Below are positions 1 through 64,000 of a DNA stretch of 64,000 bases, in pieces. How positions within the stretch are numbered: position 1 is the first letter of the stretch; the number at the start of each line of letters is the position of its first letter. Position numbers and translations under genes: made by a program. The DNA is from Nocardioides caldifontis (lineage in GTDB: Bacteria > Actinomycetota > Actinomycetes > Propionibacteriales > Nocardioidaceae): the NCBI RefSeq assembly GCF_008087345.1, contig NZ_VHIB01000001.1, forward strand, positions 1 through 64,000. The letters are read 5' to 3'. A model generated the notes under the pieces. It was not told the origin of the DNA and ran no database searches. It was given only the letters and a program-made list of their open reading frames with translations.

Positions 1-394
1 CGGCCTCGCTCATGCTGAGCTCGGTGGCCAGCTGGGTGATCGCGAACTCCTGCACCATGAAGCAGCCCTGCCCGTCGAGGCGGAGGCTGCCTTCGACGCC
101 GAGCTCACCGGGGGTGGAGGCGAGCCGCTCGGCGGCCCACTCGGGGACCGGCTGCCCGAGGATCCTGGCCTTGGCGGCGGCGACCTGGGCCTCGTGCCCG
201 GCGGGAGCCTGGGCGAGCAGCACAGGGTCGATCGCGCCCTCGTCGAGCTCCCGGCCGGGGGCGACGCGGTGCAGGTCGGCCCAGTGGCACAACGCCCGGA
301 GCTCCTCCGCGGCCGCGACGTCCTGCGCGACCCGGCGGGCCCGGATGAACGCCAGAGCCGTTGGGGCGTCCTGGCCCAGCACGTCAGGCTCCAC
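1..394 (-). CDS. DUF222 / 13E12-family HNH endonuclease-like protein, N-terminal part (runs off the window)
   Basis: Only the first ~131 codons are present; the gene continues past base 1. The reading frame on the minus strand gives a helical DUF222-like N-terminus: an ALAFIRARRVAQDVAAAEE segment, then LCHWADLH, then GQGCFMVQEFAITQLATEL just before the window edge. This pattern is typical of the abundant actinobacterial 13E12 repeat/DUF222 proteins, which usually end in an HNH nuclease domain; that domain lies outside the window and cannot be confirmed. GTG at 394 is the assumed start; GTG at 382 is also possible. An in-frame ATG at 484 opens 19 codons that end in TGA at 425-427, so the start region may be a leader peptide or a mutated longer N-terminus. 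Confidence 0.6.
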   Translation of the reverse strand, partial: MEPDVLGQDAPTALAFIRARRVAQDVAAAEELRALCHWADLHRVAPGRELDEGAIDPVLLAQAPAGHEAQVAAAKARILGQPVPEWAAERLASTPGELGVEGSLRLDGQGCFMVQEFAITQLATELSMSEA

Positions 395-588
395 CGGCCG
401 CTCGACCGCACCGTCAGTGCCGGCTCAGTCCCTCGAACTCGCGGTGGGGATGAGCTCGAACGGCTCTGGTGCGGTGGTCTTCATGGGCAGGACGCTACGG
501 AGGCCCACCGACAGTCCGTGGGAGTGGTGCAGACCGGTTTTCCCCAAGCAGGGTTGGGGATTCGGCGATTCGACACGCTCCACCACCC

Positions 589-613
589 GGTGGTTTCGAC
601 AGGCTCAACCACC
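589..613 (-). repeat. Dispersed 3'-end repeat, copy 1 (after fhs)
   Basis: Read on the minus strand this is GGTGGTTGAGC, then CT, then GTCGAAACC, closing with ACC. The ends form a 7-bp inverted repeat (GGTGGTT/AACCACC) around an 11-nt loop. It begins five bases after the fhs stop codon and lies in the sense direction of fhs. Related copies occur at 24865-24886 and 46527-46551, also at gene 3' ends. Confidence 0.7.
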
Positions 614-618
614 GACCA

Positions 619-2355
619 CTACGAGAGCCCCAGGATCTGGCCGTCGTCGGTGAGGTCGATCCGGCTTGCGGCGGGGGTGGCGGGCAGCCCGGGCATGGTC
701 ATGACGTCACCGCAGATGACGACGACGAACCCGGCGCCGGCCGAGAGCCTGACCTCGCGGACGTGCAGCGTGTGGCCGGAGGGCGCGCCGCGCAGGTGCG
801 GGTCGGTGGAGAAGGAGTACTGCGTCTTGGCGATGCAGACCGGCAGCGAGCCGAAGCCGTCCTTCTCGATCCGCTCGAGGCGACGGGCGGCCTTCGGGTC
901 CCACGTGACGCGGCCGGCGTCGTACAGCCGCGACGCCACCGTCTCGACCTTCTCGGCCAGCGGCAGGTCGTCCTCGTAGGTGAAGGTGACCGACGGCTCC
1001 TCCCGCTGCTCGACCAGCGCCAGCACCCCCTTGGCGAGGTCCAGCGCGCCCGCACCGCCCTCGAAGAAGTGCCTGGCCGGGAAGGCCTCCACCCCCTCGG
1101 CGCCGACCAGCTCGACGACCAGGTCGATCTCGGCGCGGGTGTCGGTGGGGAACTGGTTGAGTGCCACCACGCACGGGATCCCGTAGCGCTCGCGCATGTT
1201 CCGCAGGTGCCGGCGCAGGTTCTCCATGCCGGCCCGGACCGCGTCGAGGTTCTCGTCCTTCAGGTCGGCCACCTCGACGCCGCCGTGGTACTTCAGCGCC
1301 CGGACGGTGGCGACCACGACGGCCGCGTCAGGCACCAGGCCGGACTTGCGGCACTTGATGTCGACGAACTTCTCCGCGCCGAGATCAGCGCCGAACCCTG
1401 CCTCGGTGACGACGAAGTCGGCGAGCCGCTGCGCGGACCGGGTCGCGATCACCGAGCTGCAGCCGTGCGCGATGTTCGCGAACGGACCGCCGTGCACGAA
1501 GGCCGGCGAGTGCTCGAGGGTCTGCACGAGGTTGGGCGCGAGCGCGTCGCGGAGGAGCACCGCCATCGCCCCGTGCGCGTCCAGGTCGCGCGCGGTGACC
1601 GGGGTGCGGTCGTGCGTGTAGCCGACGACGATGTCGCCGATCCGCCGCTTGAGGTCGGCCCACGACTCGGTGAGGCAGAAGATCGCCATCAGCTCGGAGG
1701 CCACGACGATGTCGAAGCCGTCCTCGCGCGGGTAGCCATTGGGCACGCCGCCGAGCCCGACCACCACGTCGCGGAGGGCGCGGTCGTTGAGGTCGAGGAC
1801 CCGCTTCCAGGTCACGGTGCGTACGTCGATCCCGAGCTTGTTGCCGTGGTGCACGTGGTTGTCGATCAGCGCCGCGAGCAGGTTGTTGGCCGCCGCGAGC
1901 GCCGCGAAGTCGCCGGTGAAGTGCAGGTTGATGTCGGCCATGGGGACCACCTGGGCGTAGCCGCCGCCGGCCGCCCCGCCCTTCATGCCGAACACCGGCC
2001 CCATCGACGGCTCGCGGAGGCACGCCATCGCGCGCTGACCGAGCCGGTTCAGCGCGTCGGTGAGCCCGACCGTGGTCGTCGTCTTGCCCTCGCCCGCCGG
2101 GGTCGGGGACATGCCGGTCATCAGCACGAGCTTGCCGAGCGGCCGGTCCTCCAGGCTGGCGAGGTACGGCAGCTCGACCTTCGCCTTGTGGTGGCCGTAG
2201 GGCACGAGGTTCGACTCCTCGATCCCCAGCGTCTCGCGCGCCACCTCGGTGATGCGCCGGAGGTACGCCGCGTTGGCGATGTCGATGTCCGGCGGGACGG
2301 GCGGGAGCCCCGAGGAGCCGGCGGTGTGGTCTGCGTCACTGTTCACGGGAGGCAT
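619..2355 (-). CDS. fhs: Formate-tetrahydrofolate ligase
   Basis: A protein of 578 aa, close to the usual ~556 aa. It joins formate to tetrahydrofolate with ATP to give 10-formyl-THF in the cytoplasmic one-carbon pool. The ATP-binding loop [11 protein letters not shown] is at residues 85-95, followed by the family segment [20 protein letters not shown] and by [11 protein letters not shown] at 2355 overlaps the end of the upstream cyclodeaminase gene by 13 nt; GTG at 2346 would give a 4-nt GTGA overlap, so the start is uncertain by three codons. The overlap indicates co-transcription and translational coupling with the cyclodeaminase. The family assignment is secure. Confidence 0.97.
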
Positions 2356-2960
2356 CTTCGCCGGACGATCTCCCCGATGTCGATGGCTCGCCGCAGAAGA
2401 TCGTCCACGTCGGCGACATCGTCGAGCAGCTCGTGTGCTGACTCGCGGGTCAGGTTCGACTCGACGTTCCTCCTGCTGGTGCTGGCCGCGGCGTGCGCGG
2501 CGTCGGTGGCGGCGGCGAGGTCGGCGGCCACCGTCGGGTTCACGTAGGGCAGCAACCGCTCCGCGAGGGTCACGAGGTCGCGGGCCACGGCGACCACCCC
2601 GGCCGGGGGTCGCGCGGCCCCCACCATCGCCTCGCGCACCCGCTCGTCGCGCTCCGAGCCCCTCGGCAGGTTCCACGCGTCGCGCACCTCGGCGAAGGCG
2701 CGCACGTCCTCCGCGGCCAGCTCCAGAGCCCGTTCGCGGAGCCCGTCCGCCGCCTCGGCCAGCGGCCCCGCGGCCTCGTCCGCGTCCTCGTCGTCGCGAC
2801 CGGCCGTGAACCGGGCGGCCATCGCGAGCAGCGCCGCCGACTGCGCGGCGAGCAGTGCGGCCGCGACCCCGCCCGCGGGGGCGCTCGTGCGCGCGGCCAG
2901 CCCCTCGAGGTAGTCGGCGATCGAGAGCTGTGAAGGGTCCAGGGGTGCGTCGCTGTCCAT
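2343..2960 (-). CDS. fchA: Cyclodeaminase/cyclohydrolase family protein (methenyl-THF cyclohydrolase-like)
   Basis: A 205-aa all-helical protein resembling the FTCD C-terminal domain/FchA family. This family deaminates formimino-THF or hydrolyses methenyl-THF. The glycine/alanine-rich N-terminal helix motif [20 protein letters not shown] matches the family's usual PGGGS region, and [19 protein letters not shown] near the C-terminus matches its folate-contacting helix. ATG at 2960 is preferred because [21 protein letters not shown] aligns with family N-termini; an upstream start would add nine residues. It is the first gene of a two-gene operon with fhs, so together they would interconvert formate, formyl-THF and methenyl-THF. 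The gene symbol is by analogy; the exact substrate is not shown by sequence. Confidence 0.85.
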
Positions 2961-3063
2961 GCGCCGACCCAACACGGTGATCACCGGCCGGACAAGCGGG
3001 CCCGTTTCCGGCCACCCGCCCCGGGTACGCCGATGCTGCGAGCGATCGGACGAGGAGGCACGG

Positions 3064-4212
3064 GTGAAGGCGATGGTGTACCGAGGGCCCTACCGGGTCC
3101 GGGTGGAGGAGAAGGACCGTCCCGTCGTGGAGCACCCCAACGACGCGATCGTGCGCGTGACCCGGGCGGCGATCTGCGGCTCCGACCTGCACCTCTACCA
3201 CGGGATGATGCCGGACACCCGGGTCGGGATGACCTTCGGCCACGAGTTCATCGGCGTCGTCGACGAGGTCGGTCCGTCGGTGCGGAACCTCTCGGTCGGC
3301 GACCGGGTGATGGTGCCGTTCAACGTCTACTGCGGCAGCTGCTTCTTCTGCGCCCGCGGCCTCTACTCCAACTGCCACAACGTCAACCCGAACGCGACCG
3401 CGGTCGGCGGGATCTACGGCTACTCGCACACCTGCGGCGGCTACGACGGCGGCCAGTCGCAGTACGTCCGGGTGCCGTTCGCCGACGTCGGGCCGAGCCT
3501 CATCCCCGACTGGATGGACGACGAGGACGCGGTGCTGCTCACCGACGCTCTCTCGACCGGGTACTTCGGCGCCCAGCTCGCCGACATCGTCGAGGGCGAC
3601 GTGGTCGTGGTCCTCGGCGCCGGCCCCGTCGGGCTGTACGCCGCGAGGTCGGCCTGGCTCATGGGGGCGGGACGGGTGGTGGTGGTCGACCACCTGGACT
3701 ACCGGCTCGAGAAGGCCCGCACCTTCGCCCACGCCGAGACGATCAACTTCGTCGAGCACGACGACGTCGTGGTCCACCTCAAGAAGCTCACCGACGGGCT
3801 CGGCGCCGACCGGGTGATCGAGTGCGTCGGGGCCGAGGCCGACGGCAACTTCCTTCAGCACGTCACCTCGGCGAAGCTCAAGCTCCAGGGCGGCTCACCG
3901 GTCGCGCTGAACTGGGCGATCGACGCGGTGCGCAAGGGCGGGACCGTGTCGGTGATGGGGGCCTACGGCCCGATGTTCAGCGCGGTGAAGTTCGGCGACG
4001 CCCTCAACAAGGGGCTCACGCTGCGGATGAACCAGTGCCCGGTGAAACGGCAGTGGCCGCGGCTCTTCGAGCACATCCGCAACGGGTACCTGAAGCCCAA
4101 CGACATCGTCACCCACCGCATCCCGTTGGAGCACGTCGCGGAGGGCTACCACATCTTCTCCGCGAAGCTCGACGGCTGCATCAAGCCGTTGATCCTCGTC
4201 GACGCGGCCTGA
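3064..4212 (+). CDS. Zinc-dependent alcohol/formaldehyde dehydrogenase (medium-chain family)
   Basis: A 382-aa protein starting at GTG 3064, with a good GAGGAGG site upstream. Catalytic zinc ligands are Cys38 ([11 protein letters not shown]) and His60-Glu61. Four structural-zinc cysteines sit at 90, 93, 96 and 104 ([16 protein letters not shown]). The NAD-binding fold has [14 protein letters not shown] near 182-194. The insert between the zinc lobe and the Rossmann fold, and the [12 protein letters not shown] region, resemble glutathione-independent formaldehyde dehydrogenase-like enzymes. It is divergent from the fhs operon, so formaldehyde oxidation feeding the formate/folate pool is a reasonable inference, but the alcohol substrate is unproven. 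It probably forms a transcription unit with the next small gene, 10 nt downstream. Confidence 0.88.
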
Positions 4213-4222
4213 GGAGGACCCG

Positions 4223-4792
4223 ATGCCCTACACCCCCGACAAGCCGCCGCTCGCCGAGAACAGCGAGCAGCTCCGCGCCCGGATCCCCGGGTGGGGCGCC
4301 GACCTCGACCCGGCGGACCGTCCGGCGTACCCGCGCGAGCGGTTCGACCCTGGCGCCAGCGGCGCGCACTGGGAGCTCCCCGAGCAGCAGCCGGAGAAGT
4401 GGCCGCGCGAGCGGTCGATCGAGCACCTGCGGCTCACGCCGGTCTTCGGCACCTCCACCCCGCCCCGCGGGCTCTCCGGCGCGATGCGGAAGCTCGCCTA
4501 CCGGCGGTGGAGCGAGGGGCGGGCGGCGCACTGGCTGGTGCTGCTCGCCGCCGACCGCGTCGACACGGTGGAGAGCACGCTCCGCTCGTTCGCCACCACG
4601 CGACCGGACAACCCGGTCACCCAGACCGGGATCCTGAGCGAGCGCCGGCACCACGGGGTGGCCTCCCGCGTCGGGCAGAACCGCGCCGACGTCCGGCACC
4701 AGCTCCTCGACCCGGTGATCGTCGGCGCACCCTGGGTGGCCGGCGGCGTGGCGGCGTACAGGCTCGGAAAGCGGCTGGTCCGGCGCCGCTGA
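4223..4792 (+). CDS. Conserved hypothetical protein downstream of the zinc dehydrogenase
   Basis: A 189-aa soluble protein that I do not assign to a named family. It is rich in Arg, Pro and Trp in its N-terminal half (residues 20-60, with HWELPEQQPEKWPRERSIEH) and has a hydrophobic stretch near the C-terminus (VIVGAPWVAGGVAAYRLG, about 162-180) before a basic RRR end. A GAGGA site precedes the ATG, and only 10 nt separate it from the dehydrogenase gene, so the two are likely co-expressed. Codon use and GC look like its neighbours. No signal peptide is seen. Confidence 0.8.
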   Translation: MPYTPDKPPLAENSEQLRARIPGWGADLDPADRPAYPRERFDPGASGAHWELPEQQPEKWPRERSIEHLRLTPVFGTSTPPRGLSGAMRKLAYRRWSEGRAAHWLVLLAADRVDTVESTLRSFATTRPDNPVTQTGILSERRHHGVASRVGQNRADVRHQLLDPVIVGAPWVAGGVAAYRLGKRLVRRR

Positions 4793-4959
4793 CCTTCGGC
4801 GTCGAGCTCCTCGCCGCCGGACCCAGTGGCGACGGTGGTCCCGGCTCCGTAGTCCGGTCGGGCCATGGCGCGGTCGTCGGTAACGCGCTCCGGTCTCGGC
4901 ACGGCTACCGTGTCGCCGGCGCCGACGGGGGCGCCCGCTGACGACGAGGACGACGGACG

Positions 4960-5592
4960 ATGAGCGACGAGGACCGCACCGGGGACGCCGGCCACCAGCC
5001 GCAGGTGAGCCCGGACGGGAAGTTCGTGTGGGACGGCCACAACTGGGTGCCGACCCGGCAGCCCACCCAACAGCAGCCGCAGGGCCGGCAGACCAGCCCC
5101 GACGGCCGGTTCTGGTGGGACGGCCGGCAATGGGTGCCGGTCCAGCAGCCACCCCAGGCCCCGCACCAGGCCCCGTCGTACGTCGCCCCCTACCCGACCG
5201 GGCAGGAGCCCCCGAAGCGCGGCATGGCGACCGGGCTCAAGGTCCTCGTCGCGCTGGCCGCGCTCTTCGCCGTCGGCGTGGTCGGGCTGGTGGTGCTGGC
5301 GGTCGTCGTCGGCGACCCCAACAGCGACCTCACCTGCGAGGAGGTCGCCGAGGAGGCGGTGGGGATCTCCGACGACCAGGAGGGCCAGCTCTTCGTGCTC
5401 GAGGACGTCAAGGCGCTCAGCATCGTCGAGGACAACCGCGACGACTACGAGACGCCCTCCTCCGGTGAGGAGGTGATCCTCTCCTGCGAGGGCACCGGCG
5501 TGTGGGACAAGCTCGACGAGACCCCGGTGCTGGTGCAGAAGACGATCGACTCCGACGGAGACGAGTGGATCCGTTACGAGATGACCGACTGA
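4960..5592 (+). CDS. Single-pass membrane protein with two SPDG-WDG-WVP repeats
   Basis: A 210-aa protein. Two copies of a 15-residue motif, SPDGKFVWDGHNWVP (17-31) and SPDGRFWWDGRQWVP (46-60), are separated by Gln/Pro-rich linkers. This aromatic motif resembles short WDG/DUF2510-type modules found in actinobacterial membrane proteins. A strong transmembrane helix covers about 92-117 and is followed by an acidic, probably extracellular domain of ~90 aa with two cysteines (LTCEEV and LSCEG). No enzymatic motif is visible. It stands alone, with 167 nt upstream in which I see no other feature. The function is unknown; the motif might bind a cytoplasmic partner. Confidence 0.8.
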   Translation: MSDEDRTGDAGHQPQVSPDGKFVWDGHNWVPTRQPTQQQPQGRQTSPDGRFWWDGRQWVPVQQPPQAPHQAPSYVAPYPTGQEPPKRGMATGLKVLVALAALFAVGVVGLVVLAVVVGDPNSDLTCEEVAEEAVGISDDQEGQLFVLEDVKALSIVEDNRDDYETPSSGEEVILSCEGTGVWDKLDETPVLVQKTIDSDGDEWIRYEMTD

Positions 5593-5687
5593 GGACGTTC
5601 GTGCCGGGATTAGACCGGCTTGCGCGCCGGTTCCGTGGGCCGCTGCGGCCGACGTACGCTCCGAGGACCGACCGAGGGGAACACGTC

Positions 5688-6371
5688 GTGGAACCGCGCA
5701 CCAGCAGCACCCGGGTCATCGAGCACCACACCGATCCGCGGCAGGCCGACAACCTGCTCCGCGGGGTCACCTCGGCGCTACCGGCGCTGGCGCGTGACCT
5801 CAACGCCACGCTCCTGGCCGGACCGCAGAGCCGGGCCGAGAAGCGCCGTGCGCTCAACGAGCACCTGCTCCATGCCCTGACCACGCTGACGCCCGACGCT
5901 CCCGTGCGCGGCGCGCTGTTCTGGTTCGACGACGGGGAGCTCCGGACCGACGAGCTGCGCCACGGCTGGGCGGAGGTGCCGCCGGTGCCCGAGCCGACGA
6001 GCAAGCGCTACGCGACGATCCTCGCCACGCTGCGGGACGAGCCGGCGCTGGTGTGGGTTCACGACCTCGCGGACGAGCCCGGACACGCCGCGGCCGCGTT
6101 CGCGCTCGGCCGGTCGTGCCGCTCGCTGGTGGTCTGCCCGATCACCTACGCCGAGCGCACGTTGGGCTACGTGCACCTCGAGTCCGACGAGCCGGTCTAC
6201 GACCGCACCACGGCCGAGGTGGTCGCCGCGATGGCCCAGCTGTTCGCCGCGGCCCGCGACCGGTTCGACGAGCTCCACGCGGCGACCGCGCCGGCGGTGC
6301 TCGGTGACCGCCCGGCGATGGCCGAGCGCCAGCTCCCGCCGGTGAGGGTGCCGGCGCAGCGCCGCCCCTGA
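5688..6371 (+). CDS. GAF-like domain protein
   Basis: A 227-aa soluble protein. GTG at 5688 is chosen because AGGGGA lies about 9 nt upstream; the longer open frame has no better start. Residues ~30-200 resemble a GAF sensor domain: a helix, then APVRGALFWFDDGELRTDEL, a central helix, and the typical closing strand pair CRSLVVCPITYAERTLGYVH, followed by a long helix containing AEVVAAMAQLFAAARDRF. There is no attached kinase, phosphatase or HTH domain, so it may be a stand-alone ligand or redox sensor, or a degenerate member. Its stop is 4 nt from the stop of the convergent LysR gene. Confidence 0.65.
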   Translation: MEPRTSSTRVIEHHTDPRQADNLLRGVTSALPALARDLNATLLAGPQSRAEKRRALNEHLLHALTTLTPDAPVRGALFWFDDGELRTDELRHGWAEVPPVPEPTSKRYATILATLRDEPALVWVHDLADEPGHAAAAFALGRSCRSLVVCPITYAERTLGYVHLESDEPVYDRTTAEVVAAMAQLFAAARDRFDELHAATAPAVLGDRPAMAERQLPPVRVPAQRRP

Positions 6372-6375
6372 CGCG

Positions 6376-7287
6376 TCAGGCGGACCCTGCCTCCCGTGCG
6401 CGGGCGTGGCTGCCCAGCTCCGCCTGCAGCTCCCGTACGGCGGGCGCCAGGTGCGCGCCCTTCCGGCTGAGGCAGAGCAGCGTCACGTCGGTGTCGTCGT
6501 CCTTGATGGGCCGGTGCACGATCACGCCGGCCCGGACGAGCGGATCCTCCTCCATGCTGTAGTCGGGCAGCACGGTCACCCCCAGCCCCTCGGCGACCAG
6601 CAGCTTCCCCATCTCGGCGCCGTCGGTGGAGAACGCCATCGGCGGCGGGTCGCCGTCGAAGAGCCGGTGGGTGAACCGGTGCATCAGGTAGCCGGCGCGC
6701 ATCGTGATGAACCGCTGCCTGCGCAGCTCCTCGACGGTCACCGCCTCCTGGTCGGCGAGCGGGTCGTCGGGGCGGCAACAGACCACCGGTCGGCCGTGCG
6801 TCAGCTCGGTGGCGGCGAGGTCGGGAGGGACGTCGTCGCCGGGCAGGACGTTGATCAGGCCGAGGTCGATGGCTCCCTCGCTCAGCGCGGTGAGGACCTC
6901 GGCGTGCTGGGTGCTGAGGATCTCGACGGTCGTGCCCGGCCGGCGGGCCCGGAACTCGCGCACGGCGGGCACCAGGATCGGCGAGGTGCCGGCGTTGACG
7001 GTGCCGATCCGCACCATCCGGGAGAAGAGCTCCTGGTCCCCCGCGGTCGTCCGCAGCCGGTCGACGGCCTCGAGCACCTCGACGATGGCCGGCATCAGGT
7101 CACGCCCCTGGCGGCTGATCCGGGCGCCCGTACGGCGCCGGTCGAGCAGCGTCACCCCGAGCTCCCGCTCGAGGTTGCGCACCGACTCGCTGAGCGCCGG
7201 CTGGGACAGGTGGAGCCTGTCACCGGCCTTGCGCAGCGAACCGTGCTGGATGACGGCGACGAGGTACTCCAGCTGTTCGAACCTCAC
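6376..7287 (-). CDS. LysR-family transcriptional regulator
   Basis: A 303-aa protein of standard LTTR length. The winged HTH is at residues 1-60 (FEQLEYLVAVIQHGSLRKAG, then LSQPALSESVRNLERELG), followed by a linker helix and a periplasmic-binding-like effector domain from ~90 to 295. The gene is divergent from the flavin monooxygenase operon and separated from it by 172 nt, the usual arrangement of an LTTR and its target. The intergenic region contains a perfect inverted repeat at 7414-7435 that may be its operator. The effector is unknown; sulfonate or a sulfur signal is an inference from the SsuD-like target. Confidence 0.93.
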   Translation of the reverse strand: MRFEQLEYLVAVIQHGSLRKAGDRLHLSQPALSESVRNLERELGVTLLDRRRTGARISRQGRDLMPAIVEVLEAVDRLRTTAGDQELFSRMVRIGTVNAGTSPILVPAVREFRARRPGTTVEILSTQHAEVLTALSEGAIDLGLINVLPGDDVPPDLAATELTHGRPVVCCRPDDPLADQEAVTVEELRRQRFITMRAGYLMHRFTHRLFDGDPPPMAFSTDGAEMGKLLVAEGLGVTVLPDYSMEEDPLVRAGVIVHRPIKDDDTDVTLLCLSRKGAHLAPAVRELQAELGSHARAREAGSA

Positions 7288-7413
7288 GGCACCACTCCCC
7301 TCTCCCCGCCAGGCGACCCGGGGCGATAGGAGCGCCCTTGCGGCACATCGGAGGTTTGTCGCGCCCCGTGGCCGTGTTCACCTTGTGTCTCTCACGTTTG
7401 TCTAGCAACCTAC

Positions 7414-7435
7414 TGCACTAACGGCAGCTAGTGCA
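7414..7435. promoter_or_regulatory. Inverted repeat upstream of the monooxygenase operon (candidate LysR operator)
   Basis: TGCACTA (7414-7420) and TAGTGCA (7429-7435) form a perfect 7-bp inverted repeat with an 8-bp spacer, 24 bases before the monooxygenase ATG. The position fits either an operator overlapping the promoter or a 5'-leader hairpin. LTTR sites are usually interrupted dyads with a T-N11-A core; this one is compatible but not diagnostic. Confidence 0.45.
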
Positions 7436-7459
7436 CCACCGGCACGAGATGAGGACCCC

Positions 7460-8608
7460 ATGACGCTGACCTTCCACTGGTTCCTTCCGACCAACGGCGG
7501 CGACGGCCGTCAGGTCCTCGCGGGCGGCCACGGTGTGGAGACCGGCAGCATGGGTCGCCCCGCCTCGCTGGGCTACCTGGGCCAGGTCGCCCGCAGCGCC
7601 GAGCAGCTCGGCTTCGAGGGAGCACTCACGCCGACCGGCTCGTGGTGCGAGGACGCCTGGGTCAGCACCGCCATGCTCGCCCCGCTCACCGAGCGGCTGA
7701 AGTTCCTGGTCGCTTTCCGCCCCGGGGTCATCTCGCCGATGCTCGCCGCGCAGATGGCCACCACGTACCAGAACATGAGCGGCGGCCGGCTGATGCTGAA
7801 CGTGGTCACCGGCGGCGAGGGGGTCGAGCAGCGGGGCTACGGCGACTTCCTCGACAAGGCCGGGCGCTACGAGCGCGGTGACGAGTTCCTGACGATCGTG
7901 CGCCGGCTCTGGCGCGGCGAGACCGTCGACTTCGAGGGGCGCCACCTCCGGGTCGAGGGTGCCCGGCTCCAGCAGCTGCCGGACCCGGTCCCCGAGGTCT
8001 ACTTCGGTGGCTCCTCGACCGCGGCCGGCACCGTTGCCGCAAGGCACGCGGACGTCTACCTCACCTGGGGCGAGCCGCCCGCCGCGGTCGCCGAGAAGGT
8101 CGAGTGGATCCGTGGGCTGGCCGAGAAGGAGGGGCGCGAGCTCCGCTTCGGGATCCGTATGCACACCATCGCCCGCGACACCTCCGAGGAGGCGTGGACC
8201 GAGGCCCACCGGCTCCTGAAGGACATCGACGACGGAAGCATCGCCCGCGTCCAGGCCGGGCTGCGCGCGAGCGAGTCCGAGGGGCAGCGCCGGATGCTCG
8301 AGCTCAACCGCGGCAGGAAGGACGACCTCGAGGTCTACCCGAACGTCTGGGCCGGCGTCGGCCTGGTCCGCGGCGGTGCCGGGACGGCGCTGGTCGGCAG
8401 CCACCACGAGGTCGCCGAGCGGATCGAGGAGTACCACGCGGTCGGGATCGAGGAGTTCGTCCTCTCCGGCTACCCGCACCTCGAGGAGGCGTACTGGTTC
8501 GGCGAGGGCGTCATGCCGCTGCTCGAGAAGCGCGGCCTCTGGAAGAGCCGGGTCACCACCACCTACCGCCCCTCGGTGGTGCCGTTCGCGGCGGCGGCCG
8601 CCTCATGA
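7460..8608 (+). CDS. LLM-class FMNH2-dependent monooxygenase, alkanesulfonate monooxygenase (SsuD)-like
   Basis: A 382-aa protein, the usual SsuD length. The TIM-barrel luciferase-like fold is recognisable from FHWFLPTNGG at the start, LLM motifs (MLAAQMATTYQNMSGGRLML, residues ~95-115) and the SsuD-specific C-terminal block YPNVWAGVGLVRGGAGTALV followed by EEFVLSGYPHLEEAY. SsuD uses reduced FMN and O2 to release sulfite from alkanesulfonates, and needs a separate flavin reductase, which is encoded next. No SsuABC transporter is present here, so the real substrate could be another sulfonate or sulfone. The RBS is GAGG, 8 nt before the ATG. First gene of a LysR-linked operon. Confidence 0.9.
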   Translation: MTLTFHWFLPTNGGDGRQVLAGGHGVETGSMGRPASLGYLGQVARSAEQLGFEGALTPTGSWCEDAWVSTAMLAPLTERLKFLVAFRPGVISPMLAAQMATTYQNMSGGRLMLNVVTGGEGVEQRGYGDFLDKAGRYERGDEFLTIVRRLWRGETVDFEGRHLRVEGARLQQLPDPVPEVYFGGSSTAAGTVAARHADVYLTWGEPPAAVAEKVEWIRGLAEKEGRELRFGIRMHTIARDTSEEAWTEAHRLLKDIDDGSIARVQAGLRASESEGQRRMLELNRGRKDDLEVYPNVWAGVGLVRGGAGTALVGSHHEVAERIEEYHAVGIEEFVLSGYPHLEEAYWFGEGVMPLLEKRGLWKSRVTTTYRPSVVPFAAAAAS

Positions 8609-8650
8609 GCGGCCTCACCGCCATCTCCACCACCCGAGCAGGAGTCTGAC

Positions 8651-9160
8651 GTGACCATCGTGCTGCCCTTCGCCACCGCCGACGAGGACCTCGACCCGTC
8701 CGTCCTGCGTCGCGCGTTCGGTGCCTTCCCCAGCGGCGTCGTGGCCGTGGCCGCCGAGGTCGACGGCCGCCACGTCGGCATGGCGGCGAGCTCGTTCACC
8801 TCGGTCTCGCTGGCGCCGGCGCTCGTGTCGTTCTGCATCGCGAACTCCAGCACGACCTGGCCGCTGCTCCGCCGGGCACCGCGGCTGGGGGTCAGCGTGC
8901 TCGCCGACCACCACGACCAGGTCTGCCGCCAGCTCTCCGGACCCGCCGAGGGCCGGTTCCAGGGGCTCGACCTCCTGCACACCGACGCCGGCGCCGTGCT
9001 CCTCCACGAGGCCGTCGCCGGGTTCGACACCAGCGTCTTCCGCGAGGTCCGGGCCGGGGACCACACCGTCGTGCTCCTGCGGCTGCACGCGGTGACGCAC
9101 AGCGACGACGGCTCGCCGCTGGTCTTCCACCGCTCGTCCTTCGGCCGGCTGGCCGGGTGA
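8651..9160 (+). CDS. Flavin reductase domain protein (FMN reductase partner of the LLM monooxygenase)
   Basis: A 169-aa protein of the flavin-reductase-like (HpaC/DIM6/NTAB) split-barrel family. Visible family features are FGAFPSGVVAVAAEVDGRHV near residues 24-43, MAASSFTSVSLAPALVSFCI, and the C-terminal VFHRSSFGRLAG. It should reduce FMN with NAD(P)H and pass it to the upstream monooxygenase. GTG at 8651 has AGGAG 8 nt upstream. A 14-codon open frame (8605-8649) bridges the gap from the monooxygenase stop to this start, overlapping the former as ATGA and ending one base before the GTG, which suggests translational coupling. The downstream gene overlaps by 4 nt (GTGA). Confidence 0.88.
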   Translation: MTIVLPFATADEDLDPSVLRRAFGAFPSGVVAVAAEVDGRHVGMAASSFTSVSLAPALVSFCIANSSTTWPLLRRAPRLGVSVLADHHDQVCRQLSGPAEGRFQGLDLLHTDAGAVLLHEAVAGFDTSVFREVRAGDHTVVLLRLHAVTHSDDGSPLVFHRSSFGRLAG

Positions 9161-11994
9161 GCGCCGTGAGCCGGCGTGAAGGGGCACCGCGCCCGACCGT
9201 CGTGGTCGTGGGCGCCGGCGCGGCGGGCACCCTCACCGCCGTCCACCTGACCCGGATGGCCTCCCGACGGTCGACCGCCCTCGACGTCCTGCTCCTCGAC
9301 CCCGCCGACCGGTGGGGTCGAGGCGTCGCGTTCGGCACCCCCGAGGAGGACCACCTCCTCAACGTCCCGGCAGCCGGGATGAGCGCGCTGCCCGAGGACC
9401 CGGCGCACTTCGTCTCCTGGCTCAGCCGCGAGCTCGCCACCGTGCAGGACCCCAACGCGTTCATGCCGAGGCGGAGGTTCGCGCTCTACGTCGACGACCT
9501 GCTCACCCGCGAGCTCGCCGCGGCCGAGGGGCTGGTGACCCTTCGCCACGTGCGCGACCAGGCCACCGGCGTCGCTCGTACCTCGTCGGGCTGGGCGGTG
9601 CTGACCCGCACCGGCACCGTCCTCGACGCGGCCGCGGTCGTCGTCGCCACCGGGCTCCCCCAGGTCGGCTGGTCCTGGGCACCGACGTCGTTGCAGCAGT
9701 CGGCGTTCTTCGTCGCCGACCCGTGGGCCCCCGGTGCCCTCGACGTCGTACGACGGGACCGCAGCGGCCCCTCCGACGTGCTCGTCGTCGGGGCCGGCCT
9801 GACGATGGTCGACGTGGTGCTGTCGCTCTCCGGCGGCGGCAACCGCCCCGACCGCGCCCTGCACGCGTTCTCCCGCACCGCCCGCCTGCCGCGCGCGCAC
9901 CTGAAGACCCCCAAGGTGCCCGTCATCCCCGACATCACCGACTGGGGCGACGACCTCGACGCCATCCTCGCCCGGGCCGAGCGGCACTTCCTCGACGTGC
10001 GGGCCACCACCGGTGACTGGCGCCCCGCGGTCGACGGGCTGCGGTTCCGGCTCGCCGAGCTGTGGGGCCGCCTCGGCGAGGACGACCGCCACCGGTTCGT
10101 CACCGAGCACGCCGGTGCCTGGAACGTCCTGCGCCACCGCATGCCGCCCTCCAGCGCCCTGCTCGTCGAGTCGCTCCGCGAGAGCGGCCGGCTCACCGTC
10201 GGCACCGGCGAGGTCGTCGACGTCTCACCCTTGCCGCGCGGCGGCCTCCGGGTCAGGCTCTCCGACGGCTCGACCCGCGAGGTCGGCTGGGTGGTCAACT
10301 GCACCGGCCCCCGGCCGGACGTCCGCGGGCTCGGCAACCCGTTCCTCGACGACCTCCTGCGGCCCCGCGCTGGTGCGGCGCTCGCGACGATCGCGACCGG
10401 AGGCATGGGGTTCCGCACCGACAACGGCCGGCTGCTCGACTCCGCCGGCACCACCGACGCCCCGGTCTGGACGCTCGGCGCGCTCCGCCGCGGGGAGCTG
10501 TGGGAGTCGACCGCCGTGCCGGAGATCCGCGGCCAGGCGCTCGCCGTCGCCACCGCGGTGCTCGACACGGTCGCGCCGCTTCCCCGCCGGCTCGAGGACG
10601 GCCGGCTCGTCGGCGGTCACCACCCCGTCGCCCGCCCGCGCGACCCGCTCGGTCTACCGCTGTCCACGACCACGGAGGCGGCCGCGTCCTTCAACGCCGG
10701 GCTGGAGCGCGTGATGCTGCTCCAGTCGGGAGGGGAGGAGCTGATCCGCGAGGCCACGCTGCTCGACCCGGGCTTCGCGGTCGCCCACGCGGCGCTGGCG
10801 ATGCTCGGTCACGAGGCCGGCGCCGGCACCGACGTACGCGCCAGCCTCGCCGCCGCCCGCGAAGCCATCCGCAAGCGTGGCGACGCCCGCGAGGCGAGCC
10901 TCGTCGACGTCGTCGCCCGACGGGTCGAGGACGTCCGGCGGACCGGCGCACAGGCGCTGATGGCGCACATCTCCGCGCACCCGCGCGACGTGCTCGCGGT
11001 CTCGGCGGCGGTGCCCACCATCGCGTTCTCCGGGATCACCGACGTGCAGCGGCAGGCGTGGGACCTCGTCGAGGGGCTCGCCCCGGCGTACGGCGACCAC
11101 TGGTGGTACATCTCCCTGCTCGCGTTCACCCGCCAGGACCAGGGACGGTACGACGAGGCGGGGCTGCTCGCCGAGAGCGCCCTGTCCTGCGAACCCTCGT
11201 CCGGCCACGCCGTGCACGCGCAGACCCACGTGTTCTACGAGACCGGCGAGCACGAGGCCGGCCGGGTGTGGCTCGACCACTGGGTCGCCGAGAGCGGCCG
11301 GTCGGCCAGCCACCGGGCGCACTTCTCCTGGCACGCCGCGCTCCACGAGCTCGCCCTCGGCGACACCGAGGCCGTGCGGAGGCGGTACTACTCCCAGCTC
11401 GCGCCGCCCCAGGTCTGCGGCGTCCGCGGGCTCGTCGACTCCGCGTCGCTGCTCTGGCGGTGGCAGCTCACCACCTCCGGGTGGGACGGCGCCGCGGCTG
11501 CTGTGGGGGCCGCACCGGCGTTCGCAGGCGAGGGGCCGGTGCCGCCCGTGAAGCCGATCCTCGAGGCGCTCGACGACGCGCTGGTGCTCCGACCCCAGAC
11601 CCCGTTCGTGGCGCTGCACTCCGCGGTCGCGCTGACCGCGGCCGGAGACGCCGGACGGCTGGCGGCCCTGCGGCACCACTGCTCGTCGGCGCACGACCCC
11701 GTCGTGCGGACGGTCGTCGCGCCGGTCTGCGAGGCGTTCGAGGCGATGCTGGCCGAGGAGTGGGGGCGCGCGGTCGGGCTCCTGTCCGACGCCCTGCCGG
11801 TGCTGGTGCGGGTCGGCGGTTCGGCCGCCCAGCGCGAGGTCGTCGAGGAGGCGCTGCTCTTCTGCCTGGTCAGCAACGGCGACGCCGACGGGGCCGCCAC
11901 CCTGCTCGGGGGCCGGCTCGACCGGCGGCCGTCACCCCTCGACGCCCGCCGCCGGGCCCGGTTGCTCCGGGAGCCCGCCCTCGACGGCCGCTGA
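9157..11994 (+). CDS. Fusion: FAD/NAD(P)-binding oxidoreductase domain plus TPR (TTC38-like) domain
   Basis: A 945-aa two-part protein. Residues 1-~495 form an FAD/NAD(P)-binding enzyme of the COG4529 type: VVVVGAGAAGTLTAVHL (15-31), GRGVAFGTPEEDHLLNVPA, a second dinucleotide fold DVLVVGAGLTMVDVVLSL near 207-224, and CTGPRPDVRGL. Residues ~500-945 are helical repeats like TTC38/tetratricopeptide proteins, beginning with FNAGLERVMLLQSGG and containing HPRDVLAVSAAVPTIAFSG and SHRAHFSWHAALHELALGD. The two parts are usually separate proteins; I see no frameshift or start between them. GTG overlaps the flavin reductase stop (GTGA), so it belongs to the same operon. It may supply a further oxidation step for the monooxygenase product; this is inference. 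Confidence 0.85.
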   Translation: MSAVSRREGAPRPTVVVVGAGAAGTLTAVHLTRMASRRSTALDVLLLDPADRWGRGVAFGTPEEDHLLNVPAAGMSALPEDPAHFVSWLSRELATVQDPNAFMPRRRFALYVDDLLTRELAAAEGLVTLRHVRDQATGVARTSSGWAVLTRTGTVLDAAAVVVATGLPQVGWSWAPTSLQQSAFFVADPWAPGALDVVRRDRSGPSDVLVVGAGLTMVDVVLSLSGGGNRPDRALHAFSRTARLPRAHLKTPKVPVIPDITDWGDDLDAILARAERHFLDVRATTGDWRPAVDGLRFRLAELWGRLGEDDRHRFVTEHAGAWNVLRHRMPPSSALLVESLRESGRLTVGTGEVVDVSPLPRGGLRVRLSDGSTREVGWVVNCTGPRPDVRGLGNPFLDDLLRPRAGAALATIATGGMGFRTDNGRLLDSAGTTDAPVWTLGALRRGELWESTAVPEIRGQALAVATAVLDTVAPLPRRLEDGRLVGGHHPVARPRDPLGLPLSTTTEAAASFNAGLERVMLLQSGGEELIREATLLDPGFAVAHAALAMLGHEAGAGTDVRASLAAAREAIRKRGDAREASLVDVVARRVEDVRRTGAQALMAHISAHPRDVLAVSAAVPTIAFSGITDVQRQAWDLVEGLAPAYGDHWWYISLLAFTRQDQGRYDEAGLLAESALSCEPSSGHAVHAQTHVFYETGEHEAGRVWLDHWVAESGRSASHRAHFSWHAALHELALGDTEAVRRRYYSQLAPPQVCGVRGLVDSASLLWRWQLTTSGWDGAAAAVGAAPAFAGEGPVPPVKPILEALDDALVLRPQTPFVALHSAVALTAAGDAGRLAALRHHCSSAHDPVVRTVVAPVCEAFEAMLAEEWGRAVGLLSDALPVLVRVGGSAAQREVVEEALLFCLVSNGDADGAATLLGGRLDRRPSPLDARRRARLLREPALDGR

Positions 11995-12034
11995 CCCCCG
12001 GCCGCTGACCCGGCACGTCCTGCCCTGTTTCCCC

Positions 12035-12386
12035 GCCGAGCCGTCGCATCTTCACCGGCTTTCGGGGCCGAGTCGTCGCATCTTCACGCCGTTCTCGCCG
12101 CGAGCCGTCGCATCTTCACGAGATTTCGGGGCCGAGCCGTCGCATCTTCACCGCGCCTGCACCGTTCATGTCGCCGACAGGTCTGGGCGGGCCAACGAGA
12201 TGCGGACGGGCATGAACGACGCCGACCACCCGCATCAGGCAAGCAACGCCGACTGGACCGCCGTACGCCGGCAGGACGCGCCGACTCGACCCTCATCCGG
12301 AGTGAAGATGCGACGACTCGGCATCAAAATCACGTGAAGACGCGACGACTCGGCGGGGAAACCGGGTGAAGATGCGACGGGTCGGC
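12035..12386. repeat. 32-bp-period direct array (4 copies) facing inverted copies (3) at a convergent junction
   Basis: Four direct copies of the core GAGCCGTCGCATCTTCAC end at 12055, 12087, 12119 and 12151, exactly 32 bp apart. Three inverted copies (GTGAAGATGCGACGACTCGG and variants) start at 12302, 12334 and 12366, again exactly 32 bp apart. The linkers between cores are ~11-13 nt and vary around an AAA centre. The 150-bp spacer contains an 8-bp dyad (CGTTCATG 12163-12170, CATGAACG 12211-12218). The structure fills the junction between the fusion gene (+) and the subtilase gene (-) and ends 2 nt from the latter's stop. No gene is visible in it. Confidence 0.9.
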
Positions 12387-12388
12387 GG

Positions 12389-15178
12389 TCAGCGACCTCC
12401 GAGGACGGTCTTCTTGGCGTCGAGGAGCCCGTAGCCGTCGACCGGGGAGTACCCCTTCCCGAGCCGGTTCCGGAACTGCCCGACGATCTTCGAGCCGTTG
12501 GTGCGCCGGGCCTCGAAGACCATGCCGCGCGGGTCTCCGGTCCCTTGCGGGATGGAGATCGCGCCGCCGAGCTCGTCGGCGCCGTTGCCCTCGCTGACGT
12601 CTCCGAACGGCGACATCGCCAGGTCGCGGTCGACCCCGAAGGTCAGCCACTGGCCACGCTTCAGCCCCTTCGGGAACTTCAGCGTCATCCGCCGGTAGAC
12701 CCCCTTCGGGGCGTCACCGCCGGCCGGCACCGAGAACACCGCGCGCACGTCCTTCGCGGACAGCCCCCGGCTGGTCGAGCCGACGGTGAACGGGAAGCCG
12801 ACCTCGCTGAACGGCCCGGCGGCGTCGAACGGCCGGGGGTCGAAGACGATGCCGCCCTTGCCCCGCTTCCCCAGCGCCGTCGGGCTCGCGGTCTCGCCGT
12901 AGAACGTGACCTGCTTGAGCGGCTTCTTCCCGTCGTACCGCAACCGGAAGAAGTCGGTGTCGTCCAGCGTGCCCGGCACCGGGCTCCCCTCGGCGCCCTG
13001 CGGGCCGAAGGCGCGGACGGTGAGCCCGCCCTTGCGGCCGCCGGAGCGGAACGGGTCGAGGTCGTGGGCGAACGTCGACCGCGACATCAGCCGCCGCATC
13101 GCCTCGGGCTTCATGCGCCCGCGCTCGTCGAGCACGAGTGCCGCCACCGCCGCGGCGTGCGGGGCCGCCGCACTGGTGCCGAAGAAGTTCGGCAACGTGT
13201 CGGGGTCACGCGTGGTGTCGGAGAAGAAGAACGTGGTGTTCCCGCCGTCGGTCGACGCGATCAGTGGCGAGGTCCGCTGCTGCGGTCGGCGGTACCGGTT
13301 GCCCTCGGAGTCGAAGAGCACCGGGAGCCGGCCGCCGACCGAGGTGAAGTACTCCGGCAGGAAGGGCCGGAACGGTTCGTACGCCGCGACGCCGGTGGCT
13401 CCCGCGGCCGCCGAGTGGCCGAAGACCGAGGGGGCGAAGGGGTTCTCGTACTCGGTGAAGTACCAGTCCCCGTTGGCCACCGCCCGGAGCCGGGTCGCCT
13501 TCATCGGGCCGGTTCCCGCGCGGCTGACGACCATCTGGATCTCGGGGAGCCCGGCGAGCGCGACGATCTCGATCGGGCGGCCGGAAAGGGTGTTGAGGTC
13601 GCTCAGCGCCCCGAGGTAGCCGCCGTCGGCGTCGAAGAACAGCACGTTGAAGTCCGCGGTGACCTGCGACGGCGCGGTCACCGGACGGACCACCACCTCG
13701 AAGTCGCCGACCTCGCCCTGGAACCCGGTGACGGTGATCGTGTAGTCACCGGCCGTGTCGATCTCGGTCGCCAGCAGCTCGGGGCTGGTGCCGGTGTCGA
13801 TCGGGCCGACCACCTCGCCGTCGGGGGTCTCGACCGTGAGCAGCAGGTCTGTGGAGCCCGACGGGATGCCGTCGACCCGGATCTCGACCGTGGTCCCGAC
13901 CTGCTCGGGCGTCGCGGTGAAGGTGAAGCTCGGCTCCGGCTCGGCGGCGGTGATCGCGCCCGTCGCCTCGAAGATCGGGTCGCCGTACGTCGCGCCGTCG
14001 AGGTCGAACGGGTCGTCCCACTGGAAGCTGAGGAGCCCGCCGGCCTCACCGAGCGTGATCGTCTGGGCGATGTCGACACCCGGGCCGGGGCGCACGTCCT
14101 GCAGCCCGCCGTCGTACAGGTCGGGGTCGACCTGGCTGAAGTCGAGGTCGCTGCCGGCCACGCCGCGCTCCGGCGAGACCAGCCGGACCCGCGACTCCCA
14201 GGCGTTCTGCTGCCCCTGGTTGCCGGCGGAGCTGAAGTAGTGGACGCCGTCCGCGGCGACGTCGTCGATCGCGTCGCTGAGGATCGAGTCGGAGAAGAAC
14301 GGCTCGTCGAAGTAGGCGACGTCGTCGACGATCACGTCGGCGCGGCAGGGCCCGCTGCGGTCGGCGAGCCGGCGGACGTTGTCGGCGAACCCGACGAGGC
14401 CGGTGAACGCGGTGGCGAAGCAGAGTCGCGACCGGGGCGCCACGTCGTGGGCGATCTGCAGCATCCCGCGCCCCTCATCGCTGGCGTCGGGGGCGTCGTA
14501 GTCCTCGAGGACCACCACGGGGTTCGGGTTGCGGCGGTTGCCGGGGCCCGGGAGGTCACCGGAGGCCACGTCGTCGGCCGCCCGGGTCAGCGGCGGTGCG
14601 CCGTTCAGCTCGGTGGCGGTGTCGAAGGAGTCCGACAGCGCGCCGATCGTCACGCCGCTGCCGGTGATCCCGCGCCGGTGCACCTCGTCGACCCGCTGGA
14701 ACGGCACCCCCGCCCAGTCGACCGAGCCAGCGGAGCCCTGCGGCTTCACGACCTGCGCCAGGGTGCCGGTGCCCTCGAGCGAGGCCAGGGAGCGTACGGC
14801 GTCCAGCGGCACGAACCCCTCGAGCGTCCCCACCTCCGGGTCGGTCGCGGTCACGACCATCCCGAGCTCCTCGGCCTGCCGGCGGAACGCCTGCCGCGCG
14901 ACCCCCTGCTGCGGGGTGAGCGAGACGAGCACCCGCCCGGCGTCGTCGCGGACGGTGAGCGCCTCCTGGTCGAAGCGGAGCCCGCCCACGGCCTTGCGGC
15001 GCAGCCGGGTGGTGTCGTCGGCGAGCAGCCGGCCGAGCCCGTTGCCGAGCGCGCTGCGCACCTCGGGGACAGGGGTCGGGTCCACCGCCTCGGACGGTTG
15101 CACGCTGCCGGGGACGAGCCCCGCCCCCGCGACCATCCCAACCCCGACGACACCGACGATCCACCGAGCACGCGCCAT
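12389..15178 (-). CDS. Secreted subtilase-fold (S8-like) serine peptidase, atypical active site
   Basis: A 929-aa protein with a signal peptide (MARARWIVGVVGVGMVAGAG, cleavage near SEA at ~31). The peptidase domain shows the Asp region VTIGALSDSFDTA (Asp183) and the Ser region FGTSAAAPHAAAVAALVL (Ser ~668). Between them the usual HGTH motif is not seen; the corresponding place holds DEGRGMLQIAHD (234-245), as in a subgroup of bacterial S8-like proteins. A ~200-aa insertion contains a PPC-like beta domain (VGTTVEIRVDGIPSGSTDLL, then DTAGDYTITVTGF). The C-terminal ~200 residues look beta-rich. ATG 15178 is followed directly by the signal peptide. It is probably exported and autonomous; the substrate is unknown. 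Confidence 0.85.
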   Translation of the reverse strand: MARARWIVGVVGVGMVAGAGLVPGSVQPSEAVDPTPVPEVRSALGNGLGRLLADDTTRLRRKAVGGLRFDQEALTVRDDAGRVLVSLTPQQGVARQAFRRQAEELGMVVTATDPEVGTLEGFVPLDAVRSLASLEGTGTLAQVVKPQGSAGSVDWAGVPFQRVDEVHRRGITGSGVTIGALSDSFDTATELNGAPPLTRAADDVASGDLPGPGNRRNPNPVVVLEDYDAPDASDEGRGMLQIAHDVAPRSRLCFATAFTGLVGFADNVRRLADRSGPCRADVIVDDVAYFDEPFFSDSILSDAIDDVAADGVHYFSSAGNQGQQNAWESRVRLVSPERGVAGSDLDFSQVDPDLYDGGLQDVRPGPGVDIAQTITLGEAGGLLSFQWDDPFDLDGATYGDPIFEATGAITAAEPEPSFTFTATPEQVGTTVEIRVDGIPSGSTDLLLTVETPDGEVVGPIDTGTSPELLATEIDTAGDYTITVTGFQGEVGDFEVVVRPVTAPSQVTADFNVLFFDADGGYLGALSDLNTLSGRPIEIVALAGLPEIQMVVSRAGTGPMKATRLRAVANGDWYFTEYENPFAPSVFGHSAAAGATGVAAYEPFRPFLPEYFTSVGGRLPVLFDSEGNRYRRPQQRTSPLIASTDGGNTTFFFSDTTRDPDTLPNFFGTSAAAPHAAAVAALVLDERGRMKPEAMRRLMSRSTFAHDLDPFRSGGRKGGLTVRAFGPQGAEGSPVPGTLDDTDFFRLRYDGKKPLKQVTFYGETASPTALGKRGKGGIVFDPRPFDAAGPFSEVGFPFTVGSTSRGLSAKDVRAVFSVPAGGDAPKGVYRRMTLKFPKGLKRGQWLTFGVDRDLAMSPFGDVSEGNGADELGGAISIPQGTGDPRGMVFEARRTNGSKIVGQFRNRLGKGYSPVDGYGLLDAKKTVLGGR

Positions 15179-15406
15179 GCGTGAGCCTCCCCTGTGCGGG
15201 CGCCGGTCCGAGCGACGCCTGAGGCCGCGACAGTAGTCCCGTACCCAAGGTCCCGAAAAGGGGGCATTCCGTGGGGGTCCCGCCAAGTCGGGACGTTCGG
15301 CGGTCGAATGAAGGCCCCGAACCGGTGCGAAACGGTTGAGCGTCCGGTTAGCGTTCCGGGACGTCGGGCGCCGGGGGGCTCCGACGCGTGAACCTGGGAG
15401 CCAGTC

Positions 15407-17491
15407 TTGAGGCCAGTCGGACGCCTTGTCCTCGCGGTCGTCGCCGCGACCGTCCTCGCCCTGACGGGGTCGCTCGTGGGGTTGGTGACCTCGCCCGCCA
15501 CCGCGGCGTACAACACGGTGCCGGGGCGCTCGTGGGTGCCCAACGGCGTCGTCTACGACGTGGCCCGGGGCGACGACGTCATCTACATCGCCGGGGACTT
15601 CACCAGCCTGCAGGACCCGGCGACCGGCACGACCGCGACCCGGCAGCGGGTGGCCGCGCTCGACGCGGCGACCGGTGAGCTGCTGCCCTGGAACCCGGGG
15701 GCCAACGACACCGTCCGCGCGATCGACGCCGCGGGCGGCACCGTCTACTTCGGCGGCGAGTTCTCCCAGGCGAACGGCGAGCCCGCGACGCGCATCGCCG
15801 CGGTAGGGGCCGACGGCAGCGCGGTCCCGGGGTGGAGCGCGCAGGTCAACAACACGGTCGTGCGCATCGTCGCGACGCCCACCGCGGTCTACATCGGCGG
15901 CCAGTTCGGGGCGGTGAACGGCGTCCAACGGCCGCGGCTGGCCCGGCTGGAGCCGGGCACCGGTGCCCTGGTCAGCACCTTCAACGCCCAGGTCTCCGGC
16001 GGTCGGGTGAACGCGATCGCCCTCTCGCCGGACGGCACCCGGCTCTACCTCGGCGGCACCTTCTCCCAGCTGCGCGGGCAGAGCCGGGTCTTCCAGGGCG
16101 CGGTCGACGCCGAGACCGGAGCGGTCTCGACGTCATGGGCACCGCCGGCCCGCTGCGACATCTGCCACATCTTCGACATGGTCGCCGACGGCGACCGGGT
16201 CTTCGCCGCGGTGGGCGGCGGCGGCGGCCGTGTCCTGGCCTGGAACGAGAACGGCGGGGTCGCCTGGCAGCGGCGCGGGGACGGCGACGTGCAGGCGATC
16301 GACGTGGACTCCGGGATCGTCTACGCGGGCGGCCACTTCGGTCCGCTGTTCGAGGGGCAGACCCGCCACATGCTGGTCGCGCTCGCGGTGTCCAACGGCG
16401 CCGTCCAGGGCTACCGGCTGCCGTTCACCGGCTCCGACTTCCCCGGCATCTGGGCGGTCCTCGCCGACAGCTCGGGGCTCCACATCGGCGGCTCCTTCCG
16501 GTTCAGCGGCGGCAACCCGGCACGCCGCTACGCCCGGATGAGCTACATCGTCGAGCCGCCGTCGGCGCCGCAGGACGTCACCGCCACGGCGGTCGGCCGC
16601 GAGGTGCGGGTCAGCTGGGGCGCTCCCGTCAGCGACGGCGGCGGGATCGACCGCTACCGCGTCTTCGTGAGCCCGCGCGGGAACTTCGCCGACGACCAGG
16701 TCTGCCAGGTGACCCGGCGCAGCTGCACGGTCCCCATCGGCCCCGACGGGCTCGTCGAGGGGCAGACGTACACGTTCACGGTCCGGGCGCTGAACAGCGC
16801 CGGTGTCGGCCCGCTCTCCGCTGCGTCCGCCCCGGTCGTCGCCGACGGTGTCGGGCCGCGCACCACGGTCAAGCAGCCGAGGTGGCGCACGGTCACCGGC
16901 ACGACCGGGCAGCTCCGCTGGACCGCGACCGACCCGTCGGGAGTGTCGGAGTACCGCGTCGCGACGCGCTCGGGAGTCGCGCGCAAGAAGGGGTACGGCG
17001 CCTGGACCACCACCTCCACCACGGCCACGTCGACCACGCTGGCGTTCGCGCCGGGTCGGACGGTGTGCGTGAAGGTGCGGGCGGTCGACGGGCTGGGGAA
17101 CCTCGGCCCCTGGTCCGCGGTGGCGTGCCGCTCGACCCCGACCGACGACCGGGCGTTCAAGGCCAAGGGCACCGTGAAGCGGCTCTCCGGCGCGTCGTAC
17201 TTCGGCGGCACCGCGAGCCGGATCACCGGCCCGAAGAGCGAGCTCCGGCTGGGGAAGGTGCTGGCGAAGAACGCCTCGCTCGTCGCCTGGTCGTGCTCGA
17301 CCTGCGGCAAGGTGCGGGTCTACTACGGCAAGAAGCTGGTGAAGACGGTCAACCTCAAGGGCGCCGCGAAGCAGCGCGTCGTCGCGCTGCCAGCCACCGG
17401 CAAGGCCGGGCGCAAGCCGATGAAGGTCACCCTGCGGCCGGCGAACAAGAAGCCGGTCGTGGTCGACGGCGTCGCGCTGCTGCCGCGCTGA
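15407..17491 (+). CDS. Secreted beta-propeller-like protein with fibronectin type III domain
   Basis: A 694-aa protein using a TTG start with GGGAG upstream; the N-terminus is a signal peptide ending near PATAA (~residue 35). Residues ~40-380 contain repeated blades with the pattern VYFGGEFSQANG, VYIGGQFGAVNG, LYLGGTFSQLRG and LHIGGSFRFSGG, about 50 residues apart, like delta-60/propeller repeats. Residues ~385-475 are an FN3 domain (PSAPQDVTATAVGREVRVSW), followed by a second Ig/FN3-like region and a lysine-rich C-terminal module with CSTCGKVRVYYGKK. It is divergent from the subtilase across 228 nt, so both may be secreted under shared control. No catalytic residues are evident; a cell-surface or matrix role is a guess. 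Confidence 0.85.
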   Translation: MRPVGRLVLAVVAATVLALTGSLVGLVTSPATAAYNTVPGRSWVPNGVVYDVARGDDVIYIAGDFTSLQDPATGTTATRQRVAALDAATGELLPWNPGANDTVRAIDAAGGTVYFGGEFSQANGEPATRIAAVGADGSAVPGWSAQVNNTVVRIVATPTAVYIGGQFGAVNGVQRPRLARLEPGTGALVSTFNAQVSGGRVNAIALSPDGTRLYLGGTFSQLRGQSRVFQGAVDAETGAVSTSWAPPARCDICHIFDMVADGDRVFAAVGGGGGRVLAWNENGGVAWQRRGDGDVQAIDVDSGIVYAGGHFGPLFEGQTRHMLVALAVSNGAVQGYRLPFTGSDFPGIWAVLADSSGLHIGGSFRFSGGNPARRYARMSYIVEPPSAPQDVTATAVGREVRVSWGAPVSDGGGIDRYRVFVSPRGNFADDQVCQVTRRSCTVPIGPDGLVEGQTYTFTVRALNSAGVGPLSAASAPVVADGVGPRTTVKQPRWRTVTGTTGQLRWTATDPSGVSEYRVATRSGVARKKGYGAWTTTSTTATSTTLAFAPGRTVCVKVRAVDGLGNLGPWSAVACRSTPTDDRAFKAKGTVKRLSGASYFGGTASRITGPKSELRLGKVLAKNASLVAWSCSTCGKVRVYYGKKLVKTVNLKGAAKQRVVALPATGKAGRKPMKVTLRPANKKPVVVDGVALLPR

Positions 17492-17497
17492 CCTGGC

Positions 17498-17916
17498 TCA
17501 GCCTTCCTCGAACCGCATGGCGTCGAGGTTCCAGTAGCCGCGCAGGTTGAGGATCCGGCCGTCGTCGTCGACGCGGTAGCAGAACACGCCGCGGACGGTG
17601 CTGGTGAGCCCGCCCTCGAAGGAGCTTCGCAGCGTCATCACGTGCGCGACCTCGTGCGGCGAGCTCGACGGGAACGTCTCCTCGCAGGTGATCCGCAGGT
17701 CGTTGGTGACGATGTTCCGGTCGTAGAACTCCTCGACCGCCGCGCGCCCCGGACCCCCGTCCCGTCGGGGTTGGTGATCGCCAGCCCGATCGGGACCTCG
17801 ATCACCACGTCGTCGGCCATCAGGGAGAGCCACCCGTCGCGGTCGTGGGACTGGACCGCCGCCCAGGACGCGCGGGAGGCCCTCATCGCCGGCGTCTCGG
17901 TCTTCTCGTCCGTCAT
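17498..17916 (-). pseudogene. SnoaL-like (NTF2 superfamily) protein gene with a frameshift
   Basis: Two reading frames together make one SnoaL-like domain of ~139 aa. The N-terminal half from ATG 17916 reads ASWAAVQSHDRDGWLSLMAD, then VVIEVPIGLAITNPDGTGVR. The C-terminal half, in another frame, reads RAAVEEFYDRNIVTNDLRIT and ends with LRGYWNLDAMRFEEG at 17498. The switch falls at about 17752-17757 in a GGGG run; one additional G would restore a continuous frame. This is either a real one-base deletion that inactivates the gene or a sequencing error in a homopolymer. NTF2/SnoaL-like proteins include cyclases, isomerases and polar-ligand binders; no specific function can be given. Confidence 0.75.
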
Positions 17917-17953
17917 GCGCGCCATCCGGCCCCGTCGGCACTAGCCTGACGCG

Positions 17954-18619
17954 GTGCGGACCACCCGCTTCTTCCGGACCACCCCCTGCGCGATCCTCCT
18001 CGTCGTGCAGCTCCTGGGGGTGCTCGCCTACCCCTTCATGGAGGACACGGTCGCGGGCCAGTCGCTGCTCGCCCTGTTCGGTCTGCTGGTGCTCGGCATC
18101 GCCCTCCTCGCGATCCGGATGACGCCGCTGCTGTGGTGGGTGGCGCTCGGCATCGCGGGCCCGTCGGTGGGGCTGCTGCTCGCCCAGGCGGTCACCAACA
18201 ACGGCGACCTGGCGCCGTGGAGCGCCGGCTTCGAGGCCGCGCTCTACTTCTACGCCGCCGCCGCGATGATCGTCTACATGCTCGAGGACGACCGGGTCAC
18301 CACCGACGAGCTGTTCGCGATCGGCGCGGTCTTCACCCTCCTCGCGTGGGGCTTCGCCTACGTGTACGTCGTGGTGCAGGCCGTCGACCCCGGGAGCTTC
18401 ATCGCGGCGCTCTCCCCCGACGAGTCACGGTCGTGGACGGAGATGCTCTACCTCTCCTTCTCGACCCTCTCGGGCGTCGGGCTCTCCGACGTGGTGCCGG
18501 TGAAGGGTCACGCCCGGAGCGTGGTGATGATCGAGCAGGCCGCCGGGCTCTTCTACATCGCGATGGTGGTCACCCGGCTGATCGGGCTCCAGGCGGCGCG
18601 CCGCGCGTCGCGCCACTGA
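17954..18619 (+). CDS. Ion-channel-like membrane protein (two-TM pore domain family)
   Basis: A 221-aa integral membrane protein with about six hydrophobic segments (near 10-28, 36-52, 58-78, 88-108, 120-142 and 190-210). Before the last helix is a pore-loop-like segment, MLYLSFSTLSGVGLSDVVPV (~167-186), placed like the selectivity filter of Ion_trans_2 potassium channels. The canonical TVGYGD is replaced by SGVGLSD, so ion selectivity cannot be inferred. The GTG start is 37 nt from the divergent SnoaL gene start. Not obviously in an operon; the next gene starts 80 nt downstream with its own RBS. Confidence 0.75.
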   Translation: MRTTRFFRTTPCAILLVVQLLGVLAYPFMEDTVAGQSLLALFGLLVLGIALLAIRMTPLLWWVALGIAGPSVGLLLAQAVTNNGDLAPWSAGFEAALYFYAAAAMIVYMLEDDRVTTDELFAIGAVFTLLAWGFAYVYVVVQAVDPGSFIAALSPDESRSWTEMLYLSFSTLSGVGLSDVVPVKGHARSVVMIEQAAGLFYIAMVVTRLIGLQAARRASRH

Positions 18620-18699
18620 CCCCGTGTGAGCCGGCGTCGGAGGGGTACCGGACGCGCGCAAGCGCCCCTCGGGGGCGGCACCGACGACAGGAGGCTCCC

Positions 18700-18948
18700 A
18701 TGGCCACCGGCGAGACCGGTTTCGACGACGTCACCTTCGACCTCATCTCGGTCCAGTACCACTCCCTCAAGGCCGGCCACGACTACGGCCAGTACGTCCG
18801 CGACGCCGAGAACGCGAACCAGCAGGAGATCGCGGACTTCTTCCGCCAGGTCATGGAGGAGGACTCGAACCGCGCGAAGAAGTGCCACGAGTTCCTCCGC
18901 CGGCTGGGCGGGACGGACAACACCAGCCCGCAGTCCGGACCGGCCTGA
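18700..18948 (+). CDS. Small conserved helical protein of unknown function
   Basis: An 82-aa acidic protein starting at ATG 18700, with ACAGGAGG 7 nt upstream. It has two predicted helices: FDLISVQYHSLKAGHDYGQY, and NQQEIADFFRQVMEEDSNRA running into KKCHEFLRRLGG. The His/Tyr/Glu spacing loosely recalls short four-helix or ferritin-like fragments, but I cannot assign a family. The Ser/Pro-rich tail (DNTSPQSGPA) is likely disordered. Its stop lies 24 nt from the stop of the convergent response regulator gene. Confidence 0.75.
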   Translation: MATGETGFDDVTFDLISVQYHSLKAGHDYGQYVRDAENANQQEIADFFRQVMEEDSNRAKKCHEFLRRLGGTDNTSPQSGPA

Positions 18949-18971
18949 CGGACCGGACCGGACGTCGGCGG

Positions 18972-19616
18972 TCAACCACCGAGGCCGGCGTCGCGGGCCC
19001 GGGCCACCGCCTCGGCGCGGCCGGCCACGTGCAGCTTGGCGAAGACGTTCGACACGTGGTTGCGGACCGTCTTGTCGCTGACGACGAGCTGCCGCGCGAT
19101 CGCGGCGTTGGTGAGCCCGCGGGCCACGAGGTCGAGCACCTCCCGCTCCCGCTCGGTCAGCTCGGGGAAGGGCGTGACCTCCGGACCGCTGCTGCCGGAC
19201 GCGAAGTAGGAGAGCACCCGCCCCGCGATCCCGGACGAGAACACCACCTCCCCGTGCGCGACGGCGTCGAGCGCCCGGGCGATCTCGGCCCGGTCGGCGC
19301 CCTTGAGGAGGTACCCCTTCGCCCCCGCCCGTACGGCGCTGAACACCGACTCGTCGTTCTCGAGCATCGTCAGCACCAGCACTGCGGTGCCGGGGTGCTC
19401 CGCGGTGATCTCCCGGGTCGCCTCCACGCCGTTGAGCTCCGGCATGTGCAGGTCCATCACGACGACGTCCGGGCGGAGCTCGGTGACCATCGCGACCGCC
19501 TCGCGACCGTCGCCGGCCTCGCCGACGACCTCCTTGTCGGCCATCGTCGCGATCGCGGTCACCAGCCCCTCGCGGTAGAGGGGGTGGTCGTCGACCACCA
19601 GCACCCGGACCGTCAT
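18972..19616 (-). CDS. NarL/LuxR-family response regulator (two-component system 1)
   Basis: A 214-aa protein. The receiver domain covers 1-120, with acidic Asp9-Asp10, phospho-acceptor Asp55 (VVVMDLHMPELNG) and a conserved Lys (GAKGYLLKGA). The LuxR-type HTH covers ~148-210 (ELTEREREVLDLVARGLTNA, then VSDKTVRNHVSNVFAKL). The ATG overlaps the stop of the kinase gene (ATGA), so the pair is co-translated. A CGGGACAC palindrome in front of the kinase gene is a candidate site for this regulator or its paralogue at 31048-31695. Confidence 0.95.
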   Translation of the reverse strand: MTVRVLVVDDHPLYREGLVTAIATMADKEVVGEAGDGREAVAMVTELRPDVVVMDLHMPELNGVEATREITAEHPGTAVLVLTMLENDESVFSAVRAGAKGYLLKGADRAEIARALDAVAHGEVVFSSGIAGRVLSYFASGSSGPEVTPFPELTEREREVLDLVARGLTNAAIARQLVVSDKTVRNHVSNVFAKLHVAGRAEAVARARDAGLGG

Positions 19617-21586
19617 GCCGCCCCCACCGGCACCGGCGCGAACGGCAGCGTCGCGGTCACCAGGGTGCCGTCGTCGTCCGAGTGGAGGGTGAACCGCCCG
19701 CCCAGCTCCTCGGCCCGCTCCCGCATGGTCGTCATGCCGAGCCCCGTCGGGGCTGCCTGCGGGAGCCCGGTCCCGTCGTCGGCCACGGTCACCTCCAGCG
19801 CGTCGTGGCCCGCGACGATCCGCACCCGGACGACCGACGCCCCCGAGTGCCTGACCGCGTTGCCGGCCGCCTCGCCGACGAGGTGGTACGCCGCGACCTC
19901 CACCGCGGCGGGCAGCTCCGGGAGCGCGTCGACCTCCGCGACCACGCGGGTCCGGCCCGTCGAGAGCCGGTCGGCGAGCGCGTGCACGGCGGTGACGAGC
20001 CCCAGCTCGTCGAGGGTGGGCGGCCGGAGCTCGTGGACCAGCGCGCGGACGTCGGCGACCGCGGCGTTGAGCCTCGGCACCAGCCGGTCCAGCACCGCGA
20101 CGGCGGCGGCGGGGTCCTCGGCCGCGAGGTCCCGGGCGGTCTCCGCGTGCAGCGCCAGGGCCGCGAGCGACGGACCGACCCCGTCGTGCAGGTCCCTCCT
20201 GAGCCGCCGGCGCTCCTCCTCCCGGGCCAGCACCACCGCCTCGCGGGCCCGCTGCGCCTCACGGGAGAGCAGCACGGTGTGGGCGGCCACCGCAGCCTGG
20301 GCGGCGAGCCGGTCGAGGGCCCGGACGTCTGCGTCGTCGAACCCCGCGGAGCGGCGCACCGCGAGGACGCCGAGCCGCTCCCCCGCGTAGACGAGGTCGA
20401 CGGCCACCTCCTCACCCGCCCCTCCGCCGTACGACGCCACGGTGCCGTCCCCGAGGGCGAGCCGGGCCTCCTGCGCGCGCAGGGAGCGGGCCACCTGCTC
20501 GACCACCGACGGGAGCACCCGCTCGACGAGCTCGTCGGGGGCGGCCACGGAGCCGAGCCGGTCCCCGAGCCTGGCCAGCACCGCGTAGGGCTCCTCGGCG
20601 TCGCCGTGCACCCACCGGTTCACGTGGCGCTGCAACCAGGTCCGGGCCGGCAGCGCGAGCAGGGCGATGACGGTGGTGGCGACGATCGGAGCGCCGGTGC
20701 TCTCCCCGAGCACCTCGCCGAGGAACCACACGGTGGCGGCGTACACCCCGGCGACGACCGCGGAGAGCAGGCCGTAGACCAGCGACCGGGAGATGACGAC
20801 ATCGACCTCCCACAGCCCGTGGCGCAGCACGGCGACGCCGATCGCCGCCGGGAGCGGCACCATCGCGAGCCCGGCGACCACCTCGGTCGTGGCCACCGGG
20901 AGCACTTGGGCGAGTCCGAACAACAGGACGGTGCCGGCGTAGCCGAGCAGCACCCACTTGAGCTGCTGCCGCTGCACGTCGACCGCGCCCTGCCACCGCA
21001 CCACCAGTGAGGTGAAAGCGACCAGGACGGCCACCACCAACGCGCTGCCGCCGACGACCCAGACCACCGGGTCGCCCATCGCCTCCACCGCGACCGGGTT
21101 CCGTGCACCGGCGAAGGGCTCGGGGAAGTCCTGCGCGTCGTACGGCGTGAGCGCCCAGGACACGGACACCACCAGCAGGGTCGCCGTGCTCAGCACGAGC
21201 GCGGGCCACCAGCGCGGGGACGGCAGCCGCCCCTCGGGGAGGAGCAGCGGCAACAGGGCGGCGATCGCCACATAGCCCGGCGCCCAGCACCACGACCCCA
21301 GCCACAGCGACCACTCCCGGCCGGGGACGGCCGTGCCGAGGAACGCGTACTCCTGCAGCAGCAGCGATCCTCCTTGGGCGAGCGCCACCGCACCCATCAG
21401 GTTCCGCAGGACCGTCGCGTCGCTGCGGCGCAGCAGGACCGAGCCGAGGCCGTACGCGAGGGACGCGGCGAAGCCCATCAGCCAGAACGAGGGCTCGCTG
21501 GTGCGGCCGGCCGCGGCGTTCGCGGCGTGCAGCCCCGCGCCGAGCAGACCGGCGACGACACCGACAGCTCCGAGGACCACTCCCAT
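19613..21586 (-). CDS. Membrane sensor histidine kinase, HisKA_3/NarX-like (two-component system 1)
   Basis: A 657-aa protein. The first ~300 residues carry about eight transmembrane helices (from MGVVLGAVGVVAGLLGAGLH to VVAGVYAATVWFLGEVLG). A GAF-like region at ~340-440 follows, then the dimerisation/phosphoacceptor H-box RRLRRDLHDGVGPSLAALAL and an HATPase domain with N-box AAGNAVRHSGAS, G1 box VADDGTGLP and GLGMTTMRERAEELGGRF. ATG 21586 is preferred. A GTG at 21622 would lie inside the CGGGACAC palindrome, which makes it an unlikely start. The signal is not predictable; the multi-TM input resembles kinases sensing membrane state or quinones. Its paralogue is at 29097-31055. Confidence 0.93.
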   Translation of the reverse strand: MGVVLGAVGVVAGLLGAGLHAANAAAGRTSEPSFWLMGFAASLAYGLGSVLLRRSDATVLRNLMGAVALAQGGSLLLQEYAFLGTAVPGREWSLWLGSWCWAPGYVAIAALLPLLLPEGRLPSPRWWPALVLSTATLLVVSVSWALTPYDAQDFPEPFAGARNPVAVEAMGDPVVWVVGGSALVVAVLVAFTSLVVRWQGAVDVQRQQLKWVLLGYAGTVLLFGLAQVLPVATTEVVAGLAMVPLPAAIGVAVLRHGLWEVDVVISRSLVYGLLSAVVAGVYAATVWFLGEVLGESTGAPIVATTVIALLALPARTWLQRHVNRWVHGDAEEPYAVLARLGDRLGSVAAPDELVERVLPSVVEQVARSLRAQEARLALGDGTVASYGGGAGEEVAVDLVYAGERLGVLAVRRSAGFDDADVRALDRLAAQAAVAAHTVLLSREAQRAREAVVLAREEERRRLRRDLHDGVGPSLAALALHAETARDLAAEDPAAAVAVLDRLVPRLNAAVADVRALVHELRPPTLDELGLVTAVHALADRLSTGRTRVVAEVDALPELPAAVEVAAYHLVGEAAGNAVRHSGASVVRVRIVAGHDALEVTVADDGTGLPQAAPTGLGMTTMRERAEELGGRFTLHSDDDGTLVTATLPFAPVPVGAA

Positions 21587-21621
21587 GACGGCATCTTCGC
21601 GGTCGGGGTATCCCGTCGTCA

Positions 21622-21655
21622 CGGGACACGGTGTCCCGACCAGGTCGGTGTCCCG
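21622..21655. promoter_or_regulatory. CGGGACAC palindrome and half site between kinase 1 and a membrane protein gene
   Basis: CGGGACACGGTGTCCCG (21622-21638) is a perfect 8+1+8 palindrome. A further half site GTGTCCCG lies at 21648-21655 and a weaker CGGGACAA at 21668-21675. They lie between the divergent kinase gene and the small membrane protein gene at 21727. Similar half sites precede the membrane protein gene at 28344, next to the second two-component system, so a NarL-type regulator shared by both loci is the simplest explanation. Confidence 0.6.
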
Positions 21656-21726
21656 GACCGTGGGCGCCGGGACAACTCCGCCACGACGGTGGTGCCACTG
21701 ACCACACCACTGAGAGGGAGGACGTC

Positions 21727-22122
21727 ATGACGACGCTCACCAACCACCGCCCCACCGTCACCGCCACCCGCCGCCTCCCGGCACCGGGGCTCGCCGCCGG
21801 GATCCTCGTCCTGCTGATGGGAGCGATCGGCGGGTACGGCGCGATCTACTTCACCGGCCTCGAGGGGTGGGACGACTTCGGGATCACCTACGTCACGACG
21901 TACGAGTGCATCGCCGTGACCGCGCTGCTCTCCGGTGTCGCCCTGCTTCGGGGCTACCGTCTCGGGCTCGTCGGGGTCCTCTGGTACGCCTCGTTCCAGG
22001 TGGTGTTCACGCTCTGCAAGCTCGTGACCATCCAGGAGGTCGAGGCCATCCCCTTCGGCGTGGCCGCGCTGGTCGTCCTCGCCCTCGCCACGCGCCCCTC
22101 CGTCCGGACCCACGTCCGCTGA
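21727..22122 (+). CDS. Small integral membrane protein, likely target of two-component system 1
   Basis: A 131-aa protein with about four transmembrane helices (22-44, 60-78, 82-100 and 105-122; e.g. GLAAGILVLLMGAIGGYGAI). The N-terminal ~20 residues are Thr/Arg-rich and cytoplasmic. ATG 21727 has GGAGG 8 nt upstream. No family is recognised. It is transcribed away from the kinase/regulator genes, with the CGGGACAC palindrome about 90 bp upstream, which suggests it is regulated by that system. The same arrangement is seen at 28344-29054. Confidence 0.8.
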   Translation: MTTLTNHRPTVTATRRLPAPGLAAGILVLLMGAIGGYGAIYFTGLEGWDDFGITYVTTYECIAVTALLSGVALLRGYRLGLVGVLWYASFQVVFTLCKLVTIQEVEAIPFGVAALVVLALATRPSVRTHVR

Positions 22123-22140
22123 CCCCACCCCGGGGTTGTC

Positions 22141-22182
22141 GAGCCGCCCCTCGGCGCGCTGGCGCGCCACGAGGGGCGGCTC
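22141..22182. terminator. Hairpin between convergent genes, a minimal pair of the GCCGCCCCTC repeat family
   Basis: GAGCCGCCCCTC (22141-22152) pairs perfectly with GAGGGGCGGCTC (22171-22182). Inside them GCGCGC (22154-22159) pairs with GCGCGC (22162-22167) around a TG loop. It sits exactly between the stops of the small membrane protein (+) and the ThDP enzyme (-), so it can act as a bidirectional terminator. The arm sequence is the same core that forms the arrays at 39055-39330 and 46565-46950. Confidence 0.75.
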
Positions 22183-22189
22183 GGCACAC

Positions 22190-23971
22190 CTACGACTTCT
22201 CCTCCTGGGCGGCCTGCCGGTCGAGGAGCTCGCGGGCGTGCCGGCCGTCCTCCCCCTCGGCGTCGAGCCCCTGGCGGAACGAGTCGAGCTTCTGCTCACC
22301 GGCCGGGAACGGCGGCAGCAGCGGGACATCGGCGTCCACGACCGCCTCGACGAGGAACGGGCGGTCCGCCGACAGCGCCTGCTCCCACGCGGCGCCGACC
22401 TGGTCGGGCGAGTCCACGGTGGTCCCGGCCAGCCCGAGCAGCTCGGCCCAGCCGGCGTAGGGCACGTCCGGCAGCGACTGGCTGGTGTCGAACCGAGGCT
22501 CGCCCTCCATCTCGCGCTGCTCCCAGGTGACCTCGGCGAGGTCGCGGTTCTTCAGCACCAGCACGACGAAGCGGGGGTCCGCCCAGTCCCGCCACCGGTC
22601 CGCCACGGTGACCAGCTCCGCCAGACCGTTCATCTGCATCGCCCCGTCGCCGAGGAGCGCGACCACCGGCCGGTCGGGGGCCGCCAGCTTGGCCGCGAGC
22701 CCGTACGGGATCCCGGAGCCCATGGTCGCCAGCGTCGACGACAGGTGCGCCTGCACGCCCTGCGGCAGCCGCAGGTGGCGCGCGTAGTGGTAGACCACCG
22801 ACCCGACGTCGACGCTCACCTGCGCGTCCGCCGGCAGGCGGTCGGAGAGCTCCCGCACCACCAGCTCGGGGTTGAGTGGCTCCGCTGGCAGCGCGGCCCG
22901 CTCCGCGGAGAGCCGGTGCCACTCCGCGACCTTCGCCTCCACCTCGGGGCGCCAGGTTTCCTGTCGCTCCGACAACAACGGCAGGAGGCGCTCCAGCGTC
23001 TCGGCGGCGTCACCGGTGAGCCCGACCTCGACCGGGTAGCGGTTGCCGAGGTGGCGGCCGTCGAGGTCCACCTGCACGGCACGGGCCTGGCCGGGCGCCG
23101 GGTAGTACTCGGTCCACGGGTCGTTGCTGCCGACCACGAGCAGCGTGTCGCACTCGTGCATCAGCCAGCCGCTCGCGGTGGTGCCGAGGTGGCCCATCAC
23201 CCCGCAGCTGTAGGGCAGCGTCTCGTCCCAGAACGGCTTGCCGAGCAGGCTCGTCGTCACGCCGGCGCCGAGCCTCTCCGCGACCGCGCGCACCTGCTCC
23301 TGCGCGTGCCGCGCACCCTGCCCGACCAGCAGCGCGACGCGACGTCCGGCGTTCAGCACCTCGGCCGCGGCCGCCAGGTCTTCGTCGTGCGGGACCACCC
23401 GCGGCGGCCGCCACCCGGGGCTGCTGACCTGCACGCCGTGCTCGTGCGGCGGCTGCTCGGGCGCCTCCTCCTTCTGCACGTCGTGCGGCACGACCACCAC
23501 CGTCGGCGACCGGGTGGCCAATGCCGCTCGGAAGGCGCGGTCGAGCACCATCACCGCGTGCTCGGCGGCGTAGACGGTCTGGCAGTACTGCGCCGCCACG
23601 TCCTTGAACAGCGTCTGCAGGTCGATCTCCTGCTGGTACTCCGACCCCAGTGCCGTCGTCTGCTGCTGGCCCACGATCGCCACGACGGGGACGTGGTCCA
23701 GCTTCGCGTCGTACAGCCCGTTGAGGAGGTGGACCGCACCCGGGCCCTGGGTGCTGGTGACCACACCGACGCCGCCCGTGTACTTCGCGTGGCCGACCGC
23801 CATCAGCGCGGCGGCCTCCTCGTGGCGCGCCTGCACGAGCTCCGGGGTGCCGCCCGCCCGGCGGAGCGCGCCCATGAACGTGTTGATGCCGTCGCCGGAG
23901 TAGCCGAAGAGCCGGGGCACCCCCCAAGCCTGGAGCCGTTCCACGAGAAGATCCGCCACGAGCTTCGCCAT
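22190..23971 (-). CDS. Thiamine-diphosphate enzyme, pyruvate oxidase / acetolactate synthase-like
   Basis: A 593-aa protein with the three-domain ThDP fold. The PYR domain has GYSGDGINTFMGAL (residues 24-37) and the cofactor-activating glutamate at 51-52 (RHEEAAALMAVGHA). The central domain spans ~190-330. The PP domain has LATMGSGIPYGLAAKL and the ThDP/Mg motif GDGAMQMNG...KNRD. Resemblance to PoxB-type pyruvate oxidases is strongest, but short-chain decarboxylases share these motifs and the substrate is not fixed by sequence. It ends beside the bidirectional hairpin and starts 53 nt from the divergent aldo/keto reductase. The long hydrophobic membrane-binding tail of E. coli PoxB is not evident. 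Confidence 0.88.
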   Translation of the reverse strand: MAKLVADLLVERLQAWGVPRLFGYSGDGINTFMGALRRAGGTPELVQARHEEAAALMAVGHAKYTGGVGVVTSTQGPGAVHLLNGLYDAKLDHVPVVAIVGQQQTTALGSEYQQEIDLQTLFKDVAAQYCQTVYAAEHAVMVLDRAFRAALATRSPTVVVVPHDVQKEEAPEQPPHEHGVQVSSPGWRPPRVVPHDEDLAAAAEVLNAGRRVALLVGQGARHAQEQVRAVAERLGAGVTTSLLGKPFWDETLPYSCGVMGHLGTTASGWLMHECDTLLVVGSNDPWTEYYPAPGQARAVQVDLDGRHLGNRYPVEVGLTGDAAETLERLLPLLSERQETWRPEVEAKVAEWHRLSAERAALPAEPLNPELVVRELSDRLPADAQVSVDVGSVVYHYARHLRLPQGVQAHLSSTLATMGSGIPYGLAAKLAAPDRPVVALLGDGAMQMNGLAELVTVADRWRDWADPRFVVLVLKNRDLAEVTWEQREMEGEPRFDTSQSLPDVPYAGWAELLGLAGTTVDSPDQVGAAWEQALSADRPFLVEAVVDADVPLLPPFPAGEQKLDSFRQGLDAEGEDGRHARELLDRQAAQEEKS

Positions 23972-24024
23972 GGCTGCGGCGTACCCGGATCGGGTCGTTG
24001 TGACGCCTGCCTACCGTGGGCGCC

Positions 24025-24873
24025 ATGCAGCAGCGACGCCTCGGCACCCGGCAGGTCAGCGCGATCGGGCTGGGCGCCATGCCCATGTCGGTCCGCACGC
24101 ACAACGACGAGGAGCGGTCGCTCGCGACGATCCGCCGGGCCGTCGAGCTCGGCGTGACTCTGGTGGACACCGCGGACGCCTACGCGCCGGACGAGGCGAC
24201 CTTCGGCCACAACGAGCGGCTGGTCGCGAAGGCGCTCCGCGAGGTCGGCGCCGACCACGTGCTGGTGGCGACGAAGGGCGGCCACACCCGCAGCGGCACC
24301 GACTGGGGGCTCGACGGGTCGCCGGAGCACCTCCGCAAGGCGTGCCTGGCGTCGCTCGAGCGGCTCGGCGTGGAGCGGATCGACCTCTACCAGCACCACC
24401 GCCCCGACCCCGAGGTGCCGTACGACGAGACGGTCGGTGGGCTGAAGGCGCTGCTCGACGAGGGGCTCGTCGCCGCGGTCGGGCTCTCGAACGCCGACCC
24501 CGACCAGATCCGGCTGGCGCACGGTGTCCTCGGCGACGGGCTGGTCGCGGTGCAGAACCAGTTCTCCCCCGCCTTCCGGAGCTCGCGGCCCGAGATCGAC
24601 CTGTGCGCCGAGCTCGGGCTGACCTTCCTCGCCTGGAGCCCGCTGGGCGGGATGGGCGACGCAGCAGCGCTCGGCAGCAAGTGGAGCGGCTTCGCCGAGG
24701 TGGCCCGCCGCCACGGGGTCAGCCCGCAGCGGATCTGCCTGGCCTGGGAGCTGTCGCTCTCCGACGCGGTCGTGCCGATCCCGGGAGCGAGCCGGCCGGA
24801 GTCGGTCGAGGACTCCGCGGCCGCCGCCGAGCTGGAGCTCGACGAGCAGGACCTGGCACTGCTAGGTGGTTGA
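24025..24873 (+). CDS. Aldo/keto reductase
   Basis: A 282-aa protein with the AKR (beta/alpha)8 fold. The catalytic tetrad is visible: Asp48 and Tyr53 (VDTADAYAP), Lys84 (VATKGG) and His ~124 (DLYQHHRPDP). A typical NADPH-binding tail contains PIPGASRPESVED. ATG 24025 is chosen; an upstream GTG adds only three residues. The stop codon TGA lies inside the dispersed 3'-end repeat at 24865-24886, so the repeat supplies the final Gly-Gly-stop. It is divergent from the ThDP enzyme by 53 nt. The substrate is unknown. Confidence 0.92.
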   Translation: MQQRRLGTRQVSAIGLGAMPMSVRTHNDEERSLATIRRAVELGVTLVDTADAYAPDEATFGHNERLVAKALREVGADHVLVATKGGHTRSGTDWGLDGSPEHLRKACLASLERLGVERIDLYQHHRPDPEVPYDETVGGLKALLDEGLVAAVGLSNADPDQIRLAHGVLGDGLVAVQNQFSPAFRSSRPEIDLCAELGLTFLAWSPLGGMGDAAALGSKWSGFAEVARRHGVSPQRICLAWELSLSDAVVPIPGASRPESVEDSAAAAELELDEQDLALLGG

Positions 24874-24886
24874 GCTCGTCGAAACC
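24865..24886 (+). repeat. Dispersed 3'-end repeat, copy 2 (overlaps aldo/keto reductase stop)
   Basis: GGTGGTTGAGC, then TC, then GTCGAAACC. It is in the sense direction of the aldo/keto reductase, whose TGA stop is within the repeat. It fills the 14-nt gap to the stop of the convergent permease gene. Same core as 589-613 (minus) and 46527-46551. Confidence 0.7.
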
Positions 24887-24887
24887 C

Positions 24888-25937
24888 TCAGACCAGCACC
24901 GCCAGGACCACCCCCGCCACCACGCCGCCCACCGCGACGGCACCCGCCATCGCAGCGGTCGCCCGCCACCCCAGCGCCTTGCCGACCATCACCGCCGAGG
25001 GGACGCTCAGCGCCGGGAGCGTGACCAGCAGCGCTCCGGCCGTCCCGGCCCCCGCGCCGGCCGCGAGGAGCGCCGCGACGACGGGGATCTCGCCGCCGGT
25101 CGGGATGACGAGCAGCGTGCCGGCCACCGCGGCGACGAGCAGGGCCGCGACGCCGAGGGACGCCTCGAGCGAGGAGAACCCGCTGAGCCACGGGCTGAGC
25201 AGCCCCATGACGAAGACCAGGGCGAGGTACTCCGGCACCAGGACGAGGACGAACCGGCTCAGCGACCGCACGTACCGACCGGGCAGCTCGGCCACCGCAG
25301 GCGGCTCCTCGGGCGTCGGCACCGCGACGGTCCCGTCACCGAGAAGCCGGCCGATCAGCGCGCTGGCGCCGACGACCACGAGAACCCCGACCAGGACACG
25401 GGTGGCGAGCAGCTCCCACGGCAGCACGATCGCGAGGAAGAGGATCACTGCGGGGTTCAGCAGCGGGTTGCCCACCCAGTAGGCGAGCGCGGCGCCCGTC
25501 GAGACGCCGGAGCGGCGCAGTCCCACCGCGACCGGGGCGGTGCAGCAGGAGCACATCATGCTCGGCAGCGAGGCCGCGCCGCCGACCAGCGCCTGCCCGA
25601 CAGGGGTACGGCGGTTCATCAGCCGGACCAGCCACGCCCGCGGGACGAGCGCGTCGATGGCGGCGGCGACGAGCAGCGCCACGACGACGGCCTTCCACAC
25701 CGCGTCGACGTACGCCCGGGTGAACTCCCAGGCCCCGCTCAACGACGGGGCGTCGCCGGCCGACTCGAAGATCGCCCCGGACGGCCAGGCGGGCTGGTCG
25801 ACCAGCGACCAGGTCCGTTCCCAGTAGGGCATCCACTTGGCCCAGCTGAGCCCGACGACGAGGAGGAGCAGGAGGACGCCGAGGCCGACGAAGTCGGCGC
25901 GCGAGGGTCGCCGAGGTGCTGCGAGGGGCGCGCTCAC
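24888..25937 (-). CDS. Permease of the ArsP/YraQ (DUF318) type
   Basis: A 349-aa integral membrane protein with about nine helices. The family hallmark is a cysteine-rich loop in the first half, SLPSMMCSCCTAPVAVGLRR (~residues 124-143), followed by GVSTGAALAYWVGNPLLNPA. These motifs are shared with ArsP-type permeases for organoarsenicals and with uncharacterised YraQ permeases. A second repeat half contains LLVIPTGGEIPVVAALLAAG. No arsR/arsC genes are nearby, so an arsenic role is not supported by context. It ends convergently with the aldo/keto reductase. Confidence 0.82.
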   Translation of the reverse strand: MSAPLAAPRRPSRADFVGLGVLLLLLVVGLSWAKWMPYWERTWSLVDQPAWPSGAIFESAGDAPSLSGAWEFTRAYVDAVWKAVVVALLVAAAIDALVPRAWLVRLMNRRTPVGQALVGGAASLPSMMCSCCTAPVAVGLRRSGVSTGAALAYWVGNPLLNPAVILFLAIVLPWELLATRVLVGVLVVVGASALIGRLLGDGTVAVPTPEEPPAVAELPGRYVRSLSRFVLVLVPEYLALVFVMGLLSPWLSGFSSLEASLGVAALLVAAVAGTLLVIPTGGEIPVVAALLAAGAGAGTAGALLVTLPALSVPSAVMVGKALGWRATAAMAGAVAVGGVVAGVVLAVLV

Positions 25938-25974
25938 GCGCCGATCCTGCGTGCCGGTGTGCGCGAGGGCAAGG

Positions 25975-26157
25975 TCACGCCGGCTTGTTCGACGGGCAGT
26001 CCGGGTTGGGGCAGTAGTCGACGGCCGCCATCTCGCCGGGGCGCAGCTCGGGGCGGTCGAGCTTCTCGGGGTTCATGTCGACGGTGGCGTGCGCCAGCTC
26101 CGTCCCGCACGTCGCACAGGTCTGCGTCCACTGCTGGTCATCGGGTGTCTCGGTCAC
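25975..26157 (-). CDS. Small zinc-ribbon protein
   Basis: A 60-aa protein. Two cysteine pairs, CATCG (14-17) and CPNPDC (49-54), are spaced as in a zinc ribbon. The middle is acidic (LRPGEMAAVDY). It lies between the permease gene and the YjbR-like gene, 9 nt from the latter, and may be co-transcribed with it. The composition of the four cysteines, not overall similarity, is the main support that it is a real gene. Confidence 0.65.
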   Translation of the reverse strand: MTETPDDQQWTQTCATCGTELAHATVDMNPEKLDRPELRPGEMAAVDYCPNPDCPSNKPA

Positions 26158-26166
26158 GACCCACTC

Positions 26167-26478
26167 CTACCCAGCCAGCCGGTAGGAATCCTCCAGCAGC
26201 TCGACGAGCTCGGTCTCCCCGATCCGGTCGAGCCGGGCGAGGACGAGCAGCGGCGAGCGGTCGTGGTGCGGCGTCCAGTAGAAGGTGTCGGGCTGCGACC
26301 CCGCGAGCACGTCGCGCTCCTCGGTCTTCACGGTGAGCACGCCGTCCTCCCACATCCGGGCGAAGAGCTTCCCCCTCTTCCCGGTGCCGCGGAACCACGT
26401 GGGCTGCCCCCAGCTGGGCCGTTCGGTGACGTCCGGCATCGCCAGGCAGAGCCGGCGCACGTCGTCCTCGGTGGCCAC
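26167..26478 (-). CDS. MmcQ/YjbR family protein
   Basis: A 103-aa protein starting at GTG 26478. The typical pattern is seen: an N-terminal LCLAMPDVTERPSWGQPTW, then KLFARMWEDGVLTVKT, FYWTPHHDRSPLLVL and a C-terminal helix ELVELLEDSYRLAG. YjbR folds resemble DNA-binding domains, but the function is not settled. It lies 3 nt downstream of the tryptophan dioxygenase gene on the same strand, so it may be read from the same transcript. Confidence 0.85.
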   Translation of the reverse strand: MATEDDVRRLCLAMPDVTERPSWGQPTWFRGTGKRGKLFARMWEDGVLTVKTEERDVLAGSQPDTFYWTPHHDRSPLLVLARLDRIGETELVELLEDSYRLAG

Positions 26479-26481
26479 GGG

Positions 26482-27345
26482 TCACCGACCGATCTGCGTG
26501 CGCACGGCGTAGAGCTCGGGGAAGAAGGTCAGCTCCAGCGCCGCCTTGAGGAACGGCGCCCCGCTGGACCCGCCCGTGCCCGGCTTCATGCCGATGATCC
26601 GCTCGACGGTCTTGAGGTGGCGGAACCGCCAGTTCTGGACGTTCTCCTCGAGGTCGACGAGCTCCTCGCAGGTCTCGTACTCCGACCAGTGCTCGTCGGG
26701 CGCCTCGTAGACCGCCCGGATCACCGGGACCAGTGCCTCCTCGAACTGCCAGGCCTGGGTGACGTCACGCTCCAGCACGTGCGCGGGGACGGCGTGCCCC
26801 CGGCGGGCCAGGTAGCGGAGGAACTCGTCGTACAGCGACGGCATCTCGAGGGCCTCGCGGACGACCGCCTGCGCGGCCGGGTCGGCCTCGAACACCTTGA
26901 GCATCGCCGGGTTCTTGTTGCCGAGGACGAACTCCACGGCACGGTACTGCCACGACTGGAACCCGCTGGCGTTGCCGAGAACGCCTCGGAACTCGGCGTA
27001 CTCGCTCGGGGTCAGCGTCGCGAGCACCGACCACTGCTCGGTCAGCGTCCGCTGGATGTGCTTGACCCGGGCGATGCGCTTGAGCGCCGGCGCGAGGTCG
27101 TCGTCGCGGAGCAGCTCGCAGGCGTTGCGGAGCTCGTGGAGGACCAGCTTGAGCCACAGCTCGGTGGTCTGGTGCTGGACGATGAACAGCAGCTCGTCGT
27201 GGTGCTCCGGGTCGCTCAGCGGCCGCTGCGCCGACAGCAGCGTCGGGAGGTCGAGGTAGCCGCCGTAGCTCATCCGGTCGGAGAAGTCGGTGACGACCCC
27301 GTCCTCGAGCGCGCGGGTGTTCCCTCGGATGCCGGTCTCCCTCAC
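26482..27345 (-). CDS. kynA: Tryptophan 2,3-dioxygenase
   Basis: A 287-aa protein, normal length. This heme enzyme opens the indole ring of L-tryptophan to N-formylkynurenine in the cytoplasm. Family motifs are [18 protein letters not shown], the active-site histidine segment [38 protein letters not shown], the heme-ligand region [20 protein letters not shown] and the C-terminal [13 protein letters not shown]. No kynurenine formamidase or kynureninase gene is adjacent, so the rest of the pathway is elsewhere or absent. It is followed by the YjbR-like and zinc-ribbon genes. Confidence 0.95.
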
Positions 27346-27366
27346 CCGGCCACCATAGAGCGGGCG

Positions 27367-27726
27367 TCAGGCCTCGTCGTCGGAGCCTTCCTTGACGGTG
27401 ATGGTCCGCTCGGGCACGTCGTCGCGGACCACGATCAGCGAGGCGGCGTACGACGCGGCGAGCCACCCGTTGGCGACCCACCAGTTCTTGCCGAGGTCGG
27501 ACTTGAGGGCCCAGGCGAGGTCCGCGGCGACGACGTACGGCGCGACGCAGAAGGGGCACTCCGCGAGCACCGACCACTCGGTGCCCTCGGTCATCTCGAC
27601 GTACTTGCGGCGGACGAACGACATCGGCGGCCAGTGGTCCTTCGTGACCAGCCGGGTCAGCCGGGCGGCGCTCACGACCCCGACAGCCGCGGCGGCGACG
27701 ATCGTCAACGGGTCCTTGGTCGGCAT
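27367..27726 (-). CDS. DUF1360-like membrane-associated protein
   Basis: A 119-aa protein. ATG 27726 is preferred over ATG 27732, because GAGAGG lies 7 nt before 27726 but only 1 nt before 27732. The N-terminal hydrophobic segment TIVAAAAVGVVSAARLTRLV is followed by the DUF1360-type motif AECPFCVAPYVVAADLAWAL and a second hydrophobic region WLAASYAASLIVV. It is a probable small membrane protein of unknown function; it is 21 nt upstream of kynA and could be the first gene of that transcript. Confidence 0.75.
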   Translation of the reverse strand: MPTKDPLTIVAAAAVGVVSAARLTRLVTKDHWPPMSFVRRKYVEMTEGTEWSVLAECPFCVAPYVVAADLAWALKSDLGKNWWVANGWLAASYAASLIVVRDDVPERTITVKEGSDDEA

Positions 27727-27790
27727 GGGCATCCTCTCGGCGGGGTGGGGGACCCCTCCGGCGTACCCGCGGACCGGGACGACAAACGGC

Positions 27791-28102
27791 TCAGGCGGCC
27801 AGCAGGTGCCCCGCGCCGAGCAGCTCGAAGACCGTGCGGACGATCCGTCGCGGCCCGACCAGCATGACGATCCGGCCGGTGGCCAGGAGGTCCTCCCGCA
27901 GCCGCAGCAGGGCGTCGGCGCCGGCCGAGTCGGTGAACACGAGGCCGGACAGGTCGAGCATGACCCGGTCGACCTCCTCGAGGCTCAGCCCCGTGATGCT
28001 GTCGAGGAGGTCGACGCAGCTCAGGTCGATCTCGCCCTGGAGCCGGACGAGGAGCGCGGGCGGGTCGATCTCGACCAGGACGGTGAGGAGGGGGAGGTCC
28101 AT
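27791..28102 (-). CDS. STAS-domain protein (anti-anti-sigma factor-like)
   Basis: A 103-aa single STAS domain. The typical centre VDRVMLDLSGLVFTDSAGAD (65-84) includes the serine that is phosphorylated in SpoIIAA-like antagonists. The preceding VRLQGEIDLSCVDLL matches the first strand/helix. ATG 28102 gives a standard-length domain. No anti-sigma kinase or sigma factor gene is next to it, so its partner is encoded elsewhere. It is divergent from the membrane protein gene at 28344. Confidence 0.88.
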   Translation of the reverse strand: MDLPLLTVLVEIDPPALLVRLQGEIDLSCVDLLDSITGLSLEEVDRVMLDLSGLVFTDSAGADALLRLREDLLATGRIVMLVGPRRIVRTVFELLGAGHLLAA

Positions 28103-28259
28103 GGGGGCACCTGGGCCGATCTCCCGGAGGACCCGGGACGATGCGGATGCGGCGCCACGCCTTGACCACCGCGCCAGCAGAGCTGGTGGTTCGACACTAC
28201 GCCCCGCAGCCCCTCCTGGCGAACGTTGATCGCACAACGCATGCAGCTGCCCGAGAGGT

Positions 28260-28289
28260 CGGGACACGGCGCCCTCCCGGTCGGGACGC
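28260..28289. promoter_or_regulatory. Two CGGGAC(A/G)C half sites upstream of the membrane protein gene of system 2
   Basis: GGTCGGGACACGGCG contains CGGGACAC at 28260-28267; CGGTCGGGACGCCGGG contains CGGGACGC at 28282-28289, 22 bp (two helical turns) downstream in the same orientation. They lie 55-85 bp before ATG 28344. The half site matches the palindrome at 21622-21638. Otherwise I see nothing recognisable in the 241-nt gap 28103-28343 apart from the RBS GAAGGAGA. Confidence 0.5.
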
Positions 28290-28343
28290 CGGGCTCGCCA
28301 GAGTCCTCCACGACCACGAGATCGACGCTCGAAGGAGAGCACC

Positions 28344-29054
28344 ATGACGCACACCTCCACCGCCCCCGGCACCCTGGGCCTCGCGCCCGTGACCAGCTCC
28401 CACGCGCCGAGCCGTCTCTGGGCGTACGCCGGGGTGGCGGCCGGCCTCCTCGGGACGGTCGGGATGCAGGCCTCCCTGGGGGTGGACGCCGTCTACGACG
28501 AACGGTTCGCCGGCGACCCGCAGCGGATCATGGACCGGCTCGAGGAGTGCGTCCCGTCGATCCTCACCTTCCACACCACGACGATGCTGGCGACCGTGCT
28601 GCTCCTCGTCTTCGGCGCGGGGCTGCGGCGGAGGCTCCGCCAGCAGGCGCCGGCCGACAGCCTGCTCCCCGACGTCGCGCTCGGCGGGACCTTCCTCACC
28701 GCGGTCGCCGGGCTGCTCGGCGCCGGCTTCACGACCGAGATGGTCTTCGGGGTCACCAACGACGACTCGAAGCTGACCCCGGAGATGGCGGTCGTGTTCG
28801 CGCACTGGATCGGCACGATCCCGTGGCTGTGGGTCGGTGCGGGCGTCACCGGCATCGCCGTCGCGGTGGCTGCCCTGCGCCACGCCGCAGCACCCCGCTG
28901 GATCGGCTGGGTCGCGGCGCTCCTCGGCGGCGTCACGCTGCTCGCCGGGCTCTCGCCGCTGCAGTACATGGCCGGCTTCTCCGGCCCGGTCCTCGTGCTG
29001 GTCGCCGCCGCCGGCTTCGCCTTCGGCGACCGGGCGGCGCACGCCGGTCGGTGA
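28344..29054 (+). CDS. Integral membrane protein linked to two-component system 2
   Basis: A 236-aa protein with about six transmembrane helices (28-46, 76-96, 110-132, 150-175, 185-205 and 210-228; e.g. TTMLATVLLLVFGAGL). A short extracytoplasmic loop after TM1 is acidic (DAVYDERFAGDPQRIMDRLE). GAAGGAGA precedes the ATG. No family is recognised. It is followed 42 nt later by the kinase gene on the same strand, unlike system 1, where the membrane protein is divergent. CGGGACAC-type sites upstream suggest control by a NarL-type regulator. Confidence 0.8.
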   Translation: MTHTSTAPGTLGLAPVTSSHAPSRLWAYAGVAAGLLGTVGMQASLGVDAVYDERFAGDPQRIMDRLEECVPSILTFHTTTMLATVLLLVFGAGLRRRLRQQAPADSLLPDVALGGTFLTAVAGLLGAGFTTEMVFGVTNDDSKLTPEMAVVFAHWIGTIPWLWVGAGVTGIAVAVAALRHAAAPRWIGWVAALLGGVTLLAGLSPLQYMAGFSGPVLVLVAAAGFAFGDRAAHAGR

Positions 29055-29096
29055 CGCCACCCACGGGGCAGCGGGCGCACTAGAGTTCCCGTCCTC

Positions 29097-31055
29097 ATGA
29101 CGTCCGCGCTCTCCCTACCGTCCCCCCATCGGGACGGGCTCCCCCGGGTCGCCACGGCCGTCGCCGTGGTGGCCTGGGGGCTCGCCCTGGTCTCGACCGT
29201 CCTGCTGCTCGCGGCCCGGCCGCCGCTCAGCGAGGACCTGCTCTTCTTCCTCGTCGACGTCACGGTCGCGACCGTCTACGGCACGGTCGCGGCGGTGGTG
29301 CTGGCCCGTCGGCGCCACGTCGTCCCCGCCGTGCTCGGGATCGCGGCGGTCGGGGGCGGTCTCGCCGGCCTCGGGGCGGCGTACGAGCAGCTCTCCTGGG
29401 CGCGCGGCGGGCTGCCGCTCGAGGAGGAGATCGGGCGGCTACAGGGCACGGCCTGGATGCCCGGGACCTTGGCGCTGTTCCTGGTGGTGCCCTGGCTGGT
29501 CCGCGACCACCCGCTGCGCTGGTGGTCCTGGGCGGGCGTCGCGGCCGGGGTTGCCGTCACGACCACGTTCACCGTCGCGGCCGGGTTCCAGCTGGTCGAC
29601 GACATCCGCGGCCTCACCGCGCTCGCGATGGTGGTGGGGTCGGCCGCCGCGGCGGAGGTGGAGTGGCGCCACCGGCGCGGCCCGGTCGCCGAGCGCAACG
29701 GGCTCGGCTGGCTGGCCGTCGGGTCGCTGGGCATCGCGTTGTCGTTCGCCCCGTTCCTGTTCCCGTTCGACGCGATGCCGGTGCCGTACTGGTTCACCCC
29801 GGTCGTCCAGCTCGCCACCCAAGCGGTCTACCCGGCGGCGGTCCTCACCGCGGTGCTGCGCGGCCGGATGTGGGACCTCGGGCTCGCGGTCAGCCGGGCG
29901 ACGCTGGCCGGGCTGCTGACCGTGGGGCTGCTCGCGCTGTACCTCGTCGTCGTGCCGCTGGTGTCCGCGCTGATGCCGGACGGCGCCGCGGCGCTGGTCG
30001 GCGCCGGCGTGGTCGCGGTGGCCGTGCAGCCCGCGCGGCTCTGGCTGGGCCGGCTGGTCGAGCGGCTGGTGTACGGCGCCGCCGCGGACCCGGCCCGGCT
30101 GGTGCGCCGCATCGGCTCGAACCTCCGCACGGACGACCCCGACCTCCTCCTCGAGGGGCTGGTCGCCGACCTCGGCCGGGCGATGCGGCTGGAGTCGGTG
30201 CGGCTCGAGGCCCCGCCCCTCGCCGAGGTCGTGTGGGGCTCCCCGACCTCGGCCCCGCGTTCGGTGCCGCTGCTCCACCGGGGCACGACCGTGGGCGGGC
30301 TGGAGGTCACCCTGCCGGCCGGCGAGGCTCTCGGGACCCGCGACGAGGCGACGCTGCGCGACCTCTCCGCGGTGCTCGCCACCGCCGTCGCCGTGACCCT
30401 CGCGGGGCACGAGGTCGCGGCCGCCCGCGACCGGCTCTCGCGGGCGCGGCTGGAGGAGCGACGGCTGATCCGGCGCGAGATCCACGACGGGCTCGGCCCG
30501 TCCCTGGCCGGGCTCCGGCTGGGGCTCCAGGGGGTCCGCAACCTGCTCGCCACCGACCCGGCGGCCGCCGAACAGCTCCTGGGCGCGCTCCAGGAGGAGC
30601 TCGACCAGCGGGTCGACGAGGTGCGCTCCCTGTCCCACCAGCTGCTGCCACCGGTGCTCGACGAGCTCGGGCTCGACGCGGCGCTGACCGAGCTCGCGAC
30701 GAGGTACGCCGAGGAGGGGGTGGAGGTCTCCGTGACCAGCGAGGGGGTGGAGACCGTGGATCCTGCGCTGGCCGGCGCGGCGTACGGCATCGCGACGGAG
30801 GCGGTGGTGAACGTGGTCCGGCACAGCGGCGCGAGCCGCTGCTGGGTCGACGCCCGCGTGGTCGACGAGGCGCTCGTCCTCACCGTCGCCGACGACGGCC
30901 GCGGGGTCCCCGCCGATGCGAGGGGCGGCGTGGGCACCCATTCGATGCGGGAGCGCGCCGAGGAGCAGGGCGGCCGGGTCGAGCGGCTGCCGCGCGAGGG
31001 CGGCGGCACCGTGGTCCGCGCCACGCTGCCGGTCGGGGTGGTCGCCCGTGGCTGA
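29097..31055 (+). CDS. Membrane sensor histidine kinase, HisKA_3 type (two-component system 2)
   Basis: A 652-aa protein organised like the kinase at 19613-21586. About eight N-terminal transmembrane helices extend to residue ~310; a GAF-like region follows at ~330-430, then the phosphoacceptor helix RRLIRREIHDGLGPSLAGLR, and an HATPase domain with ATEAVVNVVRHSGAS, VADDGRGVP and GTHSMRERAEEQGGRV. The two kinases are clear paralogues. The response regulator starts 8 nt before this stop codon, so they are translationally coupled. The sensed signal is unknown. Confidence 0.93.
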   Translation: MTSALSLPSPHRDGLPRVATAVAVVAWGLALVSTVLLLAARPPLSEDLLFFLVDVTVATVYGTVAAVVLARRRHVVPAVLGIAAVGGGLAGLGAAYEQLSWARGGLPLEEEIGRLQGTAWMPGTLALFLVVPWLVRDHPLRWWSWAGVAAGVAVTTTFTVAAGFQLVDDIRGLTALAMVVGSAAAAEVEWRHRRGPVAERNGLGWLAVGSLGIALSFAPFLFPFDAMPVPYWFTPVVQLATQAVYPAAVLTAVLRGRMWDLGLAVSRATLAGLLTVGLLALYLVVVPLVSALMPDGAAALVGAGVVAVAVQPARLWLGRLVERLVYGAAADPARLVRRIGSNLRTDDPDLLLEGLVADLGRAMRLESVRLEAPPLAEVVWGSPTSAPRSVPLLHRGTTVGGLEVTLPAGEALGTRDEATLRDLSAVLATAVAVTLAGHEVAAARDRLSRARLEERRLIRREIHDGLGPSLAGLRLGLQGVRNLLATDPAAAEQLLGALQEELDQRVDEVRSLSHQLLPPVLDELGLDAALTELATRYAEEGVEVSVTSEGVETVDPALAGAAYGIATEAVVNVVRHSGASRCWVDARVVDEALVLTVADDGRGVPADARGGVGTHSMRERAEEQGGRVERLPREGGGTVVRATLPVGVVARG

Positions 31056-31695
31056 CCAGGTCTCGCTCGTGGTGGTCGACGACCATCCGGTGTTCCGGCT
31101 CGGGATGGTCGCGCTGCTCGGCACGATCGACGGGTTCACGGTCGTCGGCCAGGCGGCGACGCGCGCCGAGGCGCTGGAGGTCGTCGACCAGCACACCGAC
31201 GTGGTGCTGATGGACCTGCACCTCGGCGACGACTCCGGCATCGAGGCGACCCGCGACCTGGTCCGTCGCCACCCGCACGTGCGCGTCCTGGTGGTCACGA
31301 TGCGCGAGGACGACGAGTCGGTGGTCGCGTCGGTGCGGGCCGGGGCGCGCGGCTACCTGCTCAAGGCCGCCTCGCCCGCGGAGGTCGAGCGAGCGGTCCG
31401 GGCGGTCGCGAACGGCGAGATGATCCTCGGTCCCCAGGTCGCCGAGCGGGCGATGGCCGCCGTCGTCTCCGGTCGTACGGCGGTGCGGCTGCCGTTCCCC
31501 GAGCTGACCGACCGGGAGCGCGAGGTGCTCGACCTGCTGGCCCGCGGCTTCGACAACACCACGATCTCCCGGCGGCTGGTGCTCAGCCCGAAGACGGTCC
31601 GCAACCACGTCGCGAACGTGCTGGCGAAGATCGGGGCTCCCGACCGGGCCGCCGCGATGATCCGTGCCCGCGAGGAGGGGCTGGGGGTCGACTAG
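31048..31695 (+). CDS. NarL/LuxR-family response regulator (two-component system 2)
   Basis: A 215-aa protein starting at GTG 31048, overlapping the kinase gene by 8 nt. The receiver has Asp11-Asp12, phospho-acceptor Asp56 (VVLMDLHLGDDSG) and Lys in GARGYLLKAA. The LuxR HTH is ELTDREREVLDLLARGFDNT, then LSPKTVRNHVANVLAKIG. The recognition helix (SPKTVRNHVANVLAK) is nearly identical to that of the paralogue at 18972-19616 (SDKTVRNHVSNVFAK), which predicts overlapping DNA targets and agrees with the shared CGGGACAC motif. Its stop shares the CTAG with the stop of the convergent malQ. Confidence 0.95.
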   Translation: MADQVSLVVVDDHPVFRLGMVALLGTIDGFTVVGQAATRAEALEVVDQHTDVVLMDLHLGDDSGIEATRDLVRRHPHVRVLVVTMREDDESVVASVRAGARGYLLKAASPAEVERAVRAVANGEMILGPQVAERAMAAVVSGRTAVRLPFPELTDREREVLDLLARGFDNTTISRRLVLSPKTVRNHVANVLAKIGAPDRAAAMIRAREEGLGVD

Positions 31696-33209
31696 GCGGG
31701 CAGCCGGTCGTACTCCTCGACCAACGCGCGCATCCGCAGCGCGACCGCCTCGGTGAACGCACCGTTCTCCGCCTGCCAGCTCCAGTTGCCCTCGGCGGAG
31801 CCCGGGGTGTTCATGCGCGCGGAGGCGTCGAGCTCGAGCAGGTCCTGGGCGGGCACGACGGCGAGCCGCGCGTGCGACGCCATCGCGAGCCGGACGAGGG
31901 CCCACGGCATGTGCTCGGAGGGGTCGAGCAGGTGGCGCCGCACCTCGCCGCGCTCCTCCTGGCTCTGCGCCTCCCACCAGCCCATGGTGGTGTCGTTGTC
32001 GTGGGTGCCGGTGTAGGCGACCGTCGCCTCCTCGTGGTTCTCCGGGAGGTAGGCGTTGTCGGCGTTGCCGTCGAAGGCGAAGTGGAGCACCTTCATGCCC
32101 GGCAGCCCCGCGCCGGTCCGCAGCGCGTTGACCTCGGCGGTGATGATGCCGAGGTCCTCGGCGACGAGGGTGCCGGTGCCCGCGGTGTCGAGCAGGGCGG
32201 CGAGCACGTCCGGCCCCGGGTTCTCCACCCACTCCCCCTCCCGCGCGGTCGGGGCGTCGGCCGGCACGTGCCAGGCGGCCTGGAAGCCGCGGAAGTGGTC
32301 GATGCGCACGAGGTCGAAGAGCTTGCGCTGGTTGGCGATCCGCAGCCGCCACCAGGCGAAGTCGTCGGCGGCCATCGCGTCCCAGTCGTAGTGTGGGTTG
32401 TTCCAGCGCTGTCCGTCCTCGGAGAAGTAGTCCGGAGGCACCCCGGTCACCGTCAGCGGCCGACCCTCCTCGTCGAGCCGGAAGATGTGCCGGGCCGCCC
32501 ACACGTCGGCGCTGTCGAGGGAGACGAAGATCGGGAGGTCGCCGAAGAAGAGCACGCCCCGCCCGGCGGCGTACTCCCGAAGTGCCTGCCACTGCCGCGC
32601 GAACAGCCACTGCTCGAAGCGCAGGTCGTTCATCCGGCCCTGCAGCGGCTCGACGGCCTCGGCGACTGCGGCGCGGTCCTTGTCCCGCAGCGCGGCGGGC
32701 CAGTCCAGCCAGCTGACGTGGCCGAGCGACTCGCGCAGCGCCACGAACGTCACGTAGGTCTCGAGCCACTCCGCCTCGTCCGCGCACCAACGGGTGAACT
32801 CGGTGTCGGCGTCCTCGCCGTGCCGGGCGAAGTACGTCGCCGCGGCGGCCCGGTGCGCCTCCTGCCGGGTGGCCCGCCCGGCGCGCACGGCGGCGACCGC
32901 CTCGGGCTCGAGGAGACCGTCCTTGACGAGCAGGTCGAGGCTGACCAGGTCGGGGTTGCCGGCCATCGCGCTGATCGCGTTGTACGGCGACCCGTCCCCC
33001 TCGTGAGTCGGGACCAGCGGCAGCACCTGCCAGACCGTGCAGCCGGCCGTCTCGAGGAAGTCGACGAAGCGGTACGCCGCGGGGCCGAGCTCCCCGTGGC
33101 CGCCGTCCACCCCCGGAAGCGAGGTGACGTGGAGCAGGACCCCTGCCCGCCGGACGGCGAGGGGGCCGGTCGAGGGCGCGCGTGCAGGAACGATCGGCTC
33201 GGGGGGCAC
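31692..33209 (-). CDS. malQ: 4-alpha-glucanotransferase (amylomaltase)
   Basis: A 505-aa GH77 protein. It transfers maltosyl/glucan segments between alpha-1,4-glucans in maltodextrin and glycogen turnover. Recognised motifs are the N-terminal RRAGVLLHVTSLPG, GDGSPYNAISAMAGNPDLVS, the nucleophile Asp in FDLVRIDHFRGFQAAW, the acid/base Glu in VAEDLGIIT, and YTGTHDNDTTMGWW. The start ATG 33209 gives a slightly extended N-terminus relative to the shortest members. Its TAG stop lies in the same CTAG as the response regulator's TAG on the other strand, so no terminator separates them. It is not in a glycogen operon here. Confidence 0.95.
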   Translation of the reverse strand: MPPEPIVPARAPSTGPLAVRRAGVLLHVTSLPGVDGGHGELGPAAYRFVDFLETAGCTVWQVLPLVPTHEGDGSPYNAISAMAGNPDLVSLDLLVKDGLLEPEAVAAVRAGRATRQEAHRAAAATYFARHGEDADTEFTRWCADEAEWLETYVTFVALRESLGHVSWLDWPAALRDKDRAAVAEAVEPLQGRMNDLRFEQWLFARQWQALREYAAGRGVLFFGDLPIFVSLDSADVWAARHIFRLDEEGRPLTVTGVPPDYFSEDGQRWNNPHYDWDAMAADDFAWWRLRIANQRKLFDLVRIDHFRGFQAAWHVPADAPTAREGEWVENPGPDVLAALLDTAGTGTLVAEDLGIITAEVNALRTGAGLPGMKVLHFAFDGNADNAYLPENHEEATVAYTGTHDNDTTMGWWEAQSQEERGEVRRHLLDPSEHMPWALVRLAMASHARLAVVPAQDLLELDASARMNTPGSAEGNWSWQAENGAFTEAVALRMRALVEEYDRLPA

Positions 33210-33276
33210 GACTCACAGTGCCACACCGGCCCGGGTGCCAAACCTGGCGGGCCGGGACGTGACCTAGGGTGCGCGC

Positions 33277-33954
33277 ATGGACTTCGCGTTCTACACGCCC
33301 TCCACGCTCACCTCTGAGGAGGCCGACCGGCTGGACCGCGTGCACGGCGCCCTCACCGCGGCGACCCGGGCGCTCGCCGACGCGCAGCTGCGGACGCAGG
33401 TGGAGCTCGACGAGGCGGAGGCGGTCACCGCGGAGGTCGAGCGGCTCACCGAGCGGCTGCTCACCCGCGCCCAGGAGGGCTCACTGGGCACCGAGCTCGG
33501 TCCGCGGGAGAACGAGATCCGCAACCAGGGCAACGCGGTGCTCGGGCTCCGCAACCCGTTCGCGGCGTTCTCGGAGGAGCGGCGCACGATCGACGACGAG
33601 GGCCGGGTCGTCTACGACGTCGAGCTCGGGGCGCTCTACGAGGGGCCGCCCGGGCTGGTGCACGGCGGGGTGTCCGCGATGCTCCTCGACCAGCTGCTCG
33701 GCGAGGCGACCGCCCGGGCCGGCGGTCCGGGGATGACCGGTCGGCTGACCGTGCACTACCGCCGGCCGACGCCGCTGGGGAAGCTGCGGTTCCGCGGGTG
33801 GAGCGAGAGCATCCAGGGGCGCAAGTCGATCGCGAAGGGCGACGTGCTCGACCCCGACGGCAACGTGACCGTCGAGGCCGAGGGGCTCTTCATCCTGCCG
33901 AGCTGGGCGCTGGAGCACCCGTCCTGGACGGACCGGAAGTCCAGCTTCGAGTGA
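33277..33954 (+). CDS. PaaI-like hotdog-fold thioesterase
   Basis: A 225-aa protein. The C-terminal ~130 residues form a hotdog domain with the PaaI signature GLVHGGVSAMLLDQLLGEA and the closing strands GRLTVHYRRPTPLGKLRFRG. The N-terminal ~90 residues are a charged helical extension (LTAATRALADAQLRTQVELD). It probably hydrolyses an acyl-CoA; the substrate is unknown. ATG 33277 is taken as the start. It stands alone between malQ (divergent) and the NDH-2 gene (convergent, 21-nt gap). Confidence 0.87.
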   Translation: MDFAFYTPSTLTSEEADRLDRVHGALTAATRALADAQLRTQVELDEAEAVTAEVERLTERLLTRAQEGSLGTELGPRENEIRNQGNAVLGLRNPFAAFSEERRTIDDEGRVVYDVELGALYEGPPGLVHGGVSAMLLDQLLGEATARAGGPGMTGRLTVHYRRPTPLGKLRFRGWSESIQGRKSIAKGDVLDPDGNVTVEAEGLFILPSWALEHPSWTDRKSSFE

Positions 33955-33975
33955 CGGCCCGCCGCGCGGCCGGCC

Positions 33976-35499
33976 TCAGGCGCCGCTGATCCGGGCGTTG
34001 GTGTTGCTGCTGTCGCCGGACCCGGCGCCGGCGCCGACGGTCTCGCGTCGCACGCCGCGCTGACCCGAGTCGGTGAGCCGGGCCTCCTCCTCGGCGCGCG
34101 CCACCAGCTCCTCGCGGATCCGGTTCCACTCACCCGGCGGGGTGACGAGGTCGGCGGCGCCGTGCTCCAGCTTGCCGAGCGCGAGCCGGCCGAAGATCTG
34201 CTGCTCGGTCGCTGCGCGCTCGGACCGGTTGTTGCTGATGAACGTGACGAACCACTTCACCAGCGTCGCGAACCGGTTCTTGAACCCGGTCAGGTACACG
34301 AGGTGCACCCCGAGCCACATCAGCCAGGCGATGAAGCCGGTGAGCCGGATCTTGCCGATCAGCGCGACCGCGCTGAACCGGGAGATGGTCGCCATGCTGC
34401 CCTTGTCGAAGTACTTGAAGGGCTTCTGCGGCGGCCGGCCCTTGAGCCGGTTCTTGATCTCCTTCGCGGCGTACTTCCCCTGCTGGATCGCGACCTGGGC
34501 GACCCCGGGAAGGTTGTCGAGCGACATCATGTCGCCGATCACGAACACCTCGGGGTGGCCGGGGAGCGTGGTGTCGGGGTTGACCCCGATCCGGCCGGCG
34601 CGGTCGAGGGGGGCGCCGGTCTGCTCGGCGAGGATCTTGCCCAGCGGGCTCGCCTGGACGCCGGCGGCCCACACCTTCGCCACGGCATCGATGCGGGTCC
34701 GGGTGCCGTCCTTGGCCTGCACGACGAGGCCGCGCTCGTCGACGTCGACGACCATCTCGCCGAGCCGGACCTCCACGCCCCGCTTCTCGAGGGAGCGCTG
34801 GGTGGACGCCCCGAGCTTGGCGCCGAACGGCGGCAGCACCTGGGGGGCCGCGTCGACCAGGATCACCCGTGCCGCGTGGGTGTTGATCCGGCGGAAGTCC
34901 TTGCGCAGCGTGTTGTGGGCGAGCTCGGCGATCTGGCCCGCCATCTCGACACCGGTCGGGCCGGCGCCGACGACCACGAAGGTGAGCAGCCGCTCGACCT
35001 CCTCCTCGGTCTCGGCGAGCTCGGCGAGCTCGAAGGCCCCGAAGATCCGGCCGCGCAGCTCGAGGGCGTCGTCGATGGACTTCATGCCGGGGGCGAACTC
35101 GGAGAAGTGGTCGTTGCCGAAGTAGGACTGCCCGGCGCCGGCCGCCACGATGAGCGAGTCGTACGGCGTCACGGTGGTCCGGCCGAGCACGACCGAGGTG
35201 ACCAGCTTGTTCTCCAGGTCGATGTCGGTGACCTCGCCCAGCAGGACCTTGGCGTTCTTCTGGTCCGCGAAGATCTCACGGGTCGGAGGGGCGATCTCGC
35301 CCTGCGAGAGGATCCCGGTCGCGACCTGGTACAGCAGCGGTTGGAAGAGGTGGTGGCTGGTCTTCGCGATCAGCGTGACCTCGACGTCGGCGCGCTTCAG
35401 CTCCTTGGTGGCGAAGAGCCCGCCGAACCCGGAGCCGATCACGACGACCCGGTGCCTGCCTCCGGACCGCTCGTTCGTCGTCTGGCCTGTGGTCGTCAT
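33976..35499 (-). CDS. ndh: Type II NADH:quinone oxidoreductase (NDH-2)
   Basis: A 507-aa FAD protein. It oxidises NADH and reduces menaquinone at the membrane without pumping protons. The FAD fold is VVVIGSGFGGLFATKEL (~18-34); the NADH fold is LLTFVVVGAGPTGVEMAGQI (~160-180); the second FAD contact is HPEVFVIGDMMSL. The quinone-side motif GVAQVAIQQGKYAAK and a C-terminal membrane-associating hydrophobic region (LTGFIAWLMWLGVHLVYLTG) support NDH-2 over soluble reductases. ATG 35499 is chosen because MTTTGQTTNERSGG directly precedes the Rossmann strand; longer frames upstream are low-complexity. The 192-nt gap upstream (35500-35691) shows nothing I can name. Confidence 0.93.
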   Translation of the reverse strand: MTTTGQTTNERSGGRHRVVVIGSGFGGLFATKELKRADVEVTLIAKTSHHLFQPLLYQVATGILSQGEIAPPTREIFADQKNAKVLLGEVTDIDLENKLVTSVVLGRTTVTPYDSLIVAAGAGQSYFGNDHFSEFAPGMKSIDDALELRGRIFGAFELAELAETEEEVERLLTFVVVGAGPTGVEMAGQIAELAHNTLRKDFRRINTHAARVILVDAAPQVLPPFGAKLGASTQRSLEKRGVEVRLGEMVVDVDERGLVVQAKDGTRTRIDAVAKVWAAGVQASPLGKILAEQTGAPLDRAGRIGVNPDTTLPGHPEVFVIGDMMSLDNLPGVAQVAIQQGKYAAKEIKNRLKGRPPQKPFKYFDKGSMATISRFSAVALIGKIRLTGFIAWLMWLGVHLVYLTGFKNRFATLVKWFVTFISNNRSERAATEQQIFGRLALGKLEHGAADLVTPPGEWNRIREELVARAEEEARLTDSGQRGVRRETVGAGAGSGDSSNTNARISGA

Positions 35500-35691
35500 C
35501 GCGTCTCGTCCTCCTGCACCGCGGACGTCGTCCGCCTCATCCGTTGCAACACCCGACCGGGCTCCCGGATGCCCCGACCCCGGCATGGGGTCGCTCACAC
35601 GTCTCACGTTCCCCCATTCGGCGGGGGCTACGCGACCCCCTCGGGCGCTCCCCTTCACAGCAGCCGGCCCGCCCGGTGGGACGATGCCCGG

Positions 35692-36114
35692 ATGAGCCGC
35701 CCCGCACCGCGCCCGACGGTGGTGGCGGCCGTGGCCGTGGGCGGGGCGCTCGGCGCGCTGGCCCGCTGGGCGCTCGGGGAGGCGTTCGCGACGCCCGGCG
35801 GCTCCTTCCCGTGGGCCACGTTCGGCGTCAACGTGGTCGGCTCGGCGCTCCTCGCGCTGCTCCCGGCGGTCGCCGGTGTCCGCTCGCGTCCCGCCCTCGT
35901 CGCGCTGCTGGGACCGGGGGTGCTCGGCGGGTTCACCACCCTGTCGGCGTACTCGGAGGAGACCCGGGCGCTGCTGGCGGGCGGTCACCCCGGCGTGGCG
36001 CTCGCCTACGTCGTCGGGACGCTCCTGACCTGCCTCGCGGCGGTGGTGGTCGCCGACCGGCTCAGCACCGCCGGCGACCGGGCCCTGTTCGCCGCCGAGG
36101 AGGGCGAATCGTGA
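35692..36114 (+). CDS. crcB: Fluoride channel subunit CrcB/FluC (1)
   Basis: A 140-aa protein with four transmembrane helices. Family motifs are GGALGALARWALG (helix 1), FPWATFGVNVVGSALLALL (with the channel Asn), the TM3 break LGPGVLGGFTTLSAYSEE (GGFTT(F/L)S signature) and helix 4 VALAYVVGTLLTCLAAV. FluC channels export fluoride passively as dual-topology dimers. The second copy overlaps by 4 nt, so a heterodimer of two oppositely oriented subunits is likely. I find no fluoride riboswitch upstream. Confidence 0.93.
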   Translation: MSRPAPRPTVVAAVAVGGALGALARWALGEAFATPGGSFPWATFGVNVVGSALLALLPAVAGVRSRPALVALLGPGVLGGFTTLSAYSEETRALLAGGHPGVALAYVVGTLLTCLAAVVVADRLSTAGDRALFAAEEGES

Positions 36115-36437
36115 CGGTCCTGTGCGTCGTCGTCGGGGCCGCCCTCGGTGCGCCGCTGCGCTTCCTCGTGGCTCACTGGCTCGACGGTCGCACGCCGTGG
36201 GGAACCGCAGCGGTCAACGTCGTGGGGTCGGGGCTGCTCGGCCTCTTCGCGGCGCTGTCGCTCGACGACCGGGGCTGGGCGCTGCTCGGGGTCGGGTTCT
36301 GCGGCGGGCTCACCACCTTCTCGGCGTTCGCCGTGCAGGCGGTCGGGCTGGGGCCGCGGCGCGGGTCGGCGTACGTCGTCGGGACCGTGGTGCTCTCCCT
36401 CGCGGCGTGCGCCGTGGGGTTCGCGGCGGGGAGCTGA
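36111..36437 (+). CDS. crcB: Fluoride channel subunit CrcB/FluC (2)
   Basis: A 108-aa protein starting at GTG 36111, which overlaps the first crcB stop (GTGA). It has four short transmembrane helices with GAALGAPLRFLVAHWLDG, TPWGTAAVNVVGSGLLGLF and the filter motif GFCGGLTTFSAFAVQ. The shorter length relative to copy 1 (108 against 140) is within the family's range. Paired, non-identical fluC genes in one operon are known in Gram-positive bacteria and form obligate heterodimers. Its stop is 7 nt from the stop of the convergent zincin gene. Confidence 0.92.
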   Translation: MTVLCVVVGAALGAPLRFLVAHWLDGRTPWGTAAVNVVGSGLLGLFAALSLDDRGWALLGVGFCGGLTTFSAFAVQAVGLGPRRGSAYVVGTVVLSLAACAVGFAAGS

Positions 36438-36444
36438 GCCGACC

Positions 36445-36798
36445 TCAGGCGTAGCCGAGCTCGTGGAGCCGGTCGTCGTCGATCCCGAAGTGGTGCGCGA
36501 TCTCGTGGACCACGGTGATCCGCACCTCCTCGACGATCTCCTCCTCCGACTCGCACATGTCCAGCGTGGGGTTGCGGAAGATCGTGATCCGGTCCGGGAC
36601 CGTCATGACGTAGGTGCTGTCCCGCTCGGTCAGCGGGATCCCGTCGTAGATCCCGAGCAGGTCGGGGTCGTCCGGCGGCGGGTCGTCCTCGACGAGCACC
36701 ACGCAGTTGTCGATCAGCCGGGCCAGCTCCACCGGCACCGTGTCGAGCGCCTCGGAGACGAGCTCCTCGAACCTCTCCCGGCTCATCTCGATCGGCAC
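36445..36798 (-). CDS. Minimal zincin-fold metallopeptidase family protein (DUF1025)
   Basis: A 117-aa protein with the HExxH zinc motif VVHEIAHHFGIDDDRLHELG (~97-116), characteristic of the small predicted zincin family common in actinobacteria. The N-terminal half is EMSRERFEELVSEALDTVP and the middle strand ITIFRNPTLDMCES. The third zinc ligand would be the His in RLHELGY. Proteolytic activity has not been established for most members. Same strand as the transketolase genes, starting 12 nt after their end, so possibly the last gene of that transcript. Confidence 0.9.
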   Translation of the reverse strand: MPIEMSRERFEELVSEALDTVPVELARLIDNCVVLVEDDPPPDDPDLLGIYDGIPLTERDSTYVMTVPDRITIFRNPTLDMCESEEEIVEEVRITVVHEIAHHFGIDDDRLHELGYA

Positions 36799-36810
36799 AC
36801 CACCATCCTG

Positions 36811-37701
36811 TCAGGCGGGCAGGAACCAGCCGACCTCCCGCCGGATCCCCTCGGCGTCCAGCCCGTGGTGGCGGACGTGGTCGGCCGGCGTCCCGTAGCG
36901 GCGCAGCTCGCCCCGGCCCACCCCGAGCGCCAGCAGCCGGTGCGGCACGTCGACGAGCGCGTCGGCCACGACCCGGCTCGACGTGCCCGCCAGCCACGGT
37001 TCGACGAGCACCACGTCCGCCCGGTCCCCGACGTGCGCCCGGAGCCCTGCCGCGTCGAACGGGCGCACGGTGGTCGAGTGCAGGACGGTGACGTCGAGCC
37101 CCTGCGTGGCTTCCAGCACCGCGTCGAGCCCCGGCCCGAGCACCACGACGACACCCCCGCTCCCCCGTCGTACGGCGGTGAGGCGACCGGGTCGGGTGGT
37201 GACCGGGGTGCGGTCGACCTGCTCGGTGACCCGGACGTAGTGGAGCCCGTCCGACGCGACGGCCCGGCGGAGCGCGGCCTCCACGCCGTCGGCGGTGGCC
37301 GGTGCCTCGATGTGCGCGTCGAGGGTGTCCATCAGGGCCACGTCGCCCGGGGACTGGTGGGTCCGCCCGGCCCCGGCCATGTCGAAGGAGCCGCCGGAGC
37401 CGACCAGCACCCCGCCGACCCCCTGGTGGGCGAAGTCGAGCTTCACCTGCTCGAACGCGCGCTCGACGAGGAACGGGCCGAAGGTGTGCACGACCGGCCG
37501 CATCCCGGCGAGCGCCATCCCGGCGCCGACGCTGACCAACAGCTGCTCGCGGATCCCGACGTTGACGACCCGGCCGGGGTGGCGGCGCTCGGCGTCGGGG
37601 AAGTACTGCCGCGAGATCTCCGCGAGGACGACGGCGACCCGGGGGTCCTCGTCGAGGAGCGCGTTGGTGGTGCGGGCGAAGGCACCGCGGGGGCTGCTCA
37701 T
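36811..37701 (-). CDS. Transketolase C-terminal-half protein (split transketolase, subunit 2)
   Basis: A 296-aa protein containing the transketolase PYR domain and C-terminal domain. Typical features are PGRVVNVGIREQLLVSVGAG (with the cofactor-activating Glu), LDFAHQGVGGVLVGSGGSFD and the C-terminal domain from ~180 (GGVVVVLGPGLDAVLEATQG). It pairs with the upstream N-terminal-half gene, with a 4-nt ATGA overlap, to rebuild a complete ThDP transketolase or transketolase-like C2-transfer enzyme. Split forms occur in many bacteria; the exact sugar substrates cannot be read from sequence. Expression is probably governed by the SoxR box at 38407-38422. Confidence 0.9.
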   Translation of the reverse strand: MSSPRGAFARTTNALLDEDPRVAVVLAEISRQYFPDAERRHPGRVVNVGIREQLLVSVGAGMALAGMRPVVHTFGPFLVERAFEQVKLDFAHQGVGGVLVGSGGSFDMAGAGRTHQSPGDVALMDTLDAHIEAPATADGVEAALRRAVASDGLHYVRVTEQVDRTPVTTRPGRLTAVRRGSGGVVVVLGPGLDAVLEATQGLDVTVLHSTTVRPFDAAGLRAHVGDRADVVLVEPWLAGTSSRVVADALVDVPHRLLALGVGRGELRRYGTPADHVRHHGLDAEGIRREVGWFLPA

Positions 37702-38390
37702 CGCATCTTCCTCTCCACGACGGCGACCACGACGTCCGGCCGGCCCGGGCGCCGTCGCAGCGCGGCCTCCAGCCGGTCGTGGTCGCGGCCGTCCACGGCG
37801 GCGGTGGCCCACCCCTCGACGGCGAACCGCTCGGGGATCGGCACCGGGTAGGAGGTCGACTCGTTGTCGACGACGACCACCGTGAGGTTGTCGAGCCCGA
37901 GGGCGGCGGCGACCGTGATCGCCTCCGCGTTGGAGCCCTCGTCCAGCTCGGCGTCACCGACCAGCACGACGACGCGCGACCCGATCCGTCGGGCGCGCAG
38001 CCCGGCGGCCAGCCCGACGGCGAGCGGGAGACCGTGGCCCAGCGAGCCGGACGAGATCTCCACGCCCGGCACCAGCAGCCGGTCGGGGTGGTAGCCGAGC
38101 GGGCTGTCGAACGCCGTCCACCGCGGCAGCCACTCGGCCGGGATGAACCCCTTCGCGGCGAGCACCGCGTAGTAGGCCATCGGCCCGTGGCCCTTGCTCA
38201 GCAGGAACCGGTCGCGGGTGGGGTCGTCGAGGCGGTCGGGCGAGACGTCGAGGACGCGGTCGTAGAGCGTCCAGAGCACGTCGACCGTCGACTCCGAGGC
38301 CGCGGCGTGCTTCTCGTCGCCGGTCATGGTGGTGATCAGGTCGAGCACGTGCCCGTAGGTGCCCGTGGCGTCTCTCGTCGTCGTTGTCAT
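37698..38390 (-). CDS. Transketolase N-terminal-half protein (split transketolase, subunit 1)
   Basis: A 230-aa protein carrying the ThDP pyrophosphate-binding domain. LLSKGHGPMAYYAVLAAKG and LGHGLPLAVGLAAGLRA match transketolase; the Mg/ThDP motif is LVGDAELDEGSNAEAI, ending in VVVVDN. ATG 38390 starts 16 nt beyond the SoxR box. With a normal promoter around that box the transcript would start at or very near the ATG, so the mRNA may be leaderless. A transketolase pair under a redox-sensing regulator would let redox-active compounds redirect pentose phosphate flux; this is inference. Confidence 0.9.
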   Translation of the reverse strand: MTTTTRDATGTYGHVLDLITTMTGDEKHAAASESTVDVLWTLYDRVLDVSPDRLDDPTRDRFLLSKGHGPMAYYAVLAAKGFIPAEWLPRWTAFDSPLGYHPDRLLVPGVEISSGSLGHGLPLAVGLAAGLRARRIGSRVVVLVGDAELDEGSNAEAITVAAALGLDNLTVVVVDNESTSYPVPIPERFAVEGWATAAVDGRDHDRLEAALRRRPGRPDVVVAVVERKMR

Positions 38391-38406
38391 GGCACCATGG
38401 GACAAG

Positions 38407-38422
38407 TTCAAGTTCACTTGAA
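38407..38422. promoter_or_regulatory. SoxR box between the split transketolase genes and soxR
   Basis: TTCAAGTTCACTTGAA: perfect 7-bp arms (TTCAAGT/ACTTGAA) around a TC centre. The core CAAGTT..ACTTG resembles the E. coli soxS operator (CTCAAGTTAACTTGAG). It lies in the 39-nt gap between the divergent start codons (38390 and 38430), so SoxR bound here could act on both directions. MerR-family regulators act from a site between -35 and -10. Confidence 0.8.
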
Positions 38423-38429
38423 GTCAAGG

Positions 38430-38873
38430 ATGGTGGGTGACGTGCTCACGATCGGTCAGCTCGCTGAGCGGTCCGGGATCTCCACGTCGGCGATCCGGTT
38501 CTACGAGTCCAAGGGGCTCGTGTCGTCGGTCCGGACGGCCGGCAACCAGCGCCGCTACGAGAAGGCGACGCTGCGACGGCTCGGGTTCATCCGGGCCGCC
38601 CAGCGGGTCGGGCTGAGCCTCGAGGAGATCACCGCCGCGCTGAGCACCCTCCCGGCAGGGCGCACCCCGACCAAGCGCGACTGGCACCGGCTCAGCCGGA
38701 GCTGGCGGACGCGGCTCGACGAGCAGATCGAGCGGCTCCAGCTCCTCCGCGACGAGCTCGACGGCTGCATCGGCTGCGGCTGCCTCAGCCTCCAGTCGTG
38801 CCGGCTCCGCAACCCGGGCGACGTCCTGGCGGCCCGCGGGCCGGGCGCGGTCCGCCTCGAACCGGAGGGCTGA
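38430..38873 (+). CDS. soxR: Redox-sensitive MerR-family regulator SoxR
   Basis: A 147-aa protein (143 if translation begins at GTG 38442). The MerR winged HTH starts at LTIGQLAERSGISTSAIRFY and continues YESKGLVSSVRTAGNQRRYE. The dimerisation helix ends in the [2Fe-2S] motif CIGCGCLSLQSC followed by RLRNPGD, which is diagnostic of SoxR. Oxidation of the cluster by redox-cycling compounds activates SoxR-dependent promoters. The matching operator lies immediately upstream and is shared with the transketolase pair. GTG 38442 would be preferred if the mRNA is leaderless. The stop codon overlaps the -35 region of the tRNA-Glu promoter. Confidence 0.95.
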   Translation: MVGDVLTIGQLAERSGISTSAIRFYESKGLVSSVRTAGNQRRYEKATLRRLGFIRAAQRVGLSLEEITAALSTLPAGRTPTKRDWHRLSRSWRTRLDEQIERLQLLRDELDGCIGCGCLSLQSCRLRNPGDVLAARGPGAVRLEPEG

Positions 38874-38928
38874 CGGCCGCCGGGGTGCTCTACGATGTCC
38901 GGGTCCGCCCGCCGGTCGGTGTGGACGG

Positions 38929-39001
38929 GCCCCCATCGTCTAGCGGCCTAGGACCCCGCCCTTTCACGGCGGTAGCACGGGTTCGAATCCCGTTGGGGGT
39001 G
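38929..39001 (+). tRNA. tRNA-Glu (UUC anticodon)
   Basis: A 73-nt cloverleaf without encoded CCA. Acceptor stem GCCCCCA with TGGGGGT (G1-U72 wobble); anticodon stem CCGCC/GGCGG around loop CTTTCAC, giving anticodon TTC; T-arm ACGGG-TTCGAAT-CCCGT; discriminator G. A -10-like TACGAT at 38891-38896 and a GCTGAC at 38869-38874 form a plausible promoter overlapping the soxR stop. The 12 bases at its 3' end are repeated at 39005-39016. Confidence 0.95.
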
Positions 39002-39054
39002 CAGCGTTGGGGGTGCCCCAGGTCGCCGCCTGGTCCGGGCAGCTGCCCCCCGTC

Positions 39055-39330
39055 GAGCCGCCCCTCGTGGCGCGCGTCGGTGGCCTCGAACCGCCCCTTG
39101 TGGCGCGTGCGGGACGTGTTGAACCGCCCCTCGTGGCGCGTGCAGGGCCTCGAAGGCCACCCGAACATGCAACTCGACTCCGTGGGCCCATCTCAGGCTG
39201 ATTTTCGCGGAAGCTGCCCGTCCGACCGGCCCTGCACCGGCGTACTCGCCCCTGATGCCCACCGGCAACTCGGTCGGCCGCGCCACACCGGGCGGCTCGA
39301 TCTCACGCGCGCCAGAAGGGGCGGCTCAAC
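39055..39330. repeat. 33-bp-period GCCGCCCCTCGTGGCGCG array with an inverted copy, tRNA-Glu to secreted protein junction
   Basis: Three direct copies of the core (GAGCCGCCCCTCGTGGCGCG, then variants beginning GAACCG) start at 39055, 39088 and 39121, exactly 33 bp apart. One inverted, diverged copy (GCGCGCCAGAAGGGGCGGCT) lies at about 39308-39327. The spacer contains a loose dyad (GTGGGC at 39182, GATGCCCAC at 39254). The 350-nt gap 39002-39351 holds only this element and the duplicated tRNA end; no gene is visible. It lies between converging transcription units. Confidence 0.85.
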
Positions 39331-39351
39331 ACCCAGGACACACGCCTCGGG

Positions 39352-39942
39352 CTAGCCGACCCGGATCGGGCCGGACCAGTCGCGAGCCACCCACCGGTCG
39401 GTGCCGGCGACGTCGACGTACGACCGGGAGAAGTCGCCCTTGACCGCGACGCCGTACGCCTTGGCCCGGACCCAACGCGGGGTGCCGATGCACGAGCGAG
39501 GCACGGTCAGGGTGACGGCGTCAGCGGCGTGGTCGACGGTGTGCGCGAGGCCGCGGCACCTGACCCCGCCCCGCCCCTGGTGCACGCGCCCCAGGTCAGC
39601 CGAGCCGCGGGCGTTGCTGGACTCGGCGTTCCAGCTCACCTGGAAGGTGCGGCCGAGCGAGGTCCGGAGCCGGACGATCCCCAGCCGCCAGTCGGTGCCG
39701 CGCCGGAGGTCGTCGTAGACCAGCGTCGCGTGGACCACGCGCGGCCGGTGGGCCACCCGGACCCGGAGCAGGTCGGCGTTCGCACGGCTGCCGTGCAGCC
39801 GGACGCTGTCCGGCCCGACGGTGACCCCGACGTCGCCGGCGCTGTCGCGGATCGTGAGGGTCGCCGCGCTCGCGGCGGGGGCGGCCAGGGCGCCGGTGGC
39901 GAGGACGGCCGCGCAGACGGCGCGCGTGAGCCAGCTCTTCAT
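39352..39942 (-). CDS. Secreted hypothetical protein
   Basis: A 196-aa protein with a clear signal peptide (MKSWLTRAVCAAVLATGALA, cleavage near ASA at 26). The mature part is beta-rich: LTIRDSAGDV at its start, repeated strand patterns (LLRVRVAHRPRVVHATLVYD, GIVRLRTSLGRTFQVSWNAE), two cysteines (VRCRG and RSCIG) that could form a disulfide, and ending GTDRWVARDWSGPIRVG. I do not recognise a family; it may be a beta-sandwich wall-associated or exported protein. ATG 39942 is preceded by GGAGGAACCCC. It stands alone. Confidence 0.8.
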   Translation of the reverse strand: MKSWLTRAVCAAVLATGALAAPAASAATLTIRDSAGDVGVTVGPDSVRLHGSRANADLLRVRVAHRPRVVHATLVYDDLRRGTDWRLGIVRLRTSLGRTFQVSWNAESSNARGSADLGRVHQGRGGVRCRGLAHTVDHAADAVTLTVPRSCIGTPRWVRAKAYGVAVKGDFSRSYVDVAGTDRWVARDWSGPIRVG

Positions 39943-40072
39943 GGGGTTCCTCCGGGTGCGGGGCGCCGCGCTCGAGCGGCAGGGCAACGTACCTCTTCGG
40001 TGTCCGATCTGTCCCTCGAACGGCGCGGCGAGCGGCCCACCGGGACCGTGAGCAACCCCTCGCCGGGCTCGA

Positions 40073-40102
40073 TTCGGACGAACGCCGGACAACTGTTAGA
40101 GT
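40073..40102 (+). promoter_or_regulatory. Promoter of tRNA-Asp
   Basis: TTCGGA (40073-40078), an 18-nt spacer and TAGAGT (40097-40102), about 39 nt before the mature tRNA 5' end. The same TAGAGT hexamer occurs at 40302-40307, 13 nt before tRNA-Phe, so the two tRNAs have separate promoters. Confidence 0.5.
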
Positions 40103-40140
40103 TGCCCGTCGCAGGTGCTCCTCGCGAGCGCCGCAGTCCT

Positions 40141-40217
40141 GGCCCCGTAGCGCAGTTGGTTAGCGCGCCGCCCTGTCACGGCGGAGGCCGCGGGTTCGAG
40201 TCCCGTCGGGGTCGCCA
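40141..40217 (+). tRNA. tRNA-Asp (GUC anticodon)
   Basis: 77 nt including an encoded CCA (40215-40217). Acceptor GGCCCCG with CGGGGTC; anticodon stem CCGCC/GGCGG with loop CTGTCAC, anticodon GTC; T-arm GCGGG-TTCGAGT-CCCGT. A strong terminator follows 3 nt later. Confidence 0.96.
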
Positions 40218-40220
40218 GTG

Positions 40221-40245
40221 CGCCCCGGACCTCAGGTCCGGGGCG
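40221..40245 (+). terminator. Hairpin terminator after tRNA-Asp
   Basis: CGCCCCGGACCT (40221-40232) is perfectly complementary to AGGTCCGGGGCG (40234-40245); in practice an 11-bp stem with a 3-nt loop. No long T tract follows, as is common in high-GC actinobacteria. Confidence 0.75.
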
Positions 40246-40319
40246 TCGGTGTTCCGGAGCCCTTCCCTACCTCCGCGTCCTGCGACGCGGGCGGTGTCGG
40301 GTAGAGTTCCGGTCGGCCC

Positions 40320-40393
40320 GGCCAGGTAGCTCAGTTGGTACGAGCGACCGACTGAAAATCGGTAGGTCGGCGGTTCGACCCCGCCCCTGGCCA
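40320..40393 (+). tRNA. tRNA-Phe (GAA anticodon)
   Basis: 74 nt without encoded CCA. Acceptor GGCCAGG with CCTGGCC, discriminator A; anticodon stem ACCGA/TCGGT around loop CTGAAAA, anticodon GAA; T-arm GCGGTTCGACCCCGC. It completes a Glu-Asp-Phe tRNA group in the same order as in other actinobacteria. Confidence 0.95.
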
Positions 40394-40402
40394 CGGCAAC
40401 GG

Positions 40403-40431
40403 AGGGGCTCCTGACCTGGTCGGGGGCCCCT
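40403..40431 (+). terminator. Probable terminator after tRNA-Phe
   Basis: AGGGGC near 40403 pairs with GCCCCT ending at 40431, extended imperfectly by TCC/GGG, with a loop of about 10 nt. It is 10 nt after the tRNA end. Confidence 0.5.
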
Positions 40432-40463
40432 TCGTCGTACCTCCGGCGCATACTGTCGACCCC

Positions 40464-41486
40464 ATGAGCGTCCCCCGGTGGCTCCTCCGCGCCGAGCAAG
40501 CCTGGGACGCGGCGCGGCTGCGGCGGCGGGCGTCGCGGGTGCCCGAGCACTTCCGGATCGTGGCGTACGGCGGTCACGGCAGCGACGGCCAGGTGGTGGT
40601 CCGCGGCCGTGTGGTCGACGACCCGCCGCCCTCCTCCGCCGTCGAGGGTGAGGGAGTCGGCGCGGCCGTCCGCCGCTCCGTGCGGAGCTTCGTCACCGAC
40701 GAGCTCCCCGGGGTGCCGCTCCGGGTCTCCGTCGCCGGCACGGAGGTGGAGGCGGTGACCGACGCGGAGGGGTACTTCGTCGTCCGGCTCGCGCCGCCGG
40801 CCGTGCGACCGCCCTGGTCGCAGGGGACGGTGGAGCTGGCCGGGGAGTACCGCGGGCTGACCGCGCCGCACACCACCACGTTCGACGTGCGCGTCCCGGG
40901 CCCCGACGCCGCTTTCGGCGTCATCTCCGACATCGACGACACGATCCTGCAGACCGGCGTCCAGCGGGCCGGCCGGATGGTCCTCCAGACGCTCACCGGC
41001 TCCGCCCTCACGCGGGTGCCGTTCGAGGGCGCGGCCGAGCTCTACACCGACCTCGCGCACGGCGGGCGGAACCCGTTCTTCTACGTCTCCTCCAGCCCGT
41101 GGAACCTGCACGCGTTCATCGAGGCGTTCCTCCGGCACCGGGGGTTCCCGCTCGGCCCGGTGCTGCTGCGGGACCTCCTCGGCGCCGCGAAGGGCCGGGA
41201 GGAGAAGCACGACCGGATCCGCGAGGTCCTCGCGCTCCACCCCGGGCTCCGGTTCGTGCTCATCGGCGACTCCGGCGAGAAGGACCCCGCGGTCTACGCC
41301 GACATCGTGCGCGAGCACCCCGGCCGGATCCTCGCCGTCTACATCCGCGAGGTGCGGCTCGACCCGGGCGACGGCCGCGTCGAGAAGATCTCGAGCGCCT
41401 GGGGCCACGAGACGCCGTTCGTGCTGGCGGCCGACAGCGACGCCGTACGGCACCACGCCACCGGGCTCGGGCTCATCCGGGGGTGA
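40464..41486 (+). CDS. App1-family (DUF2183) phosphatase domain protein
   Basis: A 340-aa protein. The C-terminal catalytic domain has the HAD-like signature GVISDIDDTILQTG (~155-168) with nucleophile Asp, FFYVSSSPWNLHAFIEAFL, and RFVLIGDSGEKDPAVYADIV, as in the yeast App1 phosphatidate phosphatase catalytic domain. The N-terminal ~140 residues are beta-rich (GQVVVRGRVVDDPP, GVPLRVSVAGTEVEAVTDAE), a typical accessory domain of bacterial members. It may dephosphorylate a phospholipid or related phosphate; the substrate is unproven. Its stop overlaps the 3' end of the convergent nitronate monooxygenase gene by 14 nt. Confidence 0.9.
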   Translation: MSVPRWLLRAEQAWDAARLRRRASRVPEHFRIVAYGGHGSDGQVVVRGRVVDDPPPSSAVEGEGVGAAVRRSVRSFVTDELPGVPLRVSVAGTEVEAVTDAEGYFVVRLAPPAVRPPWSQGTVELAGEYRGLTAPHTTTFDVRVPGPDAAFGVISDIDDTILQTGVQRAGRMVLQTLTGSALTRVPFEGAAELYTDLAHGGRNPFFYVSSSPWNLHAFIEAFLRHRGFPLGPVLLRDLLGAAKGREEKHDRIREVLALHPGLRFVLIGDSGEKDPAVYADIVREHPGRILAVYIREVRLDPGDGRVEKISSAWGHETPFVLAADSDAVRHHATGLGLIRG

Positions 41487-42426
41487 CGGTCCCCGCGCGG
41501 GCGAAGGAGGCGACCACGTCCGCCGCTGCCGTCTCCTCGGTCAGCAGCGCCGCACCCTGGCCGGCGTAGACGACGGCGACGTCGAAGTCCCCTTCGCGCG
41601 CGGCCGCGTCGTACCGGGCCAACGCCTCGGTGTCCGCCTCGAGCTCGTCCTCATGGCCCACCCACTCGTCGAAGAACCGGTTGCGCAGCGCGCGTCCGCC
41701 GTACTCCCGCGGCCAGGGGGCCCGCTGGGCGACGTCGAAGACGCGGCCGTAGACGGTGGCCGTGTCGTCGGCGGCGATCAGCCGCTGCCGGGCGGCGGCG
41801 GGGAAGACGCTCTCCCGGCAGCAGAGGAACGCCGTCCCGACCCAGGCACCGACGGCGCCTCCGGCGAGGACCGCGGCCAGCCCGTCGGCGTTCGCGATCC
41901 CGCCCGCCGCGACGACCGGGACGTCGGCGGCGGCGCGCACCAGCTGGAGCAGCGGCAGGGTGCTGACCTCGTCGCGGCCGTGGCCGCCGGCCTCCCGCCC
42001 CCGCGCGACCACGAGGTCGACGCCCGCCTGCTCGGCACGCCGCGCCTCGGCGACGTTGCCGACCTGGGTGGTCACCAGCTTCCCGGCAGCCTTCGCCCGG
42101 CGGAGCGGCTCCTCGAACGCGCCGAAGCTCACCGAGACGAGGGCGGTGTCGGTCTCGAGCGCCGCCTCGAGGGGTCGGGGGTCCCGCTCGAGCGCCCACG
42201 CCATGAACCCGAGGCCGTACGGCGCTCCCGCACCTCCCGCGGTCCGCGCCTGTTCGTGCACCCATTCACGGGAAGCGGTCGGGCCGACGCCGACCATCCC
42301 GAGCCCGCCGGCCGCGGAGACCGCCGCGGCCATCACTCCTTCGCTGACCCGCGCCATCGGCGCCTGGACCAGCGGCACCTCGATACCGAGCGTGTCGGTC
42401 AGCCACGTGGACACGTCAGCGCTCAC
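41473..42426 (-). CDS. Nitronate monooxygenase family protein (FMN-dependent)
   Basis: A 317-aa TIM-barrel flavoprotein of the 2-nitropropane dioxygenase/NMO family. Visible features are [20 protein letters not shown] (N-terminal FMN phosphate side), [11 protein letters not shown], the Gly-rich FMN motif [15 protein letters not shown] and [19 protein letters not shown], then [14 protein letters not shown]. NMOs oxidise alkyl nitronates such as propionate-3-nitronate. GTG 42426 overlaps the DUF1348 gene stop (GTGA). It is the last gene of the five-gene operon starting at the DoxX-like gene. Confidence 0.9.
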
Positions 42427-42893
42427 AGGTCGAGGTCGGTGAGCCCCGGGTGGTCCGCGGGGCGCGGACCGTCGAGCGGCCAGCGGAACTTGCGGTCCGC
42501 CTCGTCGATGGGCACGTCGTTGATGCTGGCGTGGCGGCGCGCCATCAGCCCGTTGGCGTCGAAAAGCCAGTTCTCGTTGCCGTACGAGCGGAACCAGGCG
42601 CCCGTGTCGTCGTGCCACTCGTAGGCGAACCGCACCGCGATCCGGTCCTCGCCGAAGGCCCACATCTCCTTGATCAGCCGGTAGTCGAGCTCCTTGGCCC
42701 ACTTGCGGGTCAGGAACTCGACGATCGCCTCGCGGCCGGTGAAGAACTCCGACCGGTTCCGCCACCGGCTGTCGGGGGTGTAGGCGAGGGCGACCTTCTC
42801 GGGGTTCCGGGTGTTCCAGCCGTCCTCCGCGGCTCGGACCTTCTTGATCGCGTCTTCCTCGGTGAACGGCGGGACGGGCGGCCGGGGCTCCAT
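42423..42893 (-). CDS. DUF1348 / NTF2-like protein
   Basis: A 156-aa protein with the compact DUF1348 pattern: [77 protein letters not shown] and [17 protein letters not shown]. This is an NTF2-superfamily subgroup with a cone-shaped pocket; no activity is established. It starts 19 nt after the reductase stop and overlaps the next gene by 4 nt, so it is part of the operon. It may bind a substrate or product of the neighbouring flavoenzymes. Confidence 0.9.
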
Positions 42894-42912
42894 GGCTCTC
42901 CTCAGGACGGGT

Positions 42913-44166
42913 TCACGGCACTGTAGGACTCGCGACGACCTCGCCCAAGGGGACCGCGGGGTCCCGGAGCCGGGCGAGGTCGACGTGGTCGGCACCCACG
43001 ATCGCGCGCAGCGACGGGGTGGCGTCCCAGTCGTTGACGTGCATCGCGGCCGAGACCCGGTCGCCGGTGGCCCAGAAGGCGGTGTAGACGCCGCTTCCCG
43101 GGTCGCCTCGGAGCACCAGCCCGTCGTCGCCGCCGGCGTGACCGACGTACTCCATGCCGAGGTCGTACTGGTCGGTGAAGAAGTACGGGAGGTGGTCGTG
43201 GGGCTCCTCCGCGCCCAGCATGTTCCGGGCCGCCGTCGCCCCCTGCGCCTTCGCGTTGTGCCAGTGCTCGACGCGGAGCCGCCGTCCGAACCGCGCGTGC
43301 CAGGCGTTCGCGAGGTCGCCGGCGACGAACACGTCCGGGTGGGAGGTGCGCAGCGTCTCGTCGGCGAGGACGCCGTCGCCCACCTCGAGGCCGGCTGCCT
43401 CCGCGAGCTCGGTGGTCGGCACCGCGCCGATCCCGACGACCAGCAGGTCGGCCTGGACGGCGGTGCCGTCGTCGAGCTCCACCACGGCGGGGACACCGTC
43501 GGCGGGCGTCCCGGTCGGGGGCCGGCTGCGGATCCCGGTGACGGCCGTCGAGGTGCGGACCTCGACCCCGTGGGCGCGGTGCAGGTCGGCGAAGAGCCGG
43601 CCGACGGTCGGGCCCAGCACCCGCGTCAACGGCTCCGCGAGCGGCTCGACCACGACGACGTCGCAGCCGGCGGTGCGCGCGGTGGCGGCTACCTCGAGGC
43701 CGATCCAGCCGCCGCCGACGACGACCACACGGCGACCGGGGCGGAGCGCCGCCCTGATCCGGTCGGAGTCCTCGACGGTGCGCAGGTAGGCCACGGTCGC
43801 TCCGCTGCGGTCGGCCGACGGGAGGCGACGGGCGGTCGACCCGGTGGCGAGCAGGAGACGGTCGTAGCCGAACCGCTCGCCACCGACCTTCACGGTGTGG
43901 GCCTCGAGGTCGAGCCCGGTGGCCGGTGCACCGAGCCGGAGCTCCACGTCGCGGGTGTCGTAGAACTCCGCCGGGTGGACGAACGCGTCCTCGAAGGAGG
44001 CCTGGCCCGCGAGGTAGGCCTTGGACAGCGGCGGGCGCTCGTACGGCAGGTGCGGCTCGGCGCCGACGAGCACCAGGCGTCCGTCGTACCCCTGCTCCCG
44101 CAACGTCGCGACCGCGGTGGCGCCGGCCAGCCCGGCACCGACCACCACGAAGGCCCCGCTGCTCAT
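42913..44166 (-). CDS. FAD-dependent NAD(P)H oxidoreductase (ferredoxin-reductase type)
   Basis: A 417-aa protein. The FAD-binding strand is [20 protein letters not shown] (~4-23), then [15 protein letters not shown], the family's active-site segment, and a NAD(P)H-binding fold [20 protein letters not shown] (~148-167). [16 protein letters not shown] contacts FAD, followed by [20 protein letters not shown]. The C-terminal ~80 residues are the reductase C domain. It resembles putidaredoxin/rubredoxin reductases and reductases of Rieske systems. It overlaps folE by 4 nt (ATGA). No ferredoxin gene is adjacent. Confidence 0.92.
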
Positions 44167-44825
44167 CGCGGACCACCCCGATCGCGGGTCAGCGCCAGGA
44201 ACTCCGCGCGCGACGACGGGTCGGTGCGCAGGGTGCCGAGCATCGCGGAGGTGACCGTGCGGGTGCCCGGTGCGCGGACTCCGCGCAGGCTCATGCACGT
44301 GTGCTCGGCCTCGACGACCACCCCGACGCCGCGCGGCGCGACGTGGGTCTGCAGGTGCTCGGCCACCTGCTTGGTGAGCCGCTCCTGGGTCTGGGTGCTC
44401 GAGGCGAAGAACTCGACGAGCCGGGCGAACTTCGACAACCCGAGGATCCGCTCACCGGGGAGGTAGCCGATGTGCGCGACCCCGGTGAACGGCAGCCCGT
44501 GGTGCTCGCACACCGAGCGCACCGGGATGTCGCGGACGAGCACCAGCTCGTCGTACCCCTCGGTGTTGGGGAACGTCGTGAGCTCGAACGGCGCGGGGCT
44601 CAGCAGCTCGGCGTACGCCGCCGCCATCCGCCTCGGCGTCTCGGCGAGGTGCGGCGTGTCCAGCCGCTGGCCGAGCGCGGCGAGAAGAGCGGCGGCGGCC
44701 TCCTCGGCGGCCTCGAGGTCGACCGTCGTCTCCGCGGCGACGCGCGGCCGCCACGGCAGCACGGTCGCGGCGTCGGGCTGCGCAGACATCGCCGCAGACG
44801 TCGCCGCAGACATCGGCGCGGTCAT
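44163..44825 (-). CDS. folE: GTP cyclohydrolase I
   Basis: A 220-aa protein. It converts GTP to dihydroneopterin triphosphate, the first step to folate or tetrahydrobiopterin. Conserved features are TPHLAETPRRMAAAYAELL, zinc-site residues in VRSVCEHHGLPFTGVAHIGY (Cys and His) and in EAEHTCMSLRGV (second Cys), and LSKFARLVEFFASSTQTQER. The 37-residue N-terminus is Ala/Met-rich and probably disordered. Unlike a housekeeping folE, which usually clusters with folP, folB and folK, this copy is inside a redox operon under an Fe-S-type regulator. It may be a secondary paralogue; the rest of the genome is needed to tell. Confidence 0.95.
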   Translation of the reverse strand: MTAPMSAATSAAMSAQPDAATVLPWRPRVAAETTVDLEAAEEAAAALLAALGQRLDTPHLAETPRRMAAAYAELLSPAPFELTTFPNTEGYDELVLVRDIPVRSVCEHHGLPFTGVAHIGYLPGERILGLSKFARLVEFFASSTQTQERLTKQVAEHLQTHVAPRGVGVVVEAEHTCMSLRGVRAPGTRTVTSAMLGTLRTDPSSRAEFLALTRDRGGPR

Positions 44826-45262
44826 CGGGCCGCCCCGGTGCGCGTGCGGCCCGCGGCCAGCCGGGCGAGGGCGAGGGCCGCGACGAGCAGCCCGAAGTCG
44901 CGAAGGGCGACGTCGTGGTACTCCCCCATCGTGACCAGGTTGAGGATGATCCCGGCCAGCCAGGCCGCGACGACGTAGCCGCCGAGGTCGGGGCGTACGG
45001 CGACCAGCAGCCCGGCCGCGACCTCGACCACGCCGACCGCGAGCATCGCCTGGTGGGCGGTGCCCGGGACGAGATCGTCCACCCACGGGGCGAGGTACTG
45101 CTCCCAGTCGGCGAGGAGCCCGGCGAACTTGTCGAGCCCGAACGCGATCGGGGCGATGGTGAAGACGGTCCGGAGCAGGGCGAACGCCTGCTCGGCGGCC
45201 GGGTCCCGGGACTCGGCGCCGGTGGTCGCGGTGCCGGGTCGGAAGGAACGGAGGTGGGTCAT
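44822..45262 (-). CDS. DoxX-like membrane protein
   Basis: A 146-aa protein with four transmembrane helices (28-48, 72-92, 96-116 and 118-136). Characteristic elements are LLRTVFTIAPIAFGLDKFAG, LAPWVDDLVPGTAHQAMLAV and VVEVAAGLLVAVRPDLGGYV. DoxX-like proteins occur with thiol/redox stress genes in actinobacteria. It is the first gene of the operon; the next gene overlaps it by 4 nt. The promoter region holds nested inverted repeats (45280-45308) and is shared with the divergent regulator. AGGAGG precedes the ATG. Confidence 0.85.
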   Translation of the reverse strand: MTHLRSFRPGTATTGAESRDPAAEQAFALLRTVFTIAPIAFGLDKFAGLLADWEQYLAPWVDDLVPGTAHQAMLAVGVVEVAAGLLVAVRPDLGGYVVAAWLAGIILNLVTMGEYHDVALRDFGLLVAALALARLAAGRTRTGAAR

Positions 45263-45279
45263 GGCAGCCTCCTCGGGCT

Positions 45280-45308
45280 CTAACGGAGTATGTTCTTGAC
45301 GTTAGAAC
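45280..45308. promoter_or_regulatory. Nested inverted repeats, candidate operator of the SufR-like regulator
   Basis: CTAAC (45280-45284) pairs with GTTAG (45301-45305), and GTTCT (45292-45296) with AGAAC (45304-45308), the latter with a 7-bp spacer. They lie in the 90-nt region between the divergent operon and regulator, 17 nt before the DoxX-like gene start and 44 nt before the regulator start. The base composition is AT-richer than the surroundings, as expected for a promoter. Confidence 0.55.
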
Positions 45309-45352
45309 CCCAATCTTCTTTCGTCAATGGCCGTGTCTGATAGAGGAGTCGC

Positions 45353-46024
45353 ATGGACGACGTCGGTGCCCAGCTGAGCAGCGTGGGGGTCCTGGCCGAG
45401 CCGGCCCGCCGCGCCCTGTACGAGCACGTCGTCGGGCAGCCGGCGCCGGTCAGCCGCGAGCAGGCGGCGGAGGCGGTCGGCGTGCCGGTGCACTCCGCGA
45501 AGTTCCACCTCGACAAGCTGGTCGCGGCCGGGCTCCTCGAGGTGGAGTACCGCCGGCTCACCGGCCGGACGGGGCCGGGGGCGGGGAGGCCGGCGAAGCT
45601 CTACCGCCGGTCGGAGCGCGAGGTCGCGGTCTCGGTGCCCCCGCGCCGCTACGACCTCGTCGGCGAGGTGCTCGCCGAGGGCGTCGACCGGGCGGTGCGG
45701 GACCAGGTGCCGGTCGACGAGGCGGTGCGGGGGGCTGCCCGGCAGGTCGGAGCGCGACTCACCGCGGCGGCGCCGACTCCGGCCGGGTCGCCGCTGGACC
45801 GCGTCGGTGAGGTGCTCCGACCGCACGGCTACGAGCCGCGGGTGGTCGACGTCGAGCTGTGCCTGACGAACTGCCCGTTCGACCGGCTCGCCGCCGACCA
45901 CGTCGAGCTGGTCTGCGGGCTGAACCTCTCGCTGGTCAGCGGCGTGCTCGACGGGCTCGGGGAGGCCGACCTCGAGGCACGGCTCGCCCCGGAGCCGGGG
46001 TTCTGCTGCGTGCGCGTGGCGTGA
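45353..46024 (+). CDS. SufR-like (COG2345-type) HTH regulator with Fe-S-cluster-like cysteines
   Basis: A 223-aa protein. The N-terminal winged HTH (LAEPARRALYEHVVGQPAPV, VPVHSAKFHLDKLVAAGLLE) is of the ArsR/COG2345 type. The C-terminal part has Cys170, Cys174 (CLTNCPF), Cys188 (VELVCGLNLSLVSGVL) and Cys218-Cys219 (GFCCVRV). The NCPF motif with following cysteines closely resembles the [Fe-S] ligand region of SufR repressors, with spacings C174-x13-C188-x29-C218. No suf genes are here; instead it is divergent from the DoxX-folE-flavoenzyme operon, which it presumably controls in response to redox or nitrosative signals. GAGGAG precedes the ATG. Confidence 0.82.
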   Translation: MDDVGAQLSSVGVLAEPARRALYEHVVGQPAPVSREQAAEAVGVPVHSAKFHLDKLVAAGLLEVEYRRLTGRTGPGAGRPAKLYRRSEREVAVSVPPRRYDLVGEVLAEGVDRAVRDQVPVDEAVRGAARQVGARLTAAAPTPAGSPLDRVGEVLRPHGYEPRVVDVELCLTNCPFDRLAADHVELVCGLNLSLVSGVLDGLGEADLEARLAPEPGFCCVRVA

Positions 46025-46028
46025 CGGC

Positions 46029-46538
46029 ATGCTGACGTTCGGCCACGGGACGGCATCCCAGGACGAGCTGGTGGAGCTGCTGCGCGGCGCCAGGGTGGAG
46101 CGGGTCGTCGACGTACGCCGCTTCCCCGGCAGCCGACGCCACCCGCACGTGGCGACCGACGAGCTCGCGCGGTGGCTGCCGGAGGCCGGCATCGCGTACC
46201 GGTGGGAGCCACGGCTCGGCGGCCGGCGCACGGCGCCGGAGGAGTCGCCGGACACCTGGTGGGAGGTGGAGGCGTTCCGGGCGTACGCCGTCCACACGCG
46301 CACTCCCGAGTTCACCGACGCCCTCGACGAGCTCCTGGCGGAGGAGGGCACCACCGCGATCATGTGCAGCGAGAGCCTCTGGTGGCGTTGTCACCGGCGG
46401 CTGGTCAGCGACGTGCTGGTCCTGATCCGCTCCGTGCCCGTCGAGCACCTCGGCCACGACGGGCGGCGTACCCCGCACCGCCCCTCCGCCGGCGCCCGGG
46501 TCACCGACGCCGGCCTGATCTACGACGGTGGTCGTTGA
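46029..46538 (+). CDS. DUF488 family protein
   Basis: A 169-aa protein with the DUF488 signature: LTFGHGTASQDELVELL at the N-terminus, VERVVDVRRFPGSRRHPHVA, AYRWEPRLGGRR and IMCSESLWWRCHRRLVSDVL (with Cys-Glu-x-x-x-x-x-Cys-His). The function is unknown, possibly a nuclease- or ligase-like fold. It starts 4 nt after the regulator stop, so the two are co-transcribed. Its TGA stop lies within the dispersed 3'-end repeat at 46527-46551. Confidence 0.9.
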   Translation: MLTFGHGTASQDELVELLRGARVERVVDVRRFPGSRRHPHVATDELARWLPEAGIAYRWEPRLGGRRTAPEESPDTWWEVEAFRAYAVHTRTPEFTDALDELLAEEGTTAIMCSESLWWRCHRRLVSDVLVLIRSVPVEHLGHDGRRTPHRPSAGARVTDAGLIYDGGR

Positions 46539-46551
46539 GCTTGTCGAAACC
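46527..46551 (+). repeat. Dispersed 3'-end repeat, copy 3 (overlaps DUF488 stop)
   Basis: GGTGGT, an inserted CG, TTGAGC, then TT, then GTCGAAACC; sense orientation relative to the DUF488 gene, whose stop codon is inside. Related to 589-613 (minus) and 24865-24886. The 32-bp array begins 14 nt downstream. Confidence 0.65.
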
Positions 46552-46564
46552 CCTCGAGGTGGTT

Positions 46565-46950
46565 GAACCGCCCCTCGTGGCGAGCGCGGTTGTGTCGAAC
46601 CGCCCCTCGTGGCGAGCGCGGTTGTGTCGAACCGCCCCTCGTGGCGAGCGCGGTTGTGTCGAACCGCCCTTCGTGGCGAGCGCGGTTGTGTCGAACCGCC
46701 CCTCGTGGCGAGCGCGGTTGTGTCGAACCGCCCTTCGTGGCGAGCGCGGTTGTGTCGAACCGCCCCTTGTGGCGAGCCGGGCCGTCGTACGACGCGCCGG
46801 TGTCTCGATGCGTGCACCTGCGCGGACTTTCACGCGGACCGGCGCGGATCCGGTGAAAGCTCGTTCAGCTGCGCGACCAGGGACGCGAGCACGCGCGCCA
46901 CGAGGGGCGGTTCAACACCCACCACGCGCGCCACGAGGGGCGGCTCGACA
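46565..46950. repeat. Seven-copy 32-bp tandem array with inverted copies, DUF488-hutI junction
   Basis: Seven near-identical units start at 46565, 46597, 46629, 46661, 46693, 46725 and 46757, exactly 32 bp apart. Each begins GAACCGCCCCTCGTGGCGAG and continues CGCGGTTGTGTC; the only variants are single C/T changes and a diverged seventh end. Two inverted copies (CGCGCGCCACGAGGGGCGG, then TTC or CTC) lie at about 46892-46913 and 46925-46946, 33 bp apart. The ~100-nt spacer contains a 7-bp dyad (CTTTCAC 46827-46833, GTGAAAG 46853-46859). No gene is visible in the gap 46539-46953. Confidence 0.95.
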
Positions 46951-46953
46951 CGG

Positions 46954-48108
46954 TCACGACAGCACCTGGTGGACCAGCGGGACGCCGGGGCGGTAGGCGA
47001 GGTGGACGTACGACGGGGCGTCGAGCACCACGAGGTGCCCCTTCGCCCCCGGGGAGAGCCGGCCGACGTCGTCGCGGTCGAGGGCACGGGCACCACCCGC
47101 CGTGGCCGACCAGAGCGCCTCGGCCGGTGACATCCGCATCTCGCGGACGGCGAGCGCGACGCAGAGCGGCATCGAGGAGGTGTAGCTCGACCCCGGGTTG
47201 CAGTCGCTGGCGAGCGCGACGGTGCACCCGGCGTCGAGGAGCCGGCGGGCGTCCGGGTACGGCGACCGGGTCGAGAACTCCACCCCCGGCAGCAGCGTCG
47301 CCACCGTGCCGCTGGAGGAGAGCGCGGTGACGTCGTCGTCGGTGAGGTACGTGCAGTGGTCGACCGCGACCAGCCCGAGCTCGCACGCGAGCCGCACCCC
47401 GGGACCGGGGCCGAGCTGGTTGGCGTGCAGCCGCCCACGCAGCCCTTTCGCCGACCCCGCGGCCAGCACCGCCCTCGCCTGCTCGGCGTCGAAGGCACCC
47501 CGCTCGCAGAACGCGTCGATCCAGCGGGCGTGCGGCGCACAGGCCTCGAGCATGGGGCCGGTCACGAGGTCGACGTACGCCGCGGGGTCGTCGGCGTTCT
47601 CGGGCGGCACCACGTGCGCCCCGAGGAACGTCGTCTCCTCCGTGACCTGCCGGGCGAGGGCGAGCGACCGTGCCTCGTCCCCGACCGTCAGCCCGTAGCC
47701 GCTCTTCACCTCGACCGTGGTCGTCCCCTGGCGGCGCATCTCGCCGACCAGCCGGATGACGTTCGCCAGCAGCTGCTCGTCGGTGGCGGCACGGGTGGCG
47801 GCGACGGTGGTGCGGATACCGCCGGCGGAGTACGGCGTCCCGGTCATCCGGGCCTCGAACTCGGCGCTCCGGTCGCCCGCGAACACCAGGTGGCTGTGGG
47901 AGTCCACGAACCCCGGCACGACCGCGCGGCCGCCGACGTCGTACGCCTCGTCCGCCGCCGGCGCCTCGGCCATGCTCCCGACCCAGGTGACGACACCGTC
48001 CTCGACCACGAGCGCGGCGTCGCGCAGCAGCCCGATCGGCGAGCCGTCGCCGAGCGCAGGGTCGTTGGTGACCAGCTCACCGACCCCGGTGACCAGCAGC
48101 GACGTCAT
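46954..48108 (-). CDS. hutI: Imidazolonepropionase
   Basis: A 384-aa amidohydrolase. It hydrolyses 4-imidazolone-5-propionate to N-formimino-L-glutamate. The metal-site motif is [18 protein letters not shown] (~62-79); other family blocks are [57 protein letters not shown] and [17 protein letters not shown]. The ATG overlaps the hutF stop by 4 nt. Last gene of the hut operon; the 32-bp array follows its stop. Confidence 0.96.
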
Positions 48109-49442
48109 CGGTCCTCCCACAGCCGGGTGACGATCCGGTCGAGCTCCCGGCCGACCTCGGCGGAGTCGCCGGTGGAGACCACGCGGCCGTCGACCACGAC
48201 GTGGGTGACGTCGGCGGCGGAGGCGGCGAAGACCACGGTGCCCAGGGTGGCACCCGTCCCGGCCGTGCGCGGGCTCGCCGTGTCGAGGGTGACCAGGTCC
48301 GCCCGGGCGCCGACCTCGATCCGCCCGGCGTCGGCGAAGCCGAGCGACCGGTGGCCGTCGTACGTCGCCGCCGCCGCCAGCTCCTCGGCGGCCCAGTGGC
48401 CGCGCTCCTGGGACACCAGCCGCTCGTCGAGCTCGACGGCGCGCAGCTCCTCGAACGGGTCGACCACGGCGTGGCTGTCCGACCCGACCGACAGCGGCGC
48501 CCCCGCGTCCCGGAGCCGCCGGAACGGCCCGACGCCGTCGCCGAGGTCACGCTCGGTCGTCGGGCACGCGCAGACCGTGGTCGCGCTGCTGCCCAGCAGC
48601 GCGACGTCGCGGTCGGTGAGATGCGTGGCGTGGACCGCGGTGGTGAGGGGCCCGAGCGCGCCGGCGTCGGCGAGCAGCTCCGTCGGGGTGCAGCCGTACG
48701 CCGCGCGGGTCGCCTCGTTCTCCCCGACCTGCTCGGACACGTGCACGTGGAGGGGCGCCTCCCGCCCGGTCGCCCACGACGCCACCGTCGGCAGCGCCTC
48801 GCGCGGCACCGCACGCACCGAGTGGATCGCCGCGCCGACCACCACCGCGGAGGCGTCCGGGCGGCGGGCCACGGCCGAGGCGAGCGACTCCGCGCGCTCG
48901 GCCCAGATCTCGGCCGTGCCGTCGGAGAACCGACGCTGCACCCCCTCGGGCGGCGCGCCGATCCCCGAGGCGAGGTAGCAGGTGTCGAGCAGCGCGATCC
49001 GGATGCCGGCCTCGCGGGCCGCGTCGACGAGGGCGAGCCCCGTCGCGTTCGCCTCCGCGTGCCGGCGTCCGTCGCGGTCGTGGTGGAGGTAGTGGAACTC
49101 CCCGACGGTGGTGATGCCGGCCGCGGCCATCTCCCGGTACGTCGCCCGGGCGAGCTCGAACAGGGTGTCCGGGGTGAGCCGGCCGGCGAGGTCGTACATC
49201 CGCTCGCGCCAGCTCCAGAAGGTGCCCCGCACCTGGGTCCGGCCGCGGAGCGCCCGGTGGAACGCGTGGCTGTGGCAGTTCGCCAGCCCCGGCAGCGTCA
49301 GCCCCGCGAGCCGTACGGCTTCCGCCGGCGTCGCCACCCCAGGCTCGACCGAGGAGAACCGGCCGTCCTCGACCGTGACGAGCACGCCGTCCTCGAGCCG
49401 GTCCCCCAGCCACGCACGCTCGAGCCAGTAGCGGTCGCTCAT
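48105..49442 (-). CDS. hutF: Formimidoylglutamate deiminase
   Basis: A 445-aa amidohydrolase-superfamily protein. It deaminates N-formimino-L-glutamate to N-formyl-L-glutamate plus ammonia. Motifs are [20 protein letters not shown] (metal-binding HxH), [55 protein letters not shown] and [17 protein letters not shown]. The presence of HutF with no HutG formiminoglutamase shows that histidine is degraded by the five-step route through formylglutamate. It overlaps both neighbours by 4 nt. Confidence 0.95.
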
Positions 49443-50638
49443 CCGGCCAGCCGTCCGAGGGTGTCGGCGAGCGCAGTGACGCCGGCAAGGCAGTCCTCGA
49501 CCTCGGCGTGCTCCGCCGGAGAGTGCGAGACGCCGGTGGGGTTGCGGACGAAGAGCATCGCGGTGGGGACCCCGGCCGCGGACAGCACGCCCGCGTCGTG
49601 GCCGGCCATCGTGGGGACGACCGGGACACCGCCGAGCCCCTCCGCGATCCTCGCGGCGAGCTCCCCGTCGAACCGCACCTCCGGCGACACCGACTCGGCG
49701 GTCACGGTGACCGCGGTGCCGTCGACCGCAGCGTGTCCGGTCGCCCGCCGCTCGACCTCGCCGACCAGGGCGCGGAGCTCCTCCTCGGAGCCGGCCCGCG
49801 CGTCCAGCCAGGCGGTGACCCGGGAGGGCACCGCGTTCGTGCCGCCGGGGTGCACGTCGAGGCGCCCGAACGTGGCCCGCGCCTCGGTGCGTCCGGCCTG
49901 CTCGCGGGCGGCGAGCACCGTCGCGGCGTAGGTGAGCATCGGGTCGCGGCGGTCCGCCATGCTCGTGGTCCCGGCGTGGTTGGCCTCGCCGGCGAAGTCG
50001 AACCGGTAGCGCCCGTGCGGCCGGATCGCGCTCGCCACCCCGACCGCGGCTCCCCGGTGCACCAGATCGCGCCCCTGCTCCACGTGGAGCTCGACGAAGC
50101 AGCCGATCCCGTCGAGCAGCGCCGACGGACCCAGCGACGGCTCCAGCCCGGCCGCCGCCATGGCGTCCAGGAGGGCGGTGCCGTCGCGGTCGCGGAGCTC
50201 CTGCGCCTGCGTGGCGGACAACGTGCCGGTCGCCAGTCGCGACCCCAGGCAGGCGATCCCGAACCGCGACCCCTCCTCCTCCACGAACACCGCGACCCCG
50301 AGCGGGCGCGTGGGGACGAAGCCGCGGTCGCGGAGCACGTCGAGGGCGGCCAGCGCGGAGACCACGCCCAGCGGGCCGTCGTACGCACCGCCGTCGGGCA
50401 CCGAGTCGAGGTGCGAGCCGGTGACGACCCCGCCGCCTCGACTTCCCTCCGGGCGCCACCAGGCGACCACGTTGCCGTTCCCGTCGCCCTCGACCTCGAG
50501 GCCGCGCGCGCGGCACTGCTCGAGGAACCACGCGTGGCACTCCCGCTCGGCGGCGGCGAACGGCAGCCGCGCGTAGCCGCCGGTCCGTGCCGAGCGGCCG
50601 ACCGGCACCAGGTCGCGCCACATCGCCTCGAACGTCAT
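49439..50638 (-). CDS. M20-family amidohydrolase (allantoate amidohydrolase/N-carbamoyl amino acid hydrolase-like) in the hut operon
   Basis: A 399-aa metallopeptidase-fold protein. Zinc-ligand regions are [20 protein letters not shown] (His, Asp), [18 protein letters not shown] (catalytic and ligand Glu), [13 protein letters not shown] (His), and [20 protein letters not shown] with [13 protein letters not shown] (last His). By sequence it resembles AllC/HyuC enzymes, but it sits between hutU and hutF with 4-nt overlaps on both sides and no allantoin genes are present. HutF yields N-formylglutamate, and no canonical N-formylglutamate amidohydrolase is in the operon, so this protein is the best candidate for that last step (inference). 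Confidence 0.88.
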
Positions 50639-52290
50639 CGGGCCATCGGGACCTGCAGCCCCTGCTCCTCGGCGACCTCGACCGCCCGGTCGTACCCCGC
50701 GTCGACGTGGCGCAGCACGCCGGTGGCCGGGTCGTTGGTGAGCACCCGCTCGATCTTGCGCGCCGCGAGCTCGGTCCCGTCGGCGACGGTCACCTGGCCG
50801 GCGTGGATCGACCGGCCCATCCCGACGCCGCCGCCGTGGTGGATCGAGACCCACGAGGCGCCCGAGGCGGTGTTCACCAGCGCGTTGAGCAGCGGCCAGT
50901 CGGCGATCGCGTCGGAGCCGTCGGCCATCGCCTCGGTCTCGCGGTAGGGCGAGGCCACCGAGCCGCAGTCGAGGTGGTCCCGCCCGATCACCACCGGCGC
51001 CTTGAGCTCGCCCGAGGCGACCATCTCGTTGAACCGCAGCCCGGCGAGGTGGCGCTGGCCCGCGCCGAGCCAGCAGATCCGCGCCGGCAGCCCCTGGAAT
51101 TGCACCCGCTCCTGGGCCATCGTGATCCACTTCCGCAGCCGCTCGTCCTCGGGGAACAGCTCGAGCACCGCCCGGTCGGTGGCCGCGATGTCGGCGGGGT
51201 CGCCGGAGAGCGCCGCCCAGCGGAACGGCCCCTTGCCCTCGCAGAACAGCGGCCGGATGTACGCCGGCACGAACCCCGGGAAGTCGAACGCCCTGTCGTA
51301 GCCGGCCTTCCGCGCCTCGTCCCTGATCGAGTTGCCGTAGTCGAACACCTCGGCCCCGCGGTCCATGAACCCGACCATCGCCTCGACGTGGCGCGCCATC
51401 GACTCCTGCGCCCGCTTGGTGAACCCGACCGGGTCCGCCTCGCGCTCGGCGGCCCAGTCCTCGAACGCCACCCCGACCGGGAGGTAGGAGAGCGGGTCGT
51501 GGGCGCTGGTCTGGTCGGTGACCACGTCGATCGGCGCCCCGCGGTCGAGCAGCTCGGGCACCAGCTCCGCGGCGTTGCCGAGCACGCCGATGGAGAGCGG
51601 CCGGCGCTCGTCGCGGGCGGCGACAGCGAGCTCGAGCGCGTGGTCGAGGGAATCGGCGCGGACGTCGAGGTAGCGGTGCTCGATCCGCCGGGCGATCCGG
51701 CCGTCGTCGCACTCGATGCAGATCGCGACACCGTCGTTCATCGTGACCGCGAGCGGCTGGGCGCCGCCCATCCCGCCGAGCCCGGCGGTGAGCGTGATGG
51801 TCCCGGCGAGCGTGCCGCCGAATCGCCGGTCCGCCACGGCGGCGAACGTCTCGAAGGTGCCCTGCAGGATCCCCTGGGTGCCGATGTAGATCCACGAGCC
51901 GGCCGTCATCTGGCCGTACATCGTCAGCCCGAGCTCCTCCAGCCGGCGGAACTCCTCCCAGCTCGCCCAGTCCCCCACGAGGTTCGAGTTGGCGATCAGC
52001 ACCCGGGGCGCCCACTCGTGGGTGCGCAGGACGCCGACCGGCTTGCCGCTCTGCACGAGGAGCGTCTCGTCGTCGGCCAGCGTGGTCAGCGTCCGGACGA
52101 TCGCGTCGTACGCCGGCCAGCTGCGCGCGGCCTTGCCGGTCCCGCCGTACACCACCAGGTCCTCGGGCCGCTCGGCGTTCTCCGGGTCGAGGTTGTTCAT
52201 CAGCATCCGCAGCGGGGCCTCGGTCTGCCAGCTGCGAGCGGTGAGCTCGGTGCCTCGTGGGGCCCGGATCGTCCGTCCCGACTTCTCCAT
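50635..52290 (-). CDS. hutU: Urocanate hydratase
   Basis: A 551-aa NAD-dependent urocanase. It converts urocanate to 4-imidazolone-5-propionate. Conserved blocks are [80 protein letters not shown], the Cys-containing region [20 protein letters not shown] and [23 protein letters not shown] site precedes ATG 52290. It lies 26 nt after hutH and overlaps the hydrolase gene by 4 nt. Confidence 0.97.
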
Positions 52291-52316
52291 CAGTTTCTCC
52301 TCAGTGTGACCAGAAC

Positions 52317-53864
52317 TCAGTGGAGCGGCCCGGTGACCGACTCGGCAGCGTCGACGACGGCGCCCGAGGTGACGAGCGAGACCGCGTGCTCGATCTCCGG
52401 CGCGAGGTGGCGGTCGGGGCCGGGGCCGCCGACTCCCTCGCGGAGCAGCGCCACCACGGCGGCGGTGGCCGGCGAGGGGGCGAGCGGCGCGCGCAGGTCC
52501 AGCGCCCGGGCGGCGGTGAGCAGCTCGACGGCGAGGACGCGTCCCAGCCCGTCGACGGAACGGCGCAGCTTGCGGGCGGCCGCCCACCCCATCGAGACGT
52601 GGTCCTCCTGCATGGCGGAGGACGGGATCGAGTCGACGGAGGCCGGGACGGCGAGCCGCTTGAGCTCGGAGACGATGCCGGCCTGGGTGTACTGCGCGAT
52701 CATGTGTCCCGAGTCGACCCCTGGGTCGTCGGCGAGGAACGGCGGGAGCCCGTGGCTGCGTGCGGGGTCGAGGAACCGGTCGGTGCGCCGCTCCGAGATC
52801 GACGCGACGTCGGCGACCGCGATCGCGAGGAAGTCCAGGACGTAGCCGACCGGGGCGCCGTGGAAGTTGCCGTTGGACTCCACTCGTCCGTCGTCGAGGA
52901 CGACCGGGTTGTCGATCGCCGACGCCAGCTCGCGCTCCGCCACTCGGAGGGCGTGCTCCCAGGTGTCCCGGGCCGCCCCGTGCACCTGCGGCGAGCAGCG
53001 GAGCGAGTAGGCGTCCTGGACGCGGTTGCACTCGGGGCCGCGGTGGCTCGCGACGATCGCGGACCCGGCCAGGAGTCCTAGCAGGTTGGCCGCCGAGTCG
53101 GCCTGGCCGGGGTGCGGCCGCAGCGCCTGCAGCTCGGGGGCGAACACCCGGTCGGTGCCGAGCTGCGCCTCGACCGACATCGCGGCGGCGACGTCCGCGG
53201 TGCGCAGCAGCCGGCGCAGGTCGTGGAGGGCGAGCACCAGCATCCCGAGCATCCCGTCGGTGCCGTTGATCAGCGCCAGCCCCTCCTTGGCCACCAGCTC
53301 GACCGGCTCGAGCCCCGCGGCGCGCAGCGCGTCGGCAGCGGGGACGCGCTCGCCGTCGGGCGTCCGCACGTCGCCCTCGCCCGTCAGCGCGAGCGCGCAG
53401 TGCGCCAGCGGGGCGAGGTCCCCCGAGCAGCCGAGGGAGCCGTACTCGTGGACGACCGGCGTGATCCCCGCGTCGAGCATCGCGGCCAGCGCCTCCGCGG
53501 TGGAGAGCCGCACGCCGGTGTGCCCGGTGGCCAGCGTCGACAGCCGGAGCAGCATCAGGGCCCGGACGACCTCGCGCTCGACCTCGGGGCCGCTCCCGGC
53601 GGCGTGCGAGCGGACCAGCGACCGCTGGAGCTGCGCCCGCCGGTCGGCGGGGATGTGCTTCGTCGCCAGCGCCCCGAACCCCGTCGAGATGCCGTACGCC
53701 GGCGTGGCTTCCTCGGCCAACGCGTCCACGGTCTTGCGGGCGCGCTGGAGGGCGTCACGGGCGTCCGGCCCGAGTTCGACGCGGGCGTCCTCGCGCGCGA
53801 CGGCGACCACCTCCTCCGGCGCGAGGGGTCCGGTCCCGACGGTCACGGTTCGACGTTCTGCCAC
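52317..53864 (-). CDS. hutH: Histidine ammonia-lyase
   Basis: A 515-aa protein. It eliminates ammonia from L-histidine to give trans-urocanate, using an MIO prosthetic group formed autocatalytically. The MIO motif reads [14 protein letters not shown]: Cys-Ser-Gly where the E. coli and Pseudomonas enzymes have Ala-Ser-Gly. Other blocks are [58 protein letters not shown] and [23 protein letters not shown] 53864 is close to GGAGGGG (spacing only 1-2 nt), so GTG 53846 is an alternative. It is the first gene of the hut operon, divergent from the IclR gene across 77 nt. Confidence 0.96.
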
Positions 53865-53918
53865 CCCTCCATGAGACGCCGCCGAGGTGGCCGCCGCCAG
53901 GGCGGTGGACCAGCAGCC

Positions 53919-53934
53919 GTCTCGTATCCGAGAC
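53919..53934. promoter_or_regulatory. Palindrome between hutH and the IclR gene (candidate hut operator)
   Basis: GTCTCGTATCCGAGAC: perfect 6-bp arms GTCTCG/CGAGAC with a 4-bp centre. It lies 8 nt before the IclR ATG and 54 nt before the hutH start, in the only intergenic space of the divergent pair. A position over the regulator's own start region suggests autoregulation together with repression of hut. Confidence 0.6.
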
Positions 53935-53941
53935 TCGGTCC

Positions 53942-54694
53942 ATGTCCCACGTCCCGGCTGCCACCCGCGCCCTCCGGGTGCTCCGGTTCCTCGCCCGGCA
54001 GCCGGAGCCGGTCACCCTCGACCGGCTGGCCCGCGAGCTCGACGTGCCGCGCAGCAGTGCCTACCACCTCGTCGGCGCGATGATCGCCGAAGGGTTCGTG
54101 GTGCACCTGCCCGAGGAGCACCGTTACGGGCTCGGGCTGGCGGCGTTCGAGGTGGGCAGCGGCTACACCCGCCAGGAGCCGCTGCAGCGGATCGCGCGCC
54201 CCCACCTGGCGGCTCTCGTCGACGCGGTCGGCCAGTCGGCGCACCTCGCGGTGCTGCACGGCCGGGAGGTGCTCTACGTGGTGGAGGAACGCGCCCCCGG
54301 TCGGCCGCCGCTCGTCACCGACGTCGGCGTCCGGCTCCCCGCCCACCTGACCGCCAGCGGCCGGGCGATCCTGGCCGCGCTGCCGACCAACCAGGTGCGG
54401 GCGCTCTACCCCGACCGGAGCGCGTTCGTCACCCGCGGCCCCGACGGACCCTCCTCGCTGACCGCGCTCCGCCAGCTGCTCACCGAGACACGGCGGCGGG
54501 GATACGCCTTCGAGGACGGCGAGATCACCCCCGGCTTCGGCTCGGTGGCCTCACCGGTGCTCGACCACAACGAGCACCCGGTGGCCGCGGTCGCGATCAC
54601 CGTCCCCGGCGACGCCGACCAGCCGAGGCTCGTGGCCGGTGCCCGGCGTACGGCCGAGCAGGTGAGCCGACGGCTCGGCGGCGCCCGGCGCTGA
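53942..54694 (+). CDS. IclR-family regulator, probable hut repressor
   Basis: A 250-aa protein. The N-terminal winged HTH is ATRALRVLRFLARQPEPVTL, then LARELDVPRSSAYHLVGAMI. The C-terminal IclR effector domain has LAVLHGREVLYVVEERAPGR, RLPAHLTASGRAILAALPTN and the closing GFGSVASPVLDHNEHPVAAV. It is divergent from hutH with a palindrome between them, so it most likely senses histidine or urocanate and controls the hut operon. IclR-type control of hut differs from the GntR-type HutC of proteobacteria. Confidence 0.92.
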   Translation: MSHVPAATRALRVLRFLARQPEPVTLDRLARELDVPRSSAYHLVGAMIAEGFVVHLPEEHRYGLGLAAFEVGSGYTRQEPLQRIARPHLAALVDAVGQSAHLAVLHGREVLYVVEERAPGRPPLVTDVGVRLPAHLTASGRAILAALPTNQVRALYPDRSAFVTRGPDGPSSLTALRQLLTETRRRGYAFEDGEITPGFGSVASPVLDHNEHPVAAVAITVPGDADQPRLVAGARRTAEQVSRRLGGARR

Positions 54695-54699
54695 CGCGG

Positions 54700-55236
54700 C
54701 TACTGCGGGTGCTTGAAGTCCAGCACCACGCGGCTCGGCCGGGACAGCGTGAAGACCCGGAACGGCTTGCTCCGCACGCCGAACCCGAAGACCACGTCAC
54801 CCTCGAAGTCGCTCATGAAGGTCATCGCCCTCAGCGTCGGCAGCCCGATCTTCCGGTGCCGCGGCCCCTCGTAGAGGCTGTGCCCCTTGTGGTCGAACGT
54901 GCGCGCGGGCCGGAGCACGAGCTGGAACTTGTGCCGGCCACGGATCCGCACGGTCTCGCCGGAGCCGTCGCGCACGAGCGTGCGGACGTGGGAGGCGTGG
55001 TACCCCGGGCTCCTCCGTCCCCTCAGGTCGACGACGACGCGGTCGAACGTGGGGTGCTCGGCCCAGCGCAGGTCGACGACCTTCGCGACCTTGGCACGTG
55101 GCTTCTCCACGACGACGGGGTCGGTGCCGAACGCGGGGGCGGCCTCGGCCGGGGCGACGAGCCCGAGCGAGCCGACGGCGACCGCCGTGGCGAGGGCGGC
55201 GCCGAGACGGGTGGCGGGTGCAGTGCGACGGTGCAT
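54700..55236 (-). CDS. Secreted AMIN-like domain protein
   Basis: A 178-aa protein with a signal peptide (MHRRTAPATRLGAALATAVA, cleavage near AEA at ~32). The mature part is a beta domain: DLRWAEHPTFDRVVVDLRGR, VRIRGRHKFQLVLRPARTFD, EGDVVFGFGVRSKPFRVFTL and RPSRVVLDFKHPQ. The alternating strand pattern and the final VVLDFKHP resemble AMIN-like domains that bind cell-wall or surface polymers. ATG 55236 has AGGAGGT at a good distance. A large stem-loop (55264-55315) lies between it and the upstream MMPL gene. Confidence 0.78.
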   Translation of the reverse strand: MHRRTAPATRLGAALATAVAVGSLGLVAPAEAAPAFGTDPVVVEKPRAKVAKVVDLRWAEHPTFDRVVVDLRGRRSPGYHASHVRTLVRDGSGETVRIRGRHKFQLVLRPARTFDHKGHSLYEGPRHRKIGLPTLRAMTFMSDFEGDVVFGFGVRSKPFRVFTLSRPSRVVLDFKHPQ

Positions 55237-55263
55237 GATGACCTCCTGGGTTGTTGGACGTCC

Positions 55264-55315
55264 TCCGGTGCAGTCGGGTTGTCCTGGGCTCGCGAACCAG
55301 CCCGACCGCACCGGA
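55264..55315 (-). other. Large imperfect stem-loop between the MMPL and AMIN-like genes
   Basis: TCCGGTGC (55264-55271) pairs with GCACCGGA (55308-55315), and GTCGGG (55273-55278) with CCCGAC (55301-55306), separated by one mismatch; inside, CTGG (55284-55287) pairs with CCAG (55297-55300). It starts 11 nt after the MMPL stop and ends before the RBS of the next gene. It could terminate the MMPL transcript or reduce read-through. Confidence 0.65.
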
Positions 55316-55326
55316 TGAGGCGCCCC

Positions 55327-57465
55327 TTACTGCTGCGCGGCGAGCTCGCGCTCCTCCTCGACCGGGGGTGGCGGCTCGGGGGTCTCGCCCTCGCGCCGCC
55401 AGAGCGCGCTCGGCCACCACATCCACCGGCCGACGTCGAGGTTCAGCGCGGTGACGAGGACCGCGCGGACGACGATCGTGTCCAGCAGCACGCCGAGCGC
55501 GACCGCCATCCCGATCTCGGCGAACGCGACCACCGGCAGGGTCGCCAGCGCCAGGAAGGTGCCGGCGAGCACCAGCCCGGCGGAGGTGATCACGCCGCCG
55601 GTCGCGGAGAGCCCCACCAGCGCACCGCGCCGGGTGCCGAGCTCCTTGGCCTCCTCGTGGACCCGGGTCATCAGGAAGATGTTGTAGTCGATGCCCAGGG
55701 CGACCAGGAACACGAAGACGAACAGCGGCAGCCCGGGGTCGGCGCCCGCGAACCCGAAGACGTGCTTGAACAGCAGCGCCGACAGCCCGAGCGCCGCGAA
55801 GAACGACAGCACCACGGTCGCGATCAGCAGCACCGGCGCGACGACCGCCCGGAGCAGCCCGGCCAGGATCAGGAACACCACGACGAGCACCGCCGGGATG
55901 ATCACCTTGTTGTCCCGGTCGGCCGCCTGGAGGATGTCCTCGGTGATCGCGGTGCCGCCGCCGGCCTGGGCGTTCGCGCCCTCGACGTCGTGGATCCGGT
56001 CCCGGACCCGGAGCACGGTGTCGCGGGCGGCCTCGGTGTCGGCCGGGTCGGCGAGGGTGGCCGCAATCCAGGCGGTGCCCTCCTTCTCCACCGGCGGCGC
56101 CACGGAGGCGATCCCCGGGGTGTCGGCGACGACCCGGGCGACCTCCTCGGCCGCCTGCGGCGTGGTCACCACGTCGACCGGCTGCCCCGAGCCGGCGTCG
56201 AAGTGGGCGGTGACGACCTCCTCGCCCTGCACCGCCTCCGGCTTGCCGTAGAACTGGTCCTGCTGCCGGAGCCCCGTCGCGTCGAGCTGGACGACCGCGA
56301 ACGTCGCGAGCAGCAGCACGACCGACGTCGTCACCCAGGTGGCCCGCGGGCGGCGGGCGATCGTGCGGCCGACGCGGCCCCAGAGCCCGCGCTCGGCCGG
56401 GTCCTGCGAGCCGTACGCCGGACGCTTCGGCCAGAACACCCAGCGGCCGCAGATCACCAGCAGCGCCGGGAGCAGCGACAGCATCACGAGCAGGCCGACG
56501 CCGATGCCGATCGCGCAGACCGGGCCGAGGCCGGAGGTGGAGTTCATGCTCGCCAGCAGCAGGCAGAGCATCCCCGCGATGACGGTGGCGCCGGAGGCCC
56601 AGATCGCCGGACCGGCGCGGTGCAGCGCGAACGCCATCGCCTCGTGGCGGTCCCGGTGGCGGCGCAGCTCCTCGCGGTAGCGGGCGACCAGCAGCAGCGC
56701 GTAGTCCGTCCCGGCCCCGAAGACCAGGACCGTGAGGATGCTCTGCGACTGGGCGTTGACGGTCAGGTCGGCGTACTCCGCGGCGAAGTAGACCACCGCC
56801 TGCGCCGCGAACAGAGCGACCCCCGCCGAGACCAGCGGCAGGATCCACAGCACCGGGCTGCGGTAGGTGAACAGCAGGATCACCACGACGACCGAGGCGG
56901 CGATGCCGAGCAGCCGGCCGTCGATGCCGGAGAACGCCTCGGCCGAGTCGGCGGCGTAGCCGCCCGGGCCGGTGATGTAGTGGTCGAGCCCCTCCGGGCC
57001 CGCCTCGACGACGGCCCGCACCTCGTCGACCACCTCGCCGAGGGTCTCCCAGCCGCCGTCGCCGGCGTCGATCGGCACGATGACCTGGATCGCCTCGCCG
57101 TCCTCGGACGGGATCGGCCCGACCGAGTCGCGGAGCACCGCGTCGATAGCGTCGATCTCCGCGACCTGCTCCTCCACCGCGGCCAGGTCCTCGGGGGTGA
57201 CCCCGCCCTCGCGCTCGTAGACGATCAGCGTCGGGATCTCGTTCTGGGACTGGAACGGCGCCATCCGGTCGAGCACCTGCGTCGACTCGGCCTCCTGCGG
57301 CAACCAGGCGAAGCTGTCGTTGGACTGGACCTCCGTCAGCTTGCTCGCCGGCGCCATCGCGGCGGCCACCACGAGCAGCCAGAACACGGCCACGACCCAC
57401 TTGGTCCTCCGCCCGCTGGGCAGCCAGGCCAGCCGGCCCACGTCCGAGATGCGGATGTTGGTCAC
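55327..57465 (-). CDS. MMPL/RND-family membrane transporter
   Basis: A 712-aa protein with the MMPL layout: TM1 near the start (TKWVVAVFWLLVVAAAMAPA), an extracytoplasmic domain (~50-185), five helices with RSPVLWILPLVSAGVALFAA and VFGAGTDYALLLVARYREEL (the GxxxDY proton-relay motif), a second extracytoplasmic domain and five more helices with VFLVALGIDYNIFLMTRVHE (second Asp-Tyr). GTG 57465 with GAGAGGA upstream is the likely start. MMPL proteins export lipids or small hydrophobic compounds. No biosynthetic gene or regulator is adjacent, so the cargo is unknown. It ends in a Gln/Glu-rich tail. Confidence 0.92.
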   Translation of the reverse strand: MTNIRISDVGRLAWLPSGRRTKWVVAVFWLLVVAAAMAPASKLTEVQSNDSFAWLPQEAESTQVLDRMAPFQSQNEIPTLIVYEREGGVTPEDLAAVEEQVAEIDAIDAVLRDSVGPIPSEDGEAIQVIVPIDAGDGGWETLGEVVDEVRAVVEAGPEGLDHYITGPGGYAADSAEAFSGIDGRLLGIAASVVVVILLFTYRSPVLWILPLVSAGVALFAAQAVVYFAAEYADLTVNAQSQSILTVLVFGAGTDYALLLVARYREELRRHRDRHEAMAFALHRAGPAIWASGATVIAGMLCLLLASMNSTSGLGPVCAIGIGVGLLVMLSLLPALLVICGRWVFWPKRPAYGSQDPAERGLWGRVGRTIARRPRATWVTTSVVLLLATFAVVQLDATGLRQQDQFYGKPEAVQGEEVVTAHFDAGSGQPVDVVTTPQAAEEVARVVADTPGIASVAPPVEKEGTAWIAATLADPADTEAARDTVLRVRDRIHDVEGANAQAGGGTAITEDILQAADRDNKVIIPAVLVVVFLILAGLLRAVVAPVLLIATVVLSFFAALGLSALLFKHVFGFAGADPGLPLFVFVFLVALGIDYNIFLMTRVHEEAKELGTRRGALVGLSATGGVITSAGLVLAGTFLALATLPVVAFAEIGMAVALGVLLDTIVVRAVLVTALNLDVGRWMWWPSALWRREGETPEPPPPVEEERELAAQQ

Positions 57466-57663
57466 GTCGTCGTCCTCTCGCGCGGCCCCCGCACCTTCGA
57501 GGCTGAACCGGGGTCGGGCCGGCGACAACCGGAGAAGGTCCCGATCGGGACATCGGCGCGGAACAGGTCCAGAGGGCCCGGAAAATGAGTTGAGTACTGC
57601 TACTCACCGCGCATGAGTGCGGTTCCCGAGGCCCGCGGGGCCGGCAAACGGAACGATGGAGCC

Positions 57664-60180
57664 ATGAGCCGTTTCGCCGACCCGACCCGCTGCCCGAGCT
57701 GCGGCACCCCGCTCGCTCCGGGGTCCGCGCTCTGCGGCGCCTGCGGGGTCGACCTCTCCGGACCCCTGGGCCGCGAGCTCTTCGCGACCCTCGTCCACGC
57801 CGACTCGCTCGTGACCCGGCTCCGGGCCGCCGTACGCCAGCCGGTCGCCGCCGGGAGCGCGCCGGCACCGAGCACGGCGTCGCTCCCCCCGGCACCCCCG
57901 ACGGTTCCCCCGCCGCCGCGCGACGTGCTGCGCCCGAGTCGGGCCCCGCAGCTGCTGCTGGGGCTCGGCGCGGTCTGCGTCGTCGTCGCGGCGCTCGTCT
58001 TCCTCGCGGTCACCTGGTCCCGCCTCGGCGTCGGCGGTCGTACGGCGGTGCTGGTGCTCCTCACCGCCGCCGCGGGCGTGATGTCGGCCTGGGCCCTCCG
58101 CCGCGGGCTCCGCGGCACCGCCGAGGCGCTCGGCTCGGTCGCCGCCGGCCTCTTCGTGCTCGACCTCGTCGGCGCACGCTCGTCCGGGTGGCTCGGCTCC
58201 CCGGGCGATGCAGCGTTCGTGGCCGTCATCGGCGCGCTGCTGGTCCCGCTCGGCCTCCTCGCCTCCCTCGCCGCCGCCCGCACCGCCACCCGCCGCCTCA
58301 CGGTCGGCGAGGCCGCGGCCGCCCTGGGCGCCGCGCTCCTGTCCGGCGGGATCGCCGCCCTCTCCTCCGGTACGGCGGAGCTGCGGCTGCTCGTCGCGGT
58401 GCTCGTGGCCGGCGCTGTCACCGGGGTGGCCTGGGTGCTGCGCCGCCGCACTCCGCTCCTCGTGGCGCTCGTCGGCGCGGCCTGCGTCACCGTCCTCACC
58501 TGGCTCGCCCTCGTCCTCGCCGGCCTCGACCACCTGGGCTTGACACCGAGCATCGGCTCGGTCGTGGGCGACGCCGACGGGTGGCCCCTGGTCGCGGCCG
58601 CGCTCCTCGCCGTCGGCGTGGCCGCCCTCCGCCCGCTGCCGCTCGCGGGCCGGGTCGTCGCCGGCGGTGCGGCGTTCCTCGTCGCGACCCTCGCGGTCGT
58701 CGCGCCGGTCCTCGACGAGCCGGAGACGCCGGCGACCGTGGTCGCGGTGCTGGTCGTGCTCGTCGGGGTCGCCCTCCTGGTCGCCGTCCCGCGGCCGTGG
58801 GGCGCCGTCGGGCTCGGCGCCGCCGGGCTCGCCGCCGTCGTGGTCGGCGCCCAGGCCGCGCTGCTCGCGATGCTGGTCGGGATCACCGCGGTCGACGCCG
58901 CCACCCCGGTGTGGGGCGGCTCGGCGGACGGCCGGCTGCCGGTCGCGGGCGGCGAGGCGATCGCGGACGCCTGGCTGCTGCCGGTCGCCCTGACCGCGCT
59001 GGCGGTCGCCGGGGTCGCGCTGGTCTCGTGGCTGGGGGCCGAGGTCGGCCGGCGCTCCGGGACCACGGTCGTCGGCGGCGCGCTGGCCGTCGGAGCGCTC
59101 GGCACCCTGGCGCTCACCGACCTTCCGGTCGCGGTGCCGCTCGCGGTGCTGCTCGTCCTGGTGGCCGGCGGTGCCGTCGGGGCCCTGGTGGGCCCGGACC
59201 GGCTGCGCGGGGCAGCGGTCGCCACCGGCGCGGTCGCCGCGATCGCCGCGGCGCCGTTCGCCCTCCACCACGAGGTGCTGTCGCTGGCCGCCCTGGTCGT
59301 CACGGTGCCCGCGGCTGCCGCCCTCCACCTGCGTCACCGCACGCTCGAGGTCGCGGTGGTGGCCGGCGCGCTGGTCCCGCTCCTCGGCGCCGCGCTGGTC
59401 TGGACCGCGGGTGCCGTCGCTGGGCTCCGTGGTGGTCCGGTGGCGCTGGTCGGCCTGCTCGTGACGGCGGCCGTGGTCCTGGGCCGCCCGTACGTCCAGG
59501 CCGCGGCGCGGCCCTCCTCCCCGCCGGTCGTGGCGGTCGAGCTCGCCACCGTCGTCGCCATGACCGGGCTGATCGGCGCCGGCCTGGACGTCGAGCAGGG
59601 ATCGCCGGACTGGCTGGCCGGATACCTCACCGCCGCCGGCGTCACCGCGTCCCTCGTCGCGCTGCTGCGCAGCGACCGCCGCCGCGTCGGCTGGCTCGGC
59701 GGGCTGCTGCTGGTCAGCGCCACCTGGGTCCGGCTCGCCGACGCGGGCGTGGACGTCGTCGAGGCCTACACGCTGCCGTCGGCGGTCGCGCTGCTCGTGG
59801 TCGGCGCGGTCGCGATGCGCCGGGACCGGGAGCTCTCCACCTTCCGCGCGCTCGGCGCCGGGCTCGGGCTGGCCCTCGTGCCGTCCCTGCTCGTCGTCCT
59901 CGAGGAGCCGGTCTCGCTGCGGGCCCTGCTGCTCGGCCTCGGCTGCCTCGCCCTGGTCGTCACCGGCGCGACGCGGCGGTGGGCGGCCCCGCTCACCTTC
60001 GGCGCTGCCGTGGGGCTGGCGCTGGTGCTCCGCGAGGCGGGGTCCTACCTGGGCACCGGGGTGCCCCGCTGGGCGCTCATCGGTGGCGCCGGCGCGGTGC
60101 TGATCGCGCTGGGCATGACGTGGGAGCAGCGGCTCCGCGACGCCCGGGCCGTGGCCGGCTACGTGCGCGGGCTTCGCTGA
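57664..60180 (+). CDS. SCO7613-like polytopic membrane protein with an N-terminal zinc ribbon
   Basis: An 838-aa protein. Residues 10-27 form a zinc ribbon (CPSC...CGAC: Cys10, 13, 24 and 27), followed by a helical segment, a Pro-rich linker (~65-90) and more than 20 hydrophobic helices to the C-terminus, very Ala/Leu/Val-rich. This layout matches the actinobacterial SCO7613 C-terminal-domain membrane proteins, whose function is unknown. ATG 57664 is chosen because the zinc ribbon starts ten residues later; an earlier ATG at 57613 adds a Gly/Arg-rich leader. It is a single gene with no evident operon partner. Confidence 0.85.
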   Translation: MSRFADPTRCPSCGTPLAPGSALCGACGVDLSGPLGRELFATLVHADSLVTRLRAAVRQPVAAGSAPAPSTASLPPAPPTVPPPPRDVLRPSRAPQLLLGLGAVCVVVAALVFLAVTWSRLGVGGRTAVLVLLTAAAGVMSAWALRRGLRGTAEALGSVAAGLFVLDLVGARSSGWLGSPGDAAFVAVIGALLVPLGLLASLAAARTATRRLTVGEAAAALGAALLSGGIAALSSGTAELRLLVAVLVAGAVTGVAWVLRRRTPLLVALVGAACVTVLTWLALVLAGLDHLGLTPSIGSVVGDADGWPLVAAALLAVGVAALRPLPLAGRVVAGGAAFLVATLAVVAPVLDEPETPATVVAVLVVLVGVALLVAVPRPWGAVGLGAAGLAAVVVGAQAALLAMLVGITAVDAATPVWGGSADGRLPVAGGEAIADAWLLPVALTALAVAGVALVSWLGAEVGRRSGTTVVGGALAVGALGTLALTDLPVAVPLAVLLVLVAGGAVGALVGPDRLRGAAVATGAVAAIAAAPFALHHEVLSLAALVVTVPAAAALHLRHRTLEVAVVAGALVPLLGAALVWTAGAVAGLRGGPVALVGLLVTAAVVLGRPYVQAAARPSSPPVVAVELATVVAMTGLIGAGLDVEQGSPDWLAGYLTAAGVTASLVALLRSDRRRVGWLGGLLLVSATWVRLADAGVDVVEAYTLPSAVALLVVGAVAMRRDRELSTFRALGAGLGLALVPSLLVVLEEPVSLRALLLGLGCLALVVTGATRRWAAPLTFGAAVGLALVLREAGSYLGTGVPRWALIGGAGAVLIALGMTWEQRLRDARAVAGYVRGLR

Positions 60181-60301
60181 CGAGGAGGCGTCGGGGCCCT
60201 GCCCCGGCGCCGGTCAGTGCAGGTCGCAGTGCCTGTCGCGGGCCCGGATCAGGGCATGCCGAAGGGCGGGCAGTCCCCCTGCCCGCCGCTCGCGTGGTCG
60301 G

Positions 60302-60520
60302 TCAGCCGAGCTCGTCGCCGCGACGCTGCTCCGGGAGCATCCCGGAGAGCAGCTCACGGACCTCGGACTCCCGGTAGCGGCGGTGGCCACCGAGGGTGCG
60401 GATCGAGCTGAGCTTGCCCGCCTTCGCCCAACGGGTGACGGTCTTCGGGTCGACGCGGAACATCGACGCGACCTCGGCGGGAGTGAGCAGAGCCTCGGAC
60501 TCAGGTGGGCGGGTGTTCAT
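60302..60520 (-). CDS. bldC: BldC-type MerR-like developmental regulator
   Basis: A 72-aa protein consisting of one winged HTH: EALLTPAEVASMFRVDPKTV, then TRWAKAGKLSSIRTLGGHRR and YRESEVRELLSG. It is nearly identical in pattern to Streptomyces BldC, which binds head-to-tail on repeated sites and delays development. In non-sporulating actinobacteria its role is less clear. ATG 60520; the upstream region contains two direct repeats of the RBS-proximal sequence and a plausible promoter (60596-60625). Confidence 0.95.
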   Translation of the reverse strand: MNTRPPESEALLTPAEVASMFRVDPKTVTRWAKAGKLSSIRTLGGHRRYRESEVRELLSGMLPEQRRGDELG

Positions 60521-60575
60521 TGGCGAGCATCCCCTATGTGTTGGTTTCCCCGATTCGCTGGCGAGCGACCCCTAT
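60521..60575 (-). repeat. 17-bp direct repeat in the bldC leader
   Basis: Read on the minus strand, ATAGGGGTCGCTCGCCA (60575-60559) is repeated as ATAGGGGATGCTCGCCA (60537-60521), a 38-bp shift with two mismatches. The second copy runs directly into the bldC ATG and contains its AGGGG ribosome-binding site. BldC binds asymmetric direct repeats, so an autoregulatory role is possible; a simple local duplication is the alternative. Confidence 0.55.
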
Positions 60576-60595
60576 CACCCGTCAACGCGTCCCTC

Positions 60596-60625
60596 AGCCT
60601 AAGTCAGAAAGGAAAACTAGGACAA
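60596..60625 (-). promoter_or_regulatory. Candidate bldC promoter in an AT-rich patch
   Basis: On the minus strand TTGTCC (60625-60620), an 18-nt spacer and TAGGCT (60601-60596) resemble -35/-10 boxes. The stretch 60595-60665 is clearly less GC-rich than its surroundings. Transcription would begin about 70 nt before the ATG. The rest of the gap to 60836 shows only the leader of the dehydrogenase gene. Confidence 0.4.
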
Positions 60626-60836
60626 TGGGTCGATACCTCATGAAGGGGAAGAGGGGACCATAAGCCCAGCCGTCAGGCCCTCCGTCCCGCCGCCCGCGAA
60701 ACGCCCCGCCACCGGCCCCGCGGCCTAGCATGGAGCACAGGTCGCACACCCTCGCGACCGGCCCGAGCCCCCGCGCGAGCGGGGCGCCACACCTGCCCGC
60801 ACCACCCCCGCGGGCCGAGACGGAAGGGTCACCACC

Positions 60837-61952
60837 GTGACCGAGTCGTTCACCGCACCACCCCTCCCCGGCCGCCGCCGAGACACCGGCGCGAGCATCT
60901 TCGCCCGGTTCGGCGGCCACGAGCAGGTCGTCCACTGCGCCGACGAGGAGACCGGGCTCCGCGCGATCATCGCGATCCACTCCACCAGGCTCGGCCCCGC
61001 CCTGGGCGGCACCCGGTTCCACACCTACCCCGACGAGGGGGCCGCGCTCGACGACGCGCTCGCCCTGTCGCGCGGCATGACCTACAAGGCCGCGGTCGCC
61101 GGTCTGGACCTCGGCGGCGGCAAGGCGGTCATCATCGGCGACCCGGAGCAGCTGCGCAGCGAGGCGCTGTTCCGCGCCTACGGCCGGTTCGTCCAGGGGC
61201 TCGGCGGCCGCTACATCACCGCCTGCGACGTCGGCACCCGCAGCACCGACATGGACCTGATCGCCCGGGAGACCCAGTTCGTCACCGGGCGCACCGAGGC
61301 CGAGGGCGGCGCCGGGGACTCCTCGGTGCTCACCGCGTACGGCGTCTTCCAGGCGATGCGCGCCGCGGCCCTCGTCACCTGGGGCTGGCCGACGCTGCGC
61401 GACCGGACCGTCGGGGTGTCGGGCGTCGGCAAGGTCGGCCGCCACCTCGTCGAGCACCTGGTCGAGGACGGCGCCGACGTGGTGGTCACCGACGTCGACC
61501 CGCGGGCGGTCGCCGAGGTCGAGCACCGCAACCCCGCCGTGCGCCGGGCGGCGAGCACCACCCAGCTGGTCGCCGAGGAGCTCGACGTGTACGCCCCGTG
61601 CGCGCTCGGCGGCGCCCTCGACGACGACGTGGCGGAGGTGCTCCGCGCCCGTGTCGTGTGCGGCGCGGCGAACAACCAGCTCGCGCACCCCGGCATCGCC
61701 AAGGTGCTCGCCGACAGGGGCGTGCTCTACGCCCCCGACTACGTGGTCAACGCCGGTGGGCTGATCCAGGTCGCCGACGAGCTCCGCGGGTTCTCGTTCG
61801 AGCGGGCGCGCGCCAAGGCCGCCCGCATCCACGAGACCACCCTGGAGGTGTTCCGGGTCGCCGAGGCGGACGGTGTGCCGCCGTCGGTCGCGGCCGACAG
61901 GATCGCCGAACGGCGGATCGCCGCGGTCGGTCGGCTCCGCAACATCCGCTAG
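60837..61952 (+). CDS. vdh: Branched-chain amino acid (Leu/Val) dehydrogenase, Glu/Leu/Phe/Val family
   Basis: A 371-aa NAD-dependent enzyme. It oxidatively deaminates valine, leucine or isoleucine to the 2-keto acids. The substrate-binding block is [20 protein letters not shown], the catalytic lysine lies in [19 protein letters not shown] (~80-98), the active-site Asp in [13 protein letters not shown], and the NAD fold in [20 protein letters not shown] (~195-214). The length matches actinomycete valine dehydrogenases; specificity between Val, Leu and Phe cannot be fixed by eye. GTG 60837 is used. It lies in the usual actinobacterial position between bldC and the DUF3073/purM region. Confidence 0.93.
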
Positions 61953-62017
61953 GAGCGGGTCACCCGGTCACCGGGCACCCGGCGTCGGGCGGCCGTCGCG
62001 GCCGCCCGACGCGATCG

Positions 62018-62215
62018 TCAGTCGCGCTCGCCGGGCGGGCCCGCGTCGGCCCACTCGTCGCTGTCGTCGTCGAGGGAGTCGTCGGGGGTGTTGTCGAAGC
62101 TCCCCGCCCCCCCGTGCAGCTCGCGAGCCAGCGCTCCGAAGTCCGTCTCGTGAGTGCGGTACTTCAGGTCGCGGGCAACCTTGGTCTGCTTCGCCTTCGC
62201 ACGGCCGCGCCCCAT
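62018..62215 (-). CDS. DUF3073 family protein
   Basis: A 65-aa protein with the family N-terminus MGRGRAKAKQTKVARDLKYR, a middle THETDFGALARELHGG, and an acidic C-terminal tail (DDDSDEWADAGPPG). It is a small actinobacterial protein of unknown function, commonly found downstream of purM and near bldC and vdh, as here. The strongly basic start and acidic end suggest nucleic acid or protein contacts, but nothing is established. The 157-nt gap to purM shows no feature. Confidence 0.92.
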   Translation of the reverse strand: MGRGRAKAKQTKVARDLKYRTHETDFGALARELHGGAGSFDNTPDDSLDDDSDEWADAGPPGERD

Positions 62216-62372
62216 AGGGTCGACCCCCTCGCAACTTGGCCGGCGTCAGGAAACCTCGGTCACCCCGCCCTGGTGGATGGCGGTGCGGCCGAGGAGCCAT
62301 GCGTCCGGTCTACTGATGGTCGTCTCGTGGTGCCAAGGCTACCCGCCCCGTCCCAACTCGCGCACGCCGGCG

Positions 62373-63440
62373 TCACCAGCCGGGGTGGCTGCCCTCCAGG
62401 ACGACCGTGCCGCCGGCCCGGTCGGCGTCGTCGGCCGCGCTCACGACCTCGCCGCAGACCCAGCCGTGGACGTCGTGCTCCTCGAGCGTGGCCAGCACCC
62501 GGCTGACGTCGTCGGCGTCCACGACCGCGACCATCCCGACACCCATGTTGAGCGTCGCCTCGAGGTCGGGCAGGGGTACGCCGCCCACCTGGCCCACCAG
62601 CCCGAAGACCGGGGGCGGGGTCCAGGTGGCGCGCTCGATCCGCACCGCGACCTCCTCGGGCAGCACCCGGGCGAGGTTCGCCGCGAGCCCGCCGCCGGTG
62701 ACGTGCGACATCGCGTGGGTGCGGGTCTCCCGGGCGAGCGCGAGGCACGCCTTGGCGTAGATCCGGGTCGGCTCGAGGAGCTCCTCACCGAGTGTCCTGC
62801 CGAGCTCGGGGACGTCGCGGTCCAGCGCCCAGCCGGCCCGGTCGAGGAGCACGTGGCGCACCAGCGAGTAGCCGTTGCTGTGCAGCCCGCTGCTCGCCAT
62901 CGCGACGACGACGTCGCCGGGGCGGACCCGTCCGGGGCCGAGGAGGCGGGTCGCCTCGACCACGCCGGTCGTCGAGCCGGCCACGTCGTACTCGTGGGGG
63001 CCGAGCAGCCCCGGGTGCTCGGCGGTCTCGCCACCGATCAGCGCGCACCCCGCCTGGACGCACGCCTCGGCGATGCCCTGGACGATCGCCGCGATCCGCT
63101 CCGGCACGACCCGGCCGGTGGCGATGTAGTCGGTGAGGAAGAGCGGCTCGGCGCCGCAGACCACGAGGTCGTCGACGAGCATCCCGACCAGGTCGAACCC
63201 GATCGTGTGGTGGACGTCCATCGCCTGCGCGATCGCGACCTTGGTGCCGACGCCGTCGGCGCTGGAGGCGAGCAGCGGCCGGTCGTACCCCTTGAGCGCC
63301 GAGGCATCGAAGAGCCCGGCGAACCCGCCGATGCCACCGAGGACCTCCGGGCGGCGGGCCTTCTCGACCCACACCTTCATGAGCTCGACGGCCTTGTCGC
63401 CGGCCTCGATCGAGACGCCGGCCTCCTCGTAGCTGGTCAT
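62373..63440 (-). CDS. purM: Phosphoribosylformylglycinamidine cyclo-ligase
   Basis: A 355-aa protein, standard length. It closes the imidazole ring of AIR from FGAM with ATP, step 5 of purine synthesis. Motifs are SYEEAGVSIEAGDKAVELMK, RPLLASSADGVGTKVAIAQA, the Mg/ATP region MLVDDLVVCGAEPLFLTDYI, ALIGGETAEHPGLL, and MASSGLHSNGYSLVR, then SHVTGGGLAANLARVLP. It lies 10 nt after purF on the same strand, as in most actinobacteria. Confidence 0.98.
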   Translation of the reverse strand: MTSYEEAGVSIEAGDKAVELMKVWVEKARRPEVLGGIGGFAGLFDASALKGYDRPLLASSADGVGTKVAIAQAMDVHHTIGFDLVGMLVDDLVVCGAEPLFLTDYIATGRVVPERIAAIVQGIAEACVQAGCALIGGETAEHPGLLGPHEYDVAGSTTGVVEATRLLGPGRVRPGDVVVAMASSGLHSNGYSLVRHVLLDRAGWALDRDVPELGRTLGEELLEPTRIYAKACLALARETRTHAMSHVTGGGLAANLARVLPEEVAVRIERATWTPPPVFGLVGQVGGVPLPDLEATLNMGVGMVAVVDADDVSRVLATLEEHDVHGWVCGEVVSAADDADRAGGTVVLEGSHPGW

Positions 63441-63450
63441 CGCCGCGCGC

Positions 63451-64000
63451 TCAGGGTCGACCGAGGGCGTCGGACGCGCCGCCGGGGAGCCCGACGGTCA
63501 CGCCCTCCACGTCACGGTGGTGGCGGTGGCGGACCGGCTCGACCGGGATCACCCGCTCGAGCAGGTGCTTGTCGAGCAGCGTCTCGTCGGGCAGCGGGAT
63601 CGGGTAGGCACCGTCGAAGCAGGCCGAGCAGAGGTTCTCCCGCGGCTGGCCGGTCGCGCCGACCATGTCGTCGGAGGAGATGTAGCCGAGGCTGTCGGCG
63701 CCGATGCTCGCCCGGATCTCCTCGACCCCGAGCCCGTTGGCGATGAGCTCGGCGCGGGTGGCGAAGTCGATGCCGTAGAAGCAGGGCCACTTCACCGGCG
63801 GCGAGGAGATGCGCACGTGCACCTCGCGGGCGCCGGCCTCGCGGAGCATCCGCACCTGGGCGCGCTGGGTGTTGCCGCGCACGATCGAGTCGTCGACCAC
63901 GACGAGCCGCTTGCCCCGGATCACGCTCTCGAGCGCGTTGAGCTTCAGCCGGATGCCGAGCTGGCGCAGCGTCTGGGAGGGCTGGATGAAGGTGCGGCCC
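63451..64000 (-). CDS. purF: Amidophosphoribosyltransferase, C-terminal part (runs off the window)
   Basis: About 183 C-terminal residues are present. The PRPP-binding signature VVVDDSIVRGNTQRAQVRML is typical of PurF, preceded by FIQPSQTLRQLGIRLKLNAL. It is followed by VHVRISSPPVKWPCFYGIDF, the Cys-containing iron-sulfur/structural region and PRENLCSACFDGAYPIPLPD. It catalyses the first committed step of purine synthesis. The N-terminal glutaminase domain lies beyond base 64000. It is the upstream partner of purM. Confidence 0.96.
   Translation of the reverse strand, partial: GRTFIQPSQTLRQLGIRLKLNALESVIRGKRLVVVDDSIVRGNTQRAQVRMLREAGAREVHVRISSPPVKWPCFYGIDFATRAELIANGLGVEEIRASIGADSLGYISSDDMVGATGQPRENLCSACFDGAYPIPLPDETLLDKHLLERVIPVEPVRHRHHRDVEGVTVGLPGGASDALGRP

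Follow-up and report, generated by a model that had tools for sequence, protein, structure and literature searches.

Four repeat elements between converging genes

We analyzed a 64,000-nucleotide stretch of the Nocardioides caldifontis genome (G000), hereafter the window, in which two short repeats, core A and core B, make up four elements at 12.0, 22.1, 39.1 and 46.6 kb. All four are where a preliminary description of this DNA had placed them, each between a plus-strand and a minus-strand gene in our own calls, which come from a home-made codon-score gene caller whose single assignments can be wrong. The layout then proposed, direct core or cores, spacer, inverted core or cores, holds in the form of arrays at 12.0, 39.1 and 46.6 kb, while the 22.1-kb element is a minimal inverted pair with no array (Table 1). 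The direct arm of the 12.0-kb element starts 42 bp past the stop of the plus-strand gene ending at 11994 and its inverted arm ends 4 bp short of the stop end of the minus-strand gene at 12389-15178; the spacer (12152..12301) contains an inverted CGTTCATG pair, seen by eye. The left neighbor of the 39.1-kb element is a plus-strand tRNA gene (38929-39001), and the inverted arm at 46.6 kb ends 7 bp short of the stop end of the minus-strand gene at 46954-48108. By eye, core C begins with the same GTTGAGC as many core-B copies.

With up to 3 mismatches allowed, core B has 17 matches in the window (1.96 expected) and core A has 8 (0.21 expected), and no shuffle gave as many of either. Outside the elements there is one match per core, at 21224 and 38565, each with 3 mismatches.

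Table 1. Positions of the repeat arms, spacers and accompanying repeat in the window.
Feature	Positions	Strand	Description
Core-A direct arm, 12.0-kb element	12037..12151	+	four copies, 32-bp period
Spacer, 12.0-kb element	12152..12301	.	one A'-type core at 12271-12288 (- strand)
Core-A inverted arm, 12.0-kb element	12302..12384	-	three copies, 32-bp period
Minimal core-B element	22141..22182	.	one (+) copy (2 mismatches) and one (-) copy, separated by 6 bp
Core-B direct arm, 39.1-kb element	39055..39138	+	three copies, 33-bp period
Core-B inverted arm, 39.1-kb element	39281..39327	-	two copies at 29-bp spacing, with 2 and 1 mismatches
Core C, GTTGAGCTTGTCGAAACC	46534..46551	+	third repeat, 13 bp ahead of the 46.6-kb left arm
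Core-B direct arm, 46.6-kb element	46565..46774	+	seven copies, exactly 32 bp
Spacer, 46.6-kb element	46775..46895	.	imperfect inner inverted repeat, seen by eye
Core-B inverted arm, 46.6-kb element	46896..46946	-	two copies, 33-bp spacing

The cores are abundant and favor 3' ends of genes

At up to 1 mismatch, G000 holds 129 occurrences of core A and 272 of core B. Placement was scored in 69 stretches of this genome (675,951 bases with overlaps) picked around listed matches, for core B around the first 100 listed, with the window included; the arm counts leave out any core that stood alone and had a mismatch. These stretches contain 91 elements: 48 at convergent junctions, 33 at co-directional and 7 at divergent ones, plus 3 within genes. 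The rule that such elements occur only at convergent junctions is therefore not absolute, and what stands is a strong genome-wide tendency: convergent junctions carry 48 of the 88 sampled intergenic elements on 14% of the intergenic bases, and divergent gaps are depleted (7 of 88, on 38% of the bases). A sense stop codon lies ahead of 35/50 A arms and 62/71 intergenic B arms in G000. Among 60 stretches from 11 other genomes, part of the listed places, 96 of 113 arms come after a sense stop codon, and for 82 of them the distance is within 30 bp. The 3'-end preference is real, and it may need no cause beyond selection against insertions that hit genes or promoters. Copies inside genes sit in linkers that are variable across all congeners, so no clean in-gene insertion was seen.

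Where two arms lie within 1.5 kb of each other in the G000 sample, they face inward in 41 pairs and outward in none, and 40 of the 41 pairs share a core; small elements such as L093, L109 and L111 are perfect 36-bp palindromes. Both features would suit an RNA-level bidirectional terminator or 3'-end stabilizer, the arms pairing in read-through transcripts as a long hairpin. However, left and right linkers are no more alike within than between elements (permutations as high: 196/2000 for 15 A elements, 1085/2000 for 14 B elements), and 57 of the 88 intergenic elements have arms of a single orientation within 450 bp, a count that also speaks against the nuclease-based reading developed below. 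Moreover, the helical periods of the arrays are unexpected for an RNA element, and a scan of the 12.0- and 46.6-kb elements for a GC-rich hairpin followed by a T run, the signature of a terminator, found none in these two. We give the RNA reading a slim chance. Four elements have a ~145-bp interior in common, and k-mer enrichment across interiors yielded weak shared motifs only.

A winged-helix/nuclease gene lies between the arms of each core

In the G000 sample, nine interiors are long (514-1495 bp): two hold a nuclease gene, six hold other genes (L069, L080, L085, L087, L104 and L105) and one, L091, has only a low-scoring frame that overlaps an arm. A co-occurring gene for a DNA-binding or transposase-like protein had been proposed as a check, and one is present for each core: a winged-helix/nuclease gene lies between core-A arms at L089 (contig C6) and between core-B arms at L092 (C7). 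G000 has four homologues at E<=1e-10, these two genes at 470 and 432 bits and the others at 65 and 56. The L089 and L092 proteins are 44% identical over 248 aa and are, judged by this resemblance, paralogues. Convergent evolution of layout, as first suggested, is accordingly not the likely cause of the shared architecture; the two cores flank paralogous nucleases, and common descent explains it.

In six other genomes, all six loci with an interior of 1023-1095 bp hold one gene of the same family. The proteins are ~320 aa long, with an N-terminal AbiEi-type winged helix and a C-terminal domain that is probably a Vsr/MTES_1575-type nuclease. Among six proteins, AbiEi_4 scored above cut-off in four and below it in two; MTES_1575 was listed for five (all except L265), each under the 38.2-bit cut-off (36.3 to 14.0), and DUF559 exceeded its cut-off in the L092 protein only. 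Residues E258, H265, D274 and R277 are invariant in 31 homologues and D247 is D in 28 and E in 3; we take these five to be the catalytic residues of a Vsr-type nuclease. Fold neighbors include the AbiEi antitoxin 6y8q (best in the PDB, E 0.0019) and viral DUF559/Vsr-type proteins, and the nuclease domain presumably resembles the EDxHD type.

At L089, L092 and L254 the neighboring genes are of the DUF349, RelA, YkuD, cytochrome b, 6-phosphogluconolactonase and RbpA types. An RbpA-like neighbor was seen by eye at 16 of 29 gene-bearing loci; gene-bearing copies are thus often at shared places, and the gene itself seems rarely to move. The AbiEi-type domain could indicate a defense device in which the nuclease acts against invaders while the arrays in the chromosome serve as self sites, either protected or titrating, and Vsr-type nuclease domains do occur in proposed defense proteins, according to PMC3710099. 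Yet the six neighbors at these three loci are of housekeeping type, with no toxin or methylase among them, and a protein search of a phage collection found no homologue. A defense role has a slim chance at best.

Phased arrays accompany the nuclease across genomes

We examined 50 homologues, 41 at 199 bits or more and 9 weaker. L337 (G002), whose gene was missed by the caller, is omitted from the flank and inverted-match counts; an array with a 22-bp period lies in its left flank, and there is no inverted match. A tandem array is present in a flank of 40 of the 41 homologues at >=199 bits, and in both flanks of 32, compared with 47/317 control genes and 0/9 weaker homologues. Of 72 flank periods, 71 are 21, 22, 31, 32, 33 or 43 bp, whereas control periods are scattered; by their lengths, these appear to be whole helical turns, about 2, 3 or 4. 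Similarly, an inverted match of at least 20 bp spans the gene in 33/41 close homologues (35/50 overall) but in only 3/317 congener control genes, 1/69 where both neighbors converge. Controls from array-bearing loci gave 13/167 and 9/199, some of them the nuclease genes themselves.

Protein identity correlates with core similarity (Spearman 0.55; 0/2000 permutations as high) across 31 of the 50 homologues, those of at least 270 aa whose core could be read in both flanks. Against the nuclease-based reading, the core is tracked less closely by the winged-helix region (rho 0.39) than by the middle region (0.58). Dispersed copies clearly correspond to the flank core of the resident gene in G000; elsewhere the own core is best or tied in 6 of 9 cases, with cores that are much alike there.

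These data bear on a further alternative, in which the elements form an ordinary MITE family moved by a conventional transposase and the nuclease gene is a passenger. Inverted ends, dispersed copies, the interior common to four elements and the six loci with other genes between their arms would all fit such a family. A passenger, however, would not be expected beside arrays of many different cores, as this one gene family is, nor at nearly every close homologue (40/41). In addition, a search for the Y1 class (PF01797, the HUH transposase) found 0 in G000, with matches in 5/98 genomes and 5/14 control genomes. We regard the MITE reading as highly improbable.

Distribution in other genomes

Restriction to this single assembly, raised in the preliminary description, holds for both exact cores among the genomes searched and fails for the repeat class. 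At up to 1 mismatch cores A and B are at chance level in 97 relatives, and they are likewise at chance level in four congeners, but the same architecture with related cores occurs in 16/341 same-family genomes (A-type pattern). Five of these 16 have no homologue at >=430 bits: G004 and G015, with many array matches, and G166, G251 and G358, with one or two. The G004 assembly is 82% complete, and the second homologue in G015 lay outside the comparison. Tandem cores A and B were each found 0 times in named species contigs, a set from which the own genome may be left out. In viral contigs there were 0 matches to tandem core B, 3 isolated matches to single core A and no confirmed case with alignment A1. 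Plasmids gave no matches at the DNA level and three weak ones in a protein search, all at <60% identity. Two were inspected: the Tsukamurella gene is spanned by an inverted match of 16 bp or more but has no tandem array, and the Nonomuraea gene lacks an inverted match and shows a weak 32-bp signal in one flank.

Few pairs of orthologous junctions were found in congeners. At L071 the gap is 93 bp in G002, which has neither the arrays nor the 67-aa gene, versus 514 bp in G000, a difference that suits an insertion. At L072 the G002 gap is the longer one (593 versus 238 bp), and the remaining junctions are less clear. The L106 junction carries a core-B array in G000 and an A'-type core in G004.

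This distribution can be set against a host-serving nucleoprotein insulator, in which structural binding to the arrays would block or separate converging transcription and the nuclease fold would be autoregulatory or incidental. Tight placement past stops, helical phasing and depletion at divergent gaps are what an insulator would be expected to show. A general host function, however, is ill-suited to patchy presence and to chance levels in four congeners, and the nuclease-domain residues are conserved. In addition, at L124 the convergent gene, presumably rpoC, still has a hairpin of its own that lies outside the array, and the same is seen in G003 (by eye). We consider an insulator unlikely.

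A model for nuclease-associated repeats

On sequence evidence, the window elements are probably copies without a gene, belonging to an interspersed repeat system that is associated with a nuclease. We read this system as selfish and REP-like, with a Vsr-type nuclease at its base. A complete unit would consist of an inward-facing tandem array of a ~20-bp core, the ~320-aa nuclease gene and the same array inverted. The protein would recognize its own core in duplex form, binding cooperatively along one face of the DNA, and nicks or breaks made by the nuclease could allow arrays of the core to spread by copying to other sites. An insertion between converging genes disrupts no coding sequence and no promoter, and for that reason most surviving copies would be found there. 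Two paralogous nucleases, one per core, would explain two cores with one layout. The inward-facing pairs of arms with one core agree with this reading. Against it stand the single-orientation elements, the other genes in long interiors, the pattern-positive genomes with no strong homologue, the higher controls from array-bearing loci, the 6 of 9 result for dispersed cores, the correlation of the winged-helix region, the shared places of gene-bearing copies and the variable in-gene linkers. Of the three functions originally offered, a non-autonomous element thus fits best, given the nuclease gene between the arms of each core, and intrinsic termination is unsupported by the scan of the 12.0- and 46.6-kb elements and by the linker comparison.

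A broader proposal has, in our estimate, an even chance of being correct: that the fusion of a Vsr-type nuclease with an AbiEi-type winged helix represents a new type of mobilizing enzyme, one that reads helically phased inverted tandem sites and spreads gene-less copies in trans, with an own core per paralogue, making this a second, independently evolved REP/RAYT-like system. The literature searched yielded no description of such a nuclease-linked repeat system, and this kind of bacterial genome-colonizing repeat appears not to have been described before. In PMC3733652, GTAG-type REPs are described with RAYTs as their enzyme partner and CGTC-type REPs without one. If our proposal is true, dedicated nucleases became partnered with small dispersed repeats on more than one occasion, and part of the partnerless AbiEi-like and DUF559-like proteins would gain a role. 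The system would also provide natural protein-core pairs for reading the winged-helix recognition code. Whether such repeats at convergent gene ends are selfish or serve transcription becomes testable.

Comparison with known systems

In REP/RAYT systems, as described in PMC2817692, PMC3733652 and PMC8266576, an enzyme gene is flanked by its own inverted repeats, gene-less copies are many and of several types per genome, and repeat and enzyme diverge together; copies lie near 3' ends in convergent and unidirectional gaps, with some in genes. The present system has in common with them the inverted repeats around an enzyme gene, high copy number, 3'-end location and co-divergence, and by this analogy its logic appears to be that of REP/RAYT with an unrelated enzyme: a winged helix plus Vsr-type nuclease in place of an HUH Y1 enzyme. 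It also differs in its helically phased tandem arrays (21-22, 31-33 and 43 bp), a spacing that would suit recognition of the repeats as duplex DNA. By eye, no core has a GTAG head and cores A and B have no palindrome; A'-type cores contain an 11-bp near-palindrome, GCCGASTCGGC. Membership of the RAYT family itself is ruled out, as G000 has no PF01797 match.

CGTC-tagged REPs resemble the present elements in being short and dispersed and in lying in convergent and unidirectional gaps (PMC3733652). They are palindromes with 8-9-bp stems, mostly from alpha-Proteobacteria and without a dedicated enzyme, whereas cores A and B have no such stem by eye and the repeats here have a gene partner.

With the AbiEi antitoxin of type IV AbiE systems, the protein shares its N-terminal winged helix, and 6y8q is its best PDB fold neighbor. 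One published AbiEi is reported to bind inverted repeats in a cooperative manner (PMC7319586). By contrast, the protein here has a C-terminal nuclease domain, and the AbiEii nucleotidyltransferase toxin is absent among the six neighbors at L089, L092 and L254. Finally, the Vsr-fold (EDxHD) homing endonucleases and the DUF559/MTES_1575 nucleases probably share the nuclease domain family and are fold neighbors, but where a homing endonuclease has a single homing site, the system described here has many dispersed arrays.

Core arrays at gene ends in Nocardioides caldifontis

Core matches in the window far exceeded chance, bearing out the four elements of the preliminary description, all of which (4/4) lie between converging genes. 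Three of them, at 12.0, 39.1 and 46.6 kb, are arrays, and the one at 22.1 kb is a lone inverted core-B pair. The window, with a GC content of 72-77% (4-kb windows), is the start of contig C1 in a 4.81-Mb genome (G000) that holds 129 copies of core A and 272 of core B at ≤1 mismatch, compared with 0 and 2 for reversed-pattern controls. Across 97 further genomes, which include four congeners, core A gave one match each in two and core B one or two matches each in twelve, neither above reversed patterns.

We analyzed the core arms of elements in 69 sampled stretches of G000. Core-A arms had a period of 32 bp in 69/78 steps and core-B arms 32 or 33 bp in 89/107; period 22 formed a minor class. A sense gene ended upstream of the arm in 35/50 (A) and 62/71 (intergenic B) cases, its stop codon mostly <30 bp away. 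Opposite arms ≤1.5 kb apart were ordered plus, minus in 41 pairs and never the reverse, and 40 of the 41 had the same core in both arms. Arm order and shared core thus make the arms of one junction look like a single unit rather than two independent gene tails. Genome-wide, the exclusive placement at convergent junctions seen in the window becomes a strong enrichment: 48 of 88 intergenic elements were convergent, compared with 14% of intergenic bases (binomial p ~1e-18) or 23% of gaps (p ~1e-10), and 7/88 were divergent, compared with 38% of intergenic bases. One-orientation elements were frequent (57/88).

Across the 676 kb sampled, a third dispersed core, C, matched 5 times at one mismatch, compared with 0 for the reversed control; its start, GTTGAGC, is similar to core B and to certain flank cores in the nuclease family described below. 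At the 46.6-kb element (window 46538; compared in L149-L152) gene order is broken: the right-hand minus-strand genes are conserved in four congeners and the left neighbor is not.

Features of the arrays and associated genes
Feature	Location	Content
12.0-kb element	window	core A array
22.1-kb element	window	one inverted pair, core B
39.1-kb and 46.6-kb elements	window	core B arrays
Core C, GTTGAGCYTGTCGAAACC	window 46534-46551; 592-609 (-); 24869-24886	third dispersed core
L089 nuclease gene	4126-5133, contig C6	between core-A arms
L092 nuclease gene	4256-5182, contig C7	between core-B arms
RbpA-adjacent nuclease loci (examples)	L254, L265, L281, L287, L293, L309	
Core-B elements with common ~145-bp interior	L124 4123-4264; L127; L101; L064	
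Other genes between same-core arms	L069, L080, L085, L087, L104, L105 interiors	
In-frame core-B copies within genes	L062 5585-5701; L076 6967-7017; L074 4042-4090; L090 1778-1795; L095 4034-4109	

A putative nuclease gene lies between some arms

The search for a co-occurring DNA-binding or transposase-like gene led to one family, an AbiEi-type winged helix joined to a probable Vsr-type nuclease, found between arms of both cores. Nine interiors in the G000 sample span 514-1495 bp; two (1098 and 1033 bp) hold this family, and the remaining seven contain unrelated genes (six) or a weak frame alone (one). At six loci in six other genomes, interiors of 1023-1095 bp each hold one gene, 6/6 of this family. 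Pfam placed AbiEi_4 at the N terminus above cut-off in 4/6 proteins; at the C terminus, 5/6 matched the Vsr-type nuclease model MTES_1575, every score below cut-off, and DUF559 was above cut-off in L092. For an AlphaFold2 model (mean pLDDT 78, pTM 0.77), the best PDB neighbor was the AbiEi antitoxin 6y8q (E 0.0019), with none at E ≤0.001, and DUF559-type proteins topped the viral-library list.

The non-nuclease genes between same-core arms are possibly passengers. By eye, genes so placed include MarR-like plus cupin-like, dienelactone hydrolase-like and DNA glycosylase-like ones, and a tRNA-Ser-like sequence lies between core-B arms at L103. The ~145-bp interior common to four core-B elements bears its own inverted ends (GAGCCGCCGCTGGTGGCGG), is in the opposite direction once and has two further partial copies elsewhere. 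In-gene core-B copies read EPPLVA in the sense frame in 4/5 cases; L062 has four copies at 33 bp, and in L062 and L095, the two compared, the copies sit in linkers variable among congeners.

Gene and array are associated across the family

In congener G004, a related core, A', occupies the junction orthologous to L106. A relaxed tandem pattern from A and A' (A-type) matched 16/341 genomes from the same bacterial family, spread over three genera (control, 0); many of the 16 differ in the 3' half of the core, which some have in common. Eleven of these genomes supplied 60 stretches, in which a sense stop codon lay upstream of 96/113 arms, steps were exactly 32 bp in 155/165 despite differing linkers, neighboring arms were ordered plus, minus in 49/51, and 42/69 elements were convergent compared with 17% of intergenic bases. 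Congener G002 has a 34-bp-period array of different sequence (L162 10744-10862).

A profile of eight proteins found some homologue in 34/34 genomes searched, of which 16 carry the A-type pattern and 18 lack it. Homologues of at least 430 bits occurred in 11/16 positive versus 2/18 negative genomes; these two (G183, G237) do carry arrays, with cores outside the pattern. Among 50 homologues for which a gene was called (29 of 30 profile-search loci, 20 further fetched and L092), 41 scored at least 199 bits, and 40 of these had a tandem array in a flank (both flanks, 32), compared with 47/317 control genes from congener stretches; weaker homologues had 0/9. Flank periods were 21, 22, 31, 32, 33 or 43 bp in 71/72, control periods being scattered. 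An inverted match of at least 20 bp spanned the gene in 33/41 (35/50 overall) versus 3/317 controls; controls from array-bearing loci gave 13/167 and 9/199, nuclease genes counted in. For the 31 homologues whose cores could be read, core similarity correlated with protein identity (0.55; 0/2000 permutations as high), and E258, H265, D274 and R277 were invariant. Same-genome paralogues had different cores in G000, G164, G167 and G183. G004 and G015 carry many arrays without a verified matching gene, and G166, G251 and G358 have one or two pattern matches and homologues with flank cores unlike the pattern. Dispersed core and resident gene matched in 6/9 comparisons in other genomes, which is not discriminating. 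Core C may be the repeat of another nuclease paralogue.

Six neighbors of the nuclease gene, checked at three loci, were all housekeeping-type. An RbpA-like gene adjoins it in 16/29 loci (by eye; L254 by Pfam names), with differing cores and in both directions; this neighborhood is a long-standing resident place of the gene. The relA-DUF349 junction is seemingly the same site in G000 (Pfam) and G001 (by eye). The two genes there share 56% protein identity and have related but different cores, indicating that a gene can keep an old position as its core changes.

A model for the arrays

The linkers are free, yet the periods equal two, three or four helical turns, which suggests that a protein would read the double-stranded array from one face. 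The winged-helix family has a member reported to bind inverted repeats cooperatively (PMC7319586). RNA pairing between the arms of an element is disfavored, because linkers are unmatched across arms and a T-run hairpin was not found in the two elements scanned (12.0 and 46.6 kb). The main rival reading is an insulating host role. A literature search, with subscription papers outside its coverage, returned no account linking repeats like these to AbiEi, DUF559 or Vsr proteins, passages of PMC3710099 included. The arrays have in common with REP/RAYT systems, as described in PMC2817692, PMC3733652 and PMC8266576, a conserved enzyme domain (here that of the nuclease), one gene per core, enclosed in its own inverted repeats, abundant copies that lack the gene, a patchy distribution and cores that turn over quickly. 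Because these traits match, we read the window elements as probable gene-less copies, which the two nucleases of G000 would have spread in trans.
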